A stretch of DNA of 64,000 nt, taken from NCBI RefSeq assembly GCF_000186865.1, contig NW_008705587.1, positions 76,602 through 140,601 of the forward strand, written 5' to 3'. The DNA comes from Aureococcus anophagefferens. Lineage: Eukaryota; Sar; Pelagophyceae; Pelagomonadales; Pelagomonadaceae. A model generated the notes under the pieces. The model was not told the DNA's origin. It searched no databases and saw only the letters and a program-made list of their open reading frames with translations. The translations under genes and the position numbers were made by a program. Of the stretch, positions 1 to 64,000 are shown one piece after another; within the stretch, counting starts at the first letter, position 1; each line of letters begins with the position of its first letter.

Positions 1-564
1 AAGTCGTAGGTCATGAGCGGCACGTAGGCGCCGTCGACGAGCGCCTCGTTCGTCTGCGGCGGGCGCGCGTGGGCGCGCGAAACCAACGGGACCGGACGCG
101 GCCGGGCCGACGAGCCTCCGCGGCCAGCGCGTGTCGGCGCGCACGTAGACGTGCGTGCGCTCGGCGCCCGGGATGTCGACGAGCCAGCGCTCGTGGCGCG
201 ACCCGTCGATGTCGACGTCCGCCTCCGCGAGCGCCGCCGTCGACGGGTACGCCGGCATCGGCATGGCCTCGCCGAGGTAGGACCGCTTGCAGTCCGGGTA
301 GGGCTCGCCGCGCACGGCGTACTCCTGCGCCGCGTCGTAGCGCCGCGTGAAGTTCTTGCCCGCGTCGAGGCCGAGGAGCACGGCGGCGCGGGCGCGCTTG
401 TTTACGTAGTCGTAGTCGAGCTGCACGCGGCGCAGCCAGGGCGGGTAGTCCTGCGCTCGGTCCACGAGGTGCGCCGTCGTCTCGACGACGGCGCGGAACT
501 GCAGCGGGAACTCGGGCGCGGCGCGGGCTAGAGTTGCGAGCAGCAAGCAGAGCCTTGGTACCAT
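1..564 (-). CDS. Secreted hypothetical protein, 3' end beyond the window
   Basis: Read as two exons, 112-564 and 1-53 (continuing past the edge), from an ATG at 564. The N-terminus MVPRLCLLLATLARAAPEF is a typical signal peptide, so the protein probably enters the secretory pathway. The visible mature part (about 165 residues) is rich in Tyr, Trp and Asp (for example QDYPPWLRRVQLDYDYV) and ends in VPLMTYD. I do not recognise a family. Frame 1 degrades into Pro/Ala-rich sequence at about 111, and a different frame with protein-like sequence (TNEALVDGAYVPLM) resumes at 53, which is why I place a 58-nt GT-AG intron there. Function unknown; the exon structure is moderately supported. Confidence 0.55.
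   Translation of the reverse strand, partial: MVPRLCLLLATLARAAPEFPLQFRAVVETTAHLVDRAQDYPPWLRRVQLDYDYVNKRARAAVLLGLDAGKNFTRRYDAAQEYAVRGEPYPDCKRSYLGEAMPMPAYPSTAALAEADVDIDGSRHERWLVDIPGAERTHVYVRADTRWPRRLVGPAASGPVGFARPRAPAADERGARRRRLRAAHDLRL
54..111 (-). other. Short spliceosomal intron (58 nt, GT-AG)
   Basis: On the minus strand the segment begins GTCGGCCC and ends CCGCCGCAG. Removing it joins two open frames in phase 0. It has no inverted termini and no flanking direct repeat, so it is an ordinary intron, not an introner. Inferred from frame only. Confidence 0.45.
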
Positions 565-685
565 AGTGCGAGGGCTGCCCCGTGGCTCGACCGTTGGGAG
601 TTCCGTTGGGCGACCCGGCGCACTTCGCGCGCACGAATCGCACCACGGAGAGCACGGCACTGTTGGCACGCGGCCAACTTTTACC

Positions 686-3600
686 CTAGAGCTCGCAGTT
701 GCCCTCGCTGCGGACCGGGTTCTCGACGTCGCCCGCGCCCGCGGACCGGGCGCGGGACGCGCGCGGCGCGCGCGGGAGCCGCGGGCGGCCCGGGGCCGTG
801 CTCGCGCGGCCCCGCGAGGGCCGCGCCGCGAGGGACGACTCGCGCCACGTGTCGACGAAGAGGAACTCGGAGAGGCGCGCGAGCGCGGACCGGCGCTTGC
901 CCGGCGTCGACTCGGACGGCTTCGGCGCGAGCTCGGACCAGTCGAGCCGGAGGACGCCCTCGAGGACGCAGCCGAGGTCCGACGACCCTCGCGTGAGCCG
1001 GACCTCGAAGGGCCCCGGCACCAGGGGCACCAATGCGTAGGCGGCGCCGTCGGCCTCGGAGCCCGCGGACGTCTCCGCGTCCGCCGTCTCCAAGCGCAAG
1101 AGGCAGTGGCGCGCGAGGCACCGGCGGACGTCGTCGGCCGTGACGGCGACGCCCCGGTCGGCCCAGGGCGCGCGCGCGACGTCGATGGCGGGCGCCCCCG
1201 CGGCGTCCAACGCCTCCGCGAGGCCCGCGAGGTGGCGGTCGGCCACGTCCGGGTCCTCCCAGGGCAGCGGGAAGACCATGGACGCGCGCGCGAGCCGGGA
1301 GACGTCCAGCTCCAGGTCGGGCGCCGCCGCGTGGCGGCCCGGGTCGATCTGCGCGGCGCCCAGCGGCGCCGGGCGCACGTGGAGGTGGGACGCGGCGACG
1401 CGGCACCGCTCGGNNNNNNNNNNNNNNNNNNNNNNNNNNNNNNNNNNNNNNNNNNNNNNNNNNGCTCCGCGGCCCGGGAGCGCCGCGTCGGCGTCGACCG
1501 AGCCCCGGAAGAGGTCCCGCCGCGCCGCGTCCGTGCGCAGGGAGAACCCGGCGCCGACGGCGCGGTGGTCGCTGCCCTCGACGGCGTCGAGGGACGCGTA
1601 GGAGACGCAGTCGAGGTCGTCGCGCCGCAGCGGCGCGCTGTGCGCGACGACGCGGTCCGTCCACGACGGCGGCCGGAGCCCCGCGCGCGCCGCCGCGGCG
1701 GAGATCGTGAGCTTCGGGTTCTCCGCGAGCCGCTGCTCCGCCGCGCGGCTCGCCGCGACGTCGCTCGGCTCGCCGCCGCCGCGCGGCCGCTTCTTCTCCT
1801 TGACGAGCGAGAAGAGGTCCGCGCGCGCCGCGGCGAGCAACGGCGCGTGCGCGTAGCCCTCGGACGCGGCGGCGCGCGCGCCGGCGACGTAGCGGTACGT
1901 CGGCGGGAAGTCGATGGGCGGCTCGGAAAAGCCGGCGAAGACGCGGCCCGCGGCCCGCTCCCGCCGCAGCTCGTCGTCGGCGAGCGCGTCGTCCCATAAC
2001 GCGCGCGCGTCCTCCAAATCGACGTCCGTCGCCGAGTCCGGGTCGTCGTGCGCGTCCGCGTCCGCGGCGCAGGCGCGGGCGACCTTGTCGAGCGTGTCGC
2101 GCGGCCGCGCCGTCGGCGCGCGGTAGTTCAGGTCTCCGAGGAAGAACGTGTGCGTCGCGGCGCCCAGGTGCGCGTCGCACGTCGCCGCGGGCCCGCGCAC
2201 GCCGAGGCCCTCGGCGGCCCGCGCGAGGGCGTCGCGCACCGCCGCGTGCCGCTTCTTCAGCTTCGCGCCGGCCTTGCCGTCCGCTGGGAGGTGGCAGCCG
2301 ACGAAGAGCAGCGTCGCGTCGTGGAACGTCACGAGGGCCGCGACGGCGCCCTTGTTCGGGAGGCCCGCCGCGCCCTGGGGGATGAGCGCGACGCCGTCGG
2401 CGGCGGACTCCGCCGCGACGGCCGGCGCCTCCCGGGGCTTCTCCGGCTTCGCGGCGGCGCCGGGCATCGCGATCGTCGGCGCCGCCTCCGGCGGCGCGGC
2501 CGCGGGCGGCGCGCCGTCGACGACCGGCGCCGGCGCCGCGCCGCCGCCGACGCGCGCGGCGCCGCGCCGCACGTCCGACGCCTTGGCGAAGACGGCCAGG
2601 CCGATGAACCCGTGGAAGCCGACGCCCGTGAGCGCGGAGCCGATGGCGCCCTTGCCGACGCACTCGTAGGCTTCGCCGCCGTCGCAGAGCACGCGCCGCG
2701 ACCGCGCGACGAGCTCGGCCCAGCAGAGGCACTCCTGGACCGCCAGCGCGTAGACGTCGTAGCCCCGGGGCAGCAGCGCCCGGAGCCTCTCCGCGACCTC
2801 GGCGTCGTCGCGCGCGCCCAGAAGCGCGGCGACGGTCGGCGCCTCCGCGCAGTTCGCCGTCGCGCACCAGACCTTCTTCTCCTCGTCCTCGAGACCCTCG
2901 TCCGCGAAGGACTCCAGGGAGGACTCCAGGGACGCCGGCGCGCCGCGCTCGGAGAAGCGCGGCTCCTCCGGCGGCGGCGGCTCCGACGCCCGGGGCGTCT
3001 CCCGGAGCTCGAGGCCCTTCGCGGAGCCGCGCCGCTCCGCGCGGTCGCCCACCTTGGGCACGCAGCAGAGCCGGTCCCAGAGGCCGTCGGACGTCGCCGT
3101 GAGCATCGCGAAGCAGAACCCGCCCAGCGGCGTCAGCGCGGACCGCGCCTGGGCAGCAAAAGGGTGATTCAACGTCGCTTAAAAAGGAGTGTTCCGCGCG
3201 CGAGCGTTCCAAAAAAAGCATCCACGCTTCGAGACCGTTCCGAGAGATGATCGCCCGTCCAAAAATTAGCCGAAACGAGTGGAAAACGGCCGAGATATGA
3301 GCCTTTGAAGTTGGGGAATTTCGCTCTCTTTTGCTGCCCTGGACCGCGCGAGCGCGAGCAGTTTCGCGCGCGCGTCCGCCGGCCGCGGCCCGAGCGCGAG
3401 CGCGGACGCGGCGACCTCGGGCCCCCAGCAGAGCGCGAAGGCGAGGACGTGGGCCCGCGCGCGGCGCCGCACGCGCCGCGCGCCCGACGACGGCGACCGA
3501 CCGAGCGCGCGCTCGACGCGCGAGTGGACCCAGAACGCGTACAGGAACGCGAGGACGACCCAGAGGCCGAAGCCCAGCGCGTGGGCCTCGTTCTCCGCGT

Positions 3601-4132
3601 CGCCGCCGATCCAGCACCAGGCCAGGTGCGCCTGGGGGCCGAAGGACCCCAGCGCGAGCGCCGCGGCGGACGCGGCGACGGCCGCGCCGGAGCCGAGCGT
3701 CGCGTAGCGCCGGAACCGCCGCTGGATGCCGCTCGACGGCTCGCCGAAGACCACGAGGCGGAGCACGGCGCGCTGGAGCCCGACGCCGTGGGCGACGACG
3801 GCGCCGAGGGACGCGAGCTGGAAGAGCGCGGCCTGGGCCTCGCAGCCGCCGTTCGAGGATTCCGCCGCGGAGCGGCCGACGACGACGGCGGCGGCCTGGA
3901 GCTGGTAGAAGCACAGCACGAGCGCCTGGAAGAGCTCGACGACGGAGCAGCTCCGATTGAGGGAGGCGTGCGCGGACGCGACCGTCGCGCGGGGGCAAAA
4001 GTTCTTCAGAGGCACGACGACGGTCCACCAGGGGCAGACGCCCTTGCGCGCCCAGAAGCCGGCGAGCGCCCAGCTCGTCGTTATCAGGGACAGCGACCCG
4101 CTGCAGCGCGACAGGAGCGCGCAGGTGATCAT
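686..4132 (-). CDS. Seven-transmembrane receptor fused to inositol polyphosphate phosphatase (GPCR-IPPc)
   Basis: Two exons, 3350-4132 and 686-3148, separated by introner copy 1; splicing restores LALARSALTPLGGF in phase 0. Residues 1-280 hold seven hydrophobic helices, and the last (LTPLGGFCFAMLTA) resembles helix 7 of cAMP-receptor-like GPCRs. After a short acidic linker, residues about 355-800 form an endonuclease/phosphatase-fold IPPc domain: VQEC near 398, GDLNYR near 600, PPTYRY near 677, PSWTDRV near 755 and SDHRAV near 787, so the catalytic set looks intact. It should remove a 5-phosphate from phosphoinositides or inositol phosphates at a membrane. A 50-N gap (1414-1463) interrupts the C-terminal region, whose length there is uncertain. 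Oomycete 'GPCR-bigrams' are the nearest known idea; ligand and coupling are unknown. ATG at 4132 is the first in frame. Confidence 0.8.
1414..1463. other. Assembly gap (50 N)
   Basis: Run of N within the C-terminal coding part of the receptor-phosphatase gene. The reading frame is continuous on both sides at this size, but 50 is a conventional placeholder and the true length is unknown. Confidence 0.99.
3149..3349 (-). mobile_element. Introner element copy 1 (family 1, subfamily I), spliced as a GC-AG intron
   Basis: The element occupies 3149-3341 (193 bp) with perfect 12-nt terminal inverted repeats GGGCAGCAAAAG / CTTTTGCTGCCC. It is flanked by the 8-bp duplication GACCGCGC (3141-3148 and 3342-3349). 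In the sense of the minus-strand gene the intron starts in the duplication (GCGCGGTC) and ends with the element terminus CTGCCCAG. Removal leaves one copy of the target and restores the frame (phase 0). In the gene sense the element has the same polarity as copy 4 and the opposite one to copies 2, 3, 5 and 6. Confidence 0.93.
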
Positions 4133-4413
4133 GTTTCGTTTAGCTCATTCCGGCTCCATCGCATGGTCGAGGGGTGAAATTAGGCTGCACCATTCCTTCA
4201 GCTCAAGTCGGCTCTGAGAAGCCCGGCCGTCACGCTCACTCCCAGCGGCTTCTCCCGACGTTCAGCACGCGCGCCGGAGCTCCCGCGAGTGTCCCGACAC
4301 TCGTACGGTCCCCCGAAGACCGCGCATCACCTAGCCGAAATACCCCGCGGCCCCGTTTCACAACCACAGCGCTCTGACGAGGGCCCGGATATCCCGAAGC
4401 GCTCGCATTCAAG
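4133..4413. promoter_or_regulatory. Divergent intergenic region
   Basis: 281 bp between the starts of the receptor-phosphatase gene (minus) and the small membrane-protein gene (plus). It must contain both promoters and is less GC-rich than the flanking coding sequence. No TATA box or other element can be assigned. Confidence 0.4.
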
Positions 4414-4950
4414 ATGGCGCAGGCCAAGGCCGAGGACGTGATCGTGACCGGCACCTACGTGACACTCTCCCCGGAGACGGCGGCGCTGCCCCTCGCGGAG
4501 ATGCCCGTCGCGGAGCCGGCGACCGTCGCGACGGCGGACGTCGTCGTCGACGACGGCGACGCGGCGCTCGCCGCGCGGCTCCAGGCCGAGGAGGACCTGC
4601 TCGCGGCGGGCGCGCCGGCGCCGCCGGCGATCCGCACGCGCTTCGTCGAGAGCCACTACTACGGTCCGGCTTCTTTCCTGAGCTCGCTGATGCTGTTCTG
4701 CATCTTCCCGCCGTGCGCGATCGTCCCCTGCATCGCGCCCTGCGACACGCACGCCTACGCCATCGTCGCCGACGACGCCGAGCCCGCGGTCTTCGCGCGC
4801 CGGCGCCGCGCGCGCCACCTCTTCGTCCGCGTGCCATCGGGCACGCGGCCGGGCGACGTCGTCCAGACCACGGCGCCGGACGGCCGCGTCGTCTCCGCGC
4901 GCGTGCCCCTCCGCACGGGGCCCGGCGACATGCTCCGCATCGACTTCTAG
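4414..4950 (+). CDS. Small Cys-rich membrane-associated protein, unknown function
   Basis: 178 residues from ATG 4414. The N-terminal 80 residues are acidic and Ala/Val-rich. A hydrophobic Cys/Pro segment follows at about 85-110 (FCIFPPCAIVPCIAPC), reminiscent of membrane-associated Cys-rich proteins. The C-terminal 60 residues contain a motif used twice, VRVPSGTRPGDVV and ARVPLRTGPGDML, of the VxVPxGxxPGD type seen in many protist proteins. No known domain can be named with confidence. Confidence 0.65.
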   Translation: MAQAKAEDVIVTGTYVTLSPETAALPLAEMPVAEPATVATADVVVDDGDAALAARLQAEEDLLAAGAPAPPAIRTRFVESHYYGPASFLSSLMLFCIFPPCAIVPCIAPCDTHAYAIVADDAEPAVFARRRRARHLFVRVPSGTRPGDVVQTTAPDGRVVSARVPLRTGPGDMLRIDF

Positions 4951-5338
4951 GGACGGCGGACGCTGAGCCCCCTCCCCCCTTGTTTTAATGGCCCCGTTCT
5001 CTTAGCAGAGGGATCGTGAGAGGTGTTGAGATGGGGACGCGGTCACCGGTAGGTTCATTCAAGATCGGTGATGCGCATCGCGCCGTATAAACGACGGGCC
5101 CTCCCGTCTACGGCCACGTCCGGAAGCCCCCCAGACCTCGGACGTCGTACGCGAGACCGAACGAGGAGGAGAGGACGCACGTAGCCCCTCCCAGGCCAAT
5201 GTTGAATGATTGTTGAGGCTCGCCGAGCCGGCTCTCCAAACATTGGCGCCAACGGGAGCGCGTTTTGATCTCGACCGCGGCGGTGGCAAAAGACAACGTA
5301 GTAGACCCACGCAAGCCGCTACGCGACGCCACGATACG
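4951..5338. other. Intergenic region, no gene seen
   Basis: 388 bp between the small membrane-protein gene and the AAA+ ATPase gene. An in-frame extension of the ATPase exists from a TTG at 5210, but its sequence is not protein-like, so the region is treated as 3' and 5' untranslated sequence. Confidence 0.5.
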
Positions 5339-6595
5339 ATGGCCACGGCGTCGTCGTCGTCGACGAGTGCCGACGCGACGACCACCGCGGACGCCGACGT
5401 CGTGTCGCGCCTGCGCCTGAGCTACGCGCCGCAGACGACGCGCCACCGCGAGCGCGAGTACGGCACGATCCTCGAGTTCTTCGAGGCGCGGCTGGCGACG
5501 ACGTCCGGCGGGAGCCTCTACGTCTGCGGCGCGCCGGGCACGGGCAAGACGCTCCACGTGGAGCGCGCGCGCGACGCCGCGGTCGGCGAGTCGAAGCGCG
5601 CCGTCGTCGTGAGCCTCCGGGGCACGGCCTTCGGGTCCGGCGACGCCTTCGCGCGCGCCGTCGGCGCCGGCGCCTGCCCGAAGCTCTCCTGGAGCGGCCT
5701 CGGCGCCAAGGAGGCGCTCGCGCGGCTCGCGGAGCGCTGCGGCGCGCCGAGGGCCGGCGAGAAGCGGAAGCGCGACGACAAGGTCGTCAAGATCGTCGTC
5801 GTCGACGAGATCGACTCCCTCGTCGCCGTCGCCGGCGACGCCCTGCGGCGCGTCTTCCGCATCGCGTCGGCGCCCGGGAGCCGCCTCGCGCTCGTCGGCG
5901 TCGCGAACGCGGCGGACGTGCCGCGGCGCGCGTTCTTCGGCGACGACGCCGCGTACGCGGAGGACGGCGACCGCGTCGTCACCGTCGTCTTCCGGCCCTA
6001 CGGCCACGCCCAGCTCGTCGACATCGTCGCCCAGCGCGCGGGCGAAAACGTCTTTGCGCGGCCCGCGCTCGAGTTCTGCGCGCGGAAAGTCGCGGCGACG
6101 ACCGGCGACGCGCGGCGCGCGCTCGACGTCTGCCGCCGCGCGCTGGCCATCCGCGACGCCGACGGCGCCGGCGCGCCCGTGACCCTCGCCCAGGCCGCGC
6201 GCGCGGTCCGCGAGACGCTCGGCGGCGCCGCCGCCGGGCCGCTGTCCGCGGTGCCGACGCTGCCGCACCACGCGCACGTCGCGCTCCACGCGGCGCTGGG
6301 CCTCGCCGCGAGCGCCGACGACAAGGCCTTCTCCAAGGCGGGGCTCCGCGCGGCCTACGCGCGCGCGTGCCCCAACGTCGCCGGCGGCCTCGACGTCGCC
6401 GCCGCCGCGGACGACTCGCTCGGCCTGCTCGTCGCCGCGGGCCTCGTCGGCGACGCGCCGGACAAGCGGCCGAAGAAGGCCAAGCTCCGCAACCCGGGCC
6501 AGGCCAAGCTCCGCGTCCTCGTCGACGTCGACGACGCGCGGCGCGCGCTCCAGGCGTCCGCGCGGACGTCCGCGCTCGCGACGCGCGCCGCCTAG
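5339..6595 (+). CDS. CDC6/ORC1-type AAA+ ATPase (replication initiation)
   Basis: 418 residues from ATG 5339. The protein has the layout of the Orc1/Cdc6 family: an N-terminal lead-in ending ETT-like (TRHREREYGTILEFF), Walker A GAPGTGKT at about 64-71, Walker B VVVDEID at about 153-159, a sensor-1 region (LVGVANAADVP), and a sensor-2/lid region (TTGDARRALDVCRRAL) near 255-275. The C-terminal third fits the winged-helix DNA-binding module. In this family the protein loads the MCM helicase at origins with ATP. It lacks the BAH domain of animal and plant ORC1, so CDC6 is the likelier identity, but the sequence alone does not settle it. A shorter reading from this ATG is preferred over the TTG-started extension at 5210. 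Confidence 0.85.
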   Translation: MATASSSSTSADATTTADADVVSRLRLSYAPQTTRHREREYGTILEFFEARLATTSGGSLYVCGAPGTGKTLHVERARDAAVGESKRAVVVSLRGTAFGSGDAFARAVGAGACPKLSWSGLGAKEALARLAERCGAPRAGEKRKRDDKVVKIVVVDEIDSLVAVAGDALRRVFRIASAPGSRLALVGVANAADVPRRAFFGDDAAYAEDGDRVVTVVFRPYGHAQLVDIVAQRAGENVFARPALEFCARKVAATTGDARRALDVCRRALAIRDADGAGAPVTLAQAARAVRETLGGAAAGPLSAVPTLPHHAHVALHAALGLAASADDKAFSKAGLRAAYARACPNVAGGLDVAAAADDSLGLLVAAGLVGDAPDKRPKKAKLRNPGQAKLRVLVDVDDARRALQASARTSALATRAA

Positions 6596-6633
6596 GCGCC
6601 CGCTCGTGAGAAAACCCCCTTCGCTTCGGACTC

Positions 6634-8637
6634 TTAGGCCTCCACGCCGAGGCGCTTGAAGTACGCGTCCTCGTTGGGCGGCCGGCCGAGGAAGTTGGCG
6701 ATCATCGTCGCGCCGGGCTCCGCGGCGCCCGGCGCGAGCACGAGATCCCGGAGCCGCCGGCCCTCGGCCGCGTCGAGCGCGTCGCCGAAGCGCGCGTAGG
6801 CGTCGACGGCGTAGATCTCGGACCACAGATAGCCGTAGTAGGCGCAGTCGTAGCCGATGGCCATGTGGTACCAGCTGCTCGCGAAGTGCGTGCCGTCGAT
6901 CTCCTCGAGGTTCGAGTACTCCCGCACGAGGGGCCCGTAGAGCTTGACGACGTCCACGGCCCCCGCCGACGAGTGCATGGCCATGTCGTAGGCGCACATG
7001 GACAGGTAGCGCGCGTTGCCGACGCCCGCGAGCAGGTGGCGGCTCTCCGCGAGCGCGGCGACGACGTCCGCGGGAATCTCGGACCCGTCGGCCGCGCGCG
7101 TCGCGAGCTTGGCGAGCATGGGCGCCGCGTAGACCCACTGCTGGCAGAGCATGGACGGCACCTCGAGAAAGTCCATCTCGACGCCGCCGGGCCAGGGCAC
7201 CATGGGCCAGGCCCAGCTCAGGATCGCGGGCTTCGCGTCGCCCGCCAACGCGTGGAAGACGTGGCCGAGCTCGTGGAGCAGCGTCTCGACCTCGCGGAAG
7301 CGCATGAAGCCCGCGGCGTCGCCCATGTTGCCCAGCACGGCGCACGCGTTGGGGGACTCGCCCGCGGCGGGCCGGAGCGGCACGACCATCTGGTGGCCGA
7401 ACTTGCCCGGCCGCGACTTCAGGTCCAAGGCGACGTGGCCCAGGACCTTGGCGCCGTCGCGGATCGCGTACAAGTCCACGTCCTCGTGCCACAAGCGCGC
7501 GTCGGCGAGCGGGCCGTCGACGGAGAAGCCCAGCACGTCCTCGCCGAGCGCCCGGATCGCCGCGGGCACGACCCGGTCCATCGGGAAGAAGGGCTTCAGC
7601 GATTCCTCGTCGATGCCGAGGTCCGCCTTGATCTGGCGGCTGTAGTAGGCCACGTCCCAGGCGTCGACGCGCGCCGCGCCCGGGTGCTCGAGCCGCTTCT
7701 TCTCGAGCAGCCGCGCGAGGTCCCGGTCCCGGAGCGGCCGCAGCTTCGACGCGACGCGGTCGAGGAAGCCGTTCACGGTCGCCGGCGTCGCCGCCATTTT
7801 GGAAGATAGGGCCGCGGCCGCGTGGTTCTCCGCGCCGAGGAGCCGCGCGAGGCGCGCCCGGAGCTCGACGATGCGGTTCAGGCGCGCGACGTTCTCCGGG
7901 CACTTGGACTGGCCCGCGGCCATGGCGCGCTTCCGCGTCGCCGGCGAGGCGCAGCTCTGGAGCACGGGCGTCAGCGTCGGCGCCTTCAGGGACACGTCGC
8001 GCGTCGCGCCGCCGTCGCGGCTCGGTAAAGCCGCGATCGCCGCGGGCGACAGCCCCGCCAGCTCGGCCTCGGCGAACGTGACGTAGCTCGCGTCGACGTT
8101 GATGGCCTGCTCGAAGGCCGCGCAGAGCTGGCCGAGCTCCGCGCGGACCGCGGCGACGTCGCTCCGCGCGGCCGCGTCGTCCAGGCCCAGCCCGTTGGCT
8201 TCGAAGAGCGCGACGTGGCGCCGGAGCGCCTCGGCCCGCCGCGCGTCGCCGGGGGCCTGCGCCCGCAGCGCCGCGTAGACGCCCGCGTCGCCGTGCGCGC
8301 GCTGGAACGCGTCGATGAGAGCGCGCTTCGCCGCGGCGCCCGCGTCGCGCGCGGCGTCGTCGGTCGCGACGAGCGCGGGCAGGCAGACCTCCGCGGACGC
8401 GGCGGCGACGGCGTCCGTCGCGCCGATCCAGTCCGCGCCCGCGTCGCCCGACGCGCCCGACGCGATGCGCGCGACGGCGGCGTCGAGGCCCGCGACGAGC
8501 GCCGCGGACTTGGCGGCGATCTCCGACGCCGACGCCTCGAAGTTGAGCTTGAGGTGCGGGCAGGCCAGCGACGCGCGCGCGCTCAACGCCGACATGGGGC
8601 GCGCGAGGCCGAGCAGCAAGGCGAGCCTGGCGCGCAT
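6634..8637 (-). CDS. M3-family zinc oligopeptidase (thimet oligopeptidase / oligopeptidase A type)
   Basis: 667 residues from ATG 8637, the usual length for the family. The zinc site HELGHVFHAL lies near residue 455, with the downstream Glu-containing region (EVPSMLCQQW) in place. These enzymes cut peptides of up to about 20 residues and act in cytosol, mitochondria or plastids. The first 25 residues (MRARLALLLGLARPMSALSA) are hydrophobic and positively charged and could be an organelle or secretory leader. It converges with the ATPase gene with only 38 bp between stop codons. Confidence 0.9.
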   Translation of the reverse strand: MRARLALLLGLARPMSALSARASLACPHLKLNFEASASEIAAKSAALVAGLDAAVARIASGASGDAGADWIGATDAVAAASAEVCLPALVATDDAARDAGAAAKRALIDAFQRAHGDAGVYAALRAQAPGDARRAEALRRHVALFEANGLGLDDAAARSDVAAVRAELGQLCAAFEQAINVDASYVTFAEAELAGLSPAAIAALPSRDGGATRDVSLKAPTLTPVLQSCASPATRKRAMAAGQSKCPENVARLNRIVELRARLARLLGAENHAAAALSSKMAATPATVNGFLDRVASKLRPLRDRDLARLLEKKRLEHPGAARVDAWDVAYYSRQIKADLGIDEESLKPFFPMDRVVPAAIRALGEDVLGFSVDGPLADARLWHEDVDLYAIRDGAKVLGHVALDLKSRPGKFGHQMVVPLRPAAGESPNACAVLGNMGDAAGFMRFREVETLLHELGHVFHALAGDAKPAILSWAWPMVPWPGGVEMDFLEVPSMLCQQWVYAAPMLAKLATRAADGSEIPADVVAALAESRHLLAGVGNARYLSMCAYDMAMHSSAGAVDVVKLYGPLVREYSNLEEIDGTHFASSWYHMAIGYDCAYYGYLWSEIYAVDAYARFGDALDAAEGRRLRDLVLAPGAAEPGATMIANFLGRPPNEDAYFKRLGVEA

Positions 8638-8801
8638 GCAACGAGGCGAGTCGTGGATCCCCCGCGCGCCGGCACCAATGCAGCAGCTATTGCCACTCGG
8701 TTTTTGCGACCTTTTTTAGCCTGTGCAAGTTCGCATTGATGCCGCGGCATTGAAGGTGGCGGCAATGACATGGGTTGAGACACCCCTGTTGTGAGTGGCA
8801 T

Positions 8802-10184
8802 ATGGCAGCCTTGAGCAGCCCCAACGCGGACACCTGGATCTCGCTCTTCACGGTGGGCGGCGTCGAGGGGCTGCCCGTGGAGACTATCCAACGTGCCCTC
8901 GTGCGCCAGGGCGTCGAGCTCGATTCGCCCAAGGGCGAGGTGATCCCCAAGGGGACGCGCATCTTCGCCTACGCCGCCGCCGAGTCGTCGACGCGCGTCG
9001 AGCGCGTGCTCGTGCGCGGCCAGGGCCCGACGGGCATCCACGGCTGGGTGAGCAGCAAGTTCCTCCCGCCCGCGCCTTCGGCCGCGGCCGCGCGCAAGGT
9101 CTTCGACGACAAGACTTTAGCCGCCGCCGTGCGCGTCGTGCCGCCCCTCGAGCCGCTGGCGCTCGAGGAACGGGCGACGCCCGGCGGCCTCGCCTACAGC
9201 TTCGGGCGCGCGGGCCGCAGCGCCAGGGACGCCAAGGCGCCGGCGCCGTTGGTCGTGTTCGCGCACGGCGCGGGATTCAACCGCGGCACGTGGCTGCCCG
9301 CGCTCCGCGAGCTCCACGCGAGGCTCTGGGACAATTCCGTCGTCTACGACGTCCTCGCCCTGGACTGGACGGCGCACGGGCGGTCGCGCGGGCTCGACGG
9401 CGACGGACCGCCGAGCGCGGGCCGCTACGTCTGGCGCGACGTCTTCCCGCGGGACGTCGCGGAGCTGCTGGAAGCGGAGGGCGGCGCGCGGCCCGTCTAC
9501 GGCGTCGGCCACTCCATGGGCGGCGCGGGGCTGGTACTGGCGGAGCTCGAGAAACCGGGCACGTTCCGGGGGCTCCTCCTCGTGGACCCCATCGTCGCGC
9601 GGCCGCCGCCGGAGGTCGACGACGACCCGGCGCCCGAGTCCATGCCCAACGTCGCCATGGCCTGCGCGCGGCGGTCCAAATTCGACGACTGCGACTCCAA
9701 GGCCGACGTCGCCGCCTATTTCCGCACCGTCGGCTGCGTGGGGTGGCGGGACGCGGCCGTCGAGGCCTACGTGGACTACGGCGTGGACGACGACATGGCG
9801 CTGACCTGCGCGGGCAAGGCCGAGGCGTCGGTCTACCTCGCCGTCGCGCGGGGCCTCGCGGACGCGTTCCCGCGGCTCGGCGAGCTCTCGTGTCCGGTCC
9901 ACGTCGCGACGGGCGGCAAGTCGCGCGCGCTCGCGCACCTGGACCATTTGCCGGACACGATGGAGGAGATCCTGCGCCCCGTCGCCGCGGCGTGCGCGCA
10001 CCCGCTCCGGGGCGCGCTCGCGCTGCCCGGCGACGTCGACGCGGCGTTTTCCCTCGCGGGCCGCGGCGCCTACCTCGTCGTCGCCAAGGACGTCGGCCAC
10101 GACGTCATGATGGAGGTGCCGGCCTGGACCGCGGCGCTCGTCGCCGCGTCCCTCGACGAGCTCGCCGAGCGGCGCTGGGGCTAA
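8802..10184 (+). CDS. Alpha/beta hydrolase
   Basis: 460 residues from ATG 8802; a TTG-started extension from 8775 is less likely. The N-terminal 120 residues contain a possible SH3-like module (GTRIFAY ... GIHGWVSSKFL). The hydrolase core starts near 150 with the oxyanion motif FAHGAGFN. The nucleophile elbow GHSMGG sits near 235 and a C-terminal His in GHDVMM near 432. These support a working Ser-Asp-His esterase or lipase-type enzyme. The substrate cannot be read from the sequence. Stop codon 10182-10184 lies 5 bp from the convergent transporter gene's stop. Confidence 0.85.
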   Translation: MAALSSPNADTWISLFTVGGVEGLPVETIQRALVRQGVELDSPKGEVIPKGTRIFAYAAAESSTRVERVLVRGQGPTGIHGWVSSKFLPPAPSAAAARKVFDDKTLAAAVRVVPPLEPLALEERATPGGLAYSFGRAGRSARDAKAPAPLVVFAHGAGFNRGTWLPALRELHARLWDNSVVYDVLALDWTAHGRSRGLDGDGPPSAGRYVWRDVFPRDVAELLEAEGGARPVYGVGHSMGGAGLVLAELEKPGTFRGLLLVDPIVARPPPEVDDDPAPESMPNVAMACARRSKFDDCDSKADVAAYFRTVGCVGWRDAAVEAYVDYGVDDDMALTCAGKAEASVYLAVARGLADAFPRLGELSCPVHVATGGKSRALAHLDHLPDTMEEILRPVAAACAHPLRGALALPGDVDAAFSLAGRGAYLVVAKDVGHDVMMEVPAWTAALVAASLDELAERRWG

Positions 10185-10189
10185 TCACG

Positions 10190-11443
10190 TTACGCGAAGA
10201 GGCCCCTCGCGCTCTGCACCGTGCCGACGACGCCGGAGACGACGCCGAAGACGACGTTCGCGCAGGAGAGCGCCTTTTCGCCGCGCGGCGCGCCGGGCAC
10301 GCAGCGGAAGAACATGAGGTGGGGCAAAACGTAGATCGTCGCGGCGTTGGACACGGAGCCCGTCAGCGCCAGAAAATCGCCGAAGCGGGGCACGGCCGCG
10401 CCGGCGACGGCGCAGGCGACGACGGTGGCGACGCGGCCCGCGAGGACGCGGTTCCGCGGCAGGCTCGCGCGCGCGTCGCGGCCCGACCGGCGCGCGCACC
10501 AGCCCTCGGCCGTCTCGAAGGCGAGGAAGAAGACGATGACGCTCGTCGGCACGAGCTGCAGCACGTAGGCCATGACCGCGACGGCGTCGAGGGGGTTCTC
10601 CGAGAAGGAGAGCGCGAGCTCGCTGCTCACGTCCGCGTAGAGCGCGGCGCCGGACAGCCCCACGGCCATGTAGAAGACCGTGAAGGCGACCAACGTCTTC
10701 GCCACCACGGCCCGAAACGCGCGCCGCCCCGCGCGGCTCATGTCCCTGCGCGCGGACGGCGCGAGCGCGACGATGCCCTCGTTGCAGAAGACGGCGATGC
10801 CCGCGGCCACGGGCAGATTCGCCGCGGCCTCCGCGGGCGTCGGCGCGTCGCGCCGGAGCGCCGCGGCGACGGCCGCGAGCGACCCGAAGCGGCGGCCGCA
10901 CCTGCCGACGACGAGGCCGCTGAAGAGCACGCCCAGGCCCAGGCCCGCGGCGTTGCACCACCTGAGCGAGTCGAGCCGGTCGCCGAGGAAGAGCGCGCCG
11001 GGCAGCGCGCAGCCGCCGAGCGCCGCGGCCCAGGCCCAGCGCGGCCCGCCGGCGAAGCGCGCGCCGTTGTCGGCGACGAAGGTCGCGTACGCGACGCACG
11101 ACGACACGCTGCAGAGCCAGATGAGCGCGCAGGCCAGCGTCTCGTAGCGCGGGCCGAGCGCGCCGCGGCAGACGGACGTGTACGTCGCGTCCCTGCCGCG
11201 TTTCTCGGCCGGCAGGAGCGCGGCGTCGGGCGCGCCGTCGTCGCCGTCGCCGTCGAGCGCGTCCTCGGCGCGCAGGAGGCGGTCGACGCCGAGGTAGGTG
11301 ATGAGCATGGTGAACACGAAGAAGGCGACGCCGCAGGGGGCGCCGAGCAGCGAGATGTAGTACGCCATGGCCATCATGCCGATGCCCCAATTGATTTTCA
11401 GCAGCGCGAGGCCGCACTCGAGCTGCTCCCAGCGCGCGCCCAT
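10190..11443 (-). CDS. Amino-acid/auxin permease-type transporter (AAAP, SLC36/38-like)
   Basis: 417 residues from ATG 11443. About eleven hydrophobic helices are visible, starting with KINWGIGMMAMAYYISLLGAP, which matches the N-terminal signature of AAAP carriers (helix 1 with unwound Gly/Met stretch). A cytosolic acidic loop follows helix 2. Family members are proton- or sodium-coupled amino-acid carriers of plasma membrane or vacuole. An upstream in-frame non-ATG extension was rejected. It is divergent from the gene at 11618 with 174 bp between starts. Confidence 0.8.
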   Translation of the reverse strand: MGARWEQLECGLALLKINWGIGMMAMAYYISLLGAPCGVAFFVFTMLITYLGVDRLLRAEDALDGDGDDGAPDAALLPAEKRGRDATYTSVCRGALGPRYETLACALIWLCSVSSCVAYATFVADNGARFAGGPRWAWAAALGGCALPGALFLGDRLDSLRWCNAAGLGLGVLFSGLVVGRCGRRFGSLAAVAAALRRDAPTPAEAAANLPVAAGIAVFCNEGIVALAPSARRDMSRAGRRAFRAVVAKTLVAFTVFYMAVGLSGAALYADVSSELALSFSENPLDAVAVMAYVLQLVPTSVIVFFLAFETAEGWCARRSGRDARASLPRNRVLAGRVATVVACAVAGAAVPRFGDFLALTGSVSNAATIYVLPHLMFFRCVPGAPRGEKALSCANVVFGVVSGVVGTVQSARGLFA

Positions 11444-11617
11444 CGCCGTGCGCTGAGTGTCACGCGTTGCGCGTTGCGAGGACGCAATAAGGGGCAGCCT
11501 CAAGCATTCATATGAGAAGCCGCAAGCAGCCTAGCAGCCCGATCGTGGGAATTGCCAACCTTTCAGCGAAGTTTGCCACAAAGTTGCCACAGCGGTTCGC
11601 GCATAGACGCTGCCAAA

Positions 11618-13333
11618 ATGGGCAACAAGGACACGGCGCGGCCGTCCGGGGGTTCGAGCGGCAATCTCCTCGTCGTCGTCGCCGTCGTCGTGCTCGGCGC
11701 CATGACGCTGTCGTCCTACGCCGGCGGCGACGACGCGCCGTCCTTGGAGGCCGAGGCGAAGGCGCGGCAGCAGCTCGCGGAGGTCGCCAAGCTGAACATG
11801 GAGCTCGCGGGCGTCGAGGCGTCGCGGGACGCGGCGCTCGCGTCGCGCGACGAGGCGCTCCTGCTCGCGTCGACGCCCGCCGCCGCGCCGCCGGCCGCGG
11901 CCGCGCCGCCGCCGGCCGCGGCCGCGCCGCCGCCGCGGCCGCCGGCCGCCGCGCCGCCGCCGCCGCCGCCGAGGAGGCCGACGGACGCGCCGCCGGCGAG
12001 CGGCTACGGCGGCTACACGTTCTGGAGCAGCGACTTCCACATCTCGCCCATCGCGGACCTCAAGGACATCTTCAACCCCATGGGCATGACGATCATCGAC
12101 GAGTCGCTCAGCGGCCACTGCCACCTGAAGAAGACCTGCAGCAAGGACCTCAAGGTCATCACGAAGCAGAACGGCATCGACCTCGGCCGCTGCCCGAACA
12201 AGCTCCGACGACAGTTCTTCGAGACCTACAAGCGCGACGGCCGGCTCCGGGGCGTCGACGCGTTCCTCTGCCACCACGCGGCGGGCCTCTGCGAGGTCTT
12301 CATGCCCTTCAACGCGTCCCTCGTCGTCGTCGCGAGCACGCGCTACGAGATCGGGCGCCACGACGCGGGCCGGTGGCGCGCGTGGAACGAGAATCTGAAG
12401 GCCATCGCGGCGCACCCGCGGAACGTCGTCGCGGCGAACAATCGCTACGACGCGGAGTACGTCAAGTACTTCACGGGCCTCAAGGACGTGCCCGTGCTGC
12501 CCAACTACTGCGGCTACACGGGCGCGACCTACGCGCCCGCGCGGCACCAGATATTGGTGGGACCCGGGCGCGGCGTGTCGAACGAGCTCTTCGGCATGCT
12601 GCGAAAGGCCGCGGACCGGCGCAGGGGCGCCTGCAAAACCAGCGCCGCGAACACGGCGCTCTGCGGCGGCGGCGGGTCCTTCGACTTCCGCCGCATCCGC
12701 GACCTCTACCCCCACTTCGAATACTCGGACCTCGCGGCGCACCCCGCCGTCGTGCTCATCCCGTACCAGGTGTCGATCATGTCCATCTTCGAGTACTACC
12801 GCATGGGCATCCCCATGTTCGCGCCCCACCCCACTCTCATGGCCAAGTGGCAGCTCAAGTACCGGGTCATGAGCGAGCGGACCTGGGACCTCGTCCGCCA
12901 CAAGGGCCGGCCGTCGAAGCGGTCCGCGCTGCCCCAGGCTCCGGGCGGGACCTACCCGCACGACCCCAACGACGAGTTCGACGAGGACGCCATCGCCTGG
13001 TGGATCAAGTTCGCCGACTTCTACGAGTGGCCCCACATCGAGACCTTCGACTCCTTCGACGACCTCCTCGACAAGCTCGCGAGCCCGGATTTGGATTTGG
13101 CGCGCGCGTCGCGGAACGTCCGGGCCTACAACAAGCAGATGGTCGACGACCTCGCGACGACGTGGCAGGGCCTCTTCCACAAGATGTTCCACGGCCTCAA
13201 GCCCGCGCGGGACGCGCCGAAGGACCAGCTCCTGGACTACGACGCGGCCATGCTCGCCAAGTACGGCGCGGCGCCGTCCGGCTGCGTCGGCGACGCCCAC
13301 GGCCAGCGGCCCTCGGACTGGCTCGCGCTCTAA
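11618..13333 (+). CDS. Type II membrane protein, putative glycosyltransferase
   Basis: 571 residues from ATG 11618. A short cytosolic tail is followed by a membrane anchor (GNLLVVVAVVVLGAMTLSSY, residues about 15-35), a coiled-coil-like stretch, and an Ala/Pro-rich stalk with long Pro runs (about 85-125): the Golgi glycosyltransferase layout. The lumenal domain has many conserved-looking Cys and the block IPYQVSIMSIFEYYRMGIPM, which resembles the sugar-nucleotide-binding part of GT-B enzymes (Glu after the S-x-FEYY helix). Family assignment is an inference; I could not place it in a numbered GT family. Confidence 0.6.
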   Translation: MGNKDTARPSGGSSGNLLVVVAVVVLGAMTLSSYAGGDDAPSLEAEAKARQQLAEVAKLNMELAGVEASRDAALASRDEALLLASTPAAAPPAAAAPPPAAAAPPPRPPAAAPPPPPPRRPTDAPPASGYGGYTFWSSDFHISPIADLKDIFNPMGMTIIDESLSGHCHLKKTCSKDLKVITKQNGIDLGRCPNKLRRQFFETYKRDGRLRGVDAFLCHHAAGLCEVFMPFNASLVVVASTRYEIGRHDAGRWRAWNENLKAIAAHPRNVVAANNRYDAEYVKYFTGLKDVPVLPNYCGYTGATYAPARHQILVGPGRGVSNELFGMLRKAADRRRGACKTSAANTALCGGGGSFDFRRIRDLYPHFEYSDLAAHPAVVLIPYQVSIMSIFEYYRMGIPMFAPHPTLMAKWQLKYRVMSERTWDLVRHKGRPSKRSALPQAPGGTYPHDPNDEFDEDAIAWWIKFADFYEWPHIETFDSFDDLLDKLASPDLDLARASRNVRAYNKQMVDDLATTWQGLFHKMFHGLKPARDAPKDQLLDYDAAMLAKYGAAPSGCVGDAHGQRPSDWLAL

Positions 13334-13493
13334 ATTTTGCGATTTTTATGAGTGAGGCGGCGCGGTTTATGTACGACCCCCGGCAAGGGTGAGAAGGGCT
13401 GTCACTGGCAAGATTCGAAGCTTCCTTGAGCCAACGTGAGTGCAGTGCGCGCGATGGTGATGCCGAGGCTGCCCGCGGCGGTTTAGAGCACCG

Positions 13494-16400
13494 ATGGCGC
13501 CGTGGCCCACGTGCGAGACGGGCCCGCTCGAGGCGTCGGACGCCGACTGCTTCGCGCTGTCGAGCGCGCGCGTCGTCCTGCCCTGCGACGCCGAGTGCCT
13601 CTTCGAGGTGGTGCCGGCGACGGTCGTCGTCGTGCGCGGCGTCATCGCGGCGGTCTTCCGGCCCGGGGACGCCGTGGCGCTGCCCCCGGGCTGCGAGGTG
13701 CGCGACTGCGGCGCCCACGTCGTCTTCCCCGGCGTCGTCGACGCGGGCGCGCGCTTCGGCGAGTGCGCCGGCGCGGGCCCGCGGTCGGCGAGCGACTGCT
13801 GGGAGGGCTTCGAGCGCGGCACGCGCGCGGCGGCGGCGGGCGGCATCACCTGCACCGTCGACCTGGCGTCCCAGGACGCGCCGCTCGGCGCGGCCAACGA
13901 CCTCCGGGAGCGGCGGCGGCTCTGCGAGGCCGCCGGATGCGCACGCGGACGTCGCGCTCGCGGGCCGCGTCGAGAGCGGCGGCGGCGACGTCGGCGAGGC
14001 GGCGCGGGCTCTGGCGGCGGCGGGCGCCGTCGCCGTCGCCGCGCACCTCACGCCCGCGTCGCGGAGCTGCCGGAAGACGACCGCGCCGGACCTCGCGCGG
14101 CTCCTCGCGGCGTTCCCCGGCGGCGGCGGCGGCGACCCGTTGCCCCTCCTGCTCAACGCCGTCCAGCTCACGACGGAGGAGCTCGAGGCGTCGTCGCCGT
14201 TCCGGCTGCTGGCCCCGGGGACGCGCGAGGACGCGCAGTCGCCGCTCATGCTGCTGCCGTTCTGCCAGGTAGACGACGACGACGACGGCGGCGGCCCCGC
14301 GGCCGCGGCGGACGCGGCGCCGCCGCCCGACGACGACGACTGGGCGGCGCCGCGCGGGCCCGCGGCCGCGACGTTGCGGGCCGGCGCGGCGAAGGACCGG
14401 TCGCCGGACACGCCCGCGACGCCCGGCGGCTGGACGCGGCCGTCGCGGCCGCCGCCCGTGGCCGTCGCGCGCCTCGGCGGTGCCGCGGCGAGCCCCGCGG
14501 AGAGCCACTGCAGCACGCCGACGCGGCGCGCGGCGCCGCCGTCGGAGTTCTTCCGGTCGCCGAAGAACGAATCCGAGGGCCGGTCGAGCCAGACGATCTG
14601 GGAGGTGCGGCCCTTCTCCGAGGAGGTCGAGCTCGAGCGGCCGCCGCCGCTGCCGCCCTGCGGGTCGCCGAAAGAGCGGAGCCCGCGGCCCTTCGGGAGC
14701 CCCGGCGAGCGGAGCCCGCGGAGCGGCTACGACTCGCCGCCGCGGTCCCAGAAGCGCGACCGGAGCGACCCCTTCGGGGAGAAGGAGGAGGGCACGTGGG
14801 TCAAGAACCTGCTCCAGGCCGAGCTCGAGTCCTACCAGATGTCCGGGTCGGCGACGACGTCCGAGCCGGCCAGCGGCCCGTCGACGGCGCGGTCGCCGCG
14901 CGGCGGCGCGTCGCTGCTGGACCAGGTGCTCGGGTTCATGCCCCGGAGCTCGTCGTTCTTCGGCGACGCCTTCGGCGAGACGAGCTCGCCGCCCAAGGCC
15001 CCGGCGGAGCCGCCGACGCCCCAGTCGCCGGGCGCCGCCGCCTGGCGGAGGCCGTCGCTCGTCGTCGAGACGCGGGGGCTCCGGGGCCTGCGCGCCTCCG
15101 CGGACCAGCGGCCCGACTCCGCGCCGCCGGGGCGCGCGCTCGTCGTGGAGACGCAGGGGCTCAAAGGAATGCGCGCCTCCGCGGACCCGCGGCCCGACTC
15201 CGCGCCGCCGGGACGCGGGCGCCCCTCGCCCGACTCGGAGAAGCGCGAGGTCGCGCTCGAGGTCGAGACGGCGCCCACGGTCTTCTCGCGGGCGACGTGC
15301 CCGGATCTACGGCGGGGCAACTCGCCCGCGCGCATCGAGGCGGGCGTCGTGTCGCGGCGCCACCGGCCCTCGGTCGACAGCCCGCCGCGGCGCCGGAGCC
15401 CGCGCGACGACCCCGAGGGCTGGTCGAGCACGCCGCCGGGGTCCGCGGACGCGGCGTCGCGGGCGACCTTCTCCCAGGGCGAGCGGCGGTCGTCGCCGCC
15501 CGACGGCGGGCCGACGTCGCCGCGGCTGCGGCGGGTCAAGGCGCTCGCGGCCGGCGAGCGCCGCTCCGGCGCGGGGTCGCCGCTGATCCCGCTGAGCTCC
15601 CTGGGCAATCTCGTGGCGGAGCACGGCCGCACGGCGACGCCCGTGCTCGAGCCCGACGCGTCCCTGCGGCCCGCGCCGGGCGGCCGGAGCCCGCCGCAGG
15701 TCGCGGCGCCGCCGCCGCCGCCGCCCGACGGGCGCCGCATGTCCTTTCTGGACCTCGACGCGCGCCGGGCGTCGCCGCCCGAGGCGCCGCTCCGCAAGCC
15801 GAACCCGCGGCGGCCGCCGGCGATCAAGATCTTCAAGGAGAACGACCGCCACACGCGGCGCGCGATCCGCAAGGAGTACAGCCTCTACTGCGACGGCCAC
15901 CCGTCGGCCGCGGGCGCCATCGGCCTCGAGGCAGCGCTCGACGCCGCCGCGTCCCTCGACGACGGCGGCGGCGCGTCGGCCTGCGGCCTGAGCCTCCACG
16001 TCGCCAAGGTGTCGACGCTGCAGACCGCGCGCGTGCTCCACGACGCGCAGGCGCACGAGGACGCGTGCGCCGCGGCGGGCAACCGGCGCCTCTTCGGCGA
16101 CCTCTCCGGGTCCGTGGCCCTCTACCACCTCACGCACTGCGAGGAGGCCGTGCCCCACGGGGCCACGGTGCACAAGGTGAGCCCGCCGATCCGCCACGAG
16201 GCGCACCGCCGCGCGCTCTGGTCCGCGCTCCAGAACGGCACCGTCGCCGTGGTCACGTCGGGCCACGCGCCGGGCGACCCGCGGGGCAAGCTGCGGGAGA
16301 GCGGCGACTTCCTACGGGCGGCCCACGGCACGCTCGCGGGGGCCAACGAGCTGCTGCTGCCCGTGCTCTGGTCCGCGGCGCGGACGAACGGCTACGGCCT

Positions 16401-16734
16401 GGGCGCGCTCGCGGTCTGGCTGAGCTTCGGGCCGGCGAAGCTGCTGAACCTCGCGGCGGACCGGGGCCTCATCGACGTCGGCTTCCGGGCGGACTTTGTG
16501 ATCTTCGACGCGGACCGCGACTGGACCGTCGACGCGTCGAAGCTCCAGGGCGTCGACGGCGATGTCCTCGACGGCATCCCCGAGAAGAAGCGCGAGAAGC
16601 GCCTCGCGGCCGCGTGCCTCTTCCACGGCCACGAGTGCTCGGGCAAGGTCCTCGCGACGCTGCTCCGCGGCCGCCTCACGTACCGCGAGGGGCGGTTCCG
16701 GACCGCGCCGCACGGCGAGGTCGTCGCGCGGTAA
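13494..16734 (+). CDS. Allantoinase/dihydropyrimidinase-like pseudoenzyme with long disordered insert, one apparent frameshift
   Basis: ATG at 13494; the frame changes near 13935, where one extra base would restore EAAG-DAHADVAL. The N-terminal part (to about 14140) and C-terminal part (from about 15840) together make an amidohydrolase of the allantoinase type: SPPIRHEAHRRALWSALQNG, FGPAKLLNLAADRG and FRADFVIFDADRDW are near-signature. Between them lie about 550 residues rich in Ser/Pro/Arg, probably disordered and phosphorylated. The metal ligands look lost: the usual HxH after PGxxD is GAR (FPGVVDAGARFGE), the SDHAP catalytic Asp is Gly (TSGHAPG), and the metal His of the 'VHLSS' strand is replaced (LHVAKVST). 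A CRMP-like scaffold role is plausible; ureide hydrolysis is not expected. Confidence 0.75.
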
Positions 16735-16749
16735 TTCGCCGGGCCTTAG

Positions 16750-17790
16750 TCACGCGGCGAAGGACACGCGCCGCTGCGTCTCCGTGGGGCGCTCTCCGGA
16801 CTCGACGGACGCGTCGTCGAGGCCGACGCTCCCGATGGCGTAGTAGGCCTCGTGCTGGATCTCGAGCGCCCACGCCTCCGACGGCCACGCGCAGTCGAGG
16901 TCCACGGGCACGACCGACGCGTTCGCGACGCCGCCGTCGGCCAGGTCGACGCGCACCTCGCTCACCTTCGACACCGCGTTCATCATGAGGTAGGCCGGGC
17001 ACGTCGCGCAGAAGGTCACGAGGACGACGGTTTCGCCGTACCAGTTCTCGCGCGCCTTCACGTCCTCGACGTCGTCGCCCCACGTCGTCGACAGCACGAC
17101 GTCGATGCCCGGCGTCCGCGCGACGGCCGCGTCCCAGGCGTCGTCGGCGGCGAGGTCCGTGACCAGGACGACCAGATCCGGCGCCTCGGCGGCGACGAGC
17201 TCGCGCGCCGCGACGGCGAGGCACCGGTCGTAGTCGCCGTCGATGGAGTCGACCCGCGCCTCGGCGATGCCCAGGAAACCGACGCGCACGCCGCTCGTCG
17301 TCGACGCGACGGCGTAGCTCACGATCGGCGCGCCGTCGAGCGCGGGCGACGCCGCGCGATTCGACAGCACGAAGGTGCGATTCGCGACCTCGAGCCAGGC
17401 CGCGAGGGCCGCGTCGCCGTAGGAGAAGTCGTAGGCGTTCAGGAACGTCGCGGCGTAGGGCCCGTCGCGCACGAAGAGGGCCGCGTAGTCCGCCAGCACG
17501 TCCGGAAACGGCGTGCCGCCGCCGGCCCAGGAGCCGCCCGTGTCGACGAGCAGGCCGCCGCCGAGCGCGTCGCCGGCGTAGCCGTAGAGCCGCGCGAAGC
17601 CGCCGAAGGCGTCGCAGCTCGTCCAGAGCGACGCGTCGCCCTGGAGCGCGCCCGACGCCGTCGACGGCAGGAAGAGGCCCCGCCAGGCGCCGCCGAAGCC
17701 GATCGTGACGTTCTCGCTCCGCGAGGCGTACGGCAGCAGCGCGGCGCACAGCGCCGCCGCGGAGGCGCGCCATCGGCCCGACGCGCGCAT
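16750..17790 (-). CDS. Secreted 5'-nucleotidase-like (UshA/calcineurin-type metallophosphatase) protein
   Basis: 346 residues from ATG 17790; a GTG 24 nt upstream was rejected. A signal peptide (RASAAALCAALLPYASRSE) is followed by a fold resembling the N-terminal metallophosphatase domain of UshA/NT5E: GGFARLYGYA ... LLVDTGGSWAGG corresponds to the 'GGxARL ... DAGD' region, and GVRVGFLGIA to the 'G.kvGviGl' strand. Several metal-binding residues are altered (no GNHD, DTGGS instead of DAGD), and the C-terminal nucleotide-binding domain is absent, so activity is doubtful. It is convergent with the allantoinase-like gene. Confidence 0.6.
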   Translation of the reverse strand: MRASGRWRASAAALCAALLPYASRSENVTIGFGGAWRGLFLPSTASGALQGDASLWTSCDAFGGFARLYGYAGDALGGGLLVDTGGSWAGGGTPFPDVLADYAALFVRDGPYAATFLNAYDFSYGDAALAAWLEVANRTFVLSNRAASPALDGAPIVSYAVASTTSGVRVGFLGIAEARVDSIDGDYDRCLAVAARELVAAEAPDLVVLVTDLAADDAWDAAVARTPGIDVVLSTTWGDDVEDVKARENWYGETVVLVTFCATCPAYLMMNAVSKVSEVRVDLADGGVANASVVPVDLDCAWPSEAWALEIQHEAYYAIGSVGLDDASVESGERPTETQRRVSFAA

Positions 17791-18003
17791 CCCGGGCAGC
17801 CCGAGAAGAGCCACCCGGCTAGGTGGCGGCCATATTATTGTTAATTCTTTGCCTAGGATGCCACCTTTCCTGCATGTGCCGACCTCAAGGATCGGGGGTT
17901 TTGAGAGCTGCCTTCAGCTCTCTCGATTGCTCTCTCAGCTCTCGGGCAGCCCTGCCTCACGCTGCGTGAGGAAGGCAGCCCTGTCTCACTGCCCCTCTCC
18001 CCG
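17791..18003. promoter_or_regulatory. Divergent intergenic region with short direct repeats
   Basis: 213 bp between two divergent start codons. It contains repeated CAGCTCTC / GCAGCCCTG(C/T)CTCAC words between about 17907 and 17995, and CTCACGCTGCGTGAG, a small dyad. A role as promoter or 5' UTR is inferred only from position. Confidence 0.35.
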
Positions 18004-19569
18004 ATGGCGCCGTCGAGGCGCAGCAGCATGCCCGCCATCAAGCCCGCTCCGGTGTCGACGAGCCTGTCGATGAGCGCCGCCGAAGCCGCGGCCCCGACGC
18101 CGAGCCCTCCCAAGCGATCCGAGCGGCGCAAGTCCTTCCAGCAGGGCGAATCGCCCCGGAGCCGGCGGACGTCGAACAACAGCGCGGGCGAAGAATCGCC
18201 CCGGAGCCGGCGGACGTCGAACAACAGCGCGGCAGAGGAGTCGCCCCGGAGCCGGCGCGGGAGCTCCTCGGGCCGCAAGTCGAGGCGCGCGTCCTTCGAC
18301 AAGGTCAAGAACGAGCACGCCGACAGCTTCGACCACTCGAGCATCGACGACCTCGCGAGCGCCGTCCTCGCGGCGCTCCAGGTCTCCCACGCCGACGGCG
18401 GGCCCGACTCGGCGCGCACGACGGCCGTGGCGGCCGCGGAGGCGGAGGCGCCGGCGGACGACGAGGCCGCCGCGACGGCGCCGCCCGCGAAGACGCCCGG
18501 CGCGGGCGTCAAAGAAAAGGCGCGGCTCTTCCTCGAGGAGCTGCTCGCGAGATCCAAGGGCTGCGAGGCCGGCGCGCTCCGCGGCGACGTCCGGGAGCTC
18601 ATCCGGGCGACGACGGCGGCGTACCCGTCCGACTTCCGCGCGGGCTGGTCCGACCGCGTGTCCTTGTCGTCGAACAACTGGCGCCTCGACCCGTGCCTCC
18701 GCGCGCGCGTCGAGAGCTTCCGCTTCGCGGCGACGCGCTTCCTCGACGCCGTCGACGGCCTCGACCTCGAGGACGGCGACGCCGTCGCGCAGTTCGCGCT
18801 CGACGGCCTCGCGTCGCCGGCCGACCGCGTGGAAGTCTTGCTGCAGGACCAGCGGGACTGGCTCACGGCGCGCTGGAGCCGCGCGGCCGGCGGCGCGGCG
18901 CCGGAGCCGCGGCGCGTCCGCGATCATCTCGGGCCCGCGGGCCGCGCGTTCGAAAGCGGGACCGCGTCGGTCTTCGCAGATCCGGCGGAGTGCGCGGACT
19001 TCGACGGCGAGGGCGAGGCGGCGCGGTGGTATCGCAGCAAGAACGCGCTCTTCATCCCGCTCCTCGCCAAGGCGGGGGCCGAGGGCGCGCTCGGCGTCGT
19101 CGTCTTCTCGAACCGGCTCCACGACGACCAACAAACGCCGACGCCCGAGCTCGCGGACGAGCTCGCCATGACGGCCGAGGACGACGCGGCGCTCCGCGAC
19201 GAGGTCACGTACGTCGCGCCCGGCGACGCCATGCGCACGATCTACGCGACGCCCTTCTCGTCCCGCGACGAGGCGGCCCTCGCGGGCTTCGTCGACTTTT
19301 TAGGCCTCGTCTACGCGTTCACGCAGCGGAACAACGACAAGGGCCAGCGGAGCGAGAACTCGCGCGTCGCCGCGCACAAGCGCGAGCGCCGCAAGTCGCG
19401 GGACGATATCCGCGACCGGAGCCTGTCCAAGTTCGTCGACGGCGTCGAGTGGGCGTCGACGGCGACGGAGCTCTTCGGCGCCGACGCGTTCGGCTCCCTC
19501 AAGGCCGCGCCCGCGCGCGCGCCGCCCGAGGTCGCGCGCGCCTTCGCGCGGTGGAAGGCCGCGAGCTAA
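18004..19569 (+). CDS. GAF-domain protein with Arg/Ser-rich repeated N-terminus
   Basis: 521 residues from ATG 18004. Residues 40-100 are basic and Ser-rich with a near-perfect repeat (ESPRSRRTSNNSA), a likely multi-site phosphorylation region. An Ala-rich linker follows. From about 275 to 380 a GAF-like fold is visible: VEVLLQDQRDWL, then LGPAGRAFESGTASVFADP, then KNALFIPLLAKAG with GVVVFSNRL as the last strand. GAF domains bind cyclic nucleotides or other small ligands. No catalytic output domain follows; the C-terminal 100 residues are charged and helical. Possibly a signalling regulator, but unassigned. Confidence 0.65.
   Translation: MAPSRRSSMPAIKPAPVSTSLSMSAAEAAAPTPSPPKRSERRKSFQQGESPRSRRTSNNSAGEESPRSRRTSNNSAAEESPRSRRGSSSGRKSRRASFDKVKNEHADSFDHSSIDDLASAVLAALQVSHADGGPDSARTTAVAAAEAEAPADDEAAATAPPAKTPGAGVKEKARLFLEELLARSKGCEAGALRGDVRELIRATTAAYPSDFRAGWSDRVSLSSNNWRLDPCLRARVESFRFAATRFLDAVDGLDLEDGDAVAQFALDGLASPADRVEVLLQDQRDWLTARWSRAAGGAAPEPRRVRDHLGPAGRAFESGTASVFADPAECADFDGEGEAARWYRSKNALFIPLLAKAGAEGALGVVVFSNRLHDDQQTPTPELADELAMTAEDDAALRDEVTYVAPGDAMRTIYATPFSSRDEAALAGFVDFLGLVYAFTQRNNDKGQRSENSRVAAHKRERRKSRDDIRDRSLSKFVDGVEWASTATELFGADAFGSLKAAPARAPPEVARAFARWKAAS
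18148..18260 (+). repeat. In-frame tandem repeat, about 48-51 bp unit, roughly 2.5 copies
   Basis: The unit GAATCGCCCCGGAGCCGGCG plus following bases recurs at about 18148, 18190 and 18238, coding ESPRSRRTSNNSA(G/A)E twice and ESPRSRRGSSS once. The high nucleotide identity indicates recent slippage or duplication inside the gene. Confidence 0.8.
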
Positions 19570-19610
19570 GTTTTAGGACGGGTGGAAGGCCGTAGAGCTA
19601 CGTTTTAGGT
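19551..19610. repeat. 30-bp tandem duplication over two convergent stop codons
   Basis: GGTGGAAGGCCGCGAGCTAA (19551) and GGTGGAAGGCCGTAGAGCTA (19581) with matching GTTTTAGG tails. The first copy encodes the last residues and stop of the GAF protein; the second contributes the end of the helicase gene on the other strand. Confidence 0.7.
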
Positions 19611-22600
19611 CGGCGTCAGCATGGCGAGCAGGTTCCGCACGGCGGCGACGACGAGGCGGCGCTGGGCCTCCGCCGCGGGCCGCGCGCGCGCGTCCGCGTC
19701 GACGGCGGCCGCCAGGAGCGCGTCAATCTCGCCCCGGAGCGCGAGGACCGCGAGCTGCGCGTGCTTCGTGGCCTTGAAGGGGAGCCAGCCGTCGAGGACG
19801 ACGCGCGTGCCGTCCAGCGACTCGCGCAGCGCGCCGCCGAAGAGGAGGAGCGCGAGCGGGTGGACGACGGACGTGTCGAGGAGGTAGGGCTTCGAGGTCT
19901 TCAGGCGCGCGTTGTAGACGACGTAGGTCGTCTTCCGCTCCTTGAGCTTGCCCCCGGGCGCCAACGTCTTGAAGTTGAGCGACTGTGGGTGGCACCACCA
20001 CTTGGACCGGTCCCGGCATTTGAGGTGCGGCGCGTCGCCGGCGAGGCGCGCGACGTGCGGGTAGAGCCCCGCGCACAACAAGCCTCGCAGCAGCGACGAC
20101 GTCTCGTCGAGGGTCACGGCCTCTTCGTCGCCGAGCAGCCCCGCGTCCCGCAGGTGCCCCCGGAACTGGTTCCGGAGGCCCGTCAGGTCGCCCAACGCCG
20201 CCGCGTGCAGAAAGTGGTCGCGGCAAAATCCAGGAACGTCGCGCCGGTCCAGCGCGCTGCGCGCCTCGTAGGCGCCGACGACGGCCAACAAATCGCTCTC
20301 GCTGCCCCGCGCGAAGCGCCGCTTCGCCGCCGCGGCCTCCTTGCGCTTGTGGAAAGGAGCGACGAAGACGCCCTTTGGTAGCGACATGCCGGCGGCGAGC
20401 GTGAGGCACGGCTCCGCGGCGCCGAAGATCGCGCCGTAGATCAACAGCTTCGCCACGCGGCAGTCCATGGGCAGGTCCGCGACGTGGCGCCCGAGAGGCG
20501 TCAGGACCCAGGCCTCGCCGTCGTCGGCGGGCGCGGCGCCGTCGTCGTCGCCGTCGCTGTCGTCGGACGAGTCGCCCATGAGCAGGCCCTGGACCCCCGC
20601 GCCGAGCGAGAAGAGGTCGCCGTCCTGCTCCGGCGCCTCGTCGTCGTCGTCGTCGTCGCTCGCCTCGCGGACCTCCTCGGGCGGCGCCCCGCCCGCGACG
20701 GCGCCGACGGCAACCAGATCGCGCAGCGCGGCGTCGACCGACTCGGGCCGCGGCGGCTGGAGCGCCCTGGCCAGGAACGCCTTGGGCCCGCCGAAGCCGA
20801 GCCGCAGCACCTTGAGCACGACGTCCGCCAGCGGCGTGCGCAGCATCTCGGGCGCCGTGTGCGCGGGCAGCCCCTCGTCGTGGAGCTTCCGCGGGTAGAG
20901 CCGGTAGCAGGCGCCGGCGCGGACGCGGCCCGCGCGGCCCGCGCGCTGCGTCGCCGCCGCGCGGCTCGTGTAGACCTCGGCGAGGGCGCTGACGTCGGCG
21001 GCGCTCACGTAGCGCAGCTCCTTGACGCGCCCCAGGTCGACGACGCAGTCGACGTCGTCGATGGTGATCGACGTCTCGGCGACGTTCGTCGCGACGACGA
21101 CCTTGCGCGCGCCCGGCGGCGGCCGCTGGAAGACCCTGTGCTGGTCGCGGCTCGTGAGGCCGCCGTGCATGGGCAGGACCCAGGCGCCGTCGCCGAGCGA
21201 CCTCCGGAGCTCGCGGACGAGGTTGTCGATCTCCGCGGCGCCCGGCGCGAAGACGAGGATCGCGCCGTCGTCGTTCGTCGCCGCCGCCGCCGCCGCGGCG
21301 ACGACGGCGCAGACGAAGTCGACGTCGACGGGCCCGTCGACGGCCGGCGCGAGGCCGTCGTCGCCCGCCTCGGGGATCGACGCCGGCGGTCTCGCGTGGC
21401 GGTTCGCGGCCTCGAGCGCGCGGCGCGACGCCTTGGCCGGATATTTCTTCACGAGCGCCGCGGCGGCGTCGACGTACCTGACGGCGACGTCGTGGAGCCG
21501 GCCGGGAATATCCAACACCGCCGCGCCGCCGAAGTAGTCCGCGAAGAGCGCCGCGTTCAACGTCGCGGACATGACGACGACCTTGAGGCCCGGGCACGCG
21601 GGCAGGACCCGCGTCTTCAGCACGACCAACAGAAAATCCGTGAGCACGTCGCGCTCGTGGGCCTCGTCGACGACGACGTGCGTCGCGTCGAGCGGCCCGC
21701 CGCGCTGGAGCCGCCGCAGGAGCACGCCCACGGTGCAGAACTCGAGGCGCGTGCGGCTCGAGCCGCGGCGCTCGAGGCGCACGCTGTAGCCGACGTCGCC
21801 GTCGCCGAGGCGGCACGCCTCGCCGCGCTCCGCGGCGACGCGCTCCGCGAGCGCGACGGCCGCGACGCGCCGCGGCTGCGTGACGACGACCTTGCACCGT
21901 CGACCGTCGGCGTCGGCGTCCTCGAGCAGGAGCTGGGGCACCTGCGTCGACTTGCCGCAGCCCGTCGCGCCGGCGACGACGGCGACGGGGCCCGCCGCGA
22001 GCGCCGCGCGGAGCTCGCCGCGCGCGCGGTACGCGGGCAGCTTCGCGCGCTGCTCCGCCATGGCCGCGGCGGCGGCGCCGTCGACGGCCGCGGGCGGCAG
22101 CGGCGGCCCGGCCGCGAGCTCGAAGGACGGGGGCCGGTCGTTCGGGTCCGGGGCGTCTTCGAGCGCCGCGGCGGCGCGCGACGACCCGAGCTTCACGCCC
22201 CGCCGCTTCTCCGGCGGCGGCGGCGGCGGCGGCGGCGCGGCGGACGGCAGCGCGTCGGCGACGCAGACGCGCGTACCGTTTTCGACGTGCGCGTGTCGCG
22301 GAGCTCGAGGCCCGTCGCCTCCTCGTACGCGAACTTGGGCTCGCGCTTCGTGCTCAGCAACTTCTTGGCCTTCTTCAGCAGCACGTCGACGTCGTCGCTC
22401 CGCTCGACGACGAGCAGCTTCGCGCCGCCGCCCTTGCCGCCCTTGGCCTCGCGGCAGAGGTTGAGGCGCACGCGGCCCGAGAGCTTGGCCGCGGGCGCCG
22501 CGCGCGGCGGCGGCGGCGCGGCCGCGGCCGCCGCGGCCGACGGGCAGTGGCGCGCGGTCTCGAGCTCCTTGAGCACCTTGTGCGGCGACCGCTTGTAGCG

Positions 22601-22810
22601 CTCGAGCCGCGAACGCTCGTCGTCGTCGGCGTCCAGCTCCGCGAGTCGCAGGTCGCAGAGCAGCTCGCAGACGAGGTGCTGCGCCTGCTCGGGGAAGTGG
22701 AGCGGCATGGCCCGCGGCGCCGCGACGACGCCCCGGCGCGTCGCGCGGGCCACGCGGTGCTCCTGCTTCTTCGTGCGCTTGCCATTGTCCCGCGGTATTT
22801 TTTTGCCCAT
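19605..22810 (-). CDS. DEAH-box RNA helicase, one apparent frameshift near the N-terminus
   Basis: ATG at 22810; the N-terminal 175 residues read in one frame and the rest in another. The switch is near 22285, where one extra base would give LRDTR-HVENGTRVCVADAL. The helicase core has motif I GATGCGKST, Ia TQPRRVAAV, II DEAHERD, III SATL, V NVAETSITIDDV and VI QRAGRAGR. HA2 and OB-fold regions follow, interrupted by an Asp-rich insert (EASDDDDDDEAPEQDG). The family unwinds RNA or RNPs with any NTP, in splicing, ribosome assembly or translation. The N-terminal region before the core contains a ubiquitin/doublecortin-like strand-rich segment and a poly-Pro tract. The specific orthologue (DHX29/36/57 group or a Prp type) is not decided. 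Confidence 0.85.
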
Positions 22811-23083
22811 GGTGGTTTTGTGCTACTTCAGTGCCGCCATCGCGTCGTGGCGGGGCGGCTAGTGGAGAATTCAACGTGCCGCTATCTTGCCGCTCGCCGA
22901 AGTCGCATCCAGACAGACCCTGGGCTCCTTTTTAATCCAGTTCGCCTGTAGTACGCGCTGAAATCGCACTGTTTACTCGCCTGTAGTACGCGCTGAAATC
23001 GCACTGTTCGCCGCCGCAAAACCTTGCAAAATCGCCGCCGAAAACCTTGCAAAATCGCCGCAACGACCGCCTGCAATAAAACC
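22811..23083. promoter_or_regulatory. Divergent promoter region with two adjacent tandem duplications
   Basis: 273 bp between the helicase start (22810) and the aminopeptidase start (23084). It contains a 35-bp direct repeat and an adjacent repeat of about 24 bp (next entry). Both genes must take their promoters here. Confidence 0.5.
22943..23062. repeat. Two tandem direct repeats in a promoter
   Basis: CGCCTGTAGTACGCGCTGAA (and 13 further matching bases) occurs at 22943 and 22978, a period of 35. Immediately after, GCCGC(C)G(C)AAAACCTTGCAAAATC occurs twice with a period of about 24. The repeats lie just upstream of the aminopeptidase ATG and could duplicate regulator sites; this is inference. 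Confidence 0.75.
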
Positions 23084-24589
23084 ATGCCCGTCGATCTCAC
23101 GTTCGAGCCGCTGTCGACCGCCAAGGCGGCGGTGACCGTCATCATCGGGCGCCAGCAGAACCTCGCGGGCATGTTCGAGGGCGCGACGGCCGTCGGCAGC
23201 ATGAATGCGGCGCTGTGGCGCACGATGGTCGAGAAGGTGAAGCCGGGCGACGGCGGCAAGAGCACGAGCACGCTGCTCGCGGACGGCTCGCGGCTCGTGG
23301 CGGCCGTGCTGCCCGAGGTCTGCTCGCGCCACTGCAGCCCGATCCGCAACTACGCGATCTCCGCGCTCGTCGGCCCCGCGGCGGCCGAGGGCGTCGCGGA
23401 GGACGGCGGCGCGGCCATCGTCTGCGTCCTCGACGACGCGAAACACGCGGCCGGCGCGGCCTGCGCCGTCGCGCGCGCGTTCCCGCTCTTCTCGATGAAG
23501 CGGTCCGGCGGCGGCGGCGCCGCGCGCGTGAGCTTCGTCGTCGCCGGCGCGCCCGCGCTGCCCGAGGCCGCCTACCTGCCCTGCCGCGCGGCGGCGGCGT
23601 CCGTGCGCCTCGCCGCGCGCCTCGTGGACACGCCGCCGGAGCAGCTGACGACGACGGCGTTCGTCGGCGAGGCCCGGGCCGTCGCCGCGCGGCTCCAGGC
23701 GCTGGGCCGCGACGTCACCGTGGACGTCATCGCCGGCGAGGCGCTCCGCGACCAGGGCTACGGCGGCCTCTGGGGCGTCGGCAAGGCCGCCGCGGAGCCG
23801 CCGGCGCTCTGCGTGTTGAGCTACGTCCCGGCCGCCGCGGCCAAGTCCGTGTGCCTCGTGGGCAAGGGCATCGTCTACGACACGGGCGGCCTCGCGATCA
23901 AGTCCGTCGCGGGCATGTGCGGCATGAAGATGGACATGGGCGGCGCCGCCGCGCTCATGGGCGCCTTCGAGGCCGCCGTGGCCATCGGCACAAAAGATTC
24001 GTTGCATTGCGCTTTATGCCTCGCGGAGAACGCCGTCGGCCCGGGCGCGTTCCGCAACGACGACGTCCTCACGTTCTTCTCCGGCGTCACCTGCGAGGTG
24101 AACAACACGGACGCCGAGGGGCGCCTCGTGCTCTCCGACGGCGTCGCGCACGCGACGACGCCGGGCACTTTGCCCGGCGGCCGCGTCCCGGACTTGGTCG
24201 TCGACATGGCGACGCTGACGGGCGCGCAGATGGTCGCCACGGGCAAGCACCACGCGGGCATCTTCACGAACGACGAGGCCACGGAGCTCGCGGCCGTCGC
24301 CGCGGGCAAGCGCACCGGCGACCTCGTGCACCCGCTGCCCTACGCGCCCGAGTTCCACCGGGCCCAATTCCAGAGCAAGGTCGCGGACTTCAAGAACTCC
24401 GTGGCCGCGCGCAACGACGCGCAGGCGTCCTGCGCGGGCAACTTCATCGGCGAGAGCCTCCACAAGGACTACGCGGGCGCCTGGCTCCACGTGGACATCG
24501 CGGGGCCCGCGTTCAAGGACGACCGCGCGACGGGCTTCGGCGTCGCGCTCGTCCTCGGCCTCCTCGAGGTCGACGGCTTCCGGGCGTGA
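23084..24589 (+). CDS. M17 leucyl aminopeptidase
   Basis: 501 residues from ATG 23084. The C-terminal catalytic half has the M17 signatures: VGKGIVYDTGGLAIK (first metal-binding Lys/Asp), KMDMGGAAALMGA, the family hallmark NTDAEGRLVL near residue 340, and the ATLTGAQ and HVDIAGPAF blocks. The enzyme is a two-metal hexameric exopeptidase releasing N-terminal residues from peptides. No convincing targeting peptide is seen, so it is probably cytosolic. The N-terminal domain is short and divergent, as usual in the family. Confidence 0.92.
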   Translation: MPVDLTFEPLSTAKAAVTVIIGRQQNLAGMFEGATAVGSMNAALWRTMVEKVKPGDGGKSTSTLLADGSRLVAAVLPEVCSRHCSPIRNYAISALVGPAAAEGVAEDGGAAIVCVLDDAKHAAGAACAVARAFPLFSMKRSGGGGAARVSFVVAGAPALPEAAYLPCRAAAASVRLAARLVDTPPEQLTTTAFVGEARAVAARLQALGRDVTVDVIAGEALRDQGYGGLWGVGKAAAEPPALCVLSYVPAAAAKSVCLVGKGIVYDTGGLAIKSVAGMCGMKMDMGGAAALMGAFEAAVAIGTKDSLHCALCLAENAVGPGAFRNDDVLTFFSGVTCEVNNTDAEGRLVLSDGVAHATTPGTLPGGRVPDLVVDMATLTGAQMVATGKHHAGIFTNDEATELAAVAAGKRTGDLVHPLPYAPEFHRAQFQSKVADFKNSVAARNDAQASCAGNFIGESLHKDYAGAWLHVDIAGPAFKDDRATGFGVALVLGLLEVDGFRA

Positions 24590-25016
24590 GCGGTGGCCCC
24601 TAAGGAAAGGGCGGACGTATGTGCTAATGTTACCCGGGACATGTAAATCGCGCGGCTTTGAACAACCGAGGCTTCAAAGGCGACCGGCCGCCGACTACGA
24701 GTACCGCGGATGCGTCCACGTCGCGAGCGCGGTGTCGGGCGACTCCTGCGCGCCGCCGGGGAAGGCGGACAGGCCCCTCGCCCAACGCCTCGGCGCCAGG
24801 GATTCTTCAAGTGTCGCTTGTTGCAGGTGCACATCTTCACTTGCAATTTCATTGGTTTTCATAGCAGTCGTGACCTCAGGAAGCCAGAATCTTCGATTGG
24901 TTTCATTGCTGTTCAGCAGTTTTGACGTCAGGAAGCCAGCACGTGCGATTCTCGAAAGCAGCCCGATTTCAGCAGCGAGCGCGATCTACACACCACAACA
25001 CACACCATCAATCGAC
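24590..25016 (+). promoter_or_regulatory. Upstream region of the cysteine-rich repeat gene, with a 52-bp tandem repeat and a TGACGTCA palindrome
   Basis: 427 bp without a convincing gene. From about 24844 to 24948 a unit of about 52 bp is repeated: a TTTCATTG word followed by TGACCTCAGGAAGCCAG (24871) and TGACGTCAGGAAGCCAG (24923). The second copy contains TGACGTCA, the binding palindrome of CRE/bZIP factors. The segment is much more AT-rich than the rest of the window, so it reads as promoter and 5' UTR. Regulation by bZIP proteins is inference. Confidence 0.45.
24601..24622 (+). repeat. Dispersed 21-bp motif, copy A
   Basis: TAAGGAAAGGGCGGACGTAT lies 12 bp after the aminopeptidase stop codon. 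A nearly identical motif lies at 26585, next to the 3' end of a gene on the other strand. See the matching entry and finding. Confidence 0.6.
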
Positions 25017-26303
25017 ATGGCAGCTCTCATCAACGACGAGTCCAAGCCCGGGTACGGCGCAGTCCCATTGCTCCAGAAGCCCGAAAACTCGTCCCGACTT
25101 CGCCAAGGTGCGGTGCTGGCCGCCGTGTTCTGCGCAGGCATGGGCGCAGCTACGTTCGTCAAGCGCAACCCGTTCGCTGCTTCCCCGCTCGCATTCGCTG
25201 TTGAAGACTGCGACTTCGGCGATGCCTGCGAGGCCTGCGGCATGGGCCTCTTCGAGTCCGTGGACACCGAGACCTTCTGCAGCACGTTCGACGCGACGTG
25301 CTCGGCCGACTGCAGCGAGGGCACCATCGAATGCATCGAGTCCGAGCTCTGCGAGTCGAGCGACGACAGCGCCGGCGACGACCACCTGGCGCACTGCGAG
25401 GCCGACGACGCGTGCAAGGGCTGCGCCATGGGCCTCTTCGAGTCCACGGACTCGGAGACTTTCTGCAGCACGCTCGACGCGACGTGCTCCGCCGACTGCA
25501 GCACGGCCAACACCGAGTGCATCAAGGACGGGCTCTGCGAGTCGAGCGACGACAGCGCCGGCGACGACCACCTGGCGCACTGCGAGGTCGACGACGCGTG
25601 CAAGGGCTGCGCCATGGGCCTCTTCGAGTCCACGGACCCCGAGACGTTCTGCAGCACGCTCGACACGACGTGCTCCGACTGCAGCGCGGGCAACACCGAG
25701 TGCATCAAGGACGGGCTCTGCGGGTCGAGCGACGACAGCGCCGGCGACGACCACCTGGCGCACTGCGAGGTCGACGACGCGTGCAAGAGCTGCGCCATGG
25801 GCCTCTTCGAGTCCACGGACCCCGAGACGTTCTGCACCACGCTCGACACGACGTGCTCCGATTGCAGCGCGGAAAACAGCGAGTGCATCAAGGCCGGGCT
25901 CTGCGAGTCGAGCGACGACAGCGCCGGCGACGACCACCTGGCGCACTGCGAGGTCGACGACGCGTGCAAGAGCTGCGCCATGGGCCTCTTCGAGTCCACG
26001 GACTCCGAGACGTTCTGCACCACGCTCGACGCGACGTGCTCCGACTGCAGCGCGGAAAACACCGAGTGCATCAAGGCCGGGCTCTGCGAGTCGGGCGACG
26101 ACGACGACGACGACCCTCTGGCGCAATGCGGGTTCACCGACGCGTGCGAAAGCTGTGGCAAGGGCCTCTTCGAGTCCGTGGAGATCGAGACGTTCTGCAG
26201 CACGTTCGAGACGACGTGCTCGAGCGAATGCGCGTCGAGCACCATCGGGTGCGTCGAGTCCGTGCTCTGCGAGTACAGCGGCGCGAAGGTCGCTTGGAAG
26301 TAG
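25017..26303 (+). CDS. Type II membrane protein with six cysteine-rich acidic repeats
   Basis: 428 residues from ATG 25017. A cytosolic tail with PGYGAVPLL is followed by one membrane helix (GAVLAAVFCAGMGAATFV, residues about 40-60). Six repeats of 60-64 residues make the lumenal or extracellular part. Each has the pattern C-x5-C-x2-C-(A/G)MGLFES-x4-ETFC-(S/T)-T-x-(D/E)-(A/T)TC followed by a C-rich loop (C-x-ECI-x3-LC) and the spacer SSDDSAGDDHLAH. About eight Cys per unit probably form disulfides. Repeats 2-5 are almost identical in DNA; repeats 1 and 6 differ most. No named domain is recognised. A surface or secreted structural, adhesion or metal-binding role is possible but unproven. Confidence 0.75.
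   Translation: MAALINDESKPGYGAVPLLQKPENSSRLRQGAVLAAVFCAGMGAATFVKRNPFAASPLAFAVEDCDFGDACEACGMGLFESVDTETFCSTFDATCSADCSEGTIECIESELCESSDDSAGDDHLAHCEADDACKGCAMGLFESTDSETFCSTLDATCSADCSTANTECIKDGLCESSDDSAGDDHLAHCEVDDACKGCAMGLFESTDPETFCSTLDTTCSDCSAGNTECIKDGLCGSSDDSAGDDHLAHCEVDDACKSCAMGLFESTDPETFCTTLDTTCSDCSAENSECIKAGLCESSDDSAGDDHLAHCEVDDACKSCAMGLFESTDSETFCTTLDATCSDCSAENTECIKAGLCESGDDDDDDPLAQCGFTDACESCGKGLFESVEIETFCSTFETTCSSECASSTIGCVESVLCEYSGAKVAWK
25200..26290 (+). repeat. Coding tandem array, six units of about 180 bp
   Basis: The internal units 2 to 5 (about 25395-26100) share long identical blocks such as GACGACAGCGCCGGCGACGA and GCCATGGGCCTCTTCGAGTC. This indicates recent homogenisation by unequal exchange or conversion; the outer units are more diverged. 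Confidence 0.9.
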
Positions 26304-26629
26304 GGCGGCGCCCTACAGGTCTCATTTCTCTGCATCAAAGATTTCTCGACTGAAAAAATCTATCGGCAGCATGGAATGAGCTTTATGTTGTCTTCTTCAT
26401 CGCCATCGCCATCGTCTTCATCATCATCTTCATCGGCCTCATCGTTCGTCGTCTTCGTTGGATCTCTGCTTTCGCGTAATCTAGCTTACACCCTAACCGT
26501 CGGGGGGGATCCGCCGCGCGCGTACCCACGCCCGTCCTACGCGCGCCTTCCATAATACCCGGCCACGCGGCGGCGCGGGACCCGTAAGGAACGGGCGGAC
26601 GTATGTACAGGCACTAGGGCGGAGCTGCC
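26304..26629. other. Intergenic region with a TTC/ATC-rich simple sequence
   Basis: 326 bp between two convergent genes. 26390-26460 is a degenerate trinucleotide tract of CATC/TTC/ATC words, unusual in composition here and probably 3' UTR. The rest shows no gene. The second copy of the 21-bp motif lies at its right end. Confidence 0.5.
26584..26606 (+). repeat. Dispersed 21-bp motif, copy B
   Basis: TAAGGAACGGGCGGACGTAT differs from copy A (24601) at one position across the shared 20-21 bases. It lies 24 bp beyond the stop codon of the minus-strand SnoaL-like gene. Confidence 0.6.
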
Positions 26630-27509
26630 TCAGACGAAGACGGGCGACGCGTGGTGGTGGCACATGAGCCACTTGCCGTCGCGGCGCTCGAAGACGTTGA
26701 TGGCCTCGAGGCTCGACGGCTCGTCGCCCGTCGTCTCCTGGCAGGTGACCCAGGCGACGTTGCCGCGGATGACGACCTTCTGGCGCGTCGCGCGCAGGGC
26801 CGGCATCTCGGTGCCCGTGGAGAAGAGCGCGCGCCAGCTGTTGACGACGGCGGCGGACCCGGCGATGACCGGGTGGCCCGGGTGCACGCACGACACGTCG
26901 TCGCCCGCCGCCCAGACGTCCTGCATCTTCCGCACGTCCGAGCTCGTGAACGCGTCGTAGAAGGCCGCGTTCGCCTGGGCAGGACAAGAGAGCGAAATTC
27001 CCAACTTCAAAGGCTCCTAGCTCGGCCGATTTCCACTCGTTTCGGCTGATTTTTGGACGAGCGATCATCTCTCGGAGCGCTCTCGAAGCGTGGGTGCTGT
27101 TTCTGAAACGCGCGCGCGCGGAACACTCACGTTGAAGCGACGTTGAATCACCCTTGTCCTGCCCTGGCGTTCGCGGAGAGCACGCTCATCTCCGCCGAGA
27201 GCCGGAGGCTCGAGAGCTCCTCGCCGATGGCCGCGACGTCGCCGCCGTCGGCGCTGGCCAGGCGCGCCTCGAGCTCGGGGATCTGCTCCGTGATGTCGAG
27301 CGCCGGGCCCTCGGAGGCCCCGCGCGGCGCCGAGCGCCGCGTCGCGCGGAGCGGCGCGACGAGACCTACAAAAAGAGTTTCTGCGCATTTCTAGGGCGTG
27401 AGTTCGCTATCGAAAGCGCTCCTTTTCGGGCTAGACGCTGCATGAGACCCGACGCGGACGCGAGGAGTGCCGCTAGAAGGATCCACCGCGTCCGTGGCAA
27501 GCAGTCCAT
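26630..27509 (-). CDS. SnoaL/NTF2-like protein with signal or plastid-targeting leader
   Basis: Three exons, 27449-27509, 27175-27365 and 26630-26974 (198 residues). The first intron is a conventional one; the second is introner copy 2. The leader MDCLPRTRWILLAALLASAS followed by GLVAPLRATRR looks like a secretory signal plus plastid transit peptide (cleavage at ASG-LVAP). The C-terminal 120 residues (NAAFYDAFTSSDVRKMQDVW ... ERRDGKWLMCHHHASPVF) match the cone-shaped SnoaL/DUF4440 fold with Trp and His of the pocket. Such proteins are small hydrolases, isomerases or ligand-binding proteins; the substrate is unknown. Intron boundaries are inferred from frame, and the total coding length is a multiple of three. 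Confidence 0.7.
26975..27174 (-). mobile_element. Introner element copy 2 (family 1, subfamily II), spliced as a GC-AG intron
   Basis: The element spans 26975-27166 (192 bp) with terminal repeats GGGCAGGACAAG / CTTGTCCTGCCC and target duplication GCGTTCGC (26967-26974 and 27167-27174). In the minus-strand sense the donor is GCGAACGC, taken from the duplication, and the acceptor is CTGCCCAG from the element. Splicing restores SVLSANAAFYDAF in phase 0. Confidence 0.93.
27366..27448 (-). other. First intron of the SnoaL-like gene (83 nt, GT-AG) with a short repeated junction
   Basis: In the gene sense it begins GTCTCATGCAG and ends CTCTTTTTGTAG, with a good pyrimidine tract. The exon side of the acceptor begins GTCTCGTC, so GGTCTC occurs at both junctions. 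This resembles the footprint of an introner target duplication, but no inverted termini remain. Confidence 0.55.
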
Positions 27510-27572
27510 CGTGTGGTGGATCCGCCTGAGCTATGTTGAAAAGTTCACTTAGCCACTATTTGGGCGAAGAGC
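27510..27572. promoter_or_regulatory. Very short divergent promoter (63 bp)
   Basis: Only 63 bp separate the start codons of the SnoaL-like gene (27509, minus) and the cysteine-synthase-like gene (27573, plus). It includes an AT-rich core, AACTTTTCAACATAG on the minus strand. The two genes must share or overlap control elements. Confidence 0.5.
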
Positions 27573-28841
27573 ATGGGCCGGCACGGACTCATGCGGCCGC
27601 TGCGACACCCGCGGCTCATCGCCGCCGCCGCAACAGTGAGCGCGTACGCTCTCCTCCGCTGGCTGCGGCGCAAGCGCCTACGCCGCGCGCTCGCGCCGGC
27701 GCACCCGTCCTGGCGCGACAGCGCCCAGGCGCAGCTCATCGGGTCGACGCCCCTGCTGCCGCTCCACTCGCTGTCGAAGCTCTGCGGCTGCACGATCCTC
27801 GCCAAGTGCGAGCAGGCGAACCCGTCGGGCACGGGCAAGGACCGCATCGCGCTAGCCATGCTCGCGGAGGCCGAGGCGTCCGGCGCGCTCCCGTCGGGCG
27901 GCGGCGGCGTCGTCGTCGAGGGCTCGTCCGGGTCGACGACCATCGGGCTCGCGCCCCTCGTCGCCGCCGCGGGCCACCGGCTCGTCGCCGTGCTGCCCGA
28001 CGACTGCGCGGCGGAGAAGCGCGACGCCATCGCCGCGTTCCCGGGGATCACGGTCGAGGTCGTCCGCGCGGCGTCGATCGCGAGCCCGACGCACTACGTC
28101 AACGTCGCGCGGCAGCGCGCCGCGGATCTCGCCGCGGCCGGCGAGCGCGTGCTCTTCGCGAACCAGTTCGACAACCTCGCCAACGTCCGCGCGCACGTCA
28201 CAGGCACCGCGCGCGAGATCGGGCGCCAGGCCGCCGCGCTCGGCCGGACCGTCGACGCCTTCGCCATGGGCGCGGGCACGGGCGGCACCATCGCCGGCGT
28301 GTCCCTGGGCCTCGGCGACGGCCCGCGCATCTACCTCGCGGACCCGCAGGGCTCGTCGCTCCACGGCCGCGTCCGGCACGGCGTCTGCTACGACGCCCGC
28401 CAGGCGGAGCGCTTCGTCGAGCGGCACCGCTACGACACGATCATGGACGGCGTCGGTCTCGATCGGGTCACGGCGAACTTCCGCGCCGCGCGCGTCGACG
28501 ACGCCTGCCGCGTGTCGGACGCGGACGCGCTGACGATGGCGCACTACCTCCTCCGCTTCGAGGGCCTCTTCCTGGGATCGTCGTCGGCGCTCAACTGCGT
28601 CGCGGCGCTGCGCGCCGCGGCGGAGCTGCGGAAAGCGCACCCGGACCGCGACGACATCACGGTGGTGACCGTGCTCTGCGACTCGGGCCACCGCTACCTC
28701 AGCCGGTTCTGGAACCGCGCCTTCGTCGAGAAGCGCGGGCTCGAGTGGCCCAGCGCCGACGCCGCGGACCTCGAGCGCGCCGCCGCCGCGCTCCTCGACC
28801 GACCGACGGACGAGCCGTCGCTGCTGCTCGGGGGGTCATAG
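27573..28841 (+). CDS. Cysteine-synthase-like PLP enzyme with N-terminal membrane anchor
   Basis: 422 residues from ATG 27573. A hydrophobic helix near residues 13-28 (LIAAAATVSAYALLRWL) precedes a basic stretch, like the membrane-anchored mitochondrial Mcy1 group of fungi. The catalytic core is fold type II: the PLP Lys in PSGTGKDR (about 89), the substrate loop SSGSTTIGLA in place of SGNTG, the phosphate-binding loop GAGTGGTIAG, and the C-terminal CDSGHRYLS block with the Ser that contacts the PLP ring nitrogen. It is a member of the cysteine synthase / cystathionine beta-synthase family. The altered substrate loop means the true substrate may not be O-acetylserine. Confidence 0.85.
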   Translation: MGRHGLMRPLRHPRLIAAAATVSAYALLRWLRRKRLRRALAPAHPSWRDSAQAQLIGSTPLLPLHSLSKLCGCTILAKCEQANPSGTGKDRIALAMLAEAEASGALPSGGGGVVVEGSSGSTTIGLAPLVAAAGHRLVAVLPDDCAAEKRDAIAAFPGITVEVVRAASIASPTHYVNVARQRAADLAAAGERVLFANQFDNLANVRAHVTGTAREIGRQAAALGRTVDAFAMGAGTGGTIAGVSLGLGDGPRIYLADPQGSSLHGRVRHGVCYDARQAERFVERHRYDTIMDGVGLDRVTANFRAARVDDACRVSDADALTMAHYLLRFEGLFLGSSSALNCVAALRAAAELRKAHPDRDDITVVTVLCDSGHRYLSRFWNRAFVEKRGLEWPSADAADLERAAAALLDRPTDEPSLLLGGS

Positions 28842-28884
28842 TAAGCGTCGACGACTCGACCCGACCGTCGCACTCGGGGCCGGC

Positions 28885-29652
28885 CTAGGTGCTTACTTCG
28901 TAGTCGCGGTCGCTGCGCCAGAAGGAGAGGATGTGGGAGAAGACGTCGTCGGGGATGTTGGCGTCGAGGAAGAGCCGCTCGTGTGCGGCCACGCTCGATG
29001 CACCGCGGCGGCGCAGATTCGGGAGCTCCCGGCGGAACGCCAGGAGCTCGGCGCGTGGCACAGCGATGTATTGCTTCCAGCCCCCAGCAACACGGACGTC
29101 GGCCAAGAGGTCGACCGCGGTCGATATTGCGATGGCTTCGCGCTCCATCTCTTTGGCCTGCTCATCGGTCAAATGCCAGTGTTCACCGCCGACGAAGTTG
29201 AGAAGGGACGATTCCTTGCCTCGCGCGAACGTTTCTGCATCACGTCCCTCGTCGTCGGCTGCGTCGAACGGTACACCCTGGCTCAGGAGGAGCTTGCACA
29301 TGTTGCGATTGCCACGGAATGCGGCGCGGTGGAGGTGCGTCATACCTCCTACGCTGCGCATCTTGGTGATCGGAGCTCCTCCCTCGAACAGGATTTCCGC
29401 AACGTCGCACTTTCCAAACTCGACTGCGTTGCACATCGGCGTCCATTCGGTCACTTGGTCGCCGGCGTTGACGTCCGCGCCGTGCTCCAGCAGCCATTTG
29501 ACCACCGAGCAACAATTTGTTATGGTCGCATAATAGAGAACTGTCATGCGCTGCTTCGATAGTACCATGTCCACGTTGAAGAGCGGGTCCCTGGTATGCT
29601 TGTTTTCGAGCCATTCGAGGAGGTCCGCCTCAGTCTTGATGCCGGGGCCCAT
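28885..29652 (-). CDS. Ankyrin-repeat protein with conserved C-terminal WK-xPR-W module
   Basis: 255 residues from ATG 29652. The open frame extends to a GTG at 29718 with plausible sequence, so an upstream exon or a longer start cannot be excluded. Three or four ankyrin repeats occupy residues 35-150 (TVLYYATITNCCSVVKWLLE, THLHRAAFRGNRNMCKLLLS). The C-terminal 75 residues have the pattern GGWKQYIAVPRAELLAFR, LRRRGA, ERLFL, then DDVFSHILSFWRSDRDYE. The same module ends the two tandem paralogues at 58.5-60.3 kb, so it defines a family in this genome. The role is unknown. Codon third positions are less GC-rich than in neighbours, as in the paralogues. Confidence 0.75.
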   Translation of the reverse strand: MGPGIKTEADLLEWLENKHTRDPLFNVDMVLSKQRMTVLYYATITNCCSVVKWLLEHGADVNAGDQVTEWTPMCNAVEFGKCDVAEILFEGGAPITKMRSVGGMTHLHRAAFRGNRNMCKLLLSQGVPFDAADDEGRDAETFARGKESSLLNFVGGEHWHLTDEQAKEMEREAIAISTAVDLLADVRVAGGWKQYIAVPRAELLAFRRELPNLRRRGASSVAAHERLFLDANIPDDVFSHILSFWRSDRDYEVST

Positions 29653-29730
29653 GCTGCCGACCCGCGTCAACACCGCGAGTAACTCGTCACCGTGAAGTCC
29701 TGAGCCGAGTTGAGCCACAGCGAGAAGAAG

Positions 29731-30714
29731 ATGGCGAGATCAATTGTCGTCGTCGTCGCGGCGCTGCTCGCGCAACTTGCGGGAGGCCTCGCGCCGACAC
29801 CGCACCAGAACCATCGCAGAACGCGCAGGCTCGCAACGCCGCCAGAAACGCAAGCGATCGCGAAACCAGAGGCCTCCGCCGACGACGCGCTGCTCATCGA
29901 ATCGGCGCTCGCGTTCGCGCGGCGCACGAGCCCCGCCGACGCGGTGGACCGGGCGTCGCACCGGTCGCGGGCGGCGCAGCTCTCCGAGGAGGAGCTCCGC
30001 GCCGTGCTCGTCGGCCGCGGGATCCTCGAGGCGGCCGCGGCGGACGTTCCGGCGGGCACGCTCGCGGAGCTCCTCGGCGAGGTCCGCGCGGCCGACGAGC
30101 ACCGGGCCGGCGCGCAGGCCATCGCGGCGGCCGGCCCCGCGCCGCGCGAGCCCCTGCTCGCCGCGGCCGCGGCGCCGCCGCCGCTCTCGGCCGCGGACCT
30201 GGCCGCGGGCGTCGGCGCGGACGCGGCGCGCGTCGTCGAGCGGGGCCTCGCGGCCGCCGCGGGGGTCGCGCCCGCCGGCGCCGCCGCGGACGCGGCCCGG
30301 CTCGCCGCGGACGCCGTCGCCGACGTCGCCGCGGCGCCCGCGGCGACGCTCGGGGGCTGGGCGCGCGGCGACCGCGCGGCGAGCGCCCGCGCGAGGGCGC
30401 GCGCCGTCGCCGCGAGAGTGGCGCGCAAGCGGCCCCTCGCGGCGGCGCGCGCCGGCGCCCGGGCGCTCGTCCGCGGCTCCGCGCGCGCGACGGCGACGGG
30501 CGCGCTCGACGCGATCGCCGCCGGCGCGCGCGGCGCGGCCGCCTGGGCCGGCGGCGGCGTCATCCGCCCGGACATCGTCCTCGTCGTCGTCGGCCTCGCC
30601 ACGGTCATCGGCCGCGGCCGCGTCCTCCCGCCCCTCGCCGCGCTCCTCGCGCTCCGGGCCCTCTCCGCGCTCGCCGGCGGCGACGACGACGAGCGGGAGC
30701 CGAAGGCGGGCTAA
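29731..30714 (+). CDS. Ala/Arg-rich protein with targeting leader and C-terminal membrane helices
   Basis: 327 residues from ATG 29731; the upstream non-ATG extension was rejected. The leader MARSIVVVVAALLAQLAGG followed by LAPTPHQNHRR suggests a signal peptide plus transit peptide, so plastid delivery is possible. The middle is low-complexity Ala-rich helix. A hydrophobic pair of segments (PDIVLVVVGLATVIG and LPPLAALLALRALSALAGG) lies near the C-terminus, ending in an acidic tail. No family is recognised. Confidence 0.6.
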   Translation: MARSIVVVVAALLAQLAGGLAPTPHQNHRRTRRLATPPETQAIAKPEASADDALLIESALAFARRTSPADAVDRASHRSRAAQLSEEELRAVLVGRGILEAAAADVPAGTLAELLGEVRAADEHRAGAQAIAAAGPAPREPLLAAAAAPPPLSAADLAAGVGADAARVVERGLAAAAGVAPAGAAADAARLAADAVADVAAAPAATLGGWARGDRAASARARARAVAARVARKRPLAAARAGARALVRGSARATATGALDAIAAGARGAAAWAGGGVIRPDIVLVVVGLATVIGRGRVLPPLAALLALRALSALAGGDDDEREPKAG

Positions 30715-30730
30715 GTCGTGCATGCCATAT

Positions 30731-31348
30731 TTATGACGCCTGGAGCTCGACGACCCGCGCCTTGAGCGCGGCCAGATACGGGTCCGTGCCCTCGAGCGCG
30801 TCGGCGAGGTTCAGCAAATAGGCCGCGTTGTCGCCGGAAGGCCCGACGGCCGTCGCGATGATCCGCGCGGCCTTGTCGACGGCCGCGGCGTCGTCGGAAT
30901 CCAGCCCTTGCACGAAGTTCGGGTTGTCCCGCGTCGCCGAGTACACGAGCGCGTCGACGGCTTCGCCGTCGTCGAAAACGACGCGCGCGATCTTCCGCGT
31001 GTAGCCGCCCTTCTCCCGGAAGTCCAGGTCGTCCAGCACGGCGTCGGCGTCGGCGTCGGGCACGCGGTAGGCGACGCCGCGCGTCGTCGCCTCCGGCGCG
31101 TCCTCGAGGAGCGTGCAGACGAGGCCCGGCGCGCCGGGCACGCCGCGGTGGTCCGTCGACAGCTGCGCGAAGTAGCGCCGCCAGCCGCGGACCGCGCACG
31201 GCCGTGCGTCGTAGTCGCTCCAGCGCTCCTCGGGCCGCCAGACCAGCGACCCGTAGCCGAAGATCCACAGCGGGTTGGGCACCTCGCAGGACGAGGCCGC
31301 GCGCGCGTTCTTGTAGACGCCGGCGGCCGCGTCCCACTCGGCAGCCAT
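30731..31348 (-). CDS. ChaC-type gamma-glutamylcyclotransferase (glutathione-specific)
   Basis: 205 residues from ATG 31348, the typical length. The family hallmark WIFGYGSLVWRP (residues 28-39) binds the gamma-glutamyl group, and the catalytic Glu is in FREKGGYTRK near 112. ChaC proteins degrade glutathione to 5-oxoproline and Cys-Gly in the cytosol. It converges with the Ala-rich gene, with 16 bp between stops. Confidence 0.93.
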   Translation of the reverse strand: MAAEWDAAAGVYKNARAASSCEVPNPLWIFGYGSLVWRPEERWSDYDARPCAVRGWRRYFAQLSTDHRGVPGAPGLVCTLLEDAPEATTRGVAYRVPDADADAVLDDLDFREKGGYTRKIARVVFDDGEAVDALVYSATRDNPNFVQGLDSDDAAAVDKAARIIATAVGPSGDNAAYLLNLADALEGTDPYLAALKARVVELQAS

Positions 31349-31602
31349 GGGCCGCAGCGCCGCCGCGCACTGCGCGAAAAGCAGAATATAGCGACGCGTT
31401 GTGGTGTTGGCGTTGGCGCTGCGGCTCGAGGCGCTGCCGACGCGATTGTGCTCTCCAGCGCCGGAGAGCAGCGCGGCACCGCCTCCCTGATGTCAACAGG
31501 GCTTGCTCAGCTTCAGCTTTGGCTGAGCCGAGCCTAGGAATTTTCTTGCTCGGTTCCGGCGCGCGCGCCGCCAGCTTGTGCGCTAAGTCGATCGCCGCGC
31601 AA

Positions 31603-32136
31603 ATGCGCACTCTGAGCGGCTCTCGCGCGCGCTGCGCGCACGATTTGATCGCCGCGTCGATCGGCGCACGAGCTGCGCGTCACCGTGCTTGCCGCAGTGC
31701 TGAGCTTCTTCGCGACGTCGAGGACGCCTGTCCCAGCAGCGCGTGGTCGTCGGTGCCGACGGACGCGAAGACCGCGAGCGAGACGGGCGCGAGGGCCGAG
31801 AGGGCCTCCTTCGCCTCGCCCTCGTCGATCGTGGCCGGGACCTCGATGGGCGCGTTCTACTCTTCCCGGCGCGCGGGCAAGTCGCGCCTGGACGCGTCGC
31901 TCGTCGCCATCGACGTCGTGCTCGAGGTGTCCCTGGTGGATGAAGAAAGCCACGCGAAGTTCAAGAGCTCGCTCGAGGCGTCGCTCCGCTGGGAGCAGCG
32001 CCTCGTGGTCTGCGCACGCGCGCGCGCCGTCGTGCTCGTGCGGGACTCCGTCGATGTCGTCCTCTCGACCTTCGACTGCCACGCGCGGCCCCCGGCGCCC
32101 GAGGCCTGGCGCGGCGACCTCTTCGCGGACGAGTAG
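31603..32136 (+). CDS. Weakly supported hypothetical ORF
   Basis: 177 codons from ATG 31603; a later ATG at 31847 would give 96 residues. The C-terminal part (LVAIDVVLEVSLVDEESHAK, then LVVCARARAVVLVRDSVDV) has protein-like composition and GC-rich third positions. The N-terminal half looks like non-coding sequence. In 31690-31855 the opposite strand also reads plausibly (LSALAPVSLAVFASVGTDDH). No family is recognised; it could be a gene remnant or an exon of a gene whose other exons I cannot find. Confidence 0.3.
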   Translation: MRTLSGSRARCAHDLIAASIGARAARHRACRSAELLRDVEDACPSSAWSSVPTDAKTASETGARAERASFASPSSIVAGTSMGAFYSSRRAGKSRLDASLVAIDVVLEVSLVDEESHAKFKSSLEASLRWEQRLVVCARARAVVLVRDSVDVVLSTFDCHARPPAPEAWRGDLFADE

Positions 32137-32220
32137 TCGGGCGCCGCCACCTTGGACTCGCGCGCGCGCGCGGACGGAGCCCCGGCTGATCGCCCTGGCC
32201 GAGCTGAAGCGCCGCGCAAC

Positions 32221-33414
32221 ATGGCTGGCTCGCAGCGCAGTGTTGCTGCCCTGCTCTGGGCGCTCGTCGCAACGACCGCGCGCGCGCTCGCGCCGCCGCG
32301 GAGCGGTCGCGCCGCGCCGCCGCGCCGCACTTCCGTCGCGGTCCGCGGGACGCTCAAGCCCTACCTGTCGACGCTCATCGGCGGCGACGGCCTCAGCTTC
32401 GAGGAGTCGCGGAGCCTCTTCGGCGCCTTCTTCGACGGCACGGCGGCGCCCGAGGAGGTCGCCGCCGTGCTCTGCTGCCTGCGCCAGAAGGGCGAGTCCT
32501 TCGAGGAGGTCGCGGGCGCGGCGACGGCGATGCGCGACGCGTGCGTCCGCGTCGACGCGCCCGGCACGCTGCTCGACATCGTCGGCACGGGCGGCGACGG
32601 CGCCTGCACGATCAACCTGTCGACGTGCAGCGCCATCCTCGCCGCGGCCTGCGGCGCCAAGGTCACGAAGTGCGGCAACCGATCCGTGAGCTCCGCGTGC
32701 GGGGCCGCCGACGTCTTGGAGGCGCTGGGCCTCGACCTCGAGCTCGAGCTCGACGACGTCGCGTCCTGCATCGAGGACGTGGGCCTGGGCTTCCTCTACG
32801 CGCCGAAGAACCACCCGGCCATGCGCTTCGTCGCGCCCGTGCGCAAGGCGCTCGGCGTGCGGACCGCGTTCAACCTCCTCGGCCCCCTGACGAACGCGGC
32901 GTCCGCGCAGCGCGTCGTCATCGGCGTCTTCGACGAGGCGCTCGTGGAGCTGCTGGGCGCGGCCTTGGAGCGCATCGGCGTCGTCGACCACGCCGTCGTC
33001 ATCCACGGCGTCGGGCTGGACGAGCTGAGCCCGCTCGGGCCCTGCACGGTCAAGGAGCTCAAGCGCGACGGCGACGGCTACGCCTCGTCGACGTGGACGC
33101 TGGACCCGTTGGACTACGGCATGCCCCGCTGCACGCTCGCGGACCTCGTCGGCGGCGGGCCCGACTTCAACCAGCGCGCGTTGCGCCGGTGCCTCGCGGC
33201 GGACCCGGCGTCGATCCCGCTCGGCGAGGAGACGACGCTCGACGACGCCGCCTGCCGCGACGCCATCGCCCTCAACGCGGGCATGGGGCTCTACGTCTAC
33301 GGCGCCGCGCCGGACCTGAAGGCCGGCATCGCGCTCGCGAAGGACGGCCTCGCGTCCGGCGCGGGCCTCGCGAAGCTCGACGCCTGGATCGCCAAGACCA
33401 AGTCCTACGCCTAG
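32221..33414 (+). CDS. trpD: Anthranilate phosphoribosyltransferase, plastid-targeted
   Basis: 397 residues from ATG 32221. The first 45 residues (AALLWALVATTARALAPPRS) look like a secretory signal plus transit peptide, as expected for a plastid enzyme in a secondary alga. The catalytic domain contains the PRPP site VGTGGDGACTINLST (about 120-135), KCGNRSVSSACGAADVLEALG, FLYAPKNHPAMRFV, RTAFNLLGPLTNA and VIHGVGLDELSPLGP. It transfers phosphoribose to anthranilate, the second step of tryptophan synthesis. Length and motifs are normal. Confidence 0.95.
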   Translation: MAGSQRSVAALLWALVATTARALAPPRSGRAAPPRRTSVAVRGTLKPYLSTLIGGDGLSFEESRSLFGAFFDGTAAPEEVAAVLCCLRQKGESFEEVAGAATAMRDACVRVDAPGTLLDIVGTGGDGACTINLSTCSAILAAACGAKVTKCGNRSVSSACGAADVLEALGLDLELELDDVASCIEDVGLGFLYAPKNHPAMRFVAPVRKALGVRTAFNLLGPLTNAASAQRVVIGVFDEALVELLGAALERIGVVDHAVVIHGVGLDELSPLGPCTVKELKRDGDGYASSTWTLDPLDYGMPRCTLADLVGGGPDFNQRALRRCLAADPASIPLGEETTLDDAACRDAIALNAGMGLYVYGAAPDLKAGIALAKDGLASGAGLAKLDAWIAKTKSYA

Positions 33415-33439
33415 GCGAAGAGCGGTACGTCTAAAAACA

Positions 33440-34845
33440 TTACAGCTCCTCCTCCTCCGGGTCCGCGATGGCGAACGCCTGGGTCCCGCCCGGCCGCGCG
33501 GCGACCTCGAGGACCGCGAGCGGCGCGGCGCCCGGCGACCGCCGGAGCCGCGCGACGAAGACGTGGCCCGCGAAGGTCGAGATGTCCGTGGACCCCTGGG
33601 GCTCCAGGAGGCCGACCTTGGTCTCCGCGCCGCCCGGGCTCCGCCAGAAGAGCTCGACGGCCTCGTCGCCGAGATTCGCGAACGACGCGGCGACGGGCGC
33701 GTCGGCCGGCGGCGGCTCCGTCGTCCCGTCCAGCGCGTCGACGCGGGCGAGGTCCGCCGCCGACAGGCAGAGCTGGAGCGCGCCGCCGACGTAGGTCCGC
33801 GCGTTCGCGGCGATGTGCGCCGGCGACGACGACCGGGGGATGACGACGGCGCCGCGCTGCACGGCCCAGCTCAGCGCGACGGCCGCCGCGGAGGCGCCCG
33901 ACGGCGCGCCGATGGCCCGGAGCGTCGGCGACGCGAGCACCGGGTTCCCGCGCCGCTGCATCTCCCACTGCGTGCCTGGGCAGGAAAAGGGTGCGAAATT
34001 CCCAACTGCAAAGGCTCCTATCTCGGTCGTTTTCCGCTCGTTTCGGCTGATTTTTGGACGAGCGATCATCTCTCGGAGCGCTCTCGAAGCGTGGGTGCTG
34101 TTTCCGAAACGCGCGCAGGCGGAACACTCACGTTGAAGCGACGTTGAATCACCCTTTTCCTGCCCTGCTGCGTGCCCAACGTGCTGTACGACATGAAGAC
34201 GACGCCCGCGCGCTCCGCCGCGGCCCGGAGCGGTTTCTCGGCGTGGAAGGGGTCCATCCAGGTCTGGAAGACGTGGGGCTTCACCTTCGCGAAGTTGAGC
34301 AGCTCCCTGAACTCGGCGTCGCGGAAGTTCGACGCGCCGACGGCCTTCACGGCGCCGGCGGCGTACGCGGCCTCCATCGCGCGCCACGAGTCGCGCCAGT
34401 CGCCCTCGACCCGTTTCTGCCAGCCCTTGCCGCAGAGGCCGTCCCAGCAGCTCGGGTAGTGCTGGAGGAAGACGTCGACGTAGCCGCCGAAGCGCGCCGC
34501 GGACGCGGCGATCTTCGCGGCCGCGGAGTTCGCGCCGTGGTCGCGCGGGTGCATCTTCGTCACGATCACGACGTCGCTCCGCGGCACGCCGCTCCGCGCG
34601 AGGCCCTCGGCGACGGCGGCCTCGTCGTACCACTCCGCGGCCTGGGCCGTGTCGAGGAGCCGCGCGCCGGCGCGCAGCGCCGCCTCGACGCTCGCCGCCG
34701 TCGCGCGGCCGGCGCAGCCGTAGCCGACGCGCGGCATCTCGACGCCGTTGGACAGCGTCACGTTGGGACTCGTGCAGATGTCTTCCGATGCCATCGCGGC
34801 GACGACGGCGCACGACGCGGCGAGCAGGCGAGAGCCTGCGCCCAT
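33440..34845 (-). CDS. Secreted aldo/keto reductase with C-terminal VHL-beta-like domain
   Basis: Two exons, 34176-34845 and 33440-33975, separated by introner copy 3; splicing gives FMSYSTLG-TQWEMQRRG in phase 1 (401 residues). A signal peptide (RLLAASCAVVAAMASE) is followed by the AKR barrel: LDTAQAAEWYDEAAVAEGL supplies Asp and Tyr, VIVTKMHP the Lys, and FLQHYPSCW the His, so the NADPH-dependent reductase tetrad is intact. VIPRSSSPAHIAANA near 270 is the cofactor-binding 'IPKS' block. After about residue 305, ASFANLGDEAVELFW ... STDISTFAGHVFVAR resembles the VHL beta domain. It is divergent from the MFS gene with 164 bp between starts. Confidence 0.88.
33976..34175 (-). mobile_element. Introner element copy 3 (family 1, subfamily II), spliced as a GC-AG intron
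   Basis: The element spans 33976-34167 (192 bp) with perfect 16-nt inverted repeats GGGCAGGAAAAGGGTG and target duplication CTGCGTGC (33968-33975 and 34168-34175). In the gene sense the donor GCACGCAG comes from the duplication and the acceptor is CTGCCCAG. Splicing reconstructs the aldo/keto reductase segment YSTLGTQWE, strong family-based proof that removal is exact. Confidence 0.96.
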
Positions 34846-35009
34846 CGGATTTTGGCAAAAGATAAAAAAAAGCGCTTGTGGCAAAATCAAAGCAGGCAAG
34901 ACGACGATGGGTCGAGCCCTGGCCGCGCCGCCGTGAGCGTCGAGCGTCGTCGCGCAGTCCTCGCACGCGCCGCGCGCGCCGCCGCGGCGGGCGGCGCACA
35001 ACCGCACCG

Positions 35010-36712
35010 ATGGCGGCGTGCGCCGGCGCGTCCGGCGCCGGGCGGCCGCTGGTCATGATGGCCGTGCTCGGCGTGCTCTGGGGCGGCGCCTGCTTCGGGT
35101 TCAACGGCATCAAGCGCGTGCTGCTCATCGAGGGCCTCTTCCTCGACGCCTGCGACGGCGGCGAGGCGCGCTGCGGCGCCCAGCTCGACCGCCTCGACTT
35201 CGCGTGGACGTTCAGCTCGAGCATGCTCAACGTCTTCGCGATCGTCAACGGCTGCGCGATCGACGCGCTGGGCCTGCGGCGCGTCTGCTTCCTGAGCGGC
35301 GGCCTGCTGGGTTTAGGCGCGGTGTGCTTCGGCCTCGTCGTGACGCGCGCGCGGCTCGAGTACCTGCTCGCGTACGCGTACTTCGCGCTCGTCGAATCGG
35401 GCATGCTCCTGAGCTTCGGGGGCCTGTCGCTCCAGGGCGCGGAGGGGTCCGTCGCGCTCTGCGGCCGCGTCTTCGACGTCAAGGTCGTCGCGGCGCCGGT
35501 CATGGAGACGGCCTTCGCGCTCGGGACGCTCGTGTTCCCGCTGCTCGGGCTCGCGTACGACGCAGGGCAGCAAAAGAGAGCGAAGTTCCCAACTTCAAAG
35601 GCTCATATCTCGGCCGTTTTCCACTCGTTTCGGCTGATTTTTGGACGAGCGATCATCTCTCGGAACGGTCTCGAAGCGTGGATGCTTTTTCCGGAACGCG
35701 CGCGCGCGGAACACTCACGTTGAAGCGACGTTGAATCACCCTTGTGCTGCCCAGGTACGACGCCGCGCCGTCGCTCGGCGTCGCGGGGCTCCACTGCGTC
35801 TACTTCGGGTGCTGCGCGGCGCTCATCGCGGCCTGCGGCTGCGCCGTGGCGCCGCGGCCCCTGCGGCGGCCCGCGCGCGACGTCGCCGCGGCGCTGGACC
35901 GGCGCGCGCTCTGCTTCGTCCTCGCGGCGAGCCTCGCCGTCGGCGCGAACATCACGCAGCAGGGCTACTACGTGGCGACGTTCAGCGAGCAGGCGGCCTG
36001 GCACGGCCGGCCCGAGACCCTCGGGGCGCTACTGGACTGGGGCTTCCCGGCCCTCGCGCTGCCGTCGCTCGTCGTCGTCGCGCGCCTGGAGGAGCGGTGG
36101 CACGACGGCGGCTTCGAGCGGACGTGCGGCCACGGCTACGCCGCGCTGGCGCTCGCCCAGGTCATCTGGGGCGTGTTGAGCGCCGCGCGCGACTGGCGGT
36201 TGCAGATCGGCGCCGTCGCGCTCTTCGTGCCCGCGCGGCTCCTCGGGTTCGTGCACCTCTACGAGTCCGTGGGCTTCTTCTTCCCGCCGGAGCACTTCGG
36301 CGTCGTCGCGGGCACGTGCGCGTCCGTCGGCGGCCTGGCCGCCGCCGTCGCGTCGGAGTGCCTGAAGCGGTGGCTCCACGCGTCGGGCGGCGACCCGCGG
36401 CGGCCGAACCTGGCCCTCGCGGCCGCGCTCGCGGCGCTGAACCTGGCCGCGGGCGCCGCGGCGCCGCGCGCGCGGCTCGGGCGCCGCGGCGCCGCGGCGT
36501 CGCCGCGGACGCCGGTCTACAACCCGGTGCACTTCGACGACGACGGGCCCGGCTCCAAGGACGCGGGCCTCGAGCTCGCGGACGCCGTCGCGCGGAGCCC
36601 CGCGGCCGCGGCGCCGACGCCCGTCGCCGCGCTCGACTTCGGCGAATCGGCGCCGGCGCGGGACTCGGCCGTCGCGTCCTACGCCGACGAGTCGGAGCTC
36701 TACGAGTTATGA
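35010..36712 (+). CDS. Major facilitator superfamily carrier (SLC43-like)
   Basis: Two exons, 35010-35554 and 35755-36712 (500 residues), separated by introner copy 4; splicing gives LLGLAYDAAPSLG in phase 2. Eleven to twelve hydrophobic helices are visible. The first half has FAWTFSSSMLNVFAIVNGCAIDALGLRR, a version of MFS motif A between helices 2 and 3. The layout resembles the SLC43 / yeast Fmp42 group, carriers of large neutral amino acids or similar solutes. The C-terminal 90 residues are a disordered cytosolic tail. Start ATG 35010 gives the first helix a short N-terminus. Confidence 0.8.
35555..35754 (+). mobile_element. Introner element copy 4 (family 1, subfamily I), spliced as a GT-AG intron
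   Basis: The element spans 35563-35754 (192 bp) with termini GGGCAGCA(A/C)AAG and target duplication GTACGACG (35555-35562 and 35755-35762). The donor GTACGACG is the duplicated gene sequence; the acceptor CTGCCCAG belongs to the element. The internal sequence is in the same gene-sense polarity as copy 1. Confidence 0.95.
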
Positions 36713-36723
36713 CCCGGGGTCGC

Positions 36724-37023
36724 CTAGTCCTGGCGCTCCGCGTCCTGGGGCTCGAGGCTGTGGGACACGTAGACCGTGTCGCCGTCGTTGAGCACCTCGC
36801 GGACGACCGCGCCGGGGTCGAGCTCGACGCCGTCGGCCTTGGTGATCTTCGTCGGCACGCCGAGCTGCTTCCAGCCCTGGTAGGTCTTGTCGTCGTAGCG
36901 CGCGATGCCCACGTGCCCGAGCCACTTGACGCGCTGCGTCGCCGCGCCGCAGCTCACCTTGATGCACTTGTCGCGCACGACGACGTCGAGCATCCAGCTC
37001 TCCGTCTCCTCGAGCGCGCTCAT
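36724..37023 (-). CDS. Small ubiquitin-fold-like hypothetical protein
   Basis: 99 residues from ATG 37023. The sequence alternates strands and short helices (MLDVVVRDKCIKVSCGAATQ, then WKQLGVPTKITKADG) and ends NDGDTVYVSHSLEPQ, a terminal strand of the type seen in doublecortin or ubiquitin-like folds. No intron or signal peptide. No family is named with confidence. It lies 11 bp beyond the convergent MFS stop. Confidence 0.6.
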   Translation of the reverse strand: MSALEETESWMLDVVVRDKCIKVSCGAATQRVKWLGHVGIARYDDKTYQGWKQLGVPTKITKADGVELDPGAVVREVLNDGDTVYVSHSLEPQDAERQD

Positions 37024-37180
37024 CGCCGGCCCGGAGCGGCGCCGTGCCGGAACGCGCGCCGCCGCCGCGTGCCCGGCGCGGTGGGGCTGGACGACGCCGA
37101 CCGCTGCGCGCGGGGCTGCCCTCGGGCGGCTTCAACGACGCTGCTCGATGCACTGCAACTAGGCGATCCATACTGCTTCG

Positions 37181-37855
37181 ATGGCCGCGCTCGACGACCC
37201 CCCGCTCGGCGGCGACGCGCCGCCGCCGCCGGTCATCGTGCTGCTGGACCTCGCGTGCCTCGAGATCGTCAAGACGAAGCGCGGCGAGTTCCAGCTGCTC
37301 AACGGCGACGACCACCGGTCCGTGCTCGGCAAGCACGGCCGCGACCCGGCGGAGTGCCGGCCGGACATCGCGCACCAGGAGCTCATGGCGCTCTTCGACT
37401 CGCCGCTGAACAAGGCGAAGCAGCTCAAGGTCTACATGCGCACGCGGCAGAACGTGCTCATCGAGTTCCACGAGTCCGTGCGCATCCCCCGGACGTACAA
37501 GCGCTTCGCGGGGCTCATGGTCCAGCTCCTCCACAAGCTCAAGGTGCGCGCCGCCGACGGCCGCGAGACGCTGCTCAAGGTCATCAAGAACCCGATCCAG
37601 AGGCACCTCCCGCCGGACTGCGTCTGCTACGGCTTCTCCGTCCAGGGCGACCGCTACACGCCCGGCGCCTTCGCCGCGACGCTCCCGGACAAGCCCGTCT
37701 GCTTCGTCGTCGGCGCCATGGCCGCGGGCCACGTCAACCAGGACGACCACGAGAACATGGTCGACTACGTGAGCCTGAGCCAGTACCCGCTCTCGGGCGC
37801 GACGGCGATCAACCGGCTCCTCGGCGCCATCGAGGCGCACCGGGGCATCGCGTAA
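37181..37855 (+). CDS. EMG1: rRNA small-subunit pseudouridine N1-methyltransferase
   Basis: 224 residues from ATG 37181. The SPOUT-class Nep1 signatures are present: LLDLACLEIVKTKRGEFQLL, LMALFDSPLNKAKQLKVYM, VRIPRTYKRFAGLMVQLLHK and the cofactor-knot region LLKVIKNPIQRHLPPDC, with VDYVSLSQYPLSGATAINRL at the C-terminus. It methylates a conserved pseudouridine of 18S rRNA and is essential for 40S ribosome assembly in the nucleolus. Length is normal. Confidence 0.95.
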   Translation: MAALDDPPLGGDAPPPPVIVLLDLACLEIVKTKRGEFQLLNGDDHRSVLGKHGRDPAECRPDIAHQELMALFDSPLNKAKQLKVYMRTRQNVLIEFHESVRIPRTYKRFAGLMVQLLHKLKVRAADGRETLLKVIKNPIQRHLPPDCVCYGFSVQGDRYTPGAFAATLPDKPVCFVVGAMAAGHVNQDDHENMVDYVSLSQYPLSGATAINRLLGAIEAHRGIA

Positions 37856-38407
37856 GGGGGCATTTCCCCCCTCTTGCGTGGGTCGTGCGGGGGCATCGGT
37901 GTCGAGCCGACGCGGGGCTCGGCGGCTTCCTCGACGACGTGCGCGCGCGTCGCGGGCGCGAGCCTAACCCTTACAAGTCCTGGTTTGGTGTGCGTCGTCC
38001 TCGCTGTTTCTCCCAAAAGATTACAAGCTCGGGGCGCCGATCGACGAAGCTCGGGGCGCGACCGTTTGCTAGCGCCAAGTCCGCCGCGCCCGCGACCGCG
38101 ACCGGCCCCGGACCGCGGCGATGGACGGCCGCGCCGCCCGCGCGCCGCCCGCCGGGCGCGGGCGCGTCGTCGACGCGGGCGCCCGCGGCGCGCCGCGTCG
38201 ACGGGACGCGCGTCTCGCCGAGGGGCTGCCCCAACTGCCCCAACGGCGACCTCGGGCGATGGCGACGGCCCGAAGGCGCGGCGCGCGTCGCCGCGGCCCG
38301 GCGCTCGCGGCGCGTCCCCCGCGCGCCGCGCGCCGGGACCCGGATCGCATCGTCGAGGCGGCCGACCGGACCGGACCGTCGCGCGGGGCTCGGCCTCGGG
38401 GCGACCC

Positions 38408-38424
38408 CCGGCGCGAAGCGCCGG
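38408..38424. repeat. GAA-loop hairpin followed by an AAAATTTT tract (copy 1)
   Basis: CCGGCGC-GAA-GCGCCGG is a perfect 7-bp stem with a three-base loop, followed by AAGAAAATTTTGCGC. It contains GCGAAGC, a sequence known to form an extraordinarily stable DNA mini-hairpin. Confidence 0.6.
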
Positions 38425-38910
38425 AAGAAAATTTTGCGCACGCGCCGGACGCCCCGCGCGTCTGGGTCTCGCCGCGAGCTCACGCAGCCCGTCGGATGAC
38501 CGGTTACGGGCCGCGGACCGTCGCGCCACGGCGTCGTCCCCTCGGCGCGCCCGTGCAACCGTAAAACGGTTGTACTTTCGGACCGACGCGGGCAACAGCC
38601 CGCGGTCGAAGGCAACCACGCGGAGGACAAGGAGTCCATCGACATGCAGCTCGTGGACGTCGTCCGCGAGGAGTCCTAGCACCTCGACTACCTCCGGGCC
38701 TTCCGCGGGCCTCCGGCTCGCGCGCCGACCGTGCCCGAGGACTTCGAGACGGCCGCGTCCACGACTACAACCTCGACGAGTGCCCACGGGACTCGGAGCG
38801 ATGGACTCCACGCACGCGACGGCCGGCGGGCGGCGGGAGATCGACGAAGATCCCGGCGTCGGCGTCGGCGTCGTCCCCTCGAACGTCTTCGAGACCGTCG
38901 CGCTGCTCGG

Positions 38911-38925
38911 CCGCGCGAAGCGCGG
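38911..38925. repeat. GAA-loop hairpin followed by an AAAATTTT tract (copy 2)
   Basis: CCGCGC-GAA-GCGCGG (6-bp stem) followed by AGGAAAATTTTCCGC, whose own ends are complementary. Same layout as copy 1, about 500 bp away. Confidence 0.6.
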
Positions 38926-39065
38926 AGGAAAATTTTCCGCATCGCCGCCGCCACCTCGATGCTCGTGACGTGTCGCCCGGCCTCGGCGACTCGACTATCA
39001 GCGCGGAGTCTTCCTGGCTGCTACGCGGGCCGTTGCCCGGGGTGCGAAGCTCTGATCACGCCGCA

Positions 39066-39080
39066 CCGCGCGAAGCGCGG
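39066..39080. repeat. GAA-loop hairpin without the AT tract (copy 3)
   Basis: CCGCGC-GAA-GCGCGG identical in stem and loop to copy 2, but followed by AGCCTCTGCC. Confidence 0.5.
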
Positions 39081-39261
39081 AGCCTCTGCCACCGCGCTGG
39101 TGCTGCCCCGGCGCCTGACTTGCCCCGGCGCCTGACTTGACCGCAGCGACGAGGGCCATCGATGCCGCGGACGCGTCGCCCAGCTCTGTGGGTCGTCTGC
39201 GGAGCGGACCCGCGACCTGCCGAGGCGCGCTCGCCGGCGCTGTCGTGCTGCCGGCGCTGGT

Positions 39262-39311
39262 NNNNNNNNNNNNNNNNNNNNNNNNNNNNNNNNNNNNNNN
39301 NNNNNNNNNNN
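39262..39311. other. Assembly gap (50 N)
   Basis: Gap directly at the left edge of the Pro-Thr repeat array; the array probably caused the assembly break. The 5' end of the von Willebrand A gene is hidden here or just left of it. Confidence 0.99.
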
Positions 39312-39550
39312 CGAGCCCACGGCCGACCCGTCGGCCGAGCCCACGGCCGCGCCCACGGCCGACCCGTCGGCCGCGCCCACGGGCGACCCGTCGGCCGCGC
39401 CGACGGGCATCCCGACGGCCGACCCGTCGGCCGCGCCCACGGCCGAGCCGACGGCCGACCCGTCGGCCGCGCCCACGGCCGCGCCCACGGCCGCGCCCAC
39501 GGCCGCGCCCACGGCCGACCCGTCGGCCGGGCCCACGGGCATCCCGACGG
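39312..39550 (+). repeat. Tandem Pro-Thr coding repeats
   Basis: Degenerate units of 12-24 bp built from CCCACGGCCGACCCGTCGGC and variants, encoding (A/E/G)PTA(D/A)PSA. The array resumes after the intron (39674-39830) and is cut on the left by the N gap. Confidence 0.9.
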
Positions 39551-40971
39551 CGGCACTGGCGCCTGCGCCATGACGCCGCCGTCCACTGGCGCCTCCCGCG
39601 CCTGTGAGACCCCTCTGAGCCTCCCGTCCCCCGCGGTTCCTCCCGGGCCCCCTACGTTTAGAGACGCGTCAAGGCATCCCGACGGCCGACCCGACCGCCG
39701 CGCCCACGTCCGACCCGACGGCCGGCACGGGCGCGCCCACGACCGACCCGTCGGCCGCGCCCACGGGCGTGCCGACGGCCGACCCGTCGGCCGCGCCCAC
39801 GGGCACGCCCACGACCGACCCGACCGCGCCGCTGCTCATCGCCGAGTGCCTCGACGAAGCGGCGTACTACGTCTTCGGCTTGGACGCGAGCAAGTCGATG
39901 GAGGAAACTGGCTGGAACATCGCTCGCAAGTTCACCCAGGATATGGCGAAGACGCTGCTCGATTTGAACGACGAGAGGATCTCAGCGGGTCTAGAGCCGC
40001 ACCAGGTGGCGGCGTACTGGTTCAACGGGGCGCACGTTAACTCCCCGGGCACGTTCACGGAGTTCACGACCGACTACGACGCTTTCGAGGTTTCCATACT
40101 CGACTATGGCGAGGTCGAGGAAGCACAGACGCAGCACCCGCAAGGGTTCCAGAAGGCCACACTGTGGCTGGACCCCGTCACTTCGAAGTTCAAGAGCCAC
40201 GTGCTGATCACCGACGGCGCTCCGTTCGCGGCCACCGGACCCTGCAAGAACGGAGAGAGCCTGGGGCATCTCATCGGAGGAACTCCGGAGCACAACTACG
40301 AAACGTTCACGGACATTCGAGACACTCCGTGCCGCGCGGAGTGCGCCGTCTTGGATTGCGACGCGACCGGTCCGACGGGCTGCCTGGAGCAAATGAGACC
40401 TTGGGCCAAGGCAGATTGCCTGAGTGAGGACGGGAAGAGCGACAAAGGCAAAGCCGAGGCGTGCGAGTGCGCGCTCCACGTCGCCGAACTCTTCAACGCG
40501 GTGCCGCACTTCTCGACGACGGTCGTGGGCGTCCAGAACGCGCATAATCCCGAGGAACGGTACACGGAGATCTTCGACGCGATGGCGTCGACCCCGGGCC
40601 ACTACATCGACGCGATGGGCGGCGAGCTCGGGGAAGACGATATCACCGAATACGTGGACCGGACGCTGCGAGCCGCGTGCAACACGCCGTACCAGAAGTG
40701 CCAACGGAACAACGACGTCTCGACGTTCCCGCGCGACAAGTACGCCGACGGCGACGACGAGTTCCAGCACAAGAGCTGGGCCATCGGCTGCGACTTCGCC
40801 GAGAAGTACCCGGACCTTCCCGAAGGATGCGACGCCGAATGCGACGGTGGAGACGGAGGAGGCGAAGGCGTCGGAGGCTGCTGCGGCGAAACCTGCAGCG
40901 GAAACTGCGACACTTCGAGGCTTATCTGCAGAGACGCGTGCGACTACTACTACGACCTCGCCGACGGCTAG
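39312..40971 (+). CDS. Cell-surface von Willebrand factor A domain protein with Pro-Thr repeat stalk (5' end missing)
   Basis: Coding from the gap edge to the stop at 40971, with an inferred intron at 39539-39673. The N-terminal visible part is an array of PTADPSAAPT-type repeats, a stalk style common in stramenopile surface proteins and probably O-glycosylated. A vWA domain follows: VFGLDASKSMEETGW carries the DxSxS of a metal-ion-dependent adhesion site, FKSHVLITDGAPFA the later Asp strand, and HFSTTVVGVQNAHN and YIDAMGGELGEDDI the closing elements. Many Cys and a Gly-rich Cys motif (GCCGETCSGNCDTSRLICRD) end the protein. A secreted or wall-anchored adhesion role is inferred. Confidence 0.75.
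39539..39673 (+). other. Inferred GC-AG intron in the repeat stalk (135 nt)
   Basis: The repeat frame runs into a stop at about 39571, and the same repeat resumes at 39674. The sequence GCATCCCGACGG occurs both at the donor (39539) and right after the acceptor TCAAG (39672-39673). Removal gives PTG-IPTADPTAAPT in phase 1. Because the repeats themselves contain this word, the exact boundary is uncertain. No inverted termini are seen. Confidence 0.5.
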
Positions 40972-41113
40972 GAGCTCTCTCACCCCCCGCCGGACGCGGC
41001 CGACCCAAGAGGCCCCCCCCCCGGCAACGCGACACCGCGCGGCGTCCGGCCGACCCAAGAGGCCCCCGCGCGCGACGCGCGCCGCCCCGCGCTCGCTAAG
41101 CTTAAGCGCCATC

Positions 41114-42445
41114 CTAGGCCGCCTCCTTACCCTCGGCCGCGGCCGCGCGGAGGGCGACGGGCGCGAGCGCGAGCGCGGCGGCCGTGAGCGCGATGTTGAG
41201 GTGGAACGGCGCGGCGGGCCGCGCGGCGCGGCGGCCCCAGACGTAGAGCTTCCCGTAGACGAGGGGCCCGAGGATCTTGAGGATGGCGACGAGGTTCGCG
41301 CGGTCGCCGCTGAGGCGGCCCTGGGGCACGCCCTTCCTGCCCGCGAGGGCCGTGAGCGACGTCGACGCGCCCAACGTCCGCGCGGGCCCGAGGAAGCCGA
41401 CGGCCGCGGCGACCAGCGCCGCGCGGTGCGACACGCAGCAGCCGACCCAGAAGCCGAGGTTCGAGAGCGTCGCGACGGCCGTGAAGGCCTGGAGGCCCAC
41501 GCGCTTCGCGAGGCGGCCGCCGACGACGTTGCCGACCGCGCCGAGCAGCGGGATCGCCGTGAAGAACGTCGCGACGGCCGACGGGCCGAGGCGCCACTCG
41601 TCGATGGCGAAGATCTGGAGCACGTCGCCCATGAAGATGGGCTGGAGCGTGATGGCGAGGAGGAGCGCCAGCAGCCGCATCTCGCGGCCGTCGGAGAAGA
41701 GGCGGTAGCACGACAGCGGGTTGAACGCGCCGAGCTCGAAGGGCCGCCGGTCGTCGAGCGTCTCCTCGACGTTCGCCGCCGCGAAGGCCACGGCGGCGGC
41801 CGACGCGACCGTCGCCGCGCCGTAGAGCGACCGGAGCGTCTTCCCCGGCAGCAGGCTGCCGAGCTTGATGCCGCAGGCGAAGCCGACGTTCACGAGCGCG
41901 AAGATCAGGCCCGACGTCGCCGCGAGCTGGCCCGGGTCGGCCTTGTACGCGTCGCCGAGCATCGCGCCGGACGCGAGGAAGTAGAGGCCGACGACGAGCG
42001 AGCCGACGAACTTTGTCACGAGGAGCGCGGGCACGGACGGGAACGCGCAGGCCAGGCCGTTCGCGCCGAGCACGGCGAGCAGCACGCCGAGCAGCACGGG
42101 CTTGCGGCCCTGGGAGTCGGCGAGCGCGCCGACGACGGGCGCGAGCAGGATCTCGCAGCCCGCGGACGCCGAGCCCACGACGCCCAGGAGCGCCGTCGCG
42201 CGCTCGCTGCCGAGCGCGTCGATGAGCGCCGGCGCCGGCGCCAGCGCGACGACGGCCACGGACAGCACGAACATGAAGCTCAAAGGCTTGAGCGCCCGCT
42301 CCGGCCGCACGGCGACGGCCACGCCGCCGCCGCCGCCGCGCGCCGCGACGACCGTCGCGGGCTTCCTGGGCGCGCGCAGCGACGACTTCGGCGCCACGAG
42401 CCCGTGGGCCTGCAACGCCGCAATGGCGAGCAATTTGAGGAACAT
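41114..42445 (-). CDS. MFS carrier (TetA-like family) with plastid-type leader
   Basis: 443 residues from ATG 42445; a GTG 51 nt upstream was rejected. The leader MFLKLLAIAALQAHGLVAPK resembles a signal peptide with the A-(F/L)VAP cleavage context of plastid pre-sequences. Twelve helices follow. MFS motif A is LAPVVGALADSQGRKPVLLG between helices 2 and 3. The general layout matches TetA-like and other proton antiporters; the substrate is unknown. A plastid-envelope location is an inference from the leader. Confidence 0.8.
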   Translation of the reverse strand: MFLKLLAIAALQAHGLVAPKSSLRAPRKPATVVAARGGGGGVAVAVRPERALKPLSFMFVLSVAVVALAPAPALIDALGSERATALLGVVGSASAGCEILLAPVVGALADSQGRKPVLLGVLLAVLGANGLACAFPSVPALLVTKFVGSLVVGLYFLASGAMLGDAYKADPGQLAATSGLIFALVNVGFACGIKLGSLLPGKTLRSLYGAATVASAAAVAFAAANVEETLDDRRPFELGAFNPLSCYRLFSDGREMRLLALLLAITLQPIFMGDVLQIFAIDEWRLGPSAVATFFTAIPLLGAVGNVVGGRLAKRVGLQAFTAVATLSNLGFWVGCCVSHRAALVAAAVGFLGPARTLGASTSLTALAGRKGVPQGRLSGDRANLVAILKILGPLVYGKLYVWGRRAARPAAPFHLNIALTAAALALAPVALRAAAAEGKEAA

Positions 42446-43285
42446 GCTCGTTGCAACACGGCCCGTGCTTGCGGTGAACAGGGCGTGTTGCAACACTGCG
42501 AGTGGCGGAGTTCAGCTCGCTCGTCAGACCCCTCGGTGCGCTCGATGTGAGCCGGTAACTTGAAGTTCAAGTCGCTCTCGCGGGCACCCAGGGCTCCTGG
42601 GGAGGGGCGAGTCTTCGCTGCGGGAGGGTCGGAGAGAGTAAAAACACGAGGTGGTATTTCCGGGGGACCGCGCGAGGTCTCGAGAGCGCGCCGCGCGGCC
42701 GCGAAGTCCGCGCGGCGAGCGCCCGCGCGAGACGGCGGTCTGGCAGCCTGCCAGTACCAGTCCGAACGCAAACCGTGCGACCGCGATGACGGGGAGAATG
42801 GATCGAACCTCCCACGTGTCCACGCGTGGAGGGGACGACGGACAGGCCTACGGACGCGTCCTTTGCGTCGAGGCGTCGGCTGCGAAGCCCCTTCCGCCGT
42901 TGCGTCTGTGCAGATCGAGCAACAACTCACGCACGCGCCCGCGTCTCTCCGCTGAACTTCTACGTTCGTCGGGGTCTCTACGCCGTCGGGGGGTCGCTGC
43001 CGAAATGACCCCGCAAGACACGAGCGGAGAACGACGAGAGCGACGATTATTCTTCGTTCGGGGGTGACGATTTTTCGGCGTGATGAAGTTGCGGGGGGGG
43101 CGTCGGGCGCCGGGCGTCGGGTTCGCGCGGCGCGTCGTCGGACGGTTCGCGACGAGAGACGACGTGCGGGGGCGCGGCGAGGCGAGCGACCTCCTTCGCG
43201 AGCGAAGAACCGCCCCCGACGCACGTCGCGCGGAACGCTCGCCGCCCCGAAGAACCGCCCCGCCCTTCCCCGACGCAGGGACGCC
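42446..43285. promoter_or_regulatory. Long divergent intergenic region (840 bp), no gene seen
   Basis: It separates the starts of the MFS gene (42445, minus) and the REEP gene (43286, plus). Open frames here are low-complexity. It contains CCACGCGTGG (42824), a small palindrome, and a G8 run near 43091 in a TGAAGTTGCGGGGGGGG context. Probably two promoters and UTRs; nothing else can be assigned. Confidence 0.45.
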
Positions 43286-44104
43286 ATGTCGACCCGCCGC
43301 GCGCTCGGAGAAGTCACCTTCAACCTTGAGAACGAGGATGACAAGGAGAACCTGCTGATGAAGCCCCTGCGGACGCCCGTCGTCGCGTCGTACGACGACG
43401 ACGAGCTCGAGGACGCGACGCCGTTCTCGGAGGCGCCGGAGACGCCGGCGGACGACAAGGAGGTCGAGGAGGAGGAGGAGGAGGCGGTCGTCGAGTCCCC
43501 CGCCGCGTCGCCGAGCGAGTGGGACCTGCTCGTCAACGAGGCGTCGGTCCGCGTCGGCGCGGCGGTGTCGCGGCTCCCGCCCGACGCGCGGCGCGTCGTC
43601 GACGCCGTCGAGGCGCGCACGGGCCTCACGGCGCTGAACCTCGTCGCCGCGGCCGCGGCCGTGGTGCCCTTCCTGTGCCTCACGGTCATGTGGACCTGGC
43701 GCCAGATCGCCGTCGCGGCCGTCGGCGGCGCCTACCCGGCGTTCCGCACGGCCAAGCTCCTCGTCGAGGTCGAGGCCGCCGCGCCGGACCCCGCGGAGGT
43801 CAAGCAGTGGGCGGCCTACTGGCTCTTCTGCAGCGCGTCCCTCGCGCTCCGCCACACCGTCGGCCTCAGCCTCCTCCCGCCCGTCTTCTACGTCAAGGCC
43901 GCGCTCCTCGGCTGGCTCGTGTCGTCGGACACGCGCGGCGCGAAGGTCGTCTGGGACGCGGCCGTCGAGCCCCTCGTCAAGCCCTGCTTCAAGCCCAAGG
44001 AGGCCTGCATGGCCCTCGTCGCGACGGGCAAGAAGGTCCGCCGCCGCATGTCCGCGTGCTTCTCGCCGTCGCCCGTGTCCTTCGAGGAGATCCACGCGGA
44101 CTGA
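43286..44104 (+). CDS. REEP/HVA22/Yop1-type ER-shaping membrane protein
   Basis: 272 residues from ATG 43286. The acidic N-terminal 90 residues (with an EEEEEE run) are probably disordered and include DKENLL, a possible KEN degradation box. The TB2/DP1/HVA22 domain follows: hydrophobic hairpin AAAAAVVPFLCLTVMW, then the signature AYPAFRTAKLLVE, KQWAAYWLFCSASLA and VFYVKAALLGWL. Family members bend ER membrane into tubules with hairpin helices. The C-terminal basic tail is of unknown role. Confidence 0.85.
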   Translation: MSTRRALGEVTFNLENEDDKENLLMKPLRTPVVASYDDDELEDATPFSEAPETPADDKEVEEEEEEAVVESPAASPSEWDLLVNEASVRVGAAVSRLPPDARRVVDAVEARTGLTALNLVAAAAAVVPFLCLTVMWTWRQIAVAAVGGAYPAFRTAKLLVEVEAAAPDPAEVKQWAAYWLFCSASLALRHTVGLSLLPPVFYVKAALLGWLVSSDTRGAKVVWDAAVEPLVKPCFKPKEACMALVATGKKVRRRMSACFSPSPVSFEEIHAD

Positions 44105-44185
44105 GCGCGCCAAGAAACCCCCCCCGCAAGCCCCCCATCCCGTGCACAAGAGACGCCGACGCACACGTAATGCGTCCGCCGCGCG

Positions 44186-45286
44186 TTACCGGGGCGCGCC
44201 GGCGCCGTGGCGCGCGAGCGCCGCGCGGCAGGCCGGCGCGTCGAAGGCGCGGTCCGCGGCGCGCGCGACGAGGAGCGCGAGGTCGCGGAGCTCGAGGCCG
44301 AAGGCGTCGCGGACCTTGAGGTACTCCGCGGCGAGGTCCGTGTCGAAGACGGCGGTGTCGTCCGTGCAGAGGCACAACGGCACGTCGAAGCCGCGGGCGA
44401 AGACGTCGCCGAGCCGCGGGTGGTCGCGGAGCGACGCGAGGCGCAGCGTCGCGACGTTCGACGACGGGCAGACCTCGACGAGGGGCGCGCCCGCGCCGCA
44501 CAGGTCCTCGGGCGCGACGTGGAGCGCGTGGCCGAGGCGGCAGCGGCCCGGCGCTTCGCGCGCGACCGCGAGGATCCGCGACGCGTCGGCGTCGCCCCGG
44601 GGGCACTCGCCGACGTGGATCGCGAGGCCGAGGCCGTGGGCGTCGCGGCACTCGCGGAAGAGGCGCTCGAAGGCCTCGAAGGAGTGGCGGCTCGTCGGGT
44701 TCCCGCTGAAGTCGACGCCGACGACGAAGGCCCGCGCTCGCGCGTCGCCGCGCCGGAGGGCCGCGACGGCGGCGACCGTCGCCGCCGCGGCCGCGGGGCC
44801 CCGCGACCGGTCCACGGACGCGAGGAACCGCGGCGTCAGCGCGCCCGCGTAGGTCGCCATGACGTCGACGACGGTGTCCACGTAGTCGGCCTCCGTGCGT
44901 TCGCCGAGCGCGCGCGGCGTGGATCGGAGCTCCGCGTAGCAGCAGCCCGCGGCCTCGAAGTCCTCGAGCGCCTCGCGCGCGACGCGCCGCACGACGGCCA
45001 GCGAGTCGACGCATTGGTGGATGAGCGCGAAGATTTCGAAGCACGCCTCGAGCGTCCGAGGGCCGGCGAGGAGCGCGCGCGCGCCCGCGAGGCCCCGCGC
45101 CTCCGCGAGCTCGACGAGCGTCGACAGGCGGATGGACCCGTTCAGGTGGGCGTGGAACTCGACCTTGCCCATGGCGCGCACGGCGCGCACGACGCGCCGC
45201 CGGCGCAGGAGCCGGCGGAGCCCGTAGGCCGCGGCCGCCAGCGACGCCGCCGCGACGACGCCGACGGCGGCGCGCGGCGGCGACAT
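44186..45286 (-). CDS. ADAL-type (N6-methyl-AMP / adenosine) deaminase
   Basis: 366 residues from ATG 45286. A short N-terminal helix (VGVVAAASLAAAAYGL) may anchor or target the protein. The deaminase barrel carries KVEFHAHLNGSI (first two metal His), VVGVDFSGNP, AIHVGE (third His and catalytic Glu), RLGHALHV, VEVCPSSNV and LCTDDTAVF (metal Asp). The relaxed TDD motif and length fit the ADAL branch, which deaminates N6-methyl-AMP, rather than classical ADA. It shares a 199-bp divergent promoter with the ABCG gene. Confidence 0.88.
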   Translation of the reverse strand: MSPPRAAVGVVAAASLAAAAYGLRRLLRRRRVVRAVRAMGKVEFHAHLNGSIRLSTLVELAEARGLAGARALLAGPRTLEACFEIFALIHQCVDSLAVVRRVAREALEDFEAAGCCYAELRSTPRALGERTEADYVDTVVDVMATYAGALTPRFLASVDRSRGPAAAAATVAAVAALRRGDARARAFVVGVDFSGNPTSRHSFEAFERLFRECRDAHGLGLAIHVGECPRGDADASRILAVAREAPGRCRLGHALHVAPEDLCGAGAPLVEVCPSSNVATLRLASLRDHPRLGDVFARGFDVPLCLCTDDTAVFDTDLAAEYLKVRDAFGLELRDLALLVARAADRAFDAPACRAALARHGAGAPR

Positions 45287-45329
45287 CGATGCAGCGCTTG
45301 TCGTGCGGCTTCGCGAGCGAGGGATGCCG

Positions 45330-45390
45330 CTCGGCTCGATAGCTCGGCTCGATGGCTCGGCTCGGCTCGATGGCCCGGCTCGGCTTGCAA
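45330..45390. repeat. Tandem GCTCGGCTCGATG repeats in a divergent promoter
   Basis: About four degenerate 10-15 bp copies of (GCTCGGCTCGAT) between the ADAL and ABCG start codons. Their position makes them candidate regulatory repeats or simple slippage. Confidence 0.7.
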
Positions 45391-45485
45391 GGAGGAGGCC
45401 CTCGATGGCTGCCTCCGTTTTTAGCGACCACAAGTTCTTGAGGCGAAAATTGAGGCGCCTTGAAGCGCACTTGGCTCGAGCAACG

Positions 45486-47294
45486 ATGGTGCTCGTGCGC
45501 GCCCTCGCGGCCCTCGTCGCGCTGCGGACCGCCAGCGCCCGCACGGTCGAATGGCACGGCATCGACGCGACGATCAAGGGCCGGTCGCTGCTGCGGTCCA
45601 TCTCCGGCCGGGCGGAGCCCGGCCGGCTCCACGCCATCATGGGCCCGAGCGGCAGCGGCAAGTCGACGCTGCTCTGCGCTATCGCGGGCTGCTGCGACCG
45701 GAAGGTCGGCCTCCGTGGTGACCTGCGCCTCGACGGCGCGGCCGTGGACCGCGTCGACGCCGCGTTCGTCCGCCAGCAGGACGTCTTCTACCCGTACCTC
45801 ACGGTCCGCGAGACGCTGACGTTCGCGGCGACGCTGCGCCTCGGCCGGGACGCGGACGTGCCCGCCGTCGTCGACGACTTATTACGAAAAACGGGCCTGG
45901 GCAAGGCCGCGGACTCCATCGTCGGCGACGACAAGGTCCGCGGCGTGTCCGGCGGCGAGCGGAAGCGTCTCGCGATCGCGTGCGAGCTCGTCGACGACCC
46001 GGCCGTGCTCTTCCTCGACGAGCCGACGAGCGGCCTCGACTCCTTCGCCGCCGCGCGCGTCGTCGCGAGCCTCCGGGGCCTCTGCGACGCGGGCACGACG
46101 GTGGTCTGCGTCATCCACCAGCCGTCGGGCAAGGTCTTCGACGCGTTCGACGACCTCACGCTGCTGAGCGAGGGCGAGCTCATGTACCACGGCCCGCGGC
46201 GCGGCGTCGACCGCGCGCTCGCGCGGCAGGGCGCGAAGCGGCCGGCCTTCTCGTCCGCCGCGGAGCACGCGGTCGCGGCCGTGTCCGTCGACTACTCGTC
46301 CGCGGAGACCGAGGCCGCGAGCCGCGCGGCGCTCGCGCGCCTCGCGGCCGCGGCGCGCGCGGCCGCGCCGGCCGCGCCGCCGCCGGCGGAGACGGCGCCG
46401 GCCGCGGCGACGCCGGCGCCGGGCCCGCCGCGGCGGCCCCTCGCGGAGCTCCGCCTCCTCTACCAGCGCGCGCGGCGCGACGTGTCGCGCGCCAAGGCCG
46501 CGACGGCGATCAAGGCCGCGCAGCAGGTCATGACGGCGCTGATCTACGGCGGCATCTACGACCTCGACGACTCGCAGCGGTCGATCCAGGACCGCTTCGG
46601 CCTCCTGTCGCTCTGCGTCATCGGGTCGACGAACCTCGCGATCGCGTCGACGATCCGCGCGTTCCCCAAGGAGAAGGCCATCGTCGTCCGCGAGCGCGCG
46701 CCGCGGTCGGGCCGGCCCATGTATGGTGCTTTCCCCTACCTGGCGTCCAAGGTCGCCGCGGAGCTGCCGCTCGCCGCGGGCCTGAGCTGCCTCTTCGGGG
46801 CCGTGCTCTACCCGCTCGCGAAGCTCCGGCGGTCCGCGCAGGCGTTCCGCACGTTCCTCGGCATCCAGGTGCTCAACTCGCTCGCGTCGGGCGCGCTCGG
46901 GCTGCTCGTGGGCGCCGTCGCGCCGTCGACGGACGCGGCGCTCGCGCTCTTCCCGCCCTTGATCGTCCTCATGATCATCTTCAACGGGTCGAACATCTCC
47001 GACGAGTCGACGCCGAAACCCATCAAGTTCCTGCCCAAGCTGTCCCTCGTGCGCTGGGGCTTCGAGGGCCTCGCGGTCAACGAGTTCGACGGCTTGTACT
47101 TCGAGTGCCAGAACCGGCGGGAGGACCTGCGCACGGGCCGCGACGCGCTCGCGCGCCTCGCCTTCGAGGACTCCACGGTGAAGAAGGCCTGCGTCGCCCA
47201 GGCCGCCATCCTCGGCGGCTGCTACCTCCAGACCTACCGCGCGCTCCGCTCCTCGCGGCCCGCCTTCGCCGTCATGAAGCCCACCCGCCGCTAA
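45486..47294 (+). CDS. ABCG-family half-transporter
   Basis: 602 residues from ATG 45486. The nucleotide-binding domain comes first: Walker A MGPSGSGKST near 55-64, signature VSGGERKRL, Walker B VLFLDEPTSGLDS and the H-loop CVIHQPSG, in ABCG order. An Ala/Pro-rich linker (about 285-325) leads to a six-helix membrane domain with FPYLASKVAAELPLAAG and the FNGSNIS ... LVRWGFEGLAVNEF block typical of the subfamily. It would dimerise to export lipids or hydrophobic compounds. The first 20 residues (VRALAALVALRTASART) look like a signal peptide, unusual for ABCG proteins. Confidence 0.92.
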   Translation: MVLVRALAALVALRTASARTVEWHGIDATIKGRSLLRSISGRAEPGRLHAIMGPSGSGKSTLLCAIAGCCDRKVGLRGDLRLDGAAVDRVDAAFVRQQDVFYPYLTVRETLTFAATLRLGRDADVPAVVDDLLRKTGLGKAADSIVGDDKVRGVSGGERKRLAIACELVDDPAVLFLDEPTSGLDSFAAARVVASLRGLCDAGTTVVCVIHQPSGKVFDAFDDLTLLSEGELMYHGPRRGVDRALARQGAKRPAFSSAAEHAVAAVSVDYSSAETEAASRAALARLAAAARAAAPAAPPPAETAPAAATPAPGPPRRPLAELRLLYQRARRDVSRAKAATAIKAAQQVMTALIYGGIYDLDDSQRSIQDRFGLLSLCVIGSTNLAIASTIRAFPKEKAIVVRERAPRSGRPMYGAFPYLASKVAAELPLAAGLSCLFGAVLYPLAKLRRSAQAFRTFLGIQVLNSLASGALGLLVGAVAPSTDAALALFPPLIVLMIIFNGSNISDESTPKPIKFLPKLSLVRWGFEGLAVNEFDGLYFECQNRREDLRTGRDALARLAFEDSTVKKACVAQAAILGGCYLQTYRALRSSRPAFAVMKPTRR

Positions 47295-47319
47295 GGCTTT
47301 CTACATCGCTTAGAGCGCC

Positions 47320-48057
47320 TCAAAGAAAGGACCCGATCTCCGCCTTGAGGACGCGCGGGACCGAGTCCGGGACGCGGTCGCGGAGCAGCGCGGCGACAAC
47401 GGGCGCGGCCTTGCGCTTCGCGGGAAGGCCTGCATGGGACACAAGCCACCACCCGTCGACGGTCACGCTGCCGCGCCGCGCGAGCTCGACGATAGCCTCG
47501 AGGCCGATGGTCACCGCGATCGCGACCGCGTTGGCGTCGTTGTCGTGGGCGAGGTCGCGCAGGGCCCATTTGGCCGAAATTGTGGCGTCCGCGCTCCCGT
47601 CGCGCACGAGCTCGACGAGCAGCGGGATGCCGCCGGCCTCAGCGATCTGGACCTGGTTGGCGGCGTTGTAGTACGCGAGCCTGCGCAGCGCGTTCGAGGC
47701 CCACGCCCGCGCGGCCCACAGTTTGGCGTCCGCGCTCCTGTCGCGCACGAGCTCGACGAGCGGCGGGATGGCGCCGGCCTCGGCGATCAGGACCTTGTTG
47801 GCGGCGTTGTTGAACGCGAGCTCGCACAGCGCCCGCGCGGCCTCCGAATTGGCCTCCGCGTTCCCGGCGCGCAGCAGGTCGACGAGCGGCGGGATGCCGC
47901 CAGCCTCGACGATCATGACCCTGTAGCTGTAACGGACCTCGGCGCCCACAGCGACGCCGGGCATCACCGCGAGGGTGTACAGCGCCCGCGCCGCCGCCGT
48001 CTTCGCTGCGTCGTCGCCCTCGCGCAAGGCGCGGACGTGTCCTGCGACGGTCTCCAT
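47320..48057 (-). CDS. Armadillo-repeat protein
   Basis: 245 residues from ATG 48057; upstream in-frame sequence without an ATG looks non-coding. About five armadillo units of 40-42 residues are visible, each with the pattern AGGIPPLVELVRDGSADA ... AARALxxLAxNNxANxxxIAEAG, similar to Vac8 and plant ARM proteins. These units form a superhelix for protein binding. Such ARM proteins are often expanded in algal genomes; the partner is unknown. Convergent with the ABCG gene, stops 26 bp apart. Confidence 0.8.
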   Translation of the reverse strand: METVAGHVRALREGDDAAKTAAARALYTLAVMPGVAVGAEVRYSYRVMIVEAGGIPPLVDLLRAGNAEANSEAARALCELAFNNAANKVLIAEAGAIPPLVELVRDRSADAKLWAARAWASNALRRLAYYNAANQVQIAEAGGIPLLVELVRDGSADATISAKWALRDLAHDNDANAVAIAVTIGLEAIVELARRGSVTVDGWWLVSHAGLPAKRKAAPVVAALLRDRVPDSVPRVLKAEIGSFL

Positions 48058-48204
48058 GACCCCTCGACTCGTGATGGGCTGCACCTCGGAAGCTTGACGC
48101 CACGATGAGGCAAACGAACTGAAGCGCTCCTCGCTGCTCTCGAGCCCGGGTCGTCGTCGAGCGCGTCGTCGAGCACCGATCGCCCGCGTCGTCGTCGAGC
48201 AAGA

Positions 48205-49557
48205 ATGGCGCCGCGGTCCAACAAGAAGCAGGCGACGTCGCGCGCGCCGCGCGCGGCGGACACGCACGCGCGCCAGCGCCTGCCGCCGCCCGTGTCGCGG
48301 CGCGAGCAGCAGCGGCTCTACGCGAACCAGCCTTCAAACATGACACGCGCAAAAGAGGCGCTCGGCGTCGCGGGCGCCTTCGCGATGCGCATCGTGCGGA
48401 ACGTGGAGAACTGGTGGTTCTTCCTCTTCCTGCTGAGCGGCGGGAGCTACATGTCGCTCCTCGACGCGGCGCTCGCGCCGGCGGCGCTCGCGGGCGCGCG
48501 CGTCGACGGCGCGGCCGCGGCGTTCGCGGCCGTCGTGCCGCCGGCCGCCGTCGTCAAGGTGCTCGTCGACGGCCTCGACGGCGGCGACGCGGCGCTCTGG
48601 CGCGGCGATGGCGCCGCGGGCCAGCTGCTCTTCGGCGAGGCCGGCGCGAACCGGGTCTGGGTCCACGAGGACGGCTCGGGCCTGGTGCGCGTGGGCCACA
48701 GCGTCTTCCTCCAGGAGGCGGGCTGCGCGACGGGCTGCGACAAGCTCGCCGCGCCGGGCGCCGTCTGCCTCCTCGACTACGACGCCGACGGCCCCGACGG
48801 CGCGGGCGAGCCGGCGCTGCTGGCCTGCGAGCAGGGCGGCCGGCGCCTGAGCCGCGTGAAGCAGGACGGCGTCCGCGTGCCCGTCGCCTCCACGGACGCC
48901 GCGGGCGACGCGCTCAACGGGCCGTCGTCCGCGGCGCTGGGCCCCAACGGCACCGTCTTCTTCGCGGACGCGCACGCGTCCGCCGCCGGCGCGTCGAAGC
49001 GGCGCGACGCGACGCTCGCGGACCGCGGCGCGGCGGCCGACGGCGTCTACGCGCTCTCGAAGGCCCAGCTCGCGCCCCTCGTCGCCGACGGCGCCGGCGC
49101 CGACGCCGCGGCCGCGGCGCCGACGCGCGTCGCGGCCGTGCCCGGCACGCCCGAGGCGCTCGCCTTCAACGCCGACTACACCGCGCTCTACGTCGCCGAC
49201 TCCGCCGAGGGCGCGGTCTTCGCCTTCGACGTCGACCCGAAGAGCGGCGCCGTCGACGAGGCGTCGCGGTCCGTCTTCTTCGATCTGGCGGCCGCGGGCG
49301 ACGGCGACGATTTGGCGAGCCGCCGCGCGTTCCGGGGCCTCGCGGTCGACGCGCTGGGCCGCGTCTTCGCGACGGGGCCGCGCAAGGTCTACGTCCTCGG
49401 CGCGGACGGCGCGCTCCTCGGCGCCGTGGCCACGGCGGCGGAGCAGCCCGTCGACCTCGCCGTCGCGGGCGATGGGCATCTCTACGTCGTCACGGAGACC
49501 ATGCTCCTCCGCGTGCCCCTCGCGCGCGGCGTCGCGCCGCCGAAGCTGCCCAAGTAA
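48205..49557 (+). CDS. Membrane-anchored six-bladed beta-propeller (SMP-30/strictosidine-synthase-like)
   Basis: 450 residues from ATG 48205. A basic N-terminus is followed by a membrane anchor (WWFFLFLLSGGSYMSLLDAA, about 70-90). The rest repeats propeller strands: LNGPSSAALGPNGTVFFAD, PEALAFNADYTALYVADSAE and FRGLAVDALGRVFATGP. LNGP-(S/N)..-G.-(V/I)FF-D is the SMP-30/gluconolactonase type metal-site region. A lactonase or esterase activity is possible; the catalytic His/Asp cannot be confirmed. ARM gene start lies 148 bp away on the other strand. Confidence 0.7.
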   Translation: MAPRSNKKQATSRAPRAADTHARQRLPPPVSRREQQRLYANQPSNMTRAKEALGVAGAFAMRIVRNVENWWFFLFLLSGGSYMSLLDAALAPAALAGARVDGAAAAFAAVVPPAAVVKVLVDGLDGGDAALWRGDGAAGQLLFGEAGANRVWVHEDGSGLVRVGHSVFLQEAGCATGCDKLAAPGAVCLLDYDADGPDGAGEPALLACEQGGRRLSRVKQDGVRVPVASTDAAGDALNGPSSAALGPNGTVFFADAHASAAGASKRRDATLADRGAAADGVYALSKAQLAPLVADGAGADAAAAAPTRVAAVPGTPEALAFNADYTALYVADSAEGAVFAFDVDPKSGAVDEASRSVFFDLAAAGDGDDLASRRAFRGLAVDALGRVFATGPRKVYVLGADGALLGAVATAAEQPVDLAVAGDGHLYVVTETMLLRVPLARGVAPPKLPK

Positions 49558-49560
49558 GCG

Positions 49561-50202
49561 TTACGCCGGGGTCTCAAAGTAGGCGACGACGGCCGCGACC
49601 TCGGCGACGCGCGCCCTGCCGAGGTCGAGGCCGCCGAGCGCCGCCGCCGCTTCGGTGGTGGCGCCGCTTGCCGCGAGGCGCATGACGTCGAGCGCGGCCG
49701 CGGGCGCGCCGTTGGTCGCTAAAACGGCCGAGAGGTTGCGCGCCGCGGCGGAGGACCCGGCGGCCGCGCCGCGCGCGTAGCGGCGCGCCGCCGTGAGGTG
49801 GTGGCCCGCGCCCTGGGCGAGGACGCCGAGCGCGTTCTCCGCGTCGCCGCAGGCGCCGGGCCGCGCGGCCGCGGCCGCCTCGTAGCGCGCGGCCGCGGCG
49901 GCCGCGCGGCCGCGGTAGCGCGCGAGGTCGCCGAGGCGCAGCTGGCAGCGGTACGCGCCGGCGGCGCCGGTCCGGGCCAGCAGCGCCTCGTAGACGGCGG
50001 CGGCGCGCGCGAGCGTGCGCCGGCCGCGGCGGCGCTTGCGGCGCGTCGCCCGGCGCCGCGTCGCCGCGACGCGGTCGTGGAAGCAGGCCTTCCAGAGCGC
50101 GCGCTCGAGCGCGTCGAACTTGTCCGGCGGCGCGGCTTCCAGTGGGCTCAGGAACTTGGCCAGGCGCGCGGCGTCGAGCGTTATTGGGGTCGTGTCGGCC
50201 AT
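49561..50202 (-). CDS. Short SMG7/EST1-like 14-3-3-like protein
   Basis: 213 residues from ATG 50202. ALWKACFHDRVAATRRR followed by YRCQLRLGDLARYRGR and ENALGVLAQGAGHHLTAARR matches the helical 14-3-3-like region of the EST1/SMG5/SMG7 family, whose members bind phosphorylated UPF1 in nonsense-mediated decay. The C-terminal helical-hairpin and PIN regions found in larger members are absent. The protein is strongly Ala/Arg-rich, so the assignment is based on a few diagnostic blocks. Convergent with the propeller gene with 3 bp between stops. Confidence 0.6.
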   Translation of the reverse strand: MADTTPITLDAARLAKFLSPLEAAPPDKFDALERALWKACFHDRVAATRRRATRRKRRRGRRTLARAAAVYEALLARTGAAGAYRCQLRLGDLARYRGRAAAAAARYEAAAAARPGACGDAENALGVLAQGAGHHLTAARRYARGAAAGSSAAARNLSAVLATNGAPAAALDVMRLAASGATTEAAAALGGLDLGRARVAEVAAVVAYFETPA

Positions 50203-50320
50203 GCTAGATGGAGATGCTAGATGGCCATGCCCTCAGGTCGTCCTTTACGGGCAACGCTGCCTTCACTGAGGCAATGCCACAAGATTTTAGCGAGGAGCCT
50301 GAGCACACTGTACAGCAGCC

Positions 50321-51759
50321 ATGTCGCAGCCAAGCAAGCACGAGGCCTGGGTGCCGCTGTTCAAGGTGCAGGTGTTCTTCAGCTGCGTGAGTTTCAGCAT
50401 CATCGTGCCGAGCATCGCCAATACCTCGACCGCATGGGCGCCGAGGAGTACGTGCTCGGCGTCGCCGTCGCGGTCTACAGCCTCGGCGAGATGGTCGGGT
50501 CGGCCGTCTTCGGCCGGGCCATGACGCGCGTGCTCCGCAGCGACCCGGACGTGGGCCCGCGGACCGTGCTGCTGCGGACCATCGTCTTCGGCGTCGTCGG
50601 CAGCGCGCTCTACGTCGCCGCGGACGACCTCGGCCAGCGGCCCGCGTGCCGCCCCTACGCGCCCTGGGTCGTCGTCGCCGCGCGCTTCCTCGGCGGCGTC
50701 TGGACGGGCGGCAAGATGGTCGTGGAGCAGACGTACGTGGGGGTGGCGGCGCTGGAAGAGCGCGTGACGCCTCTGACGTCGGACATCGGCGTCTTCGCGG
50801 TCCTCGGCTTCGTCGCCGGGCCCAGCGTCGGCGCGCTCTTCGCGCCCGTGGACTTCGCTGTCGGCGACGTCCGCGTGGACCAGTTTACGGCGCCGGGCTG
50901 GTTCATGGTCTTCCTGACGGTCGCGATGTGGTTCGGGTGCCGCGCGTGCTTCGACCCGGCGAAGGGCTACGCGCGGCCGCTGCGGCGCCTCGCCTCCGAC
51001 GACGCGTTGACCCTCAACAAGGCCGCGGCCCTCGGCAGCCCCGCGCTCGGGCGGCGCCGGGACGAGGAGGCGGCATCGGCGGAGGCCGCGGCGCCGAGCC
51101 GGACGGGCCTCGTGGTCTGCCTCGTCGCGTTCTTCGCGCACTTCTACTCCTTCGCGATCCAGGAGACGATCACGACGCCCTTCGTGACGAAGCGCTACGC
51201 CTGGTCCCAGGCGGCCGTGAACTACCTCTTCGCGGCCGTGAGCGTGCTGTCGTTGGTTACGTCCGTCGCCGTGAGCCGCCTGTCCAAGGCCGGGATCCGC
51301 GACTTCGACCTGCTGGTGCTGAGCCTCGTGCTCGGGCTGAGCGGGTCGTTGCTCCTGATCGACGCGCCCCTCTTCCCCGCGCTCGGCGAGGGCCGCTTCC
51401 TCGCGGGCTTCGCTTTGATCACCGTGGCCTTCCCCTTCGGCCGCAACGTCGCGCTCGCCATCTTCTCCAAGGTCCTCGGCCCGGCGGAGCAGGGCGAGTG
51501 GATGGGTTTGATGTTCGTCGTCGGCGCGCTGCCGCGGTGCCTGGGCCCGTCCTGGAGCCTCTACGCGCTCCAGCTCGCCTGCGTCGCCTTCCCGGAGCCC
51601 GCGCCGTGCCCGCCGGGCGGCCGCACGTGCCTCGAGTTCGCGCTGTCCGGGCTCGTCTTCGCGGCGTCCCTGGGCGCCGTCGCGCGCTATCGGACCGCCC
51701 TCGCGCCCTACGGCGCCGAGGCCGCGGCGGGGGAGAGCGCACCCCTGACCGTAAATTAG
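50321..51759 (+). CDS. MFS carrier (MFSD8/CLN7-like), one apparent frameshift near the start
   Basis: ATG at 50321 begins MSQPSKHEAWVPLFKVQVFF followed by SCVSFSIIVPSIA, a convincing first helix. The frame then shifts near 50421, and one extra base would join it to YLDRMGAEEYVLGVAVAVYSLGE, exactly the helix 1-2 join expected in this family. About twelve helices follow, with GEMVGSAVFGRAMTR as motif A. The family includes lysosomal/vacuolar carriers and SPX-MFS relatives; the substrate is unknown. Its stop overlaps the stop of the LRR gene on the other strand. Confidence 0.75.
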
Positions 51760-54700
51760 CCCGGGCGGAGGTCGAGCGTGGTCCGCGTCGCGTTCGCGGA
51801 GGACTCGTGCTCCTTGCGCGTCTTGACGATGGCGAGGTGGGGCCGGCCGGCCTTGAGCTTCTCGAGGCCCGCCTTGGACTTGGTCCGGCACCGGCTCGGG
51901 TCGCCGTGGAGCGTGCCCGCCTTTGTTTTTTTGTTTGACTGGGAGCCCGTCCGCGCGGCTCCCGGCGACGAACCCGGCGGCGCGGCCGACGCGCCGTAGA
52001 TGTCGACGTGCGTGAGCCGCCGGCAGTGGTCCACGAAGCGGTGGAGGAAGGGCTCGGGAAGCCGGGCGCAGTGGGCGAGCGACGCGACGCTCAGGGGCAG
52101 GAGCGAGCCCCGGAGTAGAGCGAAGGGCTCCAAAGACGCGCAGCCGCCGAGGTCCAGATGCGTCAGCCGCGGCAGGTTCGCGTCGAGGCGCCGTAGACCG
52201 TCGCAGCGCGGGAGGCACAGCGCCAGGAGCCGCGGCGCGTCGAGCACCAAGGCGTCGACGCCGTGGCACGCGTCGAGCTCGAGCGCCTCGAGGTTCTCGA
52301 AGACGAGCGTGTTCCGCGGCAGCTCCGGGCCGCCGTCGTCGTCGCGGTCCCGGCGCCGCCCCCCGAAGTCGCTCCGCGCGTTGCCCGGCGAGCTCCCCGG
52401 CGACGACGACAGGGCCGACGTCGGCGTCGGCGACCGGCTCAGGCGCGCGTCGCCCTCGGACTCGTAGTCGCTGTGCGACTCGTCGGGGTCCCGCGCGGCG
52501 CCGCCCGGCGACGAGCCCGGCGGCGCCGCGAGCCCGCGCCTTCTGCGAAACTCGTCGACGTCCTCGAGCAGTTCCAAGAGCGGCCGGAGCTTGCGCTCGG
52601 ACTTGTGCGCCTTCGCGCAGAAGCCGTGCGCGAACTCGCAGTCGCGGTTCCAACAGCGACCCGCGAGGAACCGCGCGCACGCGGCCCGGCCGCTGTTCCT
52701 GTCGCTCGGCAGCGTCGACGCGACCTTGGCGTAGCGCCGGTACTCGGCGCCGCGCGTGTCCGCGAGGCGCCGCATCAGCGCGGCGACGGGGCCGTCCTCG
52801 TGGCCGGGGCAGCCGACGTGGCATTGGAGCAAGGGGTCGAAGCGCTCCTTCGTCGCGGACCGCGACGCCTTCGCGGCCTTGCCGCTGGACCGGCGCCGCT
52901 CGGACGAGGGCGGCGTCGCGTTCGGCGGCGTGCCGCGCGGTGGAGCGTCCGGCGTCCTCGAGGGCGCGGACCGGGGCCGCCGCCGGGCCGCGTCGTCGAA
53001 CGCGGGCTGGCGCAGCGGCGTCGACGCCGCCTCGCTGAAGCGCACGCTGCCCCGGGGCGCGCGCGCCTCGTCGAGGTCGTCGAGCTCGAAGAGGGGGTCG
53101 CCCTCGTCGTCGTCGTCGTCGCCGCGGCCCGCCTTGACGGGCGTCATCTCGCCGAAGTGGCCTGGGCGGGAAAAGAGTGCGAAATTCCCAACTTCAAAGG
53201 CTCCTCTCTCGGTCATGTTCCACTCGTTTCGGCTCATTCTTGGACGAGCGATGATCTCTCGGAGCGCTCTCGAAGCGTGGATCCTTTCTCTGGAACGATC
53301 GCGCGCGGAACCCTCACGTTGAAGCGACGTTGAATCACGCGTTTCCCGCTCCGGAAGTGGCCGTCGGACGTCGCGGAGAGCTTGCGGTCGCTCTCGCGCG
53401 CGGACGCCGCCGCGAACGCGCCGTCGTCGACGAGCGCGCCCCGGAGCGCCGCGCAGGCCGCGAGCCGCAGGCGCCGCAGCGCCGGGCACGCGACGGGCAG
53501 CGCCGAGAGGTGCTTGGCGCCGAAGTCGCGCGCGGCGACCAGCTCGAGCACGACGAGCCCGTCCAAGTGGGGCGCCGCCGCGCCGAGATAGGCCGCGCGC
53601 CGCGCCGCCCGGCCGCAGAGCGCCGCGCCCAGCGACAGGCCCGCGTCGCCGGGCACGGGCGCGCGCGCGACGGCCGGAGCGTCGCCCGTCTCGTCGAGCG
53701 TCAGCGACTTGAGCGCGGCGCCGCCGCTCGAGCTCACGGCCGCGAAGGCCGCCGCGAAGGCGTCCGTCGGCGCGCGCAGGCGCCGGAGCGCGTGGAAGTC
53801 GCGGGGCGCCGCCTCCGCGTGGGCCCGGTCGCCGAAGCCGCCGCGGCACCGCGCGCACGTCAGCTCCGCGAGCACGGGGCAGTGCGGCCGCCGGTCCGGC
53901 GCCGCGCACGCGAGGCGTTTCACCACGCAGCGGTCCAGGCTCAGGGCCACGAGCTGGTGGCACCGTTCCAGGAGGACCTCGCCGAAGACGACGTGCGACA
54001 CGTGGAGCGACTCGAGGCGCGGGGCCCGCAGCACGCAGTCGTCGTCGTCGCCGTCGCCGCCGGGCGGCGCCGTGCGCGCGAGGGACGCGGTCTTCAACGT
54101 CGCTTCCAACGTGCGCAGGGCCAGCGCGACGTGGGCCGCCGCGAGGCTCGGCGACGCGAGGTTCAACGTCCGCAGCTTCAGGCGCCGCGTCGAGGACGCG
54201 CGGGTCGCCGCAGGTCACGGACACGTGCTGGAGCCGCGGCAGCGCCCCGAGCGCCGCGACGTCGCCCAGCGCCGGCGCGGACGCCGCCGGCAGGTCCGCG
54301 CCCCAGCCGCCGCGCGCCTCGAACTCCGACACGGAGGCGGGCACCTTCGCGACGAGCGCCGCCAACCAGTCGTCGCGGACCTCCCGCCTCGCGTGGCCGA
54401 CCAGGGCGACGCGCAGGCTCCGCAGGTTCGACCCCCGGAAGGGCGCGTCGAAGGGCGCGAGGTCCGCCAGCGATTCCGCCAGCGCGAGCTCCACGTCCGC
54501 CGCGTCGTAGACGTCGTCGGTCGTCGCGTCGTCGCCGTCGTCCCCAAAGTCGTCGTCCGCGGCCAGGAGCGCCAGCGCCGCGTCGCGCCGCGCCGCCGGC
54601 GCCGCGCGCGGCGCCGGCCGCCGCAGGTCGACGCGCACGGACGCCAGCGCGAGGCCGGACGTCGCGAGCGCGTACCATGTTGGCCCGGCCTCGAGCGCCG

Positions 54701-55963
54701 CGCACCGCCGGCAGCTCAGGTCCCGCAGGCCCGGGCACCCGCCGAGGACGCCGCCGAGGGCCTCGTCGCCGAAGTGGGCGCAGCCGTCGACGTTGAGGCG
54801 CGTCAGGCGCGCGCAGCCGCGCGCCGCGTCCGCGAAGCGGGGCCCCGCGCCCGTGCCGCAAAAGTCGACGCTCTCGACCGTCGCGGCGACGGCGGCCGCG
54901 AGCGCCGCGGCGGCGCCGTCGCTGACGGCCGGCGCGTCGCGGAATCGTAGCTCCCTGAGCGTCGGCGCGCAGGTGGCTAAAGCATCGGCGAACCTTCCCT
55001 CGGCCTCGCGCGCGCCGCTGACCTTGAAGGCGACGAGGCCGACCTGGGCAGGAAAAGGGTGCGAAATTCCCAACTTCAAAGGCTCCTATCTCGGTCGTTT
55101 CCCGCTCGTTTCGGCTGATTTTTGGACGAGCGATCATCTCTCGGAGCGCTCTCGAAGCGTGGGTGCTGTTTCCTAAACGCGCGCGCGCGGAACACTTGTA
55201 TAGAACAGAGCTTGAATCACTCTTTTCCTGCTCCGAGGCCGACGCCGTCGACGGCGCGGAGCACGGACTTGAGCTCGCCGTCGCCGACGCCCGCGAGGCT
55301 CGCGGCCTCGCCGTGGGCCGCGGCGCGCGCGCGGCCGAGGAGCGCCGACATCTGCCGCCGGCGCGCCGTCCGCGACCGGCCCGCGTCGGACCGCGCGGAG
55401 GGCGCGGACCGCGGCGCGACGTCGTCGCCGAAGCCGCCGCCGCCGCGGTCGACGTCGTCGTCGTCCCGCGCGGACGGCCCGCCGAAGAGGCGGCTCCACG
55501 TCGCCGGCACGACGCCGCCCTGGCCGCCGCCGAGCCCCGCCGCGCGGACCTCGATCGCCGTCACCGCCGCGCCGCCGCGCTCGCGCTCGTGGAGCGCGCG
55601 CGTCAGCCACCGCGCGAGCGTCGCCCCGAAGTGGGACGGCCAGCCGACGACGACGCGCCCGCAGAGCGCCGGCAGCGCGCGCACGCCCTCCGTGACGCCG
55701 CGCTCTGTGACGCCGAGCGGCACGGACCCGAGCTCGAGCGAGCAGACCTCCGAGCCCGGCGCGAGCGCCGCGCGCGCGAGCGCGTCGCTCAGGCGGTCGC
55801 TCTCCGCCGCGTAGGCCCAGAGGCCCTCGAGCACCGACGCCGGCGCGAAGCAGAGCTGCTGGGCCAGGAGCGACGAGCCCTCGGCGTCCTGCGAGATGCA
55901 CGCGACGACGCGCCGCGCGCACATCTCCTGCAGGTCCCGGATGCGCCAGGACTGGGACGACAT
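51756..55963 (-). CDS. Leucine-rich-repeat protein with CCCH zinc finger; two introners and one apparent frameshift
   Basis: Three exons: 55244-55963, 53362-55043 and 51756-53161 (about 1270 residues). Exons join as DGVG-LVAFKVSG (copy 6, phase 0) and SDGHF-GEMTPVK (copy 5, phase 1). Within exon 2 the frame shifts near 54180, where one extra base joins PRVLDAA to LKLRTLNLAS. LRRs of the cysteine-containing (AMN1/F-box) type, such as ARLTRLNVDGCAHFGDEAL and CPGLRDLSCRRCAALE, occupy much of exon 2 and return in exon 3 (LRRLDANLPRLTHLDLGGCA). Exon 3 also has a CCCH finger (CARFLAGRCWNRDCEFAHG, spacing C-x7-C-x4-C-x3-H), an RNA-binding type. Possibly a ubiquitin-ligase substrate receptor or an RNA regulator; inferred only. 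Confidence 0.75.
53162..53361 (-). mobile_element. Introner element copy 5 (family 1, subfamily II), spliced as a GC-AG intron
   Basis: The element spans 53162-53353 (192 bp); termini GGGCGGGAAAAG and CGTTTCCCGCTCC are partly decayed. Target duplication GAAGTGGC (53154-53161 and 53354-53361). Donor GCCACTTC from the duplication, acceptor CCGCCCAG from the element. Splicing yields DGHFGEMTP in phase 1. Confidence 0.93.
55044..55243 (-). mobile_element. Introner element copy 6 (family 1, subfamily II), spliced as a GT-AG intron
   Basis: The element spans 55044-55235 (192 bp), termini GGGCAGGAAAAG and CTTTTCCTGCTCC. Target duplication AGGCCGAC (55036-55043 and 55236-55243). Donor GTCGGCCT is duplicated gene sequence, acceptor CTGCCCAG is element. 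Splicing gives DGVGLVAFK in phase 0. Confidence 0.94.
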
Positions 55964-56202
55964 GGACGCGTCGTCGAGGAGCGCTGCGATCCGGTTAGGT
56001 CCCGCAGGTCCGGGCGGGTGCGGTCGGGATGTCCATCAGTGCATCTGTGAACATCTTGGAACAGATTGTGAACTCGGCACTGTCCTGTGCAACAACGGAC
56101 GGTGCAGGCGAGCCAAGCGCTTGGGCTGCCGGTCGGCTTCGGCGGCCCCGGCTGCGCGTCTCGCGGCGTGGTCGCATCGCGCCGCGGCAGCGTCGCGCAG
56201 AG
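55964..56202. promoter_or_regulatory. Divergent intergenic region
   Basis: 239 bp between the LRR gene start (55963, minus) and the DnaJ-lectin start (56203, plus). The middle (56030-56100) is relatively AT-rich. In-frame upstream sequence of the DnaJ gene exists but is not protein-like. Confidence 0.4.
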
Positions 56203-57337
56203 ATGCGCGCCTCGTGCTGCCTCATCCTGGCGGCCCTGCTCTGCGCGCGCGGCGACGACTTCGACGACGTCGACGGCGACCCCTACGACCTGCTGGGCGT
56301 GGCCTACGACGCGACGAGCGAGGAAGTGAAAAAAGCATACCGCACGCTCGCGAAGCGCTGGCATCCCGACAAGGTCGCGGCGAACAAGCCGCGCGCGACG
56401 AAGCAGTTCGCCAAGCTTTCGCGCGCGTACGAGGTCGTCGGCGAGAGCCGGAGCCGGCGCAAGTTCGACAAGCGGGCCCGGGCCAAGGCGGCGGGAAGCC
56501 CCCGCCTTCGACTTCGACGACCTCCGGCCGCCGGGCGTCTTCGGCAGGCAGAAGACGACGCTGCCCCCGAAGCGGACCATGTTCGAGCGCGGCGGCTTCG
56601 GCGGCGTCGGCCGCTTCGACGAGAGCTTCGTGCCGTCGTGGACGAAGCGGGGCACGCGCCGCGTGACGCGCGTCGGGAAGACGGTGCTCCCCGACGGCAC
56701 GGTCGTCGCCGAGGGCCAGGACTACGAGCTCCGCAACGACCAGTGGTTCGAGGTCGGCAAGCCCTACGCGTGGACCGACGACGCCAAGTCGTCGAAGCTC
56801 GGCGCGCGCCTCGAGCCCGCGAAGCCCCTCTTCCTCGGCGACCGCCTCGTGAGCCGCGACCGGAGCCACGTCTTCGAGCTCGAGATCGACGGCAACGCGC
56901 GCGTCCGCGAGGTCGGGAGCCGGACCGTCGTCTGGGAGACGGGGTCGCGCGCGACGGCCGCGGCCGGCGGCGACGGTTTTTTGCTGCTCCAGCGCGACGG
57001 GAACCTGCTGCTGTGCAGCGGCCAGTCGCCCAAGTCGCTCGACTCCGTCGTCTGGGCGTCCAACTCCGCGGACTCGGCCGCGGACGGCAGCTTCCTCGAG
57101 CTCAACGAGCTCGGCGAGCTCCTCATCATGCGGCGGACGGCGGACAACGCGTACACGTCCTGCGCCTGGGGCAGCGCGGGCTGCGGCTACACGCTCCGGT
57201 CGACGTCGAACTCCATCCGCGTCTACATCCGGAAGCTCTTCAGCCCCGGCGCGCTCCGGCGGGCGCCGACGAAGGAGCCGTCGGTCCTGGCGAGCATCAT
57301 GGTCTTCTTCCGCTTCATGATGGGGTTCCCCACGTAA
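56203..57337 (+). CDS. Secretory DnaJ (Hsp40) protein fused to a B-type lectin domain, one apparent frameshift
   Basis: ATG at 56203. A signal peptide (RASCCLILAALLCARG) leads directly into a J domain (PYDLLGVAYDATSEEVKKAY, catalytic HPD in RWHPDKVA). A basic linker contains a frame change near 56497, in a run of five C, where deleting one C gives KAAGSPAFDFDDL. The C-terminal half reads as a bulb-type mannose-binding lectin fold: FLLLQRDGNLLLCSG ... DSVVWASNSADS and FLELNELGELLIMR are the tandem 'QxDGNLVLY ... VVWASNT' strands. No ER-retention signal is seen. A J protein that recognises glycans would suit glycoprotein folding or surface assembly. If the frameshift is real, these are two separate ORFs. 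Confidence 0.72.
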
Positions 57338-58318
57338 CTTCCATGCCACTTAGCTAGCACGGCGGCCACCTCGCGTCCGCGGAGGGGCCCCGCGGCCTCG
57401 CGCCGCCGGAGGTGCGCGAGGACGTGGGGCGTCTCCGCGACGGCGAGGAGGAGGTCCTCGAGCGTCAGGTGGCCGTCGCCGGCGTCCGCGTCGACCCACG
57501 CGAGCGACGCGGAGAGCGCGTCGTCGACGGGGACGTGGACGCGCGCGAGGACCTGTGTGGATTCCAACCACTGGTTTAAACTTCAGAACTCTCTACAATT
57601 GTAGCTCGGTCAAATCGAAGTCGATTCGGCTGATTTTTGGACGAATCGATTGCTCTCGTCAAGTTCTCGAAGCACAGCGAAAGAGTCTGGTCCAAACCGT
57701 TCGTTTACGCTCACATTGAAGTCGGGTTGAATATTTGAATTCCACGCGCGCGAGGACCCGGTCCGCGTCGCGGGATCGCAAAACGCGCGGGCCCCGGCCG
57801 TCGTCGTAGGCCGCGAGCACCGCGTTGTAGGCCGCGACGAGGTTCGCGCGGAACCGCGGCGGCAGGTTGTCGCGCGCGGCGCGGAGCCGCGCCTCGCGCG
57901 CGCGCGCGGCCGCCGCCGTCGTCGCGCGCGACACGCGGCGGTACTCCTCGCCCGGCCCCCGCTCTTCGATCGCGGCCCAGTCGACGGCCTCGCGCCGCTC
58001 GTCGTCCTCGGCCCGGAGCTCGAGGACGGCCACGGCGTAGGTCGGGTCGTTGCGGCTCGCGTTCCAGTGCAGGCGCTCCGAGTTCGCGGCGAAGATCGCC
58101 TCCATGCGCGGGAACGGCACGCCCATGCGCAGGATCGGGTTCTGCGGCTCGCGCGCGACGCGCGTCTCGTCCTCCCGGTCCTCGATGGCGAACGCGATCT
58201 TCTCGACGCGCTCCTTGCTGTGCTTCAGGCCCGCCGCCTCCCGCGCCGTCTGCACGCCGTCGATGGCCCGATCCGTCGCGCCTTTGAACTTATCGGCGAC
58301 GTAGTTGAGGGCGTCCAT
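57223..58318 (-). CDS. Hypothetical protein with EF-hand-like loop
   Basis: Exons 57758-58318 and 57223-57552 (296 residues) separated by introner copy 7; splicing gives RDADR-VLARVHVPVDDAL in phase 0. The first 190 residues are charged and helical (MDALNYVADKFKGATDRAID). Near residue 205, WVDADAGDGHLTLEDLLLAV resembles an EF-hand with one extra residue in the loop, so calcium binding is possible but not certain. The last 38 codons run antisense into the DnaJ-lectin gene (57223-57337) and may not all be translated. A more upstream in-frame start lacks an ATG with better context. No family is named. Confidence 0.65.
57553..57757 (-). mobile_element. Introner element copy 7 (family 2), spliced as a GT-AG intron
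   Basis: The element spans 57553-57749 (197 bp) and starts CTGTGTGGATTCCAA. The other terminus GAATTCCAC has lost the last bases expected from copy 8, and the target duplication is extended (ACGCGCGCGAGGACC occurs on both sides). The internal core TTCGGCTGATTTTTGGACGA is shared with family 1. In the gene sense the donor is GTCCTCGC and the acceptor CCACACAG. Confidence 0.88.
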
Positions 58319-58525
58319 ATCGCGCCGTGTATTTTTACCTTTGATGCGTGTAGGGCGCGCGGTGGCGAGCGCCTCGATCGGGGGCCTCGAAGAGGCCGAG
58401 GCGACGAGGCGCACGCCGATTTTACCTCAGGCTCAGTCGGTCGCTTGGCGAGCGCTTGGGTGAGCCGGCTCAGGGATGTAGACGCGGCGTTTAGGTAGCG
58501 CCGAACGAGACGCTGTGATTACACT

Positions 58526-59272
58526 ATGAGCGCGCCGCCCAAAGAAATAATCGAGGCTGCTATACGGGGTGATGTCGACGCGCTGCGAAACTGGTTCGCG
58601 ACTGGAAATCGAGACGCAAATGCCGTCTTTGATTTCTGTGATTGGGAACACGGTGACGAAGACGAAGACCATCGGGCCACTCTCTTGCATTGTGTCGTCC
58701 TACGAGATCCGTTTTATCGGTCTGATGCAACTGATGCGGTCCGCCTTCTGCTTGAGTACGGCGCTGACGTGAATACGGCGACGGAATATGAAAATCAGGT
58801 GATCGGGTGGTGCGAGTTCCCGCAAGAGATGAACGTGCTGCTCGATGGCGGCGCTGATATCCACGCTCTTATGGATGGTATCATCTTTCGTCATCACGGC
58901 CTCGCGCTCGCAAAAGTCGCTTTGCGTCGTGGCAGACTTTGGGATTTTGAAAGTGGCGTTTGGAAGGGCATTGTGGATGGCTACTATGACACAGCTCTGG
59001 CTACAAATCCAAAAACTGTAAAGGACTTCATTCGCGAGTTCAAGTCCGCCGGCAGCTGGAAAGCGTACGCGCGGCAACCGCGCGTCGAGCTCGTGCGACT
59101 CCGCTCGCTCTGCGCGCGCGGCCGCGCGACGCCGCCGCCGGAGCTCGAGCGCCTCTTCGACTGCCCGTCCTCGGTCACGACAAAGGCCAAAGCCGCGCGC
59201 GCCGCGCGCCCGCTGCCGAAGGAGGTCTTCTGGCTCGTGCTCTCCTACTGGCGCTCGAGCCGGGACGACTGA
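58526..59272 (+). CDS. Ankyrin-type protein, tandem paralogue A
   Basis: 248 residues from ATG 58526. Begins MSAPPKEIIEAAIRGDVDAL, then two or three degenerate ankyrin repeats (ATLLHCVVLRDPF ... AVRLLLEYGADVNTATE). The C-terminal module SAGSWKAYARQPRVELVRLR, RATPPPELERLFDC and PLPKEVFWLVLSYWRSSRDD is shared with paralogue B and the 28.9-kb ankyrin protein. The first half has mixed A/T and G/C at third positions, unlike most neighbours, while the end is GC-rich. Function unknown. Confidence 0.8.
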   Translation: MSAPPKEIIEAAIRGDVDALRNWFATGNRDANAVFDFCDWEHGDEDEDHRATLLHCVVLRDPFYRSDATDAVRLLLEYGADVNTATEYENQVIGWCEFPQEMNVLLDGGADIHALMDGIIFRHHGLALAKVALRRGRLWDFESGVWKGIVDGYYDTALATNPKTVKDFIREFKSAGSWKAYARQPRVELVRLRSLCARGRATPPPELERLFDCPSSVTTKAKAARAARPLPKEVFWLVLSYWRSSRDD

Positions 59273-59526
59273 GCAGCACGCAAACCAAGACAGCCTCCTA
59301 GCTAAGAATACAGATTACGCGCACGACGGGCTCCGGGGTAGTCCATGTGCCGACGGTGTCTTTTTACCTTTGATGCGTCTACACGTCGGGAGGCTGTCGG
59401 GCGCCTGGCGAAAGTCGACGTCGAATTTCACCACAGCAAGCTCTTTGGCTTAGGCCCCGGGCCATCTCCGGGCCGCTCGAGCCGCGGTGGAGCCTGTGCC
59501 ACGAGGCCGGAGACACGGTGATTAAG

Positions 59527-60294
59527 ATGAGCGCGCCGCCCAAAGAAATAGTCGAGGCTGCTATGCGGGGCGACGTCGAAACGCTGCGAGACTGGTTCGC
59601 GACTGGCAACCGAGACCCAAATGCCGTCTTCGATATTGAAGGTTTGGCAGAGTCTGAGTCTGATAGTGAGGACAACAACCCCTGGAACGGCAGTCTGTTG
59701 CATTGCCTAACCTACCCAACTCCTTGTTTACGCTCTGATGCAAGTGACGCGATCCGTCTTGTCCTGGCGCACGGCGCCGACCCGAATCTTCAAAATCGAG
59801 AGGGCGCGCCGCCCATCCATTGGTGCGAGTTCCCGGAAGAGATGAGCGTGCTGATCGATGCCGGTGCTGATATGAGCGGTCTTCAGGATTTCGGTCTCCT
59901 TTTTCGTCATCACGGGCTCGCGCTCACAAAACTCGCTTTACGTCGTGGCCTGCTTTGGGATTTTGACGATTGGGTTTGGAAGAAGGTTTCGGCTGGCGAA
60001 TACGTAGGGCTCATTACTAGTCATGCTGAAACGCCAGAAACCATAATGGCCTTCATTCGCGAGTTCACGTCCGCCGGCAGCTGGAAAGCCTACGCGCGCC
60101 AACCGCGCGTCGAGCTCGTGCGGCTTCGCTCGCTCTGCACGCGCGGCCGCGCGACGCCGCCGCCGGAGCTCGAGCGCCTCTTCGACTGCCCGTCCTCGGC
60201 CACGACGAAAACCAAAGCCGCGCGCGCCGCGCGCCCGCTGCCGAACGAGGTCTTCTGGCACGTGCTCTCCTTCTGGCGCTCGAGCCGGGACTGA
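59527..60294 (+). CDS. Ankyrin-type protein, tandem paralogue B
   Basis: 255 residues from ATG 59527; a GTG at 59518 adds only three residues. Closely related to paralogue A along the whole length, from MSAPPKEIVEAAMRGDVETL to EVFWHVLSFWRSSRD. It has a slightly longer acidic loop (SESDSEDNNPWNG) after the first unit. The C-terminal module is nearly identical in DNA to that of A, whereas the centre has diverged, suggesting recent duplication followed by conversion of the 3' part. Confidence 0.8.
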   Translation: MSAPPKEIVEAAMRGDVETLRDWFATGNRDPNAVFDIEGLAESESDSEDNNPWNGSLLHCLTYPTPCLRSDASDAIRLVLAHGADPNLQNREGAPPIHWCEFPEEMSVLIDAGADMSGLQDFGLLFRHHGLALTKLALRRGLLWDFDDWVWKKVSAGEYVGLITSHAETPETIMAFIREFTSAGSWKAYARQPRVELVRLRSLCTRGRATPPPELERLFDCPSSATTKTKAARAARPLPNEVFWHVLSFWRSSRD

Positions 60295-60314
60295 ATAAGA
60301 TCTAAGACTACAGA

Positions 60315-63300
60315 TTACGCGCACGACGGGCTCCGGGGCAGGTCGAAGCACTCAAAGTCGACGGCGACGAGGTCGCAGACCGTGCGGTTCGCCGCCGCGG
60401 ACAGGCGCGCGACGCTCGCCTCGAGCGCGGCCTCGCAGGGCGTCCCTTTCGACTCGTGGTACTTCTCCGGCGCCGCGGCGCCAAAGGCCGCGGCGAGGTC
60501 GTCGCCGAGGTGCGCGAGCTCGCCGACGAAGGCCAGGGGGAGCGGGTCGTCCTCCCCGGCGACGGGGAGCCGCGCGTCGACCTTGAGCGCCTGGGGCCAC
60601 GCGTGGAAGAAGGGCTCGCCTGTGTGGAAATCAACCTCTGGTTTGGGGGGTCCCCACCAAACTTCAGAACTCTCTATCTCAATCAAATCGAAGTCGATTC
60701 GGCTGATTTTTGGACGAATCGACTGCTCTCATCGAGTTCTCGAAGCACGGCGAAAGAGTCTGGTCCAAATCGGTCGATTACGCGCACATTGAAGTCGGGT
60801 TGAAGATTTGATTTCCACACAGGGGCTCGCCGAGGTAGCGGCCCGCGGCCATGTCGTCCAGAAGCGCGGCGACGCCCGCGTCGCTCGGCCGGTCGTCGCG
60901 CGGGAGGCGCAGGAACGTGCTGTTCCTGCCCTTCTCCTCGGGTCGCCGCTCGTTGCAGACGGCCTGGCGCACGCCGGCCCAGAACACGTGCACGGGGTCG
61001 TGGACGAACGTGAACGCGACGGCGTCGCCGCGCGCGGGCGCGACGGGGCCCTTGGCGCGGTGCCGGCTGCAGGTGCGGCCGTCCCAGGCCGCGCACTGGT
61101 CGCCGAGGCACGCGCAGCGCGCGTCGACGTCCGCGCCGAGCACGCGGCCGAGGTCCTTGGCGAACGTCGTCGAGCCGGCCTTTTGGTTCGCGACGTAGAA
61201 AAGCTCGACGTCGTCGTTGTCGCCGGTACCGCGCAGGGGCTCGGCGACGGCGGCGCGCGGCACCGTCGCCGCGAGCACGAGCGTCGTCGCGTGGGCGCCC
61301 GGCGCGGCCCAGCCCTCGACGACGGCGGCCCGGGACCGCCGCGCGGCGACGCACGCGGGCCGCGCGAACGCGCGCGCGCGTTTGGCGCCGCGCGCCGCGC
61401 GGGACGCGTCGGCGGGCCGCGGCGGCGTCGTCGCGTTTTTGTTGTGTGTTTTGTGTTTCGTCGACGCGACCGCCGGAGGAACCGCAGAAGGAACCGCCGG
61501 AGGAACCCCGGGCGTCGTCGCGTTCCCCGCGGTGGCCCCGTAGCCGTGGACGGCGCAGAGGTCGCTGACGCTGAAGGGGGCGCCGCGGCCCCGTTGGTCC
61601 GCCTGGTCGGCGATGCCCAGGAGCCCGCCCTTCATCTTCGTCTGCTTCGTCGGCTTGGGCCGGACGCCCTCGCCGAGGAGCGCGCGCCAGCTGTCCGCGC
61701 GCGCGGCCTCGTCGGCCTTGTCCGGCGGGTTGCAGGCCTCGCCCGCGACGAGGCGGTCCGCCTGGAGGTAGAGGACGCCGATGCCCATGGCGGGCCCCGC
61801 GTTCTTCGTCGCGTGGGCCCACCCTTCCGGCACGAGCATGAGATCGCCCGGGCCCTGGTCGCACTCGAACTTGGGCCCGCCGGCGTCGACCCAGGCCCGC
61901 GTCGGCTTCGCGGACACGGCGTTGTCCGCTGGTGGTGCTAAATACCACTTCTTCGTGCCGAAGACGAGCAAATTGTAGGCCGCGTCGTGGAAGTGGACCG
62001 TCGCGCCCGCGTCGTCGCCGCCGGCGAAGAGCTGGACGTGGCGCCAGAAGACGAAGGCGTCCCTGAGCACGGGCAGGGGCGCCGCGGTCTTGGGCCCCTT
62101 GAAGGCCTCGGGCAGGTTGCGCAGCACGGGCTCGCCGATGAGGGCCTCGGGCGCGCCCGCCTGCGCGACGCAGACGGGCTTCACGCCGTTGGCGCATACC
62201 GGCGCGGGGCCGTTCGCGAGGTCGTCCATGGAGAAGACGCCGCAGGCGTCCTGCTGCGTCATCCAGGGGTACGCCGTCGCGCCGCAGCGCGACTTGTTCC
62301 GCGCGCCGTCGGCGACGTCGCGCGCGCCCCGCCCGAGGAACGCGCAGCGGTCGCGGAGCGGCATGGCGCCCCGGACGAGCACGGGCCGGCTCACGGACGC
62401 GTAGTCGCGCACGAAGGCCTCGGGCGTCAGGTCCGCCGCGTCGACGACGTCGAGGTCGCAGGTCCGCGGGACGTCGGCGTCGATGGCCCAGCCGCCGCCC
62501 TCGGCGCACGTCGCGTCGCCATCGTCGGCCGGCGTCCGGGGCGTCCCGCCGGCCGGCGGGCGGTCTCCGTCGCGCGCACGGGCGCCGTCGGTGCCCCGGC
62601 GCTCGCGGCGCTCCTCCTCGCTTTCGCCGGAGTGCCGGGGCGTCCCGCCGGCCGGCGGGGGCGCGGCGGCGCGGCGGCGGCGGCGGCGCGCGGGCCAGCC
62701 CGCGAAGGCGTCGGCGACCTCGGCCGGCGTCACCGAGAACCCCCGCAGTTCCGCGTCGCTCCGGAGCCGCGCCGCGATCGCCCGCGCCTTCGGGTCCGCC
62801 TTGTCGAGCGCGCCGGCGAGCGTCTTCAGCACGCCGACCTCCCCGCGCCGCGCCGCGATGTCGAGCGGCGTGACGCCTTTCCACGTCGCGAGGGGATCCG
62901 CGCCCGCTCTCAGAAGCGCCGCCGCGGACGCGCCGAGGCCGTGCGTCGCCGCGACGTGGAGCGGCGACGCGCTGGCGCCGCTCGGCCGCGCCGCGAGCGC
63001 CGGGTCCGTCGCCAGGAGCGCGGCGAGCGCCGGAAGGAGTTTCGCCTCGAGGCGTGCGACGACGTCGCTCCGGCGGAGATGCGAGCCGCCGCCGAGCTGA
63101 GAATCAGGCCGCTCGGGGAGGAACCAGGGCGCCAAGGTCGCGATCGTCGACGCGCGGCGGATCTGGAAGCCGTCTAATAGCGCATGAAACGACCGCGAGG
63201 CGTCGGCGGCGTCGGACGCGGCGCCCGCCGCGACGAGGGCCTCGATGCCCGACGCGTTGTGCCGCGCGCAGGCCACGTGCAGGGCGCTCCGATCGTCGGG

Positions 63301-63357
63301 TACTGGCGTTCGACTGGCGGCCGCATGCGCGATTAATATCGGCGCGAAGACACGCAT
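60315..63357 (-). CDS. Ankyrin - JmjC/cupin-8 - sulfotransferase fusion protein
   Basis: Exons 60831-63357 and 60315-60619 (943 residues) separated by introner copy 8; splicing gives [16 protein letters not shown] in phase 1. Three regions are seen. Ankyrin repeats at about 20-200 ([57 protein letters not shown]). A cupin-8/JmjC dioxygenase-like domain at about 290-560: [38 protein letters not shown] with candidate iron ligands, and [18 protein letters not shown] sulfotransferase at about 690-940: [20 protein letters not shown] is the PAPS 5'-phosphosulfate loop and [20 protein letters not shown] the 3'-phosphate block. The linker is low-complexity. Substrates unknown. First ATG in frame is 63357. 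Confidence 0.8.
60620..60830 (-). mobile_element. Introner element copy 8 (family 2), spliced as a GC-AG intron
   Basis: The element spans 60620-60822 (203 bp) with perfect 15-nt inverted repeats CTGTGTGGAAATCAA and target duplication GGGCTCGC (60612-60619 and 60823-60830). Donor GCGAGCCC is the duplicated gene sequence; acceptor CCACACAG is the element end. Both termini read outward to CACACAG, so either orientation could supply an acceptor. Confidence 0.96.
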
Positions 63358-64000
63358 CGGCTCCTGCTGGGCAAATGTCCACAAATTTCGTCGACGCGTC
63401 GAGCGAACGCCGAGGCCCGCAGGCCTACTCCTACTTGTACAACCGTAGGTCTAGTAGGTCTAGAGGTTATCAGTGCGCGAGTACTGGGGAAACAGCGGCC
63501 GCAGCACTTCTTGTACTTCTTCCCGCTGCCGCAGGGGCAGGGGTCGTTGCGTCCGACCTCGGGGATACTCGCGCGAACCTCCGGAAATAGGTGAGCGGCC
63601 GCGGCGTCGGGCCCATGTTCCAAGCGGCAGGCGCCTCCGATGCACTGGCGACAACTCTCGCACGTCGACCGCGGCACCGCGCAGTTCTTCGCCGAGAAAC
63701 ATATCACAGACCCGCGCACGACTCCAAAATCCGCGAGAGTACCCGTCTCCATGAGCTCGAGGTCGAGATCATCATCGTCCAGCGTCAACCCCCCCGAAGT
63801 TGTGAGCGTCTGAGCACCCAACGGGACTCCAAAGCGGCGGCGGATCTTTCGTTTCACGTCGTCCACGGAATAGGTGTAGTGCAAGCAGAGAGGGAAGCAT
63901 ATTCGAGACGAGTTCGAGTCGTCCGTCCACAACACGCTCGCGATCCAGGTCGTCTCACCGCGGTATTTCCGGGCGAGGCCGTTCGCACAAAACTGCTTGT
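63333..64000 (-). CDS. SEC-C zinc-motif protein with ubiquitin-like region (5' end beyond the window)
   Basis: The frame is open to the right edge of the window ([15 protein letters not shown] at the edge). A ubiquitin-fold-like stretch is present ([20 protein letters not shown] ... [11 protein letters not shown]). It is followed by a Cys-rich segment ([17 protein letters not shown]) and the SEC-C motif [20 protein letters not shown], a zinc-binding motif found at the end of SecA and in many eukaryotic proteins. The frame then continues about 50 residues that look non-conserved and overlaps the start of the fusion gene downstream on the same strand, so the true 3' end may be earlier or spliced. 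Third codon positions are less GC-rich than elsewhere. Confidence 0.65.

What the first reader, a model, noticed from the sequence alone, without database searches (positions are those of the whole stretch)
3149..60830. Eight introner elements, each a perfectly spliced intron made by a DNA transposon
Copies at 3149, 26975, 33976, 35555, 53162, 55044, 57553 and 60620 are 192-203 bp long with terminal inverted repeats. Seven are flanked by clean 8-bp target duplications; in copy 7 the duplication is extended or eroded. In every case removing the element plus one duplication copy restores an open frame, and at 33976 it rebuilds a conserved aldo/keto reductase segment. The donor comes from the duplicated gene sequence and the acceptor from the element. 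Such elements are established for Aureococcus and Micromonas; the copies here appear as independent insertions in seven genes.
Basis: partly seen in the sequence, partly recalled or inferred. Interest (0 to 1): 0.9.

Follow-up and report, generated by a model that had tools for sequence, protein, structure and literature searches.

The report
Aureococcus introners: DNA transposons becoming introns
These are copies of a short jumping DNA element in a brown-tide alga that lands in genes and, to all appearances, is cut out of the RNA as a ready-made intron; such elements are already known from this alga, but counts across the genome show how strictly the copies examined fit their genes, and hint at an unexplained matching of the element's two ends.

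Summary
All eight elements are present, each with an exact 8-bp target duplication. Named homologues place the genome in Aureococcus anophagefferens; it holds 1,836 exact copies of the elements' core. Introners are already reported from this alga (PMC7789003, PMC9860276; passages read), so the kind is known.

Splicing is supported without RNA. Of 93 cleanly delimited copies, 86 have clear coding flanks. In 86 of 86 the duplication starts with GC or GT on the coding strand and excision restores the frame; all 64 with a single acceptor end have it on the coding strand. The AG base is changed in 0 of 86, the same base at the other end in 22 of 86. Intron phases match codon supply. Strict-ended family-A elements: 1,130 with one acceptor, 14 hits with two (about 7 genuine), none with zero. 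Family B: 387 with two, usable in either orientation.

Two positions of the terminal arms covary across about 170 bp (r2 0.67, 0.59); a shuffle control backs one, not the other. No transposase was identified.

The parts
3149..3341 (-). family A introner, 193 bp; 8-bp duplications 3141-3148 and 3342-3349; predicted intron 3349-3149 on - strand, donor GC
26975..27166 (-). family A introner, 192 bp; duplications 26967-26974 and 27167-27174; predicted intron 27174-26975, donor GC; SnoaL-like gene
33976..34167 (-). family A introner, 192 bp; duplications 33968-33975 and 34168-34175; predicted intron 34175-33976, donor GC; inside the aldo/keto reductase domain
   Evidence: (PF00248 spans the junction)
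35563..35754 (+). family A introner, 192 bp, body in the opposite orientation to its gene than in the copies at 26975 and 33976; duplications 35555-35562 and 35755-35762; predicted intron 35555-35754, donor GT
   Evidence: (homologues continuous across junction)
53162..53353 (-). family A introner, 192 bp; duplications 53154-53161 and 53354-53361; predicted intron 53361-53162, donor GC; donor-side end eroded
55044..55235 (-). family A introner, 192 bp; duplications 55036-55043 and 55236-55243; predicted intron 55243-55044, donor GT; donor-side end eroded
57553..57749 (-). family B introner, 197 bp; duplications 57545-57552 and 57750-57757; predicted intron 57757-57553, donor GT; donor-side end eroded
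60620..60822 (-). family B introner, 203 bp, AG at both ends; duplications 60612-60619 and 60823-60830; predicted intron 60830-60620, donor GC

Best explanation
They are introners: short non-autonomous DNA transposons (MITE-like) that insert with an 8-bp target duplication and are removed from the RNA as spliceosomal introns. SHOWN on DNA: each terminal repeat, read outward, is pyrimidine-rich; where its second base is T the end reads ...CAG on the other strand, a 3' splice site. The 5' splice site is the first two bases (GC or GT) of the upstream duplication, so removing duplication plus element restores the gene exactly. Family A, in the sample, carries an acceptor at one end (at either end of the body, by copy); many family B elements carry one at both ends and so fit a gene in either orientation. 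INFERRED: insertion does not aim at GY; copies without GY on the right side, or in the wrong orientation, were removed by selection. With GY at 20% of coding positions and half of orientations wrong, a one-acceptor element would be spliceable in about one of ten coding insertions. INFERRED: a cognate transposase moves them in trans (not found), and splicing uses the ordinary spliceosome (no RNA seen).
For: Exact duplications in 8 of 8 window copies and 82 of 93 clean sample copies; the other 11 have one mismatch, the most the caller allowed. GC/GT donor and restored frame in 86 of 86; acceptor on the coding strand in 64 of 64 one-acceptor copies (the other 22 have AG at both ends and cannot fail). 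Only 3 of 86 have a removed length divisible by 3. Second set: coding strand 23 of 23 by joined score, GY 22 of 23, one GA. GY background 0.20, so all-GY by chance is about 10^-60; the mirror position of the duplication is not enriched, 24 of 86 against 21.6% expected, p 0.10. Phases 35/21/30 observed, 33.2/22.8/30.1 expected from GY supply. Acceptor base changed in 0 of 86, same base at the donor end in 22 of 86. Strict family-A ends: 1,130 with one acceptor (control 1), 0 with none (control 1 per strand); no acceptor-less copy among the 93 either. Domain and homologue continuity at 33976, 35563, 57553.
Against: No RNA data. Deposited gene models P0011, P0012 and P0013 read into the 60620 element and end there: mis-annotation or retention. 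Seven of 93 clean copies, the window's 33976 copy among them, lacked clear coding flanks by the criterion; one of the seven, L031, lies antisense to its gene, apparently nested in an older intron. One donor is GA (L122) and 2 of 23 duplications are not exact. No transposase with matching ends was found. The codon model was trained on the same DNA on which it was used, though without knowledge of the elements' orientation.
Confidence: 0.95

Rival explanations
1. Ordinary repeated introns spread by RNA-level copying (reverse splicing or intron transposition), not by a DNA transposase.
For: The copies are intron-like and near-identical (40 scored matches of one copy at 96-100%).
Against: Fixed 8-bp duplications, terminal inverted repeats, bodies in both orientations relative to the gene and an apparently nested antisense copy (L031) are DNA-transposon marks; reverse splicing would not be expected to duplicate 8 bp of target or reverse the body.
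Confidence: 0.03
2. MITEs that just sit in genes and are only mildly harmful; the intron pattern is a by-product and most copies are not spliced.
For: Deposited models at 60620 are unspliced; donors show no strong consensus beyond GY.
Against: 86 of 86 with GY donors and restored frame, 64 of 64 one-acceptor copies on the coding strand; acceptor base changed in 0 of 86 against 22 of 86 at the other end; no acceptor-less copy with strict family-A ends in the genome.
Confidence: 0.03
3. For the matched terminal arms only: RNA pairing of the arms is selected because it helps splicing, rather than arm-to-arm copying at the DNA level.
For: The arms pair in the predicted fold of most introns: 10 or more of 14 bases in 93% of 54 A and 78% of 32 B (no shuffled control); arm positions covary.
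Against: Among arm mismatches, wobble-compatible changes (18) are no commoner than non-pairing transitions (19); 45 more are transversions. So no sign that pairing is guarded after insertion. (The two pieces folded lack the donor arm and do not test this.)
Confidence: 0.25

Closest known systems
Aureococcus anophagefferens introner elements (Huff, Zilberman and Roy 2016, Nature; recalled, the paper is not held; mentioned in PMC7789003, passages read)
   Same: Same organism; terminal inverted repeats and direct repeats of constant length, canonical splice motifs (PMC7789003); one splice site from the element and one from the duplication (recalled from the 2016 abstract).
   Different: Probably the very same families. 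The acceptor-end counts, the two-acceptor family, the decay asymmetry and the arm covariation were not in the passages I read; I cannot say whether the 2016 paper has them.
Introners of 175 genomes, Gozashti et al. 2022 (PMC9860276; section 7 and found passages read)
   Same: 3' splice site carried by the element and 5' splice site recruited from the duplication (their Fig. 2B type); opposite-orientation copies and GC/GA donors are allowed for.
   Different: Their Aureococcus sp. example (Fig. 2F legend) is another type that adds 12 bp to the transcript; the range of GC donors they give is 0-50.0% per family, here 50 of 86 are GC, 10 of 23 in the second set.
Amoebophrya introners (PMC7789003, passages read)
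   Same: Inverted and direct repeats, hairpin-forming ends.
   Different: Those have varied repeats and non-canonical splice sites; these have fixed 8-bp duplications and, with one GA exception in 109 tested, GY-AG.
hAT-type MITEs
   Same: 8-bp duplication and an end beginning CAGGG (that hAT ends read YARNG is recalled).
   Different: No hAT transposase found, and the control was silent, so no membership claim.

Membership tests
introner | many near-identical introns at different positions | tested here: met
   1,836 exact cores; duplications differ from copy to copy; coding flanks in 86 of 93 clean copies
introner | precise removal from mRNA | not testable with these tools
   no RNA; frame, codon and homologue evidence only, with contrary gene models at 60620
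non-autonomous DNA transposon (MITE) | terminal inverted repeats | tested here: met
   arm concordance
non-autonomous DNA transposon (MITE) | target duplication of fixed length | tested here: met
   8 bp, exact in 8 of 8 window copies and 82 of 93 clean sample copies (copies with more than one mismatch were not called clean)
non-autonomous DNA transposon (MITE) | autonomous partner with the same ends | tested here: inconclusive
   PF05699 and PF18758 no match, controls silent; PF10551 and PF12762 no match, controls rang in 4 and 1 genomes; PF21787 one locus with stops, control silent, no good match to introner ends in the readable part
hAT superfamily | hAT transposase with matching ends | tested here: inconclusive
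   no match to PF05699, but the control rang nowhere
P superfamily | P-type transposase with matching ends | tested here: inconclusive
   one PF21787 locus with stops at C25:178372 (link of this family to P elements recalled); best end matches only 3-4 mismatches in 14-15 bases; about 1 kb to its left reads N

The most novel reading that the evidence does not exclude
The two terminal arms of each introner are kept alike by a DNA-level process that copies one arm onto the other (for example through a hairpin during transposition or repair), at least at the variable positions 9 and 11 of family A and seven positions of family B. This would make a transposon end a self-renewing 3' splice site: both ends carry a pyrimidine-rich stretch, and one base (A or T at position 2) decides whether an end is an acceptor. 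Family A keeps one acceptor end yet has swapped which end of the body bears it several times; family B often has an acceptor at both ends and so inserts usefully in either orientation.
Probability: 0.35. Interest if true: 0.7.

Novelty: already known. Interest (0 to 1): 0.5.

Why it matters
Introners are among the best direct evidence for how new introns arise in bulk. The counts here separate insertion from selection in one genome: the donor dinucleotide is at 100% on one side of the duplication and at background on the other, phases follow codon supply, and the acceptor base is frozen while the same base at the other end decays. If the arm-matching result stands, it adds a mechanism (arm-to-arm renewal of transposon ends) that could explain how a transposon keeps a working splice acceptor at its tip and how orientation-independent introners arise. 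It also gives sharp end sequences with which to look for the still unknown transposase.

Tried and rejected
Viral transfer: the core was scanned for in the viral-contig collection; one hit (L099), inside a 662-aa ORF, with nothing of the element visible around it, taken as chance (no homology search of that contig was run, and the tool warns that records near the window's own genome may be left out). Open-frame counting as evidence: dropped. RNA-pairing selection on the arms: wobble test shows no sign of it, 18 against 19. Exchange of bodies between elements as the sole cause of arm matching: less likely, since positions 9 and 11 of one arm are unlinked (r2 0.00) while each is linked to its partner about 170 bp away (0.67, 0.59). 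But low linkage between neighbours is common in these elements: of 12 pairs of variable body columns at most 10 bp apart, 9 have r2 of 0.13 or less, so the 0.00 alone proves nothing; the cross-arm values are the point. Within-cluster shuffles: position 9 matches in 73 of 82, shuffles at most 71; position 11 in 72 of 82, shuffle mean 68.5, maximum 74, i.e. not beyond the shuffles; 54 clusters, most of one copy, give this test little power. One origin of each acceptor side: the tree of 85 bodies needs 11 changes, at least 3 forced by well supported branches, and most branches are weak. Transposase search: see membership test. Papers: listings only; passages in PMC9860276 (also section 7), PMC7789003 and PMC12768974; the 2016 Nature paper is not held.

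Counting notes: the 109 exact-core places come from 98 loci (L001-L098, mostly contig C1) plus the window; 93 were cleanly delimited (at most one mismatch in the duplication, a minimum end score that favours C followed by A or T alike at both ends), 16 were dropped. Reading the 16 by eye, 14 have both flanks coding on one strand and in those 14 the AG end lies on that strand; 2 (L030, L060) do not have coding on both sides. In one search, three of the 23 (L107, L111, L120) had one flank scoring best on the other strand, and one flank of L118 scored below zero. Of the 14 two-acceptor places (control 4), I read 7 as genuine; in the others the match starts inside a duplication that ends in CTGGG.
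Full report
What is there. The window lies in a 49.05-Mb, 86-contig genome. Homologues of three window proteins are named as Aureococcus anophagefferens, with locus-tag prefixes JL720, JL721, JL722 and SO694, so the organism is that alga or a very close relative. All eight reported elements are present, 192-203 bp, each between exact 8-bp duplications. Six belong to a family A (intact ends CAGGGCAG / CTGCCCAG in gene sense, 192-193 bp) and two to a family B (ends CTGTGTGG / CCACACAG; 203 bp in 26 of 34 sampled copies). The shared central core TCGGCTGATTTTTGGACGA is exact in six of the eight and occurs 1,836 times in the genome, its backward control never.

Do they behave as introns? Open frames prove little here, so I trained a codon model on the fetched DNA. 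Of 109 exact-core places, mostly on contig C1, 93 were cleanly delimited. Of these, 86 have clear coding sequence on both sides. In 86 of 86 the duplication begins with GC (50) or GT (36) on the coding strand, and the codon frame continues when element plus one duplication is removed; only 3 of the 86 have a removed length divisible by three. Sixty-four of the 86 have AG at one end only, and in 64 of 64 that end is the 3' end on the coding strand; the other 22, family B with AG at both ends, cannot fail this test. Seven had unclear flanks, among them the window's 33976 copy; another (L031) sits antisense to its gene in what looks like a pre-existing intron, where neither rule should apply. A second set of 23 family-A copies, found by their ends rather than their core, agrees: the joined codon score is best on the acceptor strand in 23 of 23, donors are GT 12, GC 10, GA 1, and duplications are exact in 21.

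Selection or aim? GC or GT makes up 20% of dinucleotides in the coding flanks, so 86 of 86 is about 10^-60 by chance. The mirror position at the other end of the duplication shows no significant excess (24 of 86, expected 21.6%, p 0.10), as expected if the transposase does not choose GY and unspliceable insertions were lost. Phases (35/21/30) are close to those predicted from where codons offer GY (33.2/22.8/30.1); GT donors are absent from phase 1, where GT is almost absent from codons. GT is used about twice as often as its share of the supply (42% against 22%). The second terminal base, which makes the AG, is unchanged at the acceptor end in 86 of 86 and changed at the donor end in 22 of 86 (12 of 54 A, 10 of 32 B). 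Across the genome, family-A elements with strict 8-base ends number 1,130 with one acceptor end (control 1), 14 places with two (control 4; about 7 genuine on reading), none with zero (control 1 per strand); eroded ends are not counted by these patterns, but none of the 93 sampled copies lacks an acceptor. Family B has 387 elements with exact core and both ends acceptor-like (control 0); the 22 such copies with clear coding in the sample sit 10 on one strand and 12 on the other, i.e. they are used in either orientation.

Protein evidence in the window. The aldo/keto reductase domain (PF00248, 8e-32, residues 120-374) runs across the 33976 junction at residue 292. At 35563 the junction FPLLGL|AYDAAP is continuous in P0001, P0002 and P0004 and, with substitutions, in P0005-P0009; P0003 lacks that stretch and P0010 does not align there. 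At 57553, P0014 is continuous across the junction; P0015 joins the downstream part at another place, P0016 and P0017 do not cover it cleanly (read by eye). At 60620 the deposited models P0011, P0012 and P0013 read on into the element and end inside it with the residues that the unspliced window sequence encodes. So other assemblies share this insertion (P0013 is JL720; P0012's contig has the length of the JL722 one) and their annotators did not splice it; the codon model nevertheless finds the downstream exon in frame. Four of the seven proteins sent to Pfam had no match.

The ends. The 15 bases before the AG are 72% pyrimidine, the same stretch read off the other end 75%, so both tips are near-acceptors and one base decides. 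Variable arm positions match across the two arms: in 82 family-A copies, r2 between the arms is 0.67 at position 9 and 0.59 at position 11, against 0.00 between positions 9 and 11 of one arm and at most 0.22 with any variable body column. Low linkage between close sites is, however, common in the bodies too: 9 of 12 pairs of variable columns within 10 bp have r2 of 0.13 or less. Position 2, which sets the acceptor side, is not free of the rest: r2 0.69 with left position 17 and up to 0.43 with the body. Among 13 copies with near-identical bodies (chained at three or fewer differences) all four arm types occur and 10 of 13 are matched. Family B shows arm-to-arm r2 of 0.23-0.56 at seven positions, with some neighbouring positions linked as blocks. 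Unmatched arms exist, and one such type (CA/CC) recurs in five copies, so matching is not an absolute need. Within-body-cluster shuffles are exceeded at position 9 and not at position 11. Which end of the body bears the acceptor has switched at least three times, eleven on the best tree. RNA pairing is not obviously what is guarded: wobble-compatible mismatches are as common as non-pairing transitions, 18 and 19. I read this as arm-to-arm renewal at the DNA level, with modest confidence.

What moves them is unknown. No match for the KDZ or hAT-dimer families (controls silent), none for MULE or DDE_Tnp_IS1595 (controls rang); one locus with in-frame stops for TNP-like RNase H, a family I associate with P elements from memory, without good matches to introner ends in its readable part. 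Six-frame searches of this kind can miss split genes, so absence is not shown.

Known or new. PMC7789003 (passages) states that introners with direct repeats, terminal inverted repeats of constant length and canonical motifs were described in A. anophagefferens; PMC9860276 (section 7 and passages) describes element-borne 3' and duplication-borne 5' splice sites across eukaryotes. The 2016 Nature paper that is the primary source is known to me by recall only. The finding is therefore a correct rediscovery; the acceptor-end census, the decay asymmetry, the two-acceptor family and the arm matching may be additions, but I could not check them against that paper.

Noticed in passing
window 39288-39857: Repeats with a 12-bp period (21 of the 22 register matches of a 126-nt unit), next to a run of 50 N at 39262-39311; a second N run lies at 1414-1463.
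   Followed up: no
window 25207-26310: Tandem repeats spaced 183-186 bp, 60-96% alike, in a stretch that the codon model reads as coding.
   Followed up: no
window 58526-60291: Duplicated blocks spaced 1001-1025 bp, 78-92% alike, between introner copies 7 and 8.
   Followed up: no
window 60620-60830; proteins P0011-P0013: Deposited gene models run into the introner and take their last residues from it: either mis-annotation or a truncated protein from a retained intron.
   Followed up: partly
L031 1426-1634: Introner antisense to its gene, apparently nested at the 5' edge of an older short intron; the exception that fits the rule.
   Followed up: partly
L105 1501-1947 (G000 C25:178372-178818): Single TNP-like RNase H transposase locus with in-frame stops; about 1 kb at the left end of the locus reads N.
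   Followed up: partly
L122: Introner whose duplication starts with GA, i.e. a possible GA-AG intron.
   Followed up: no
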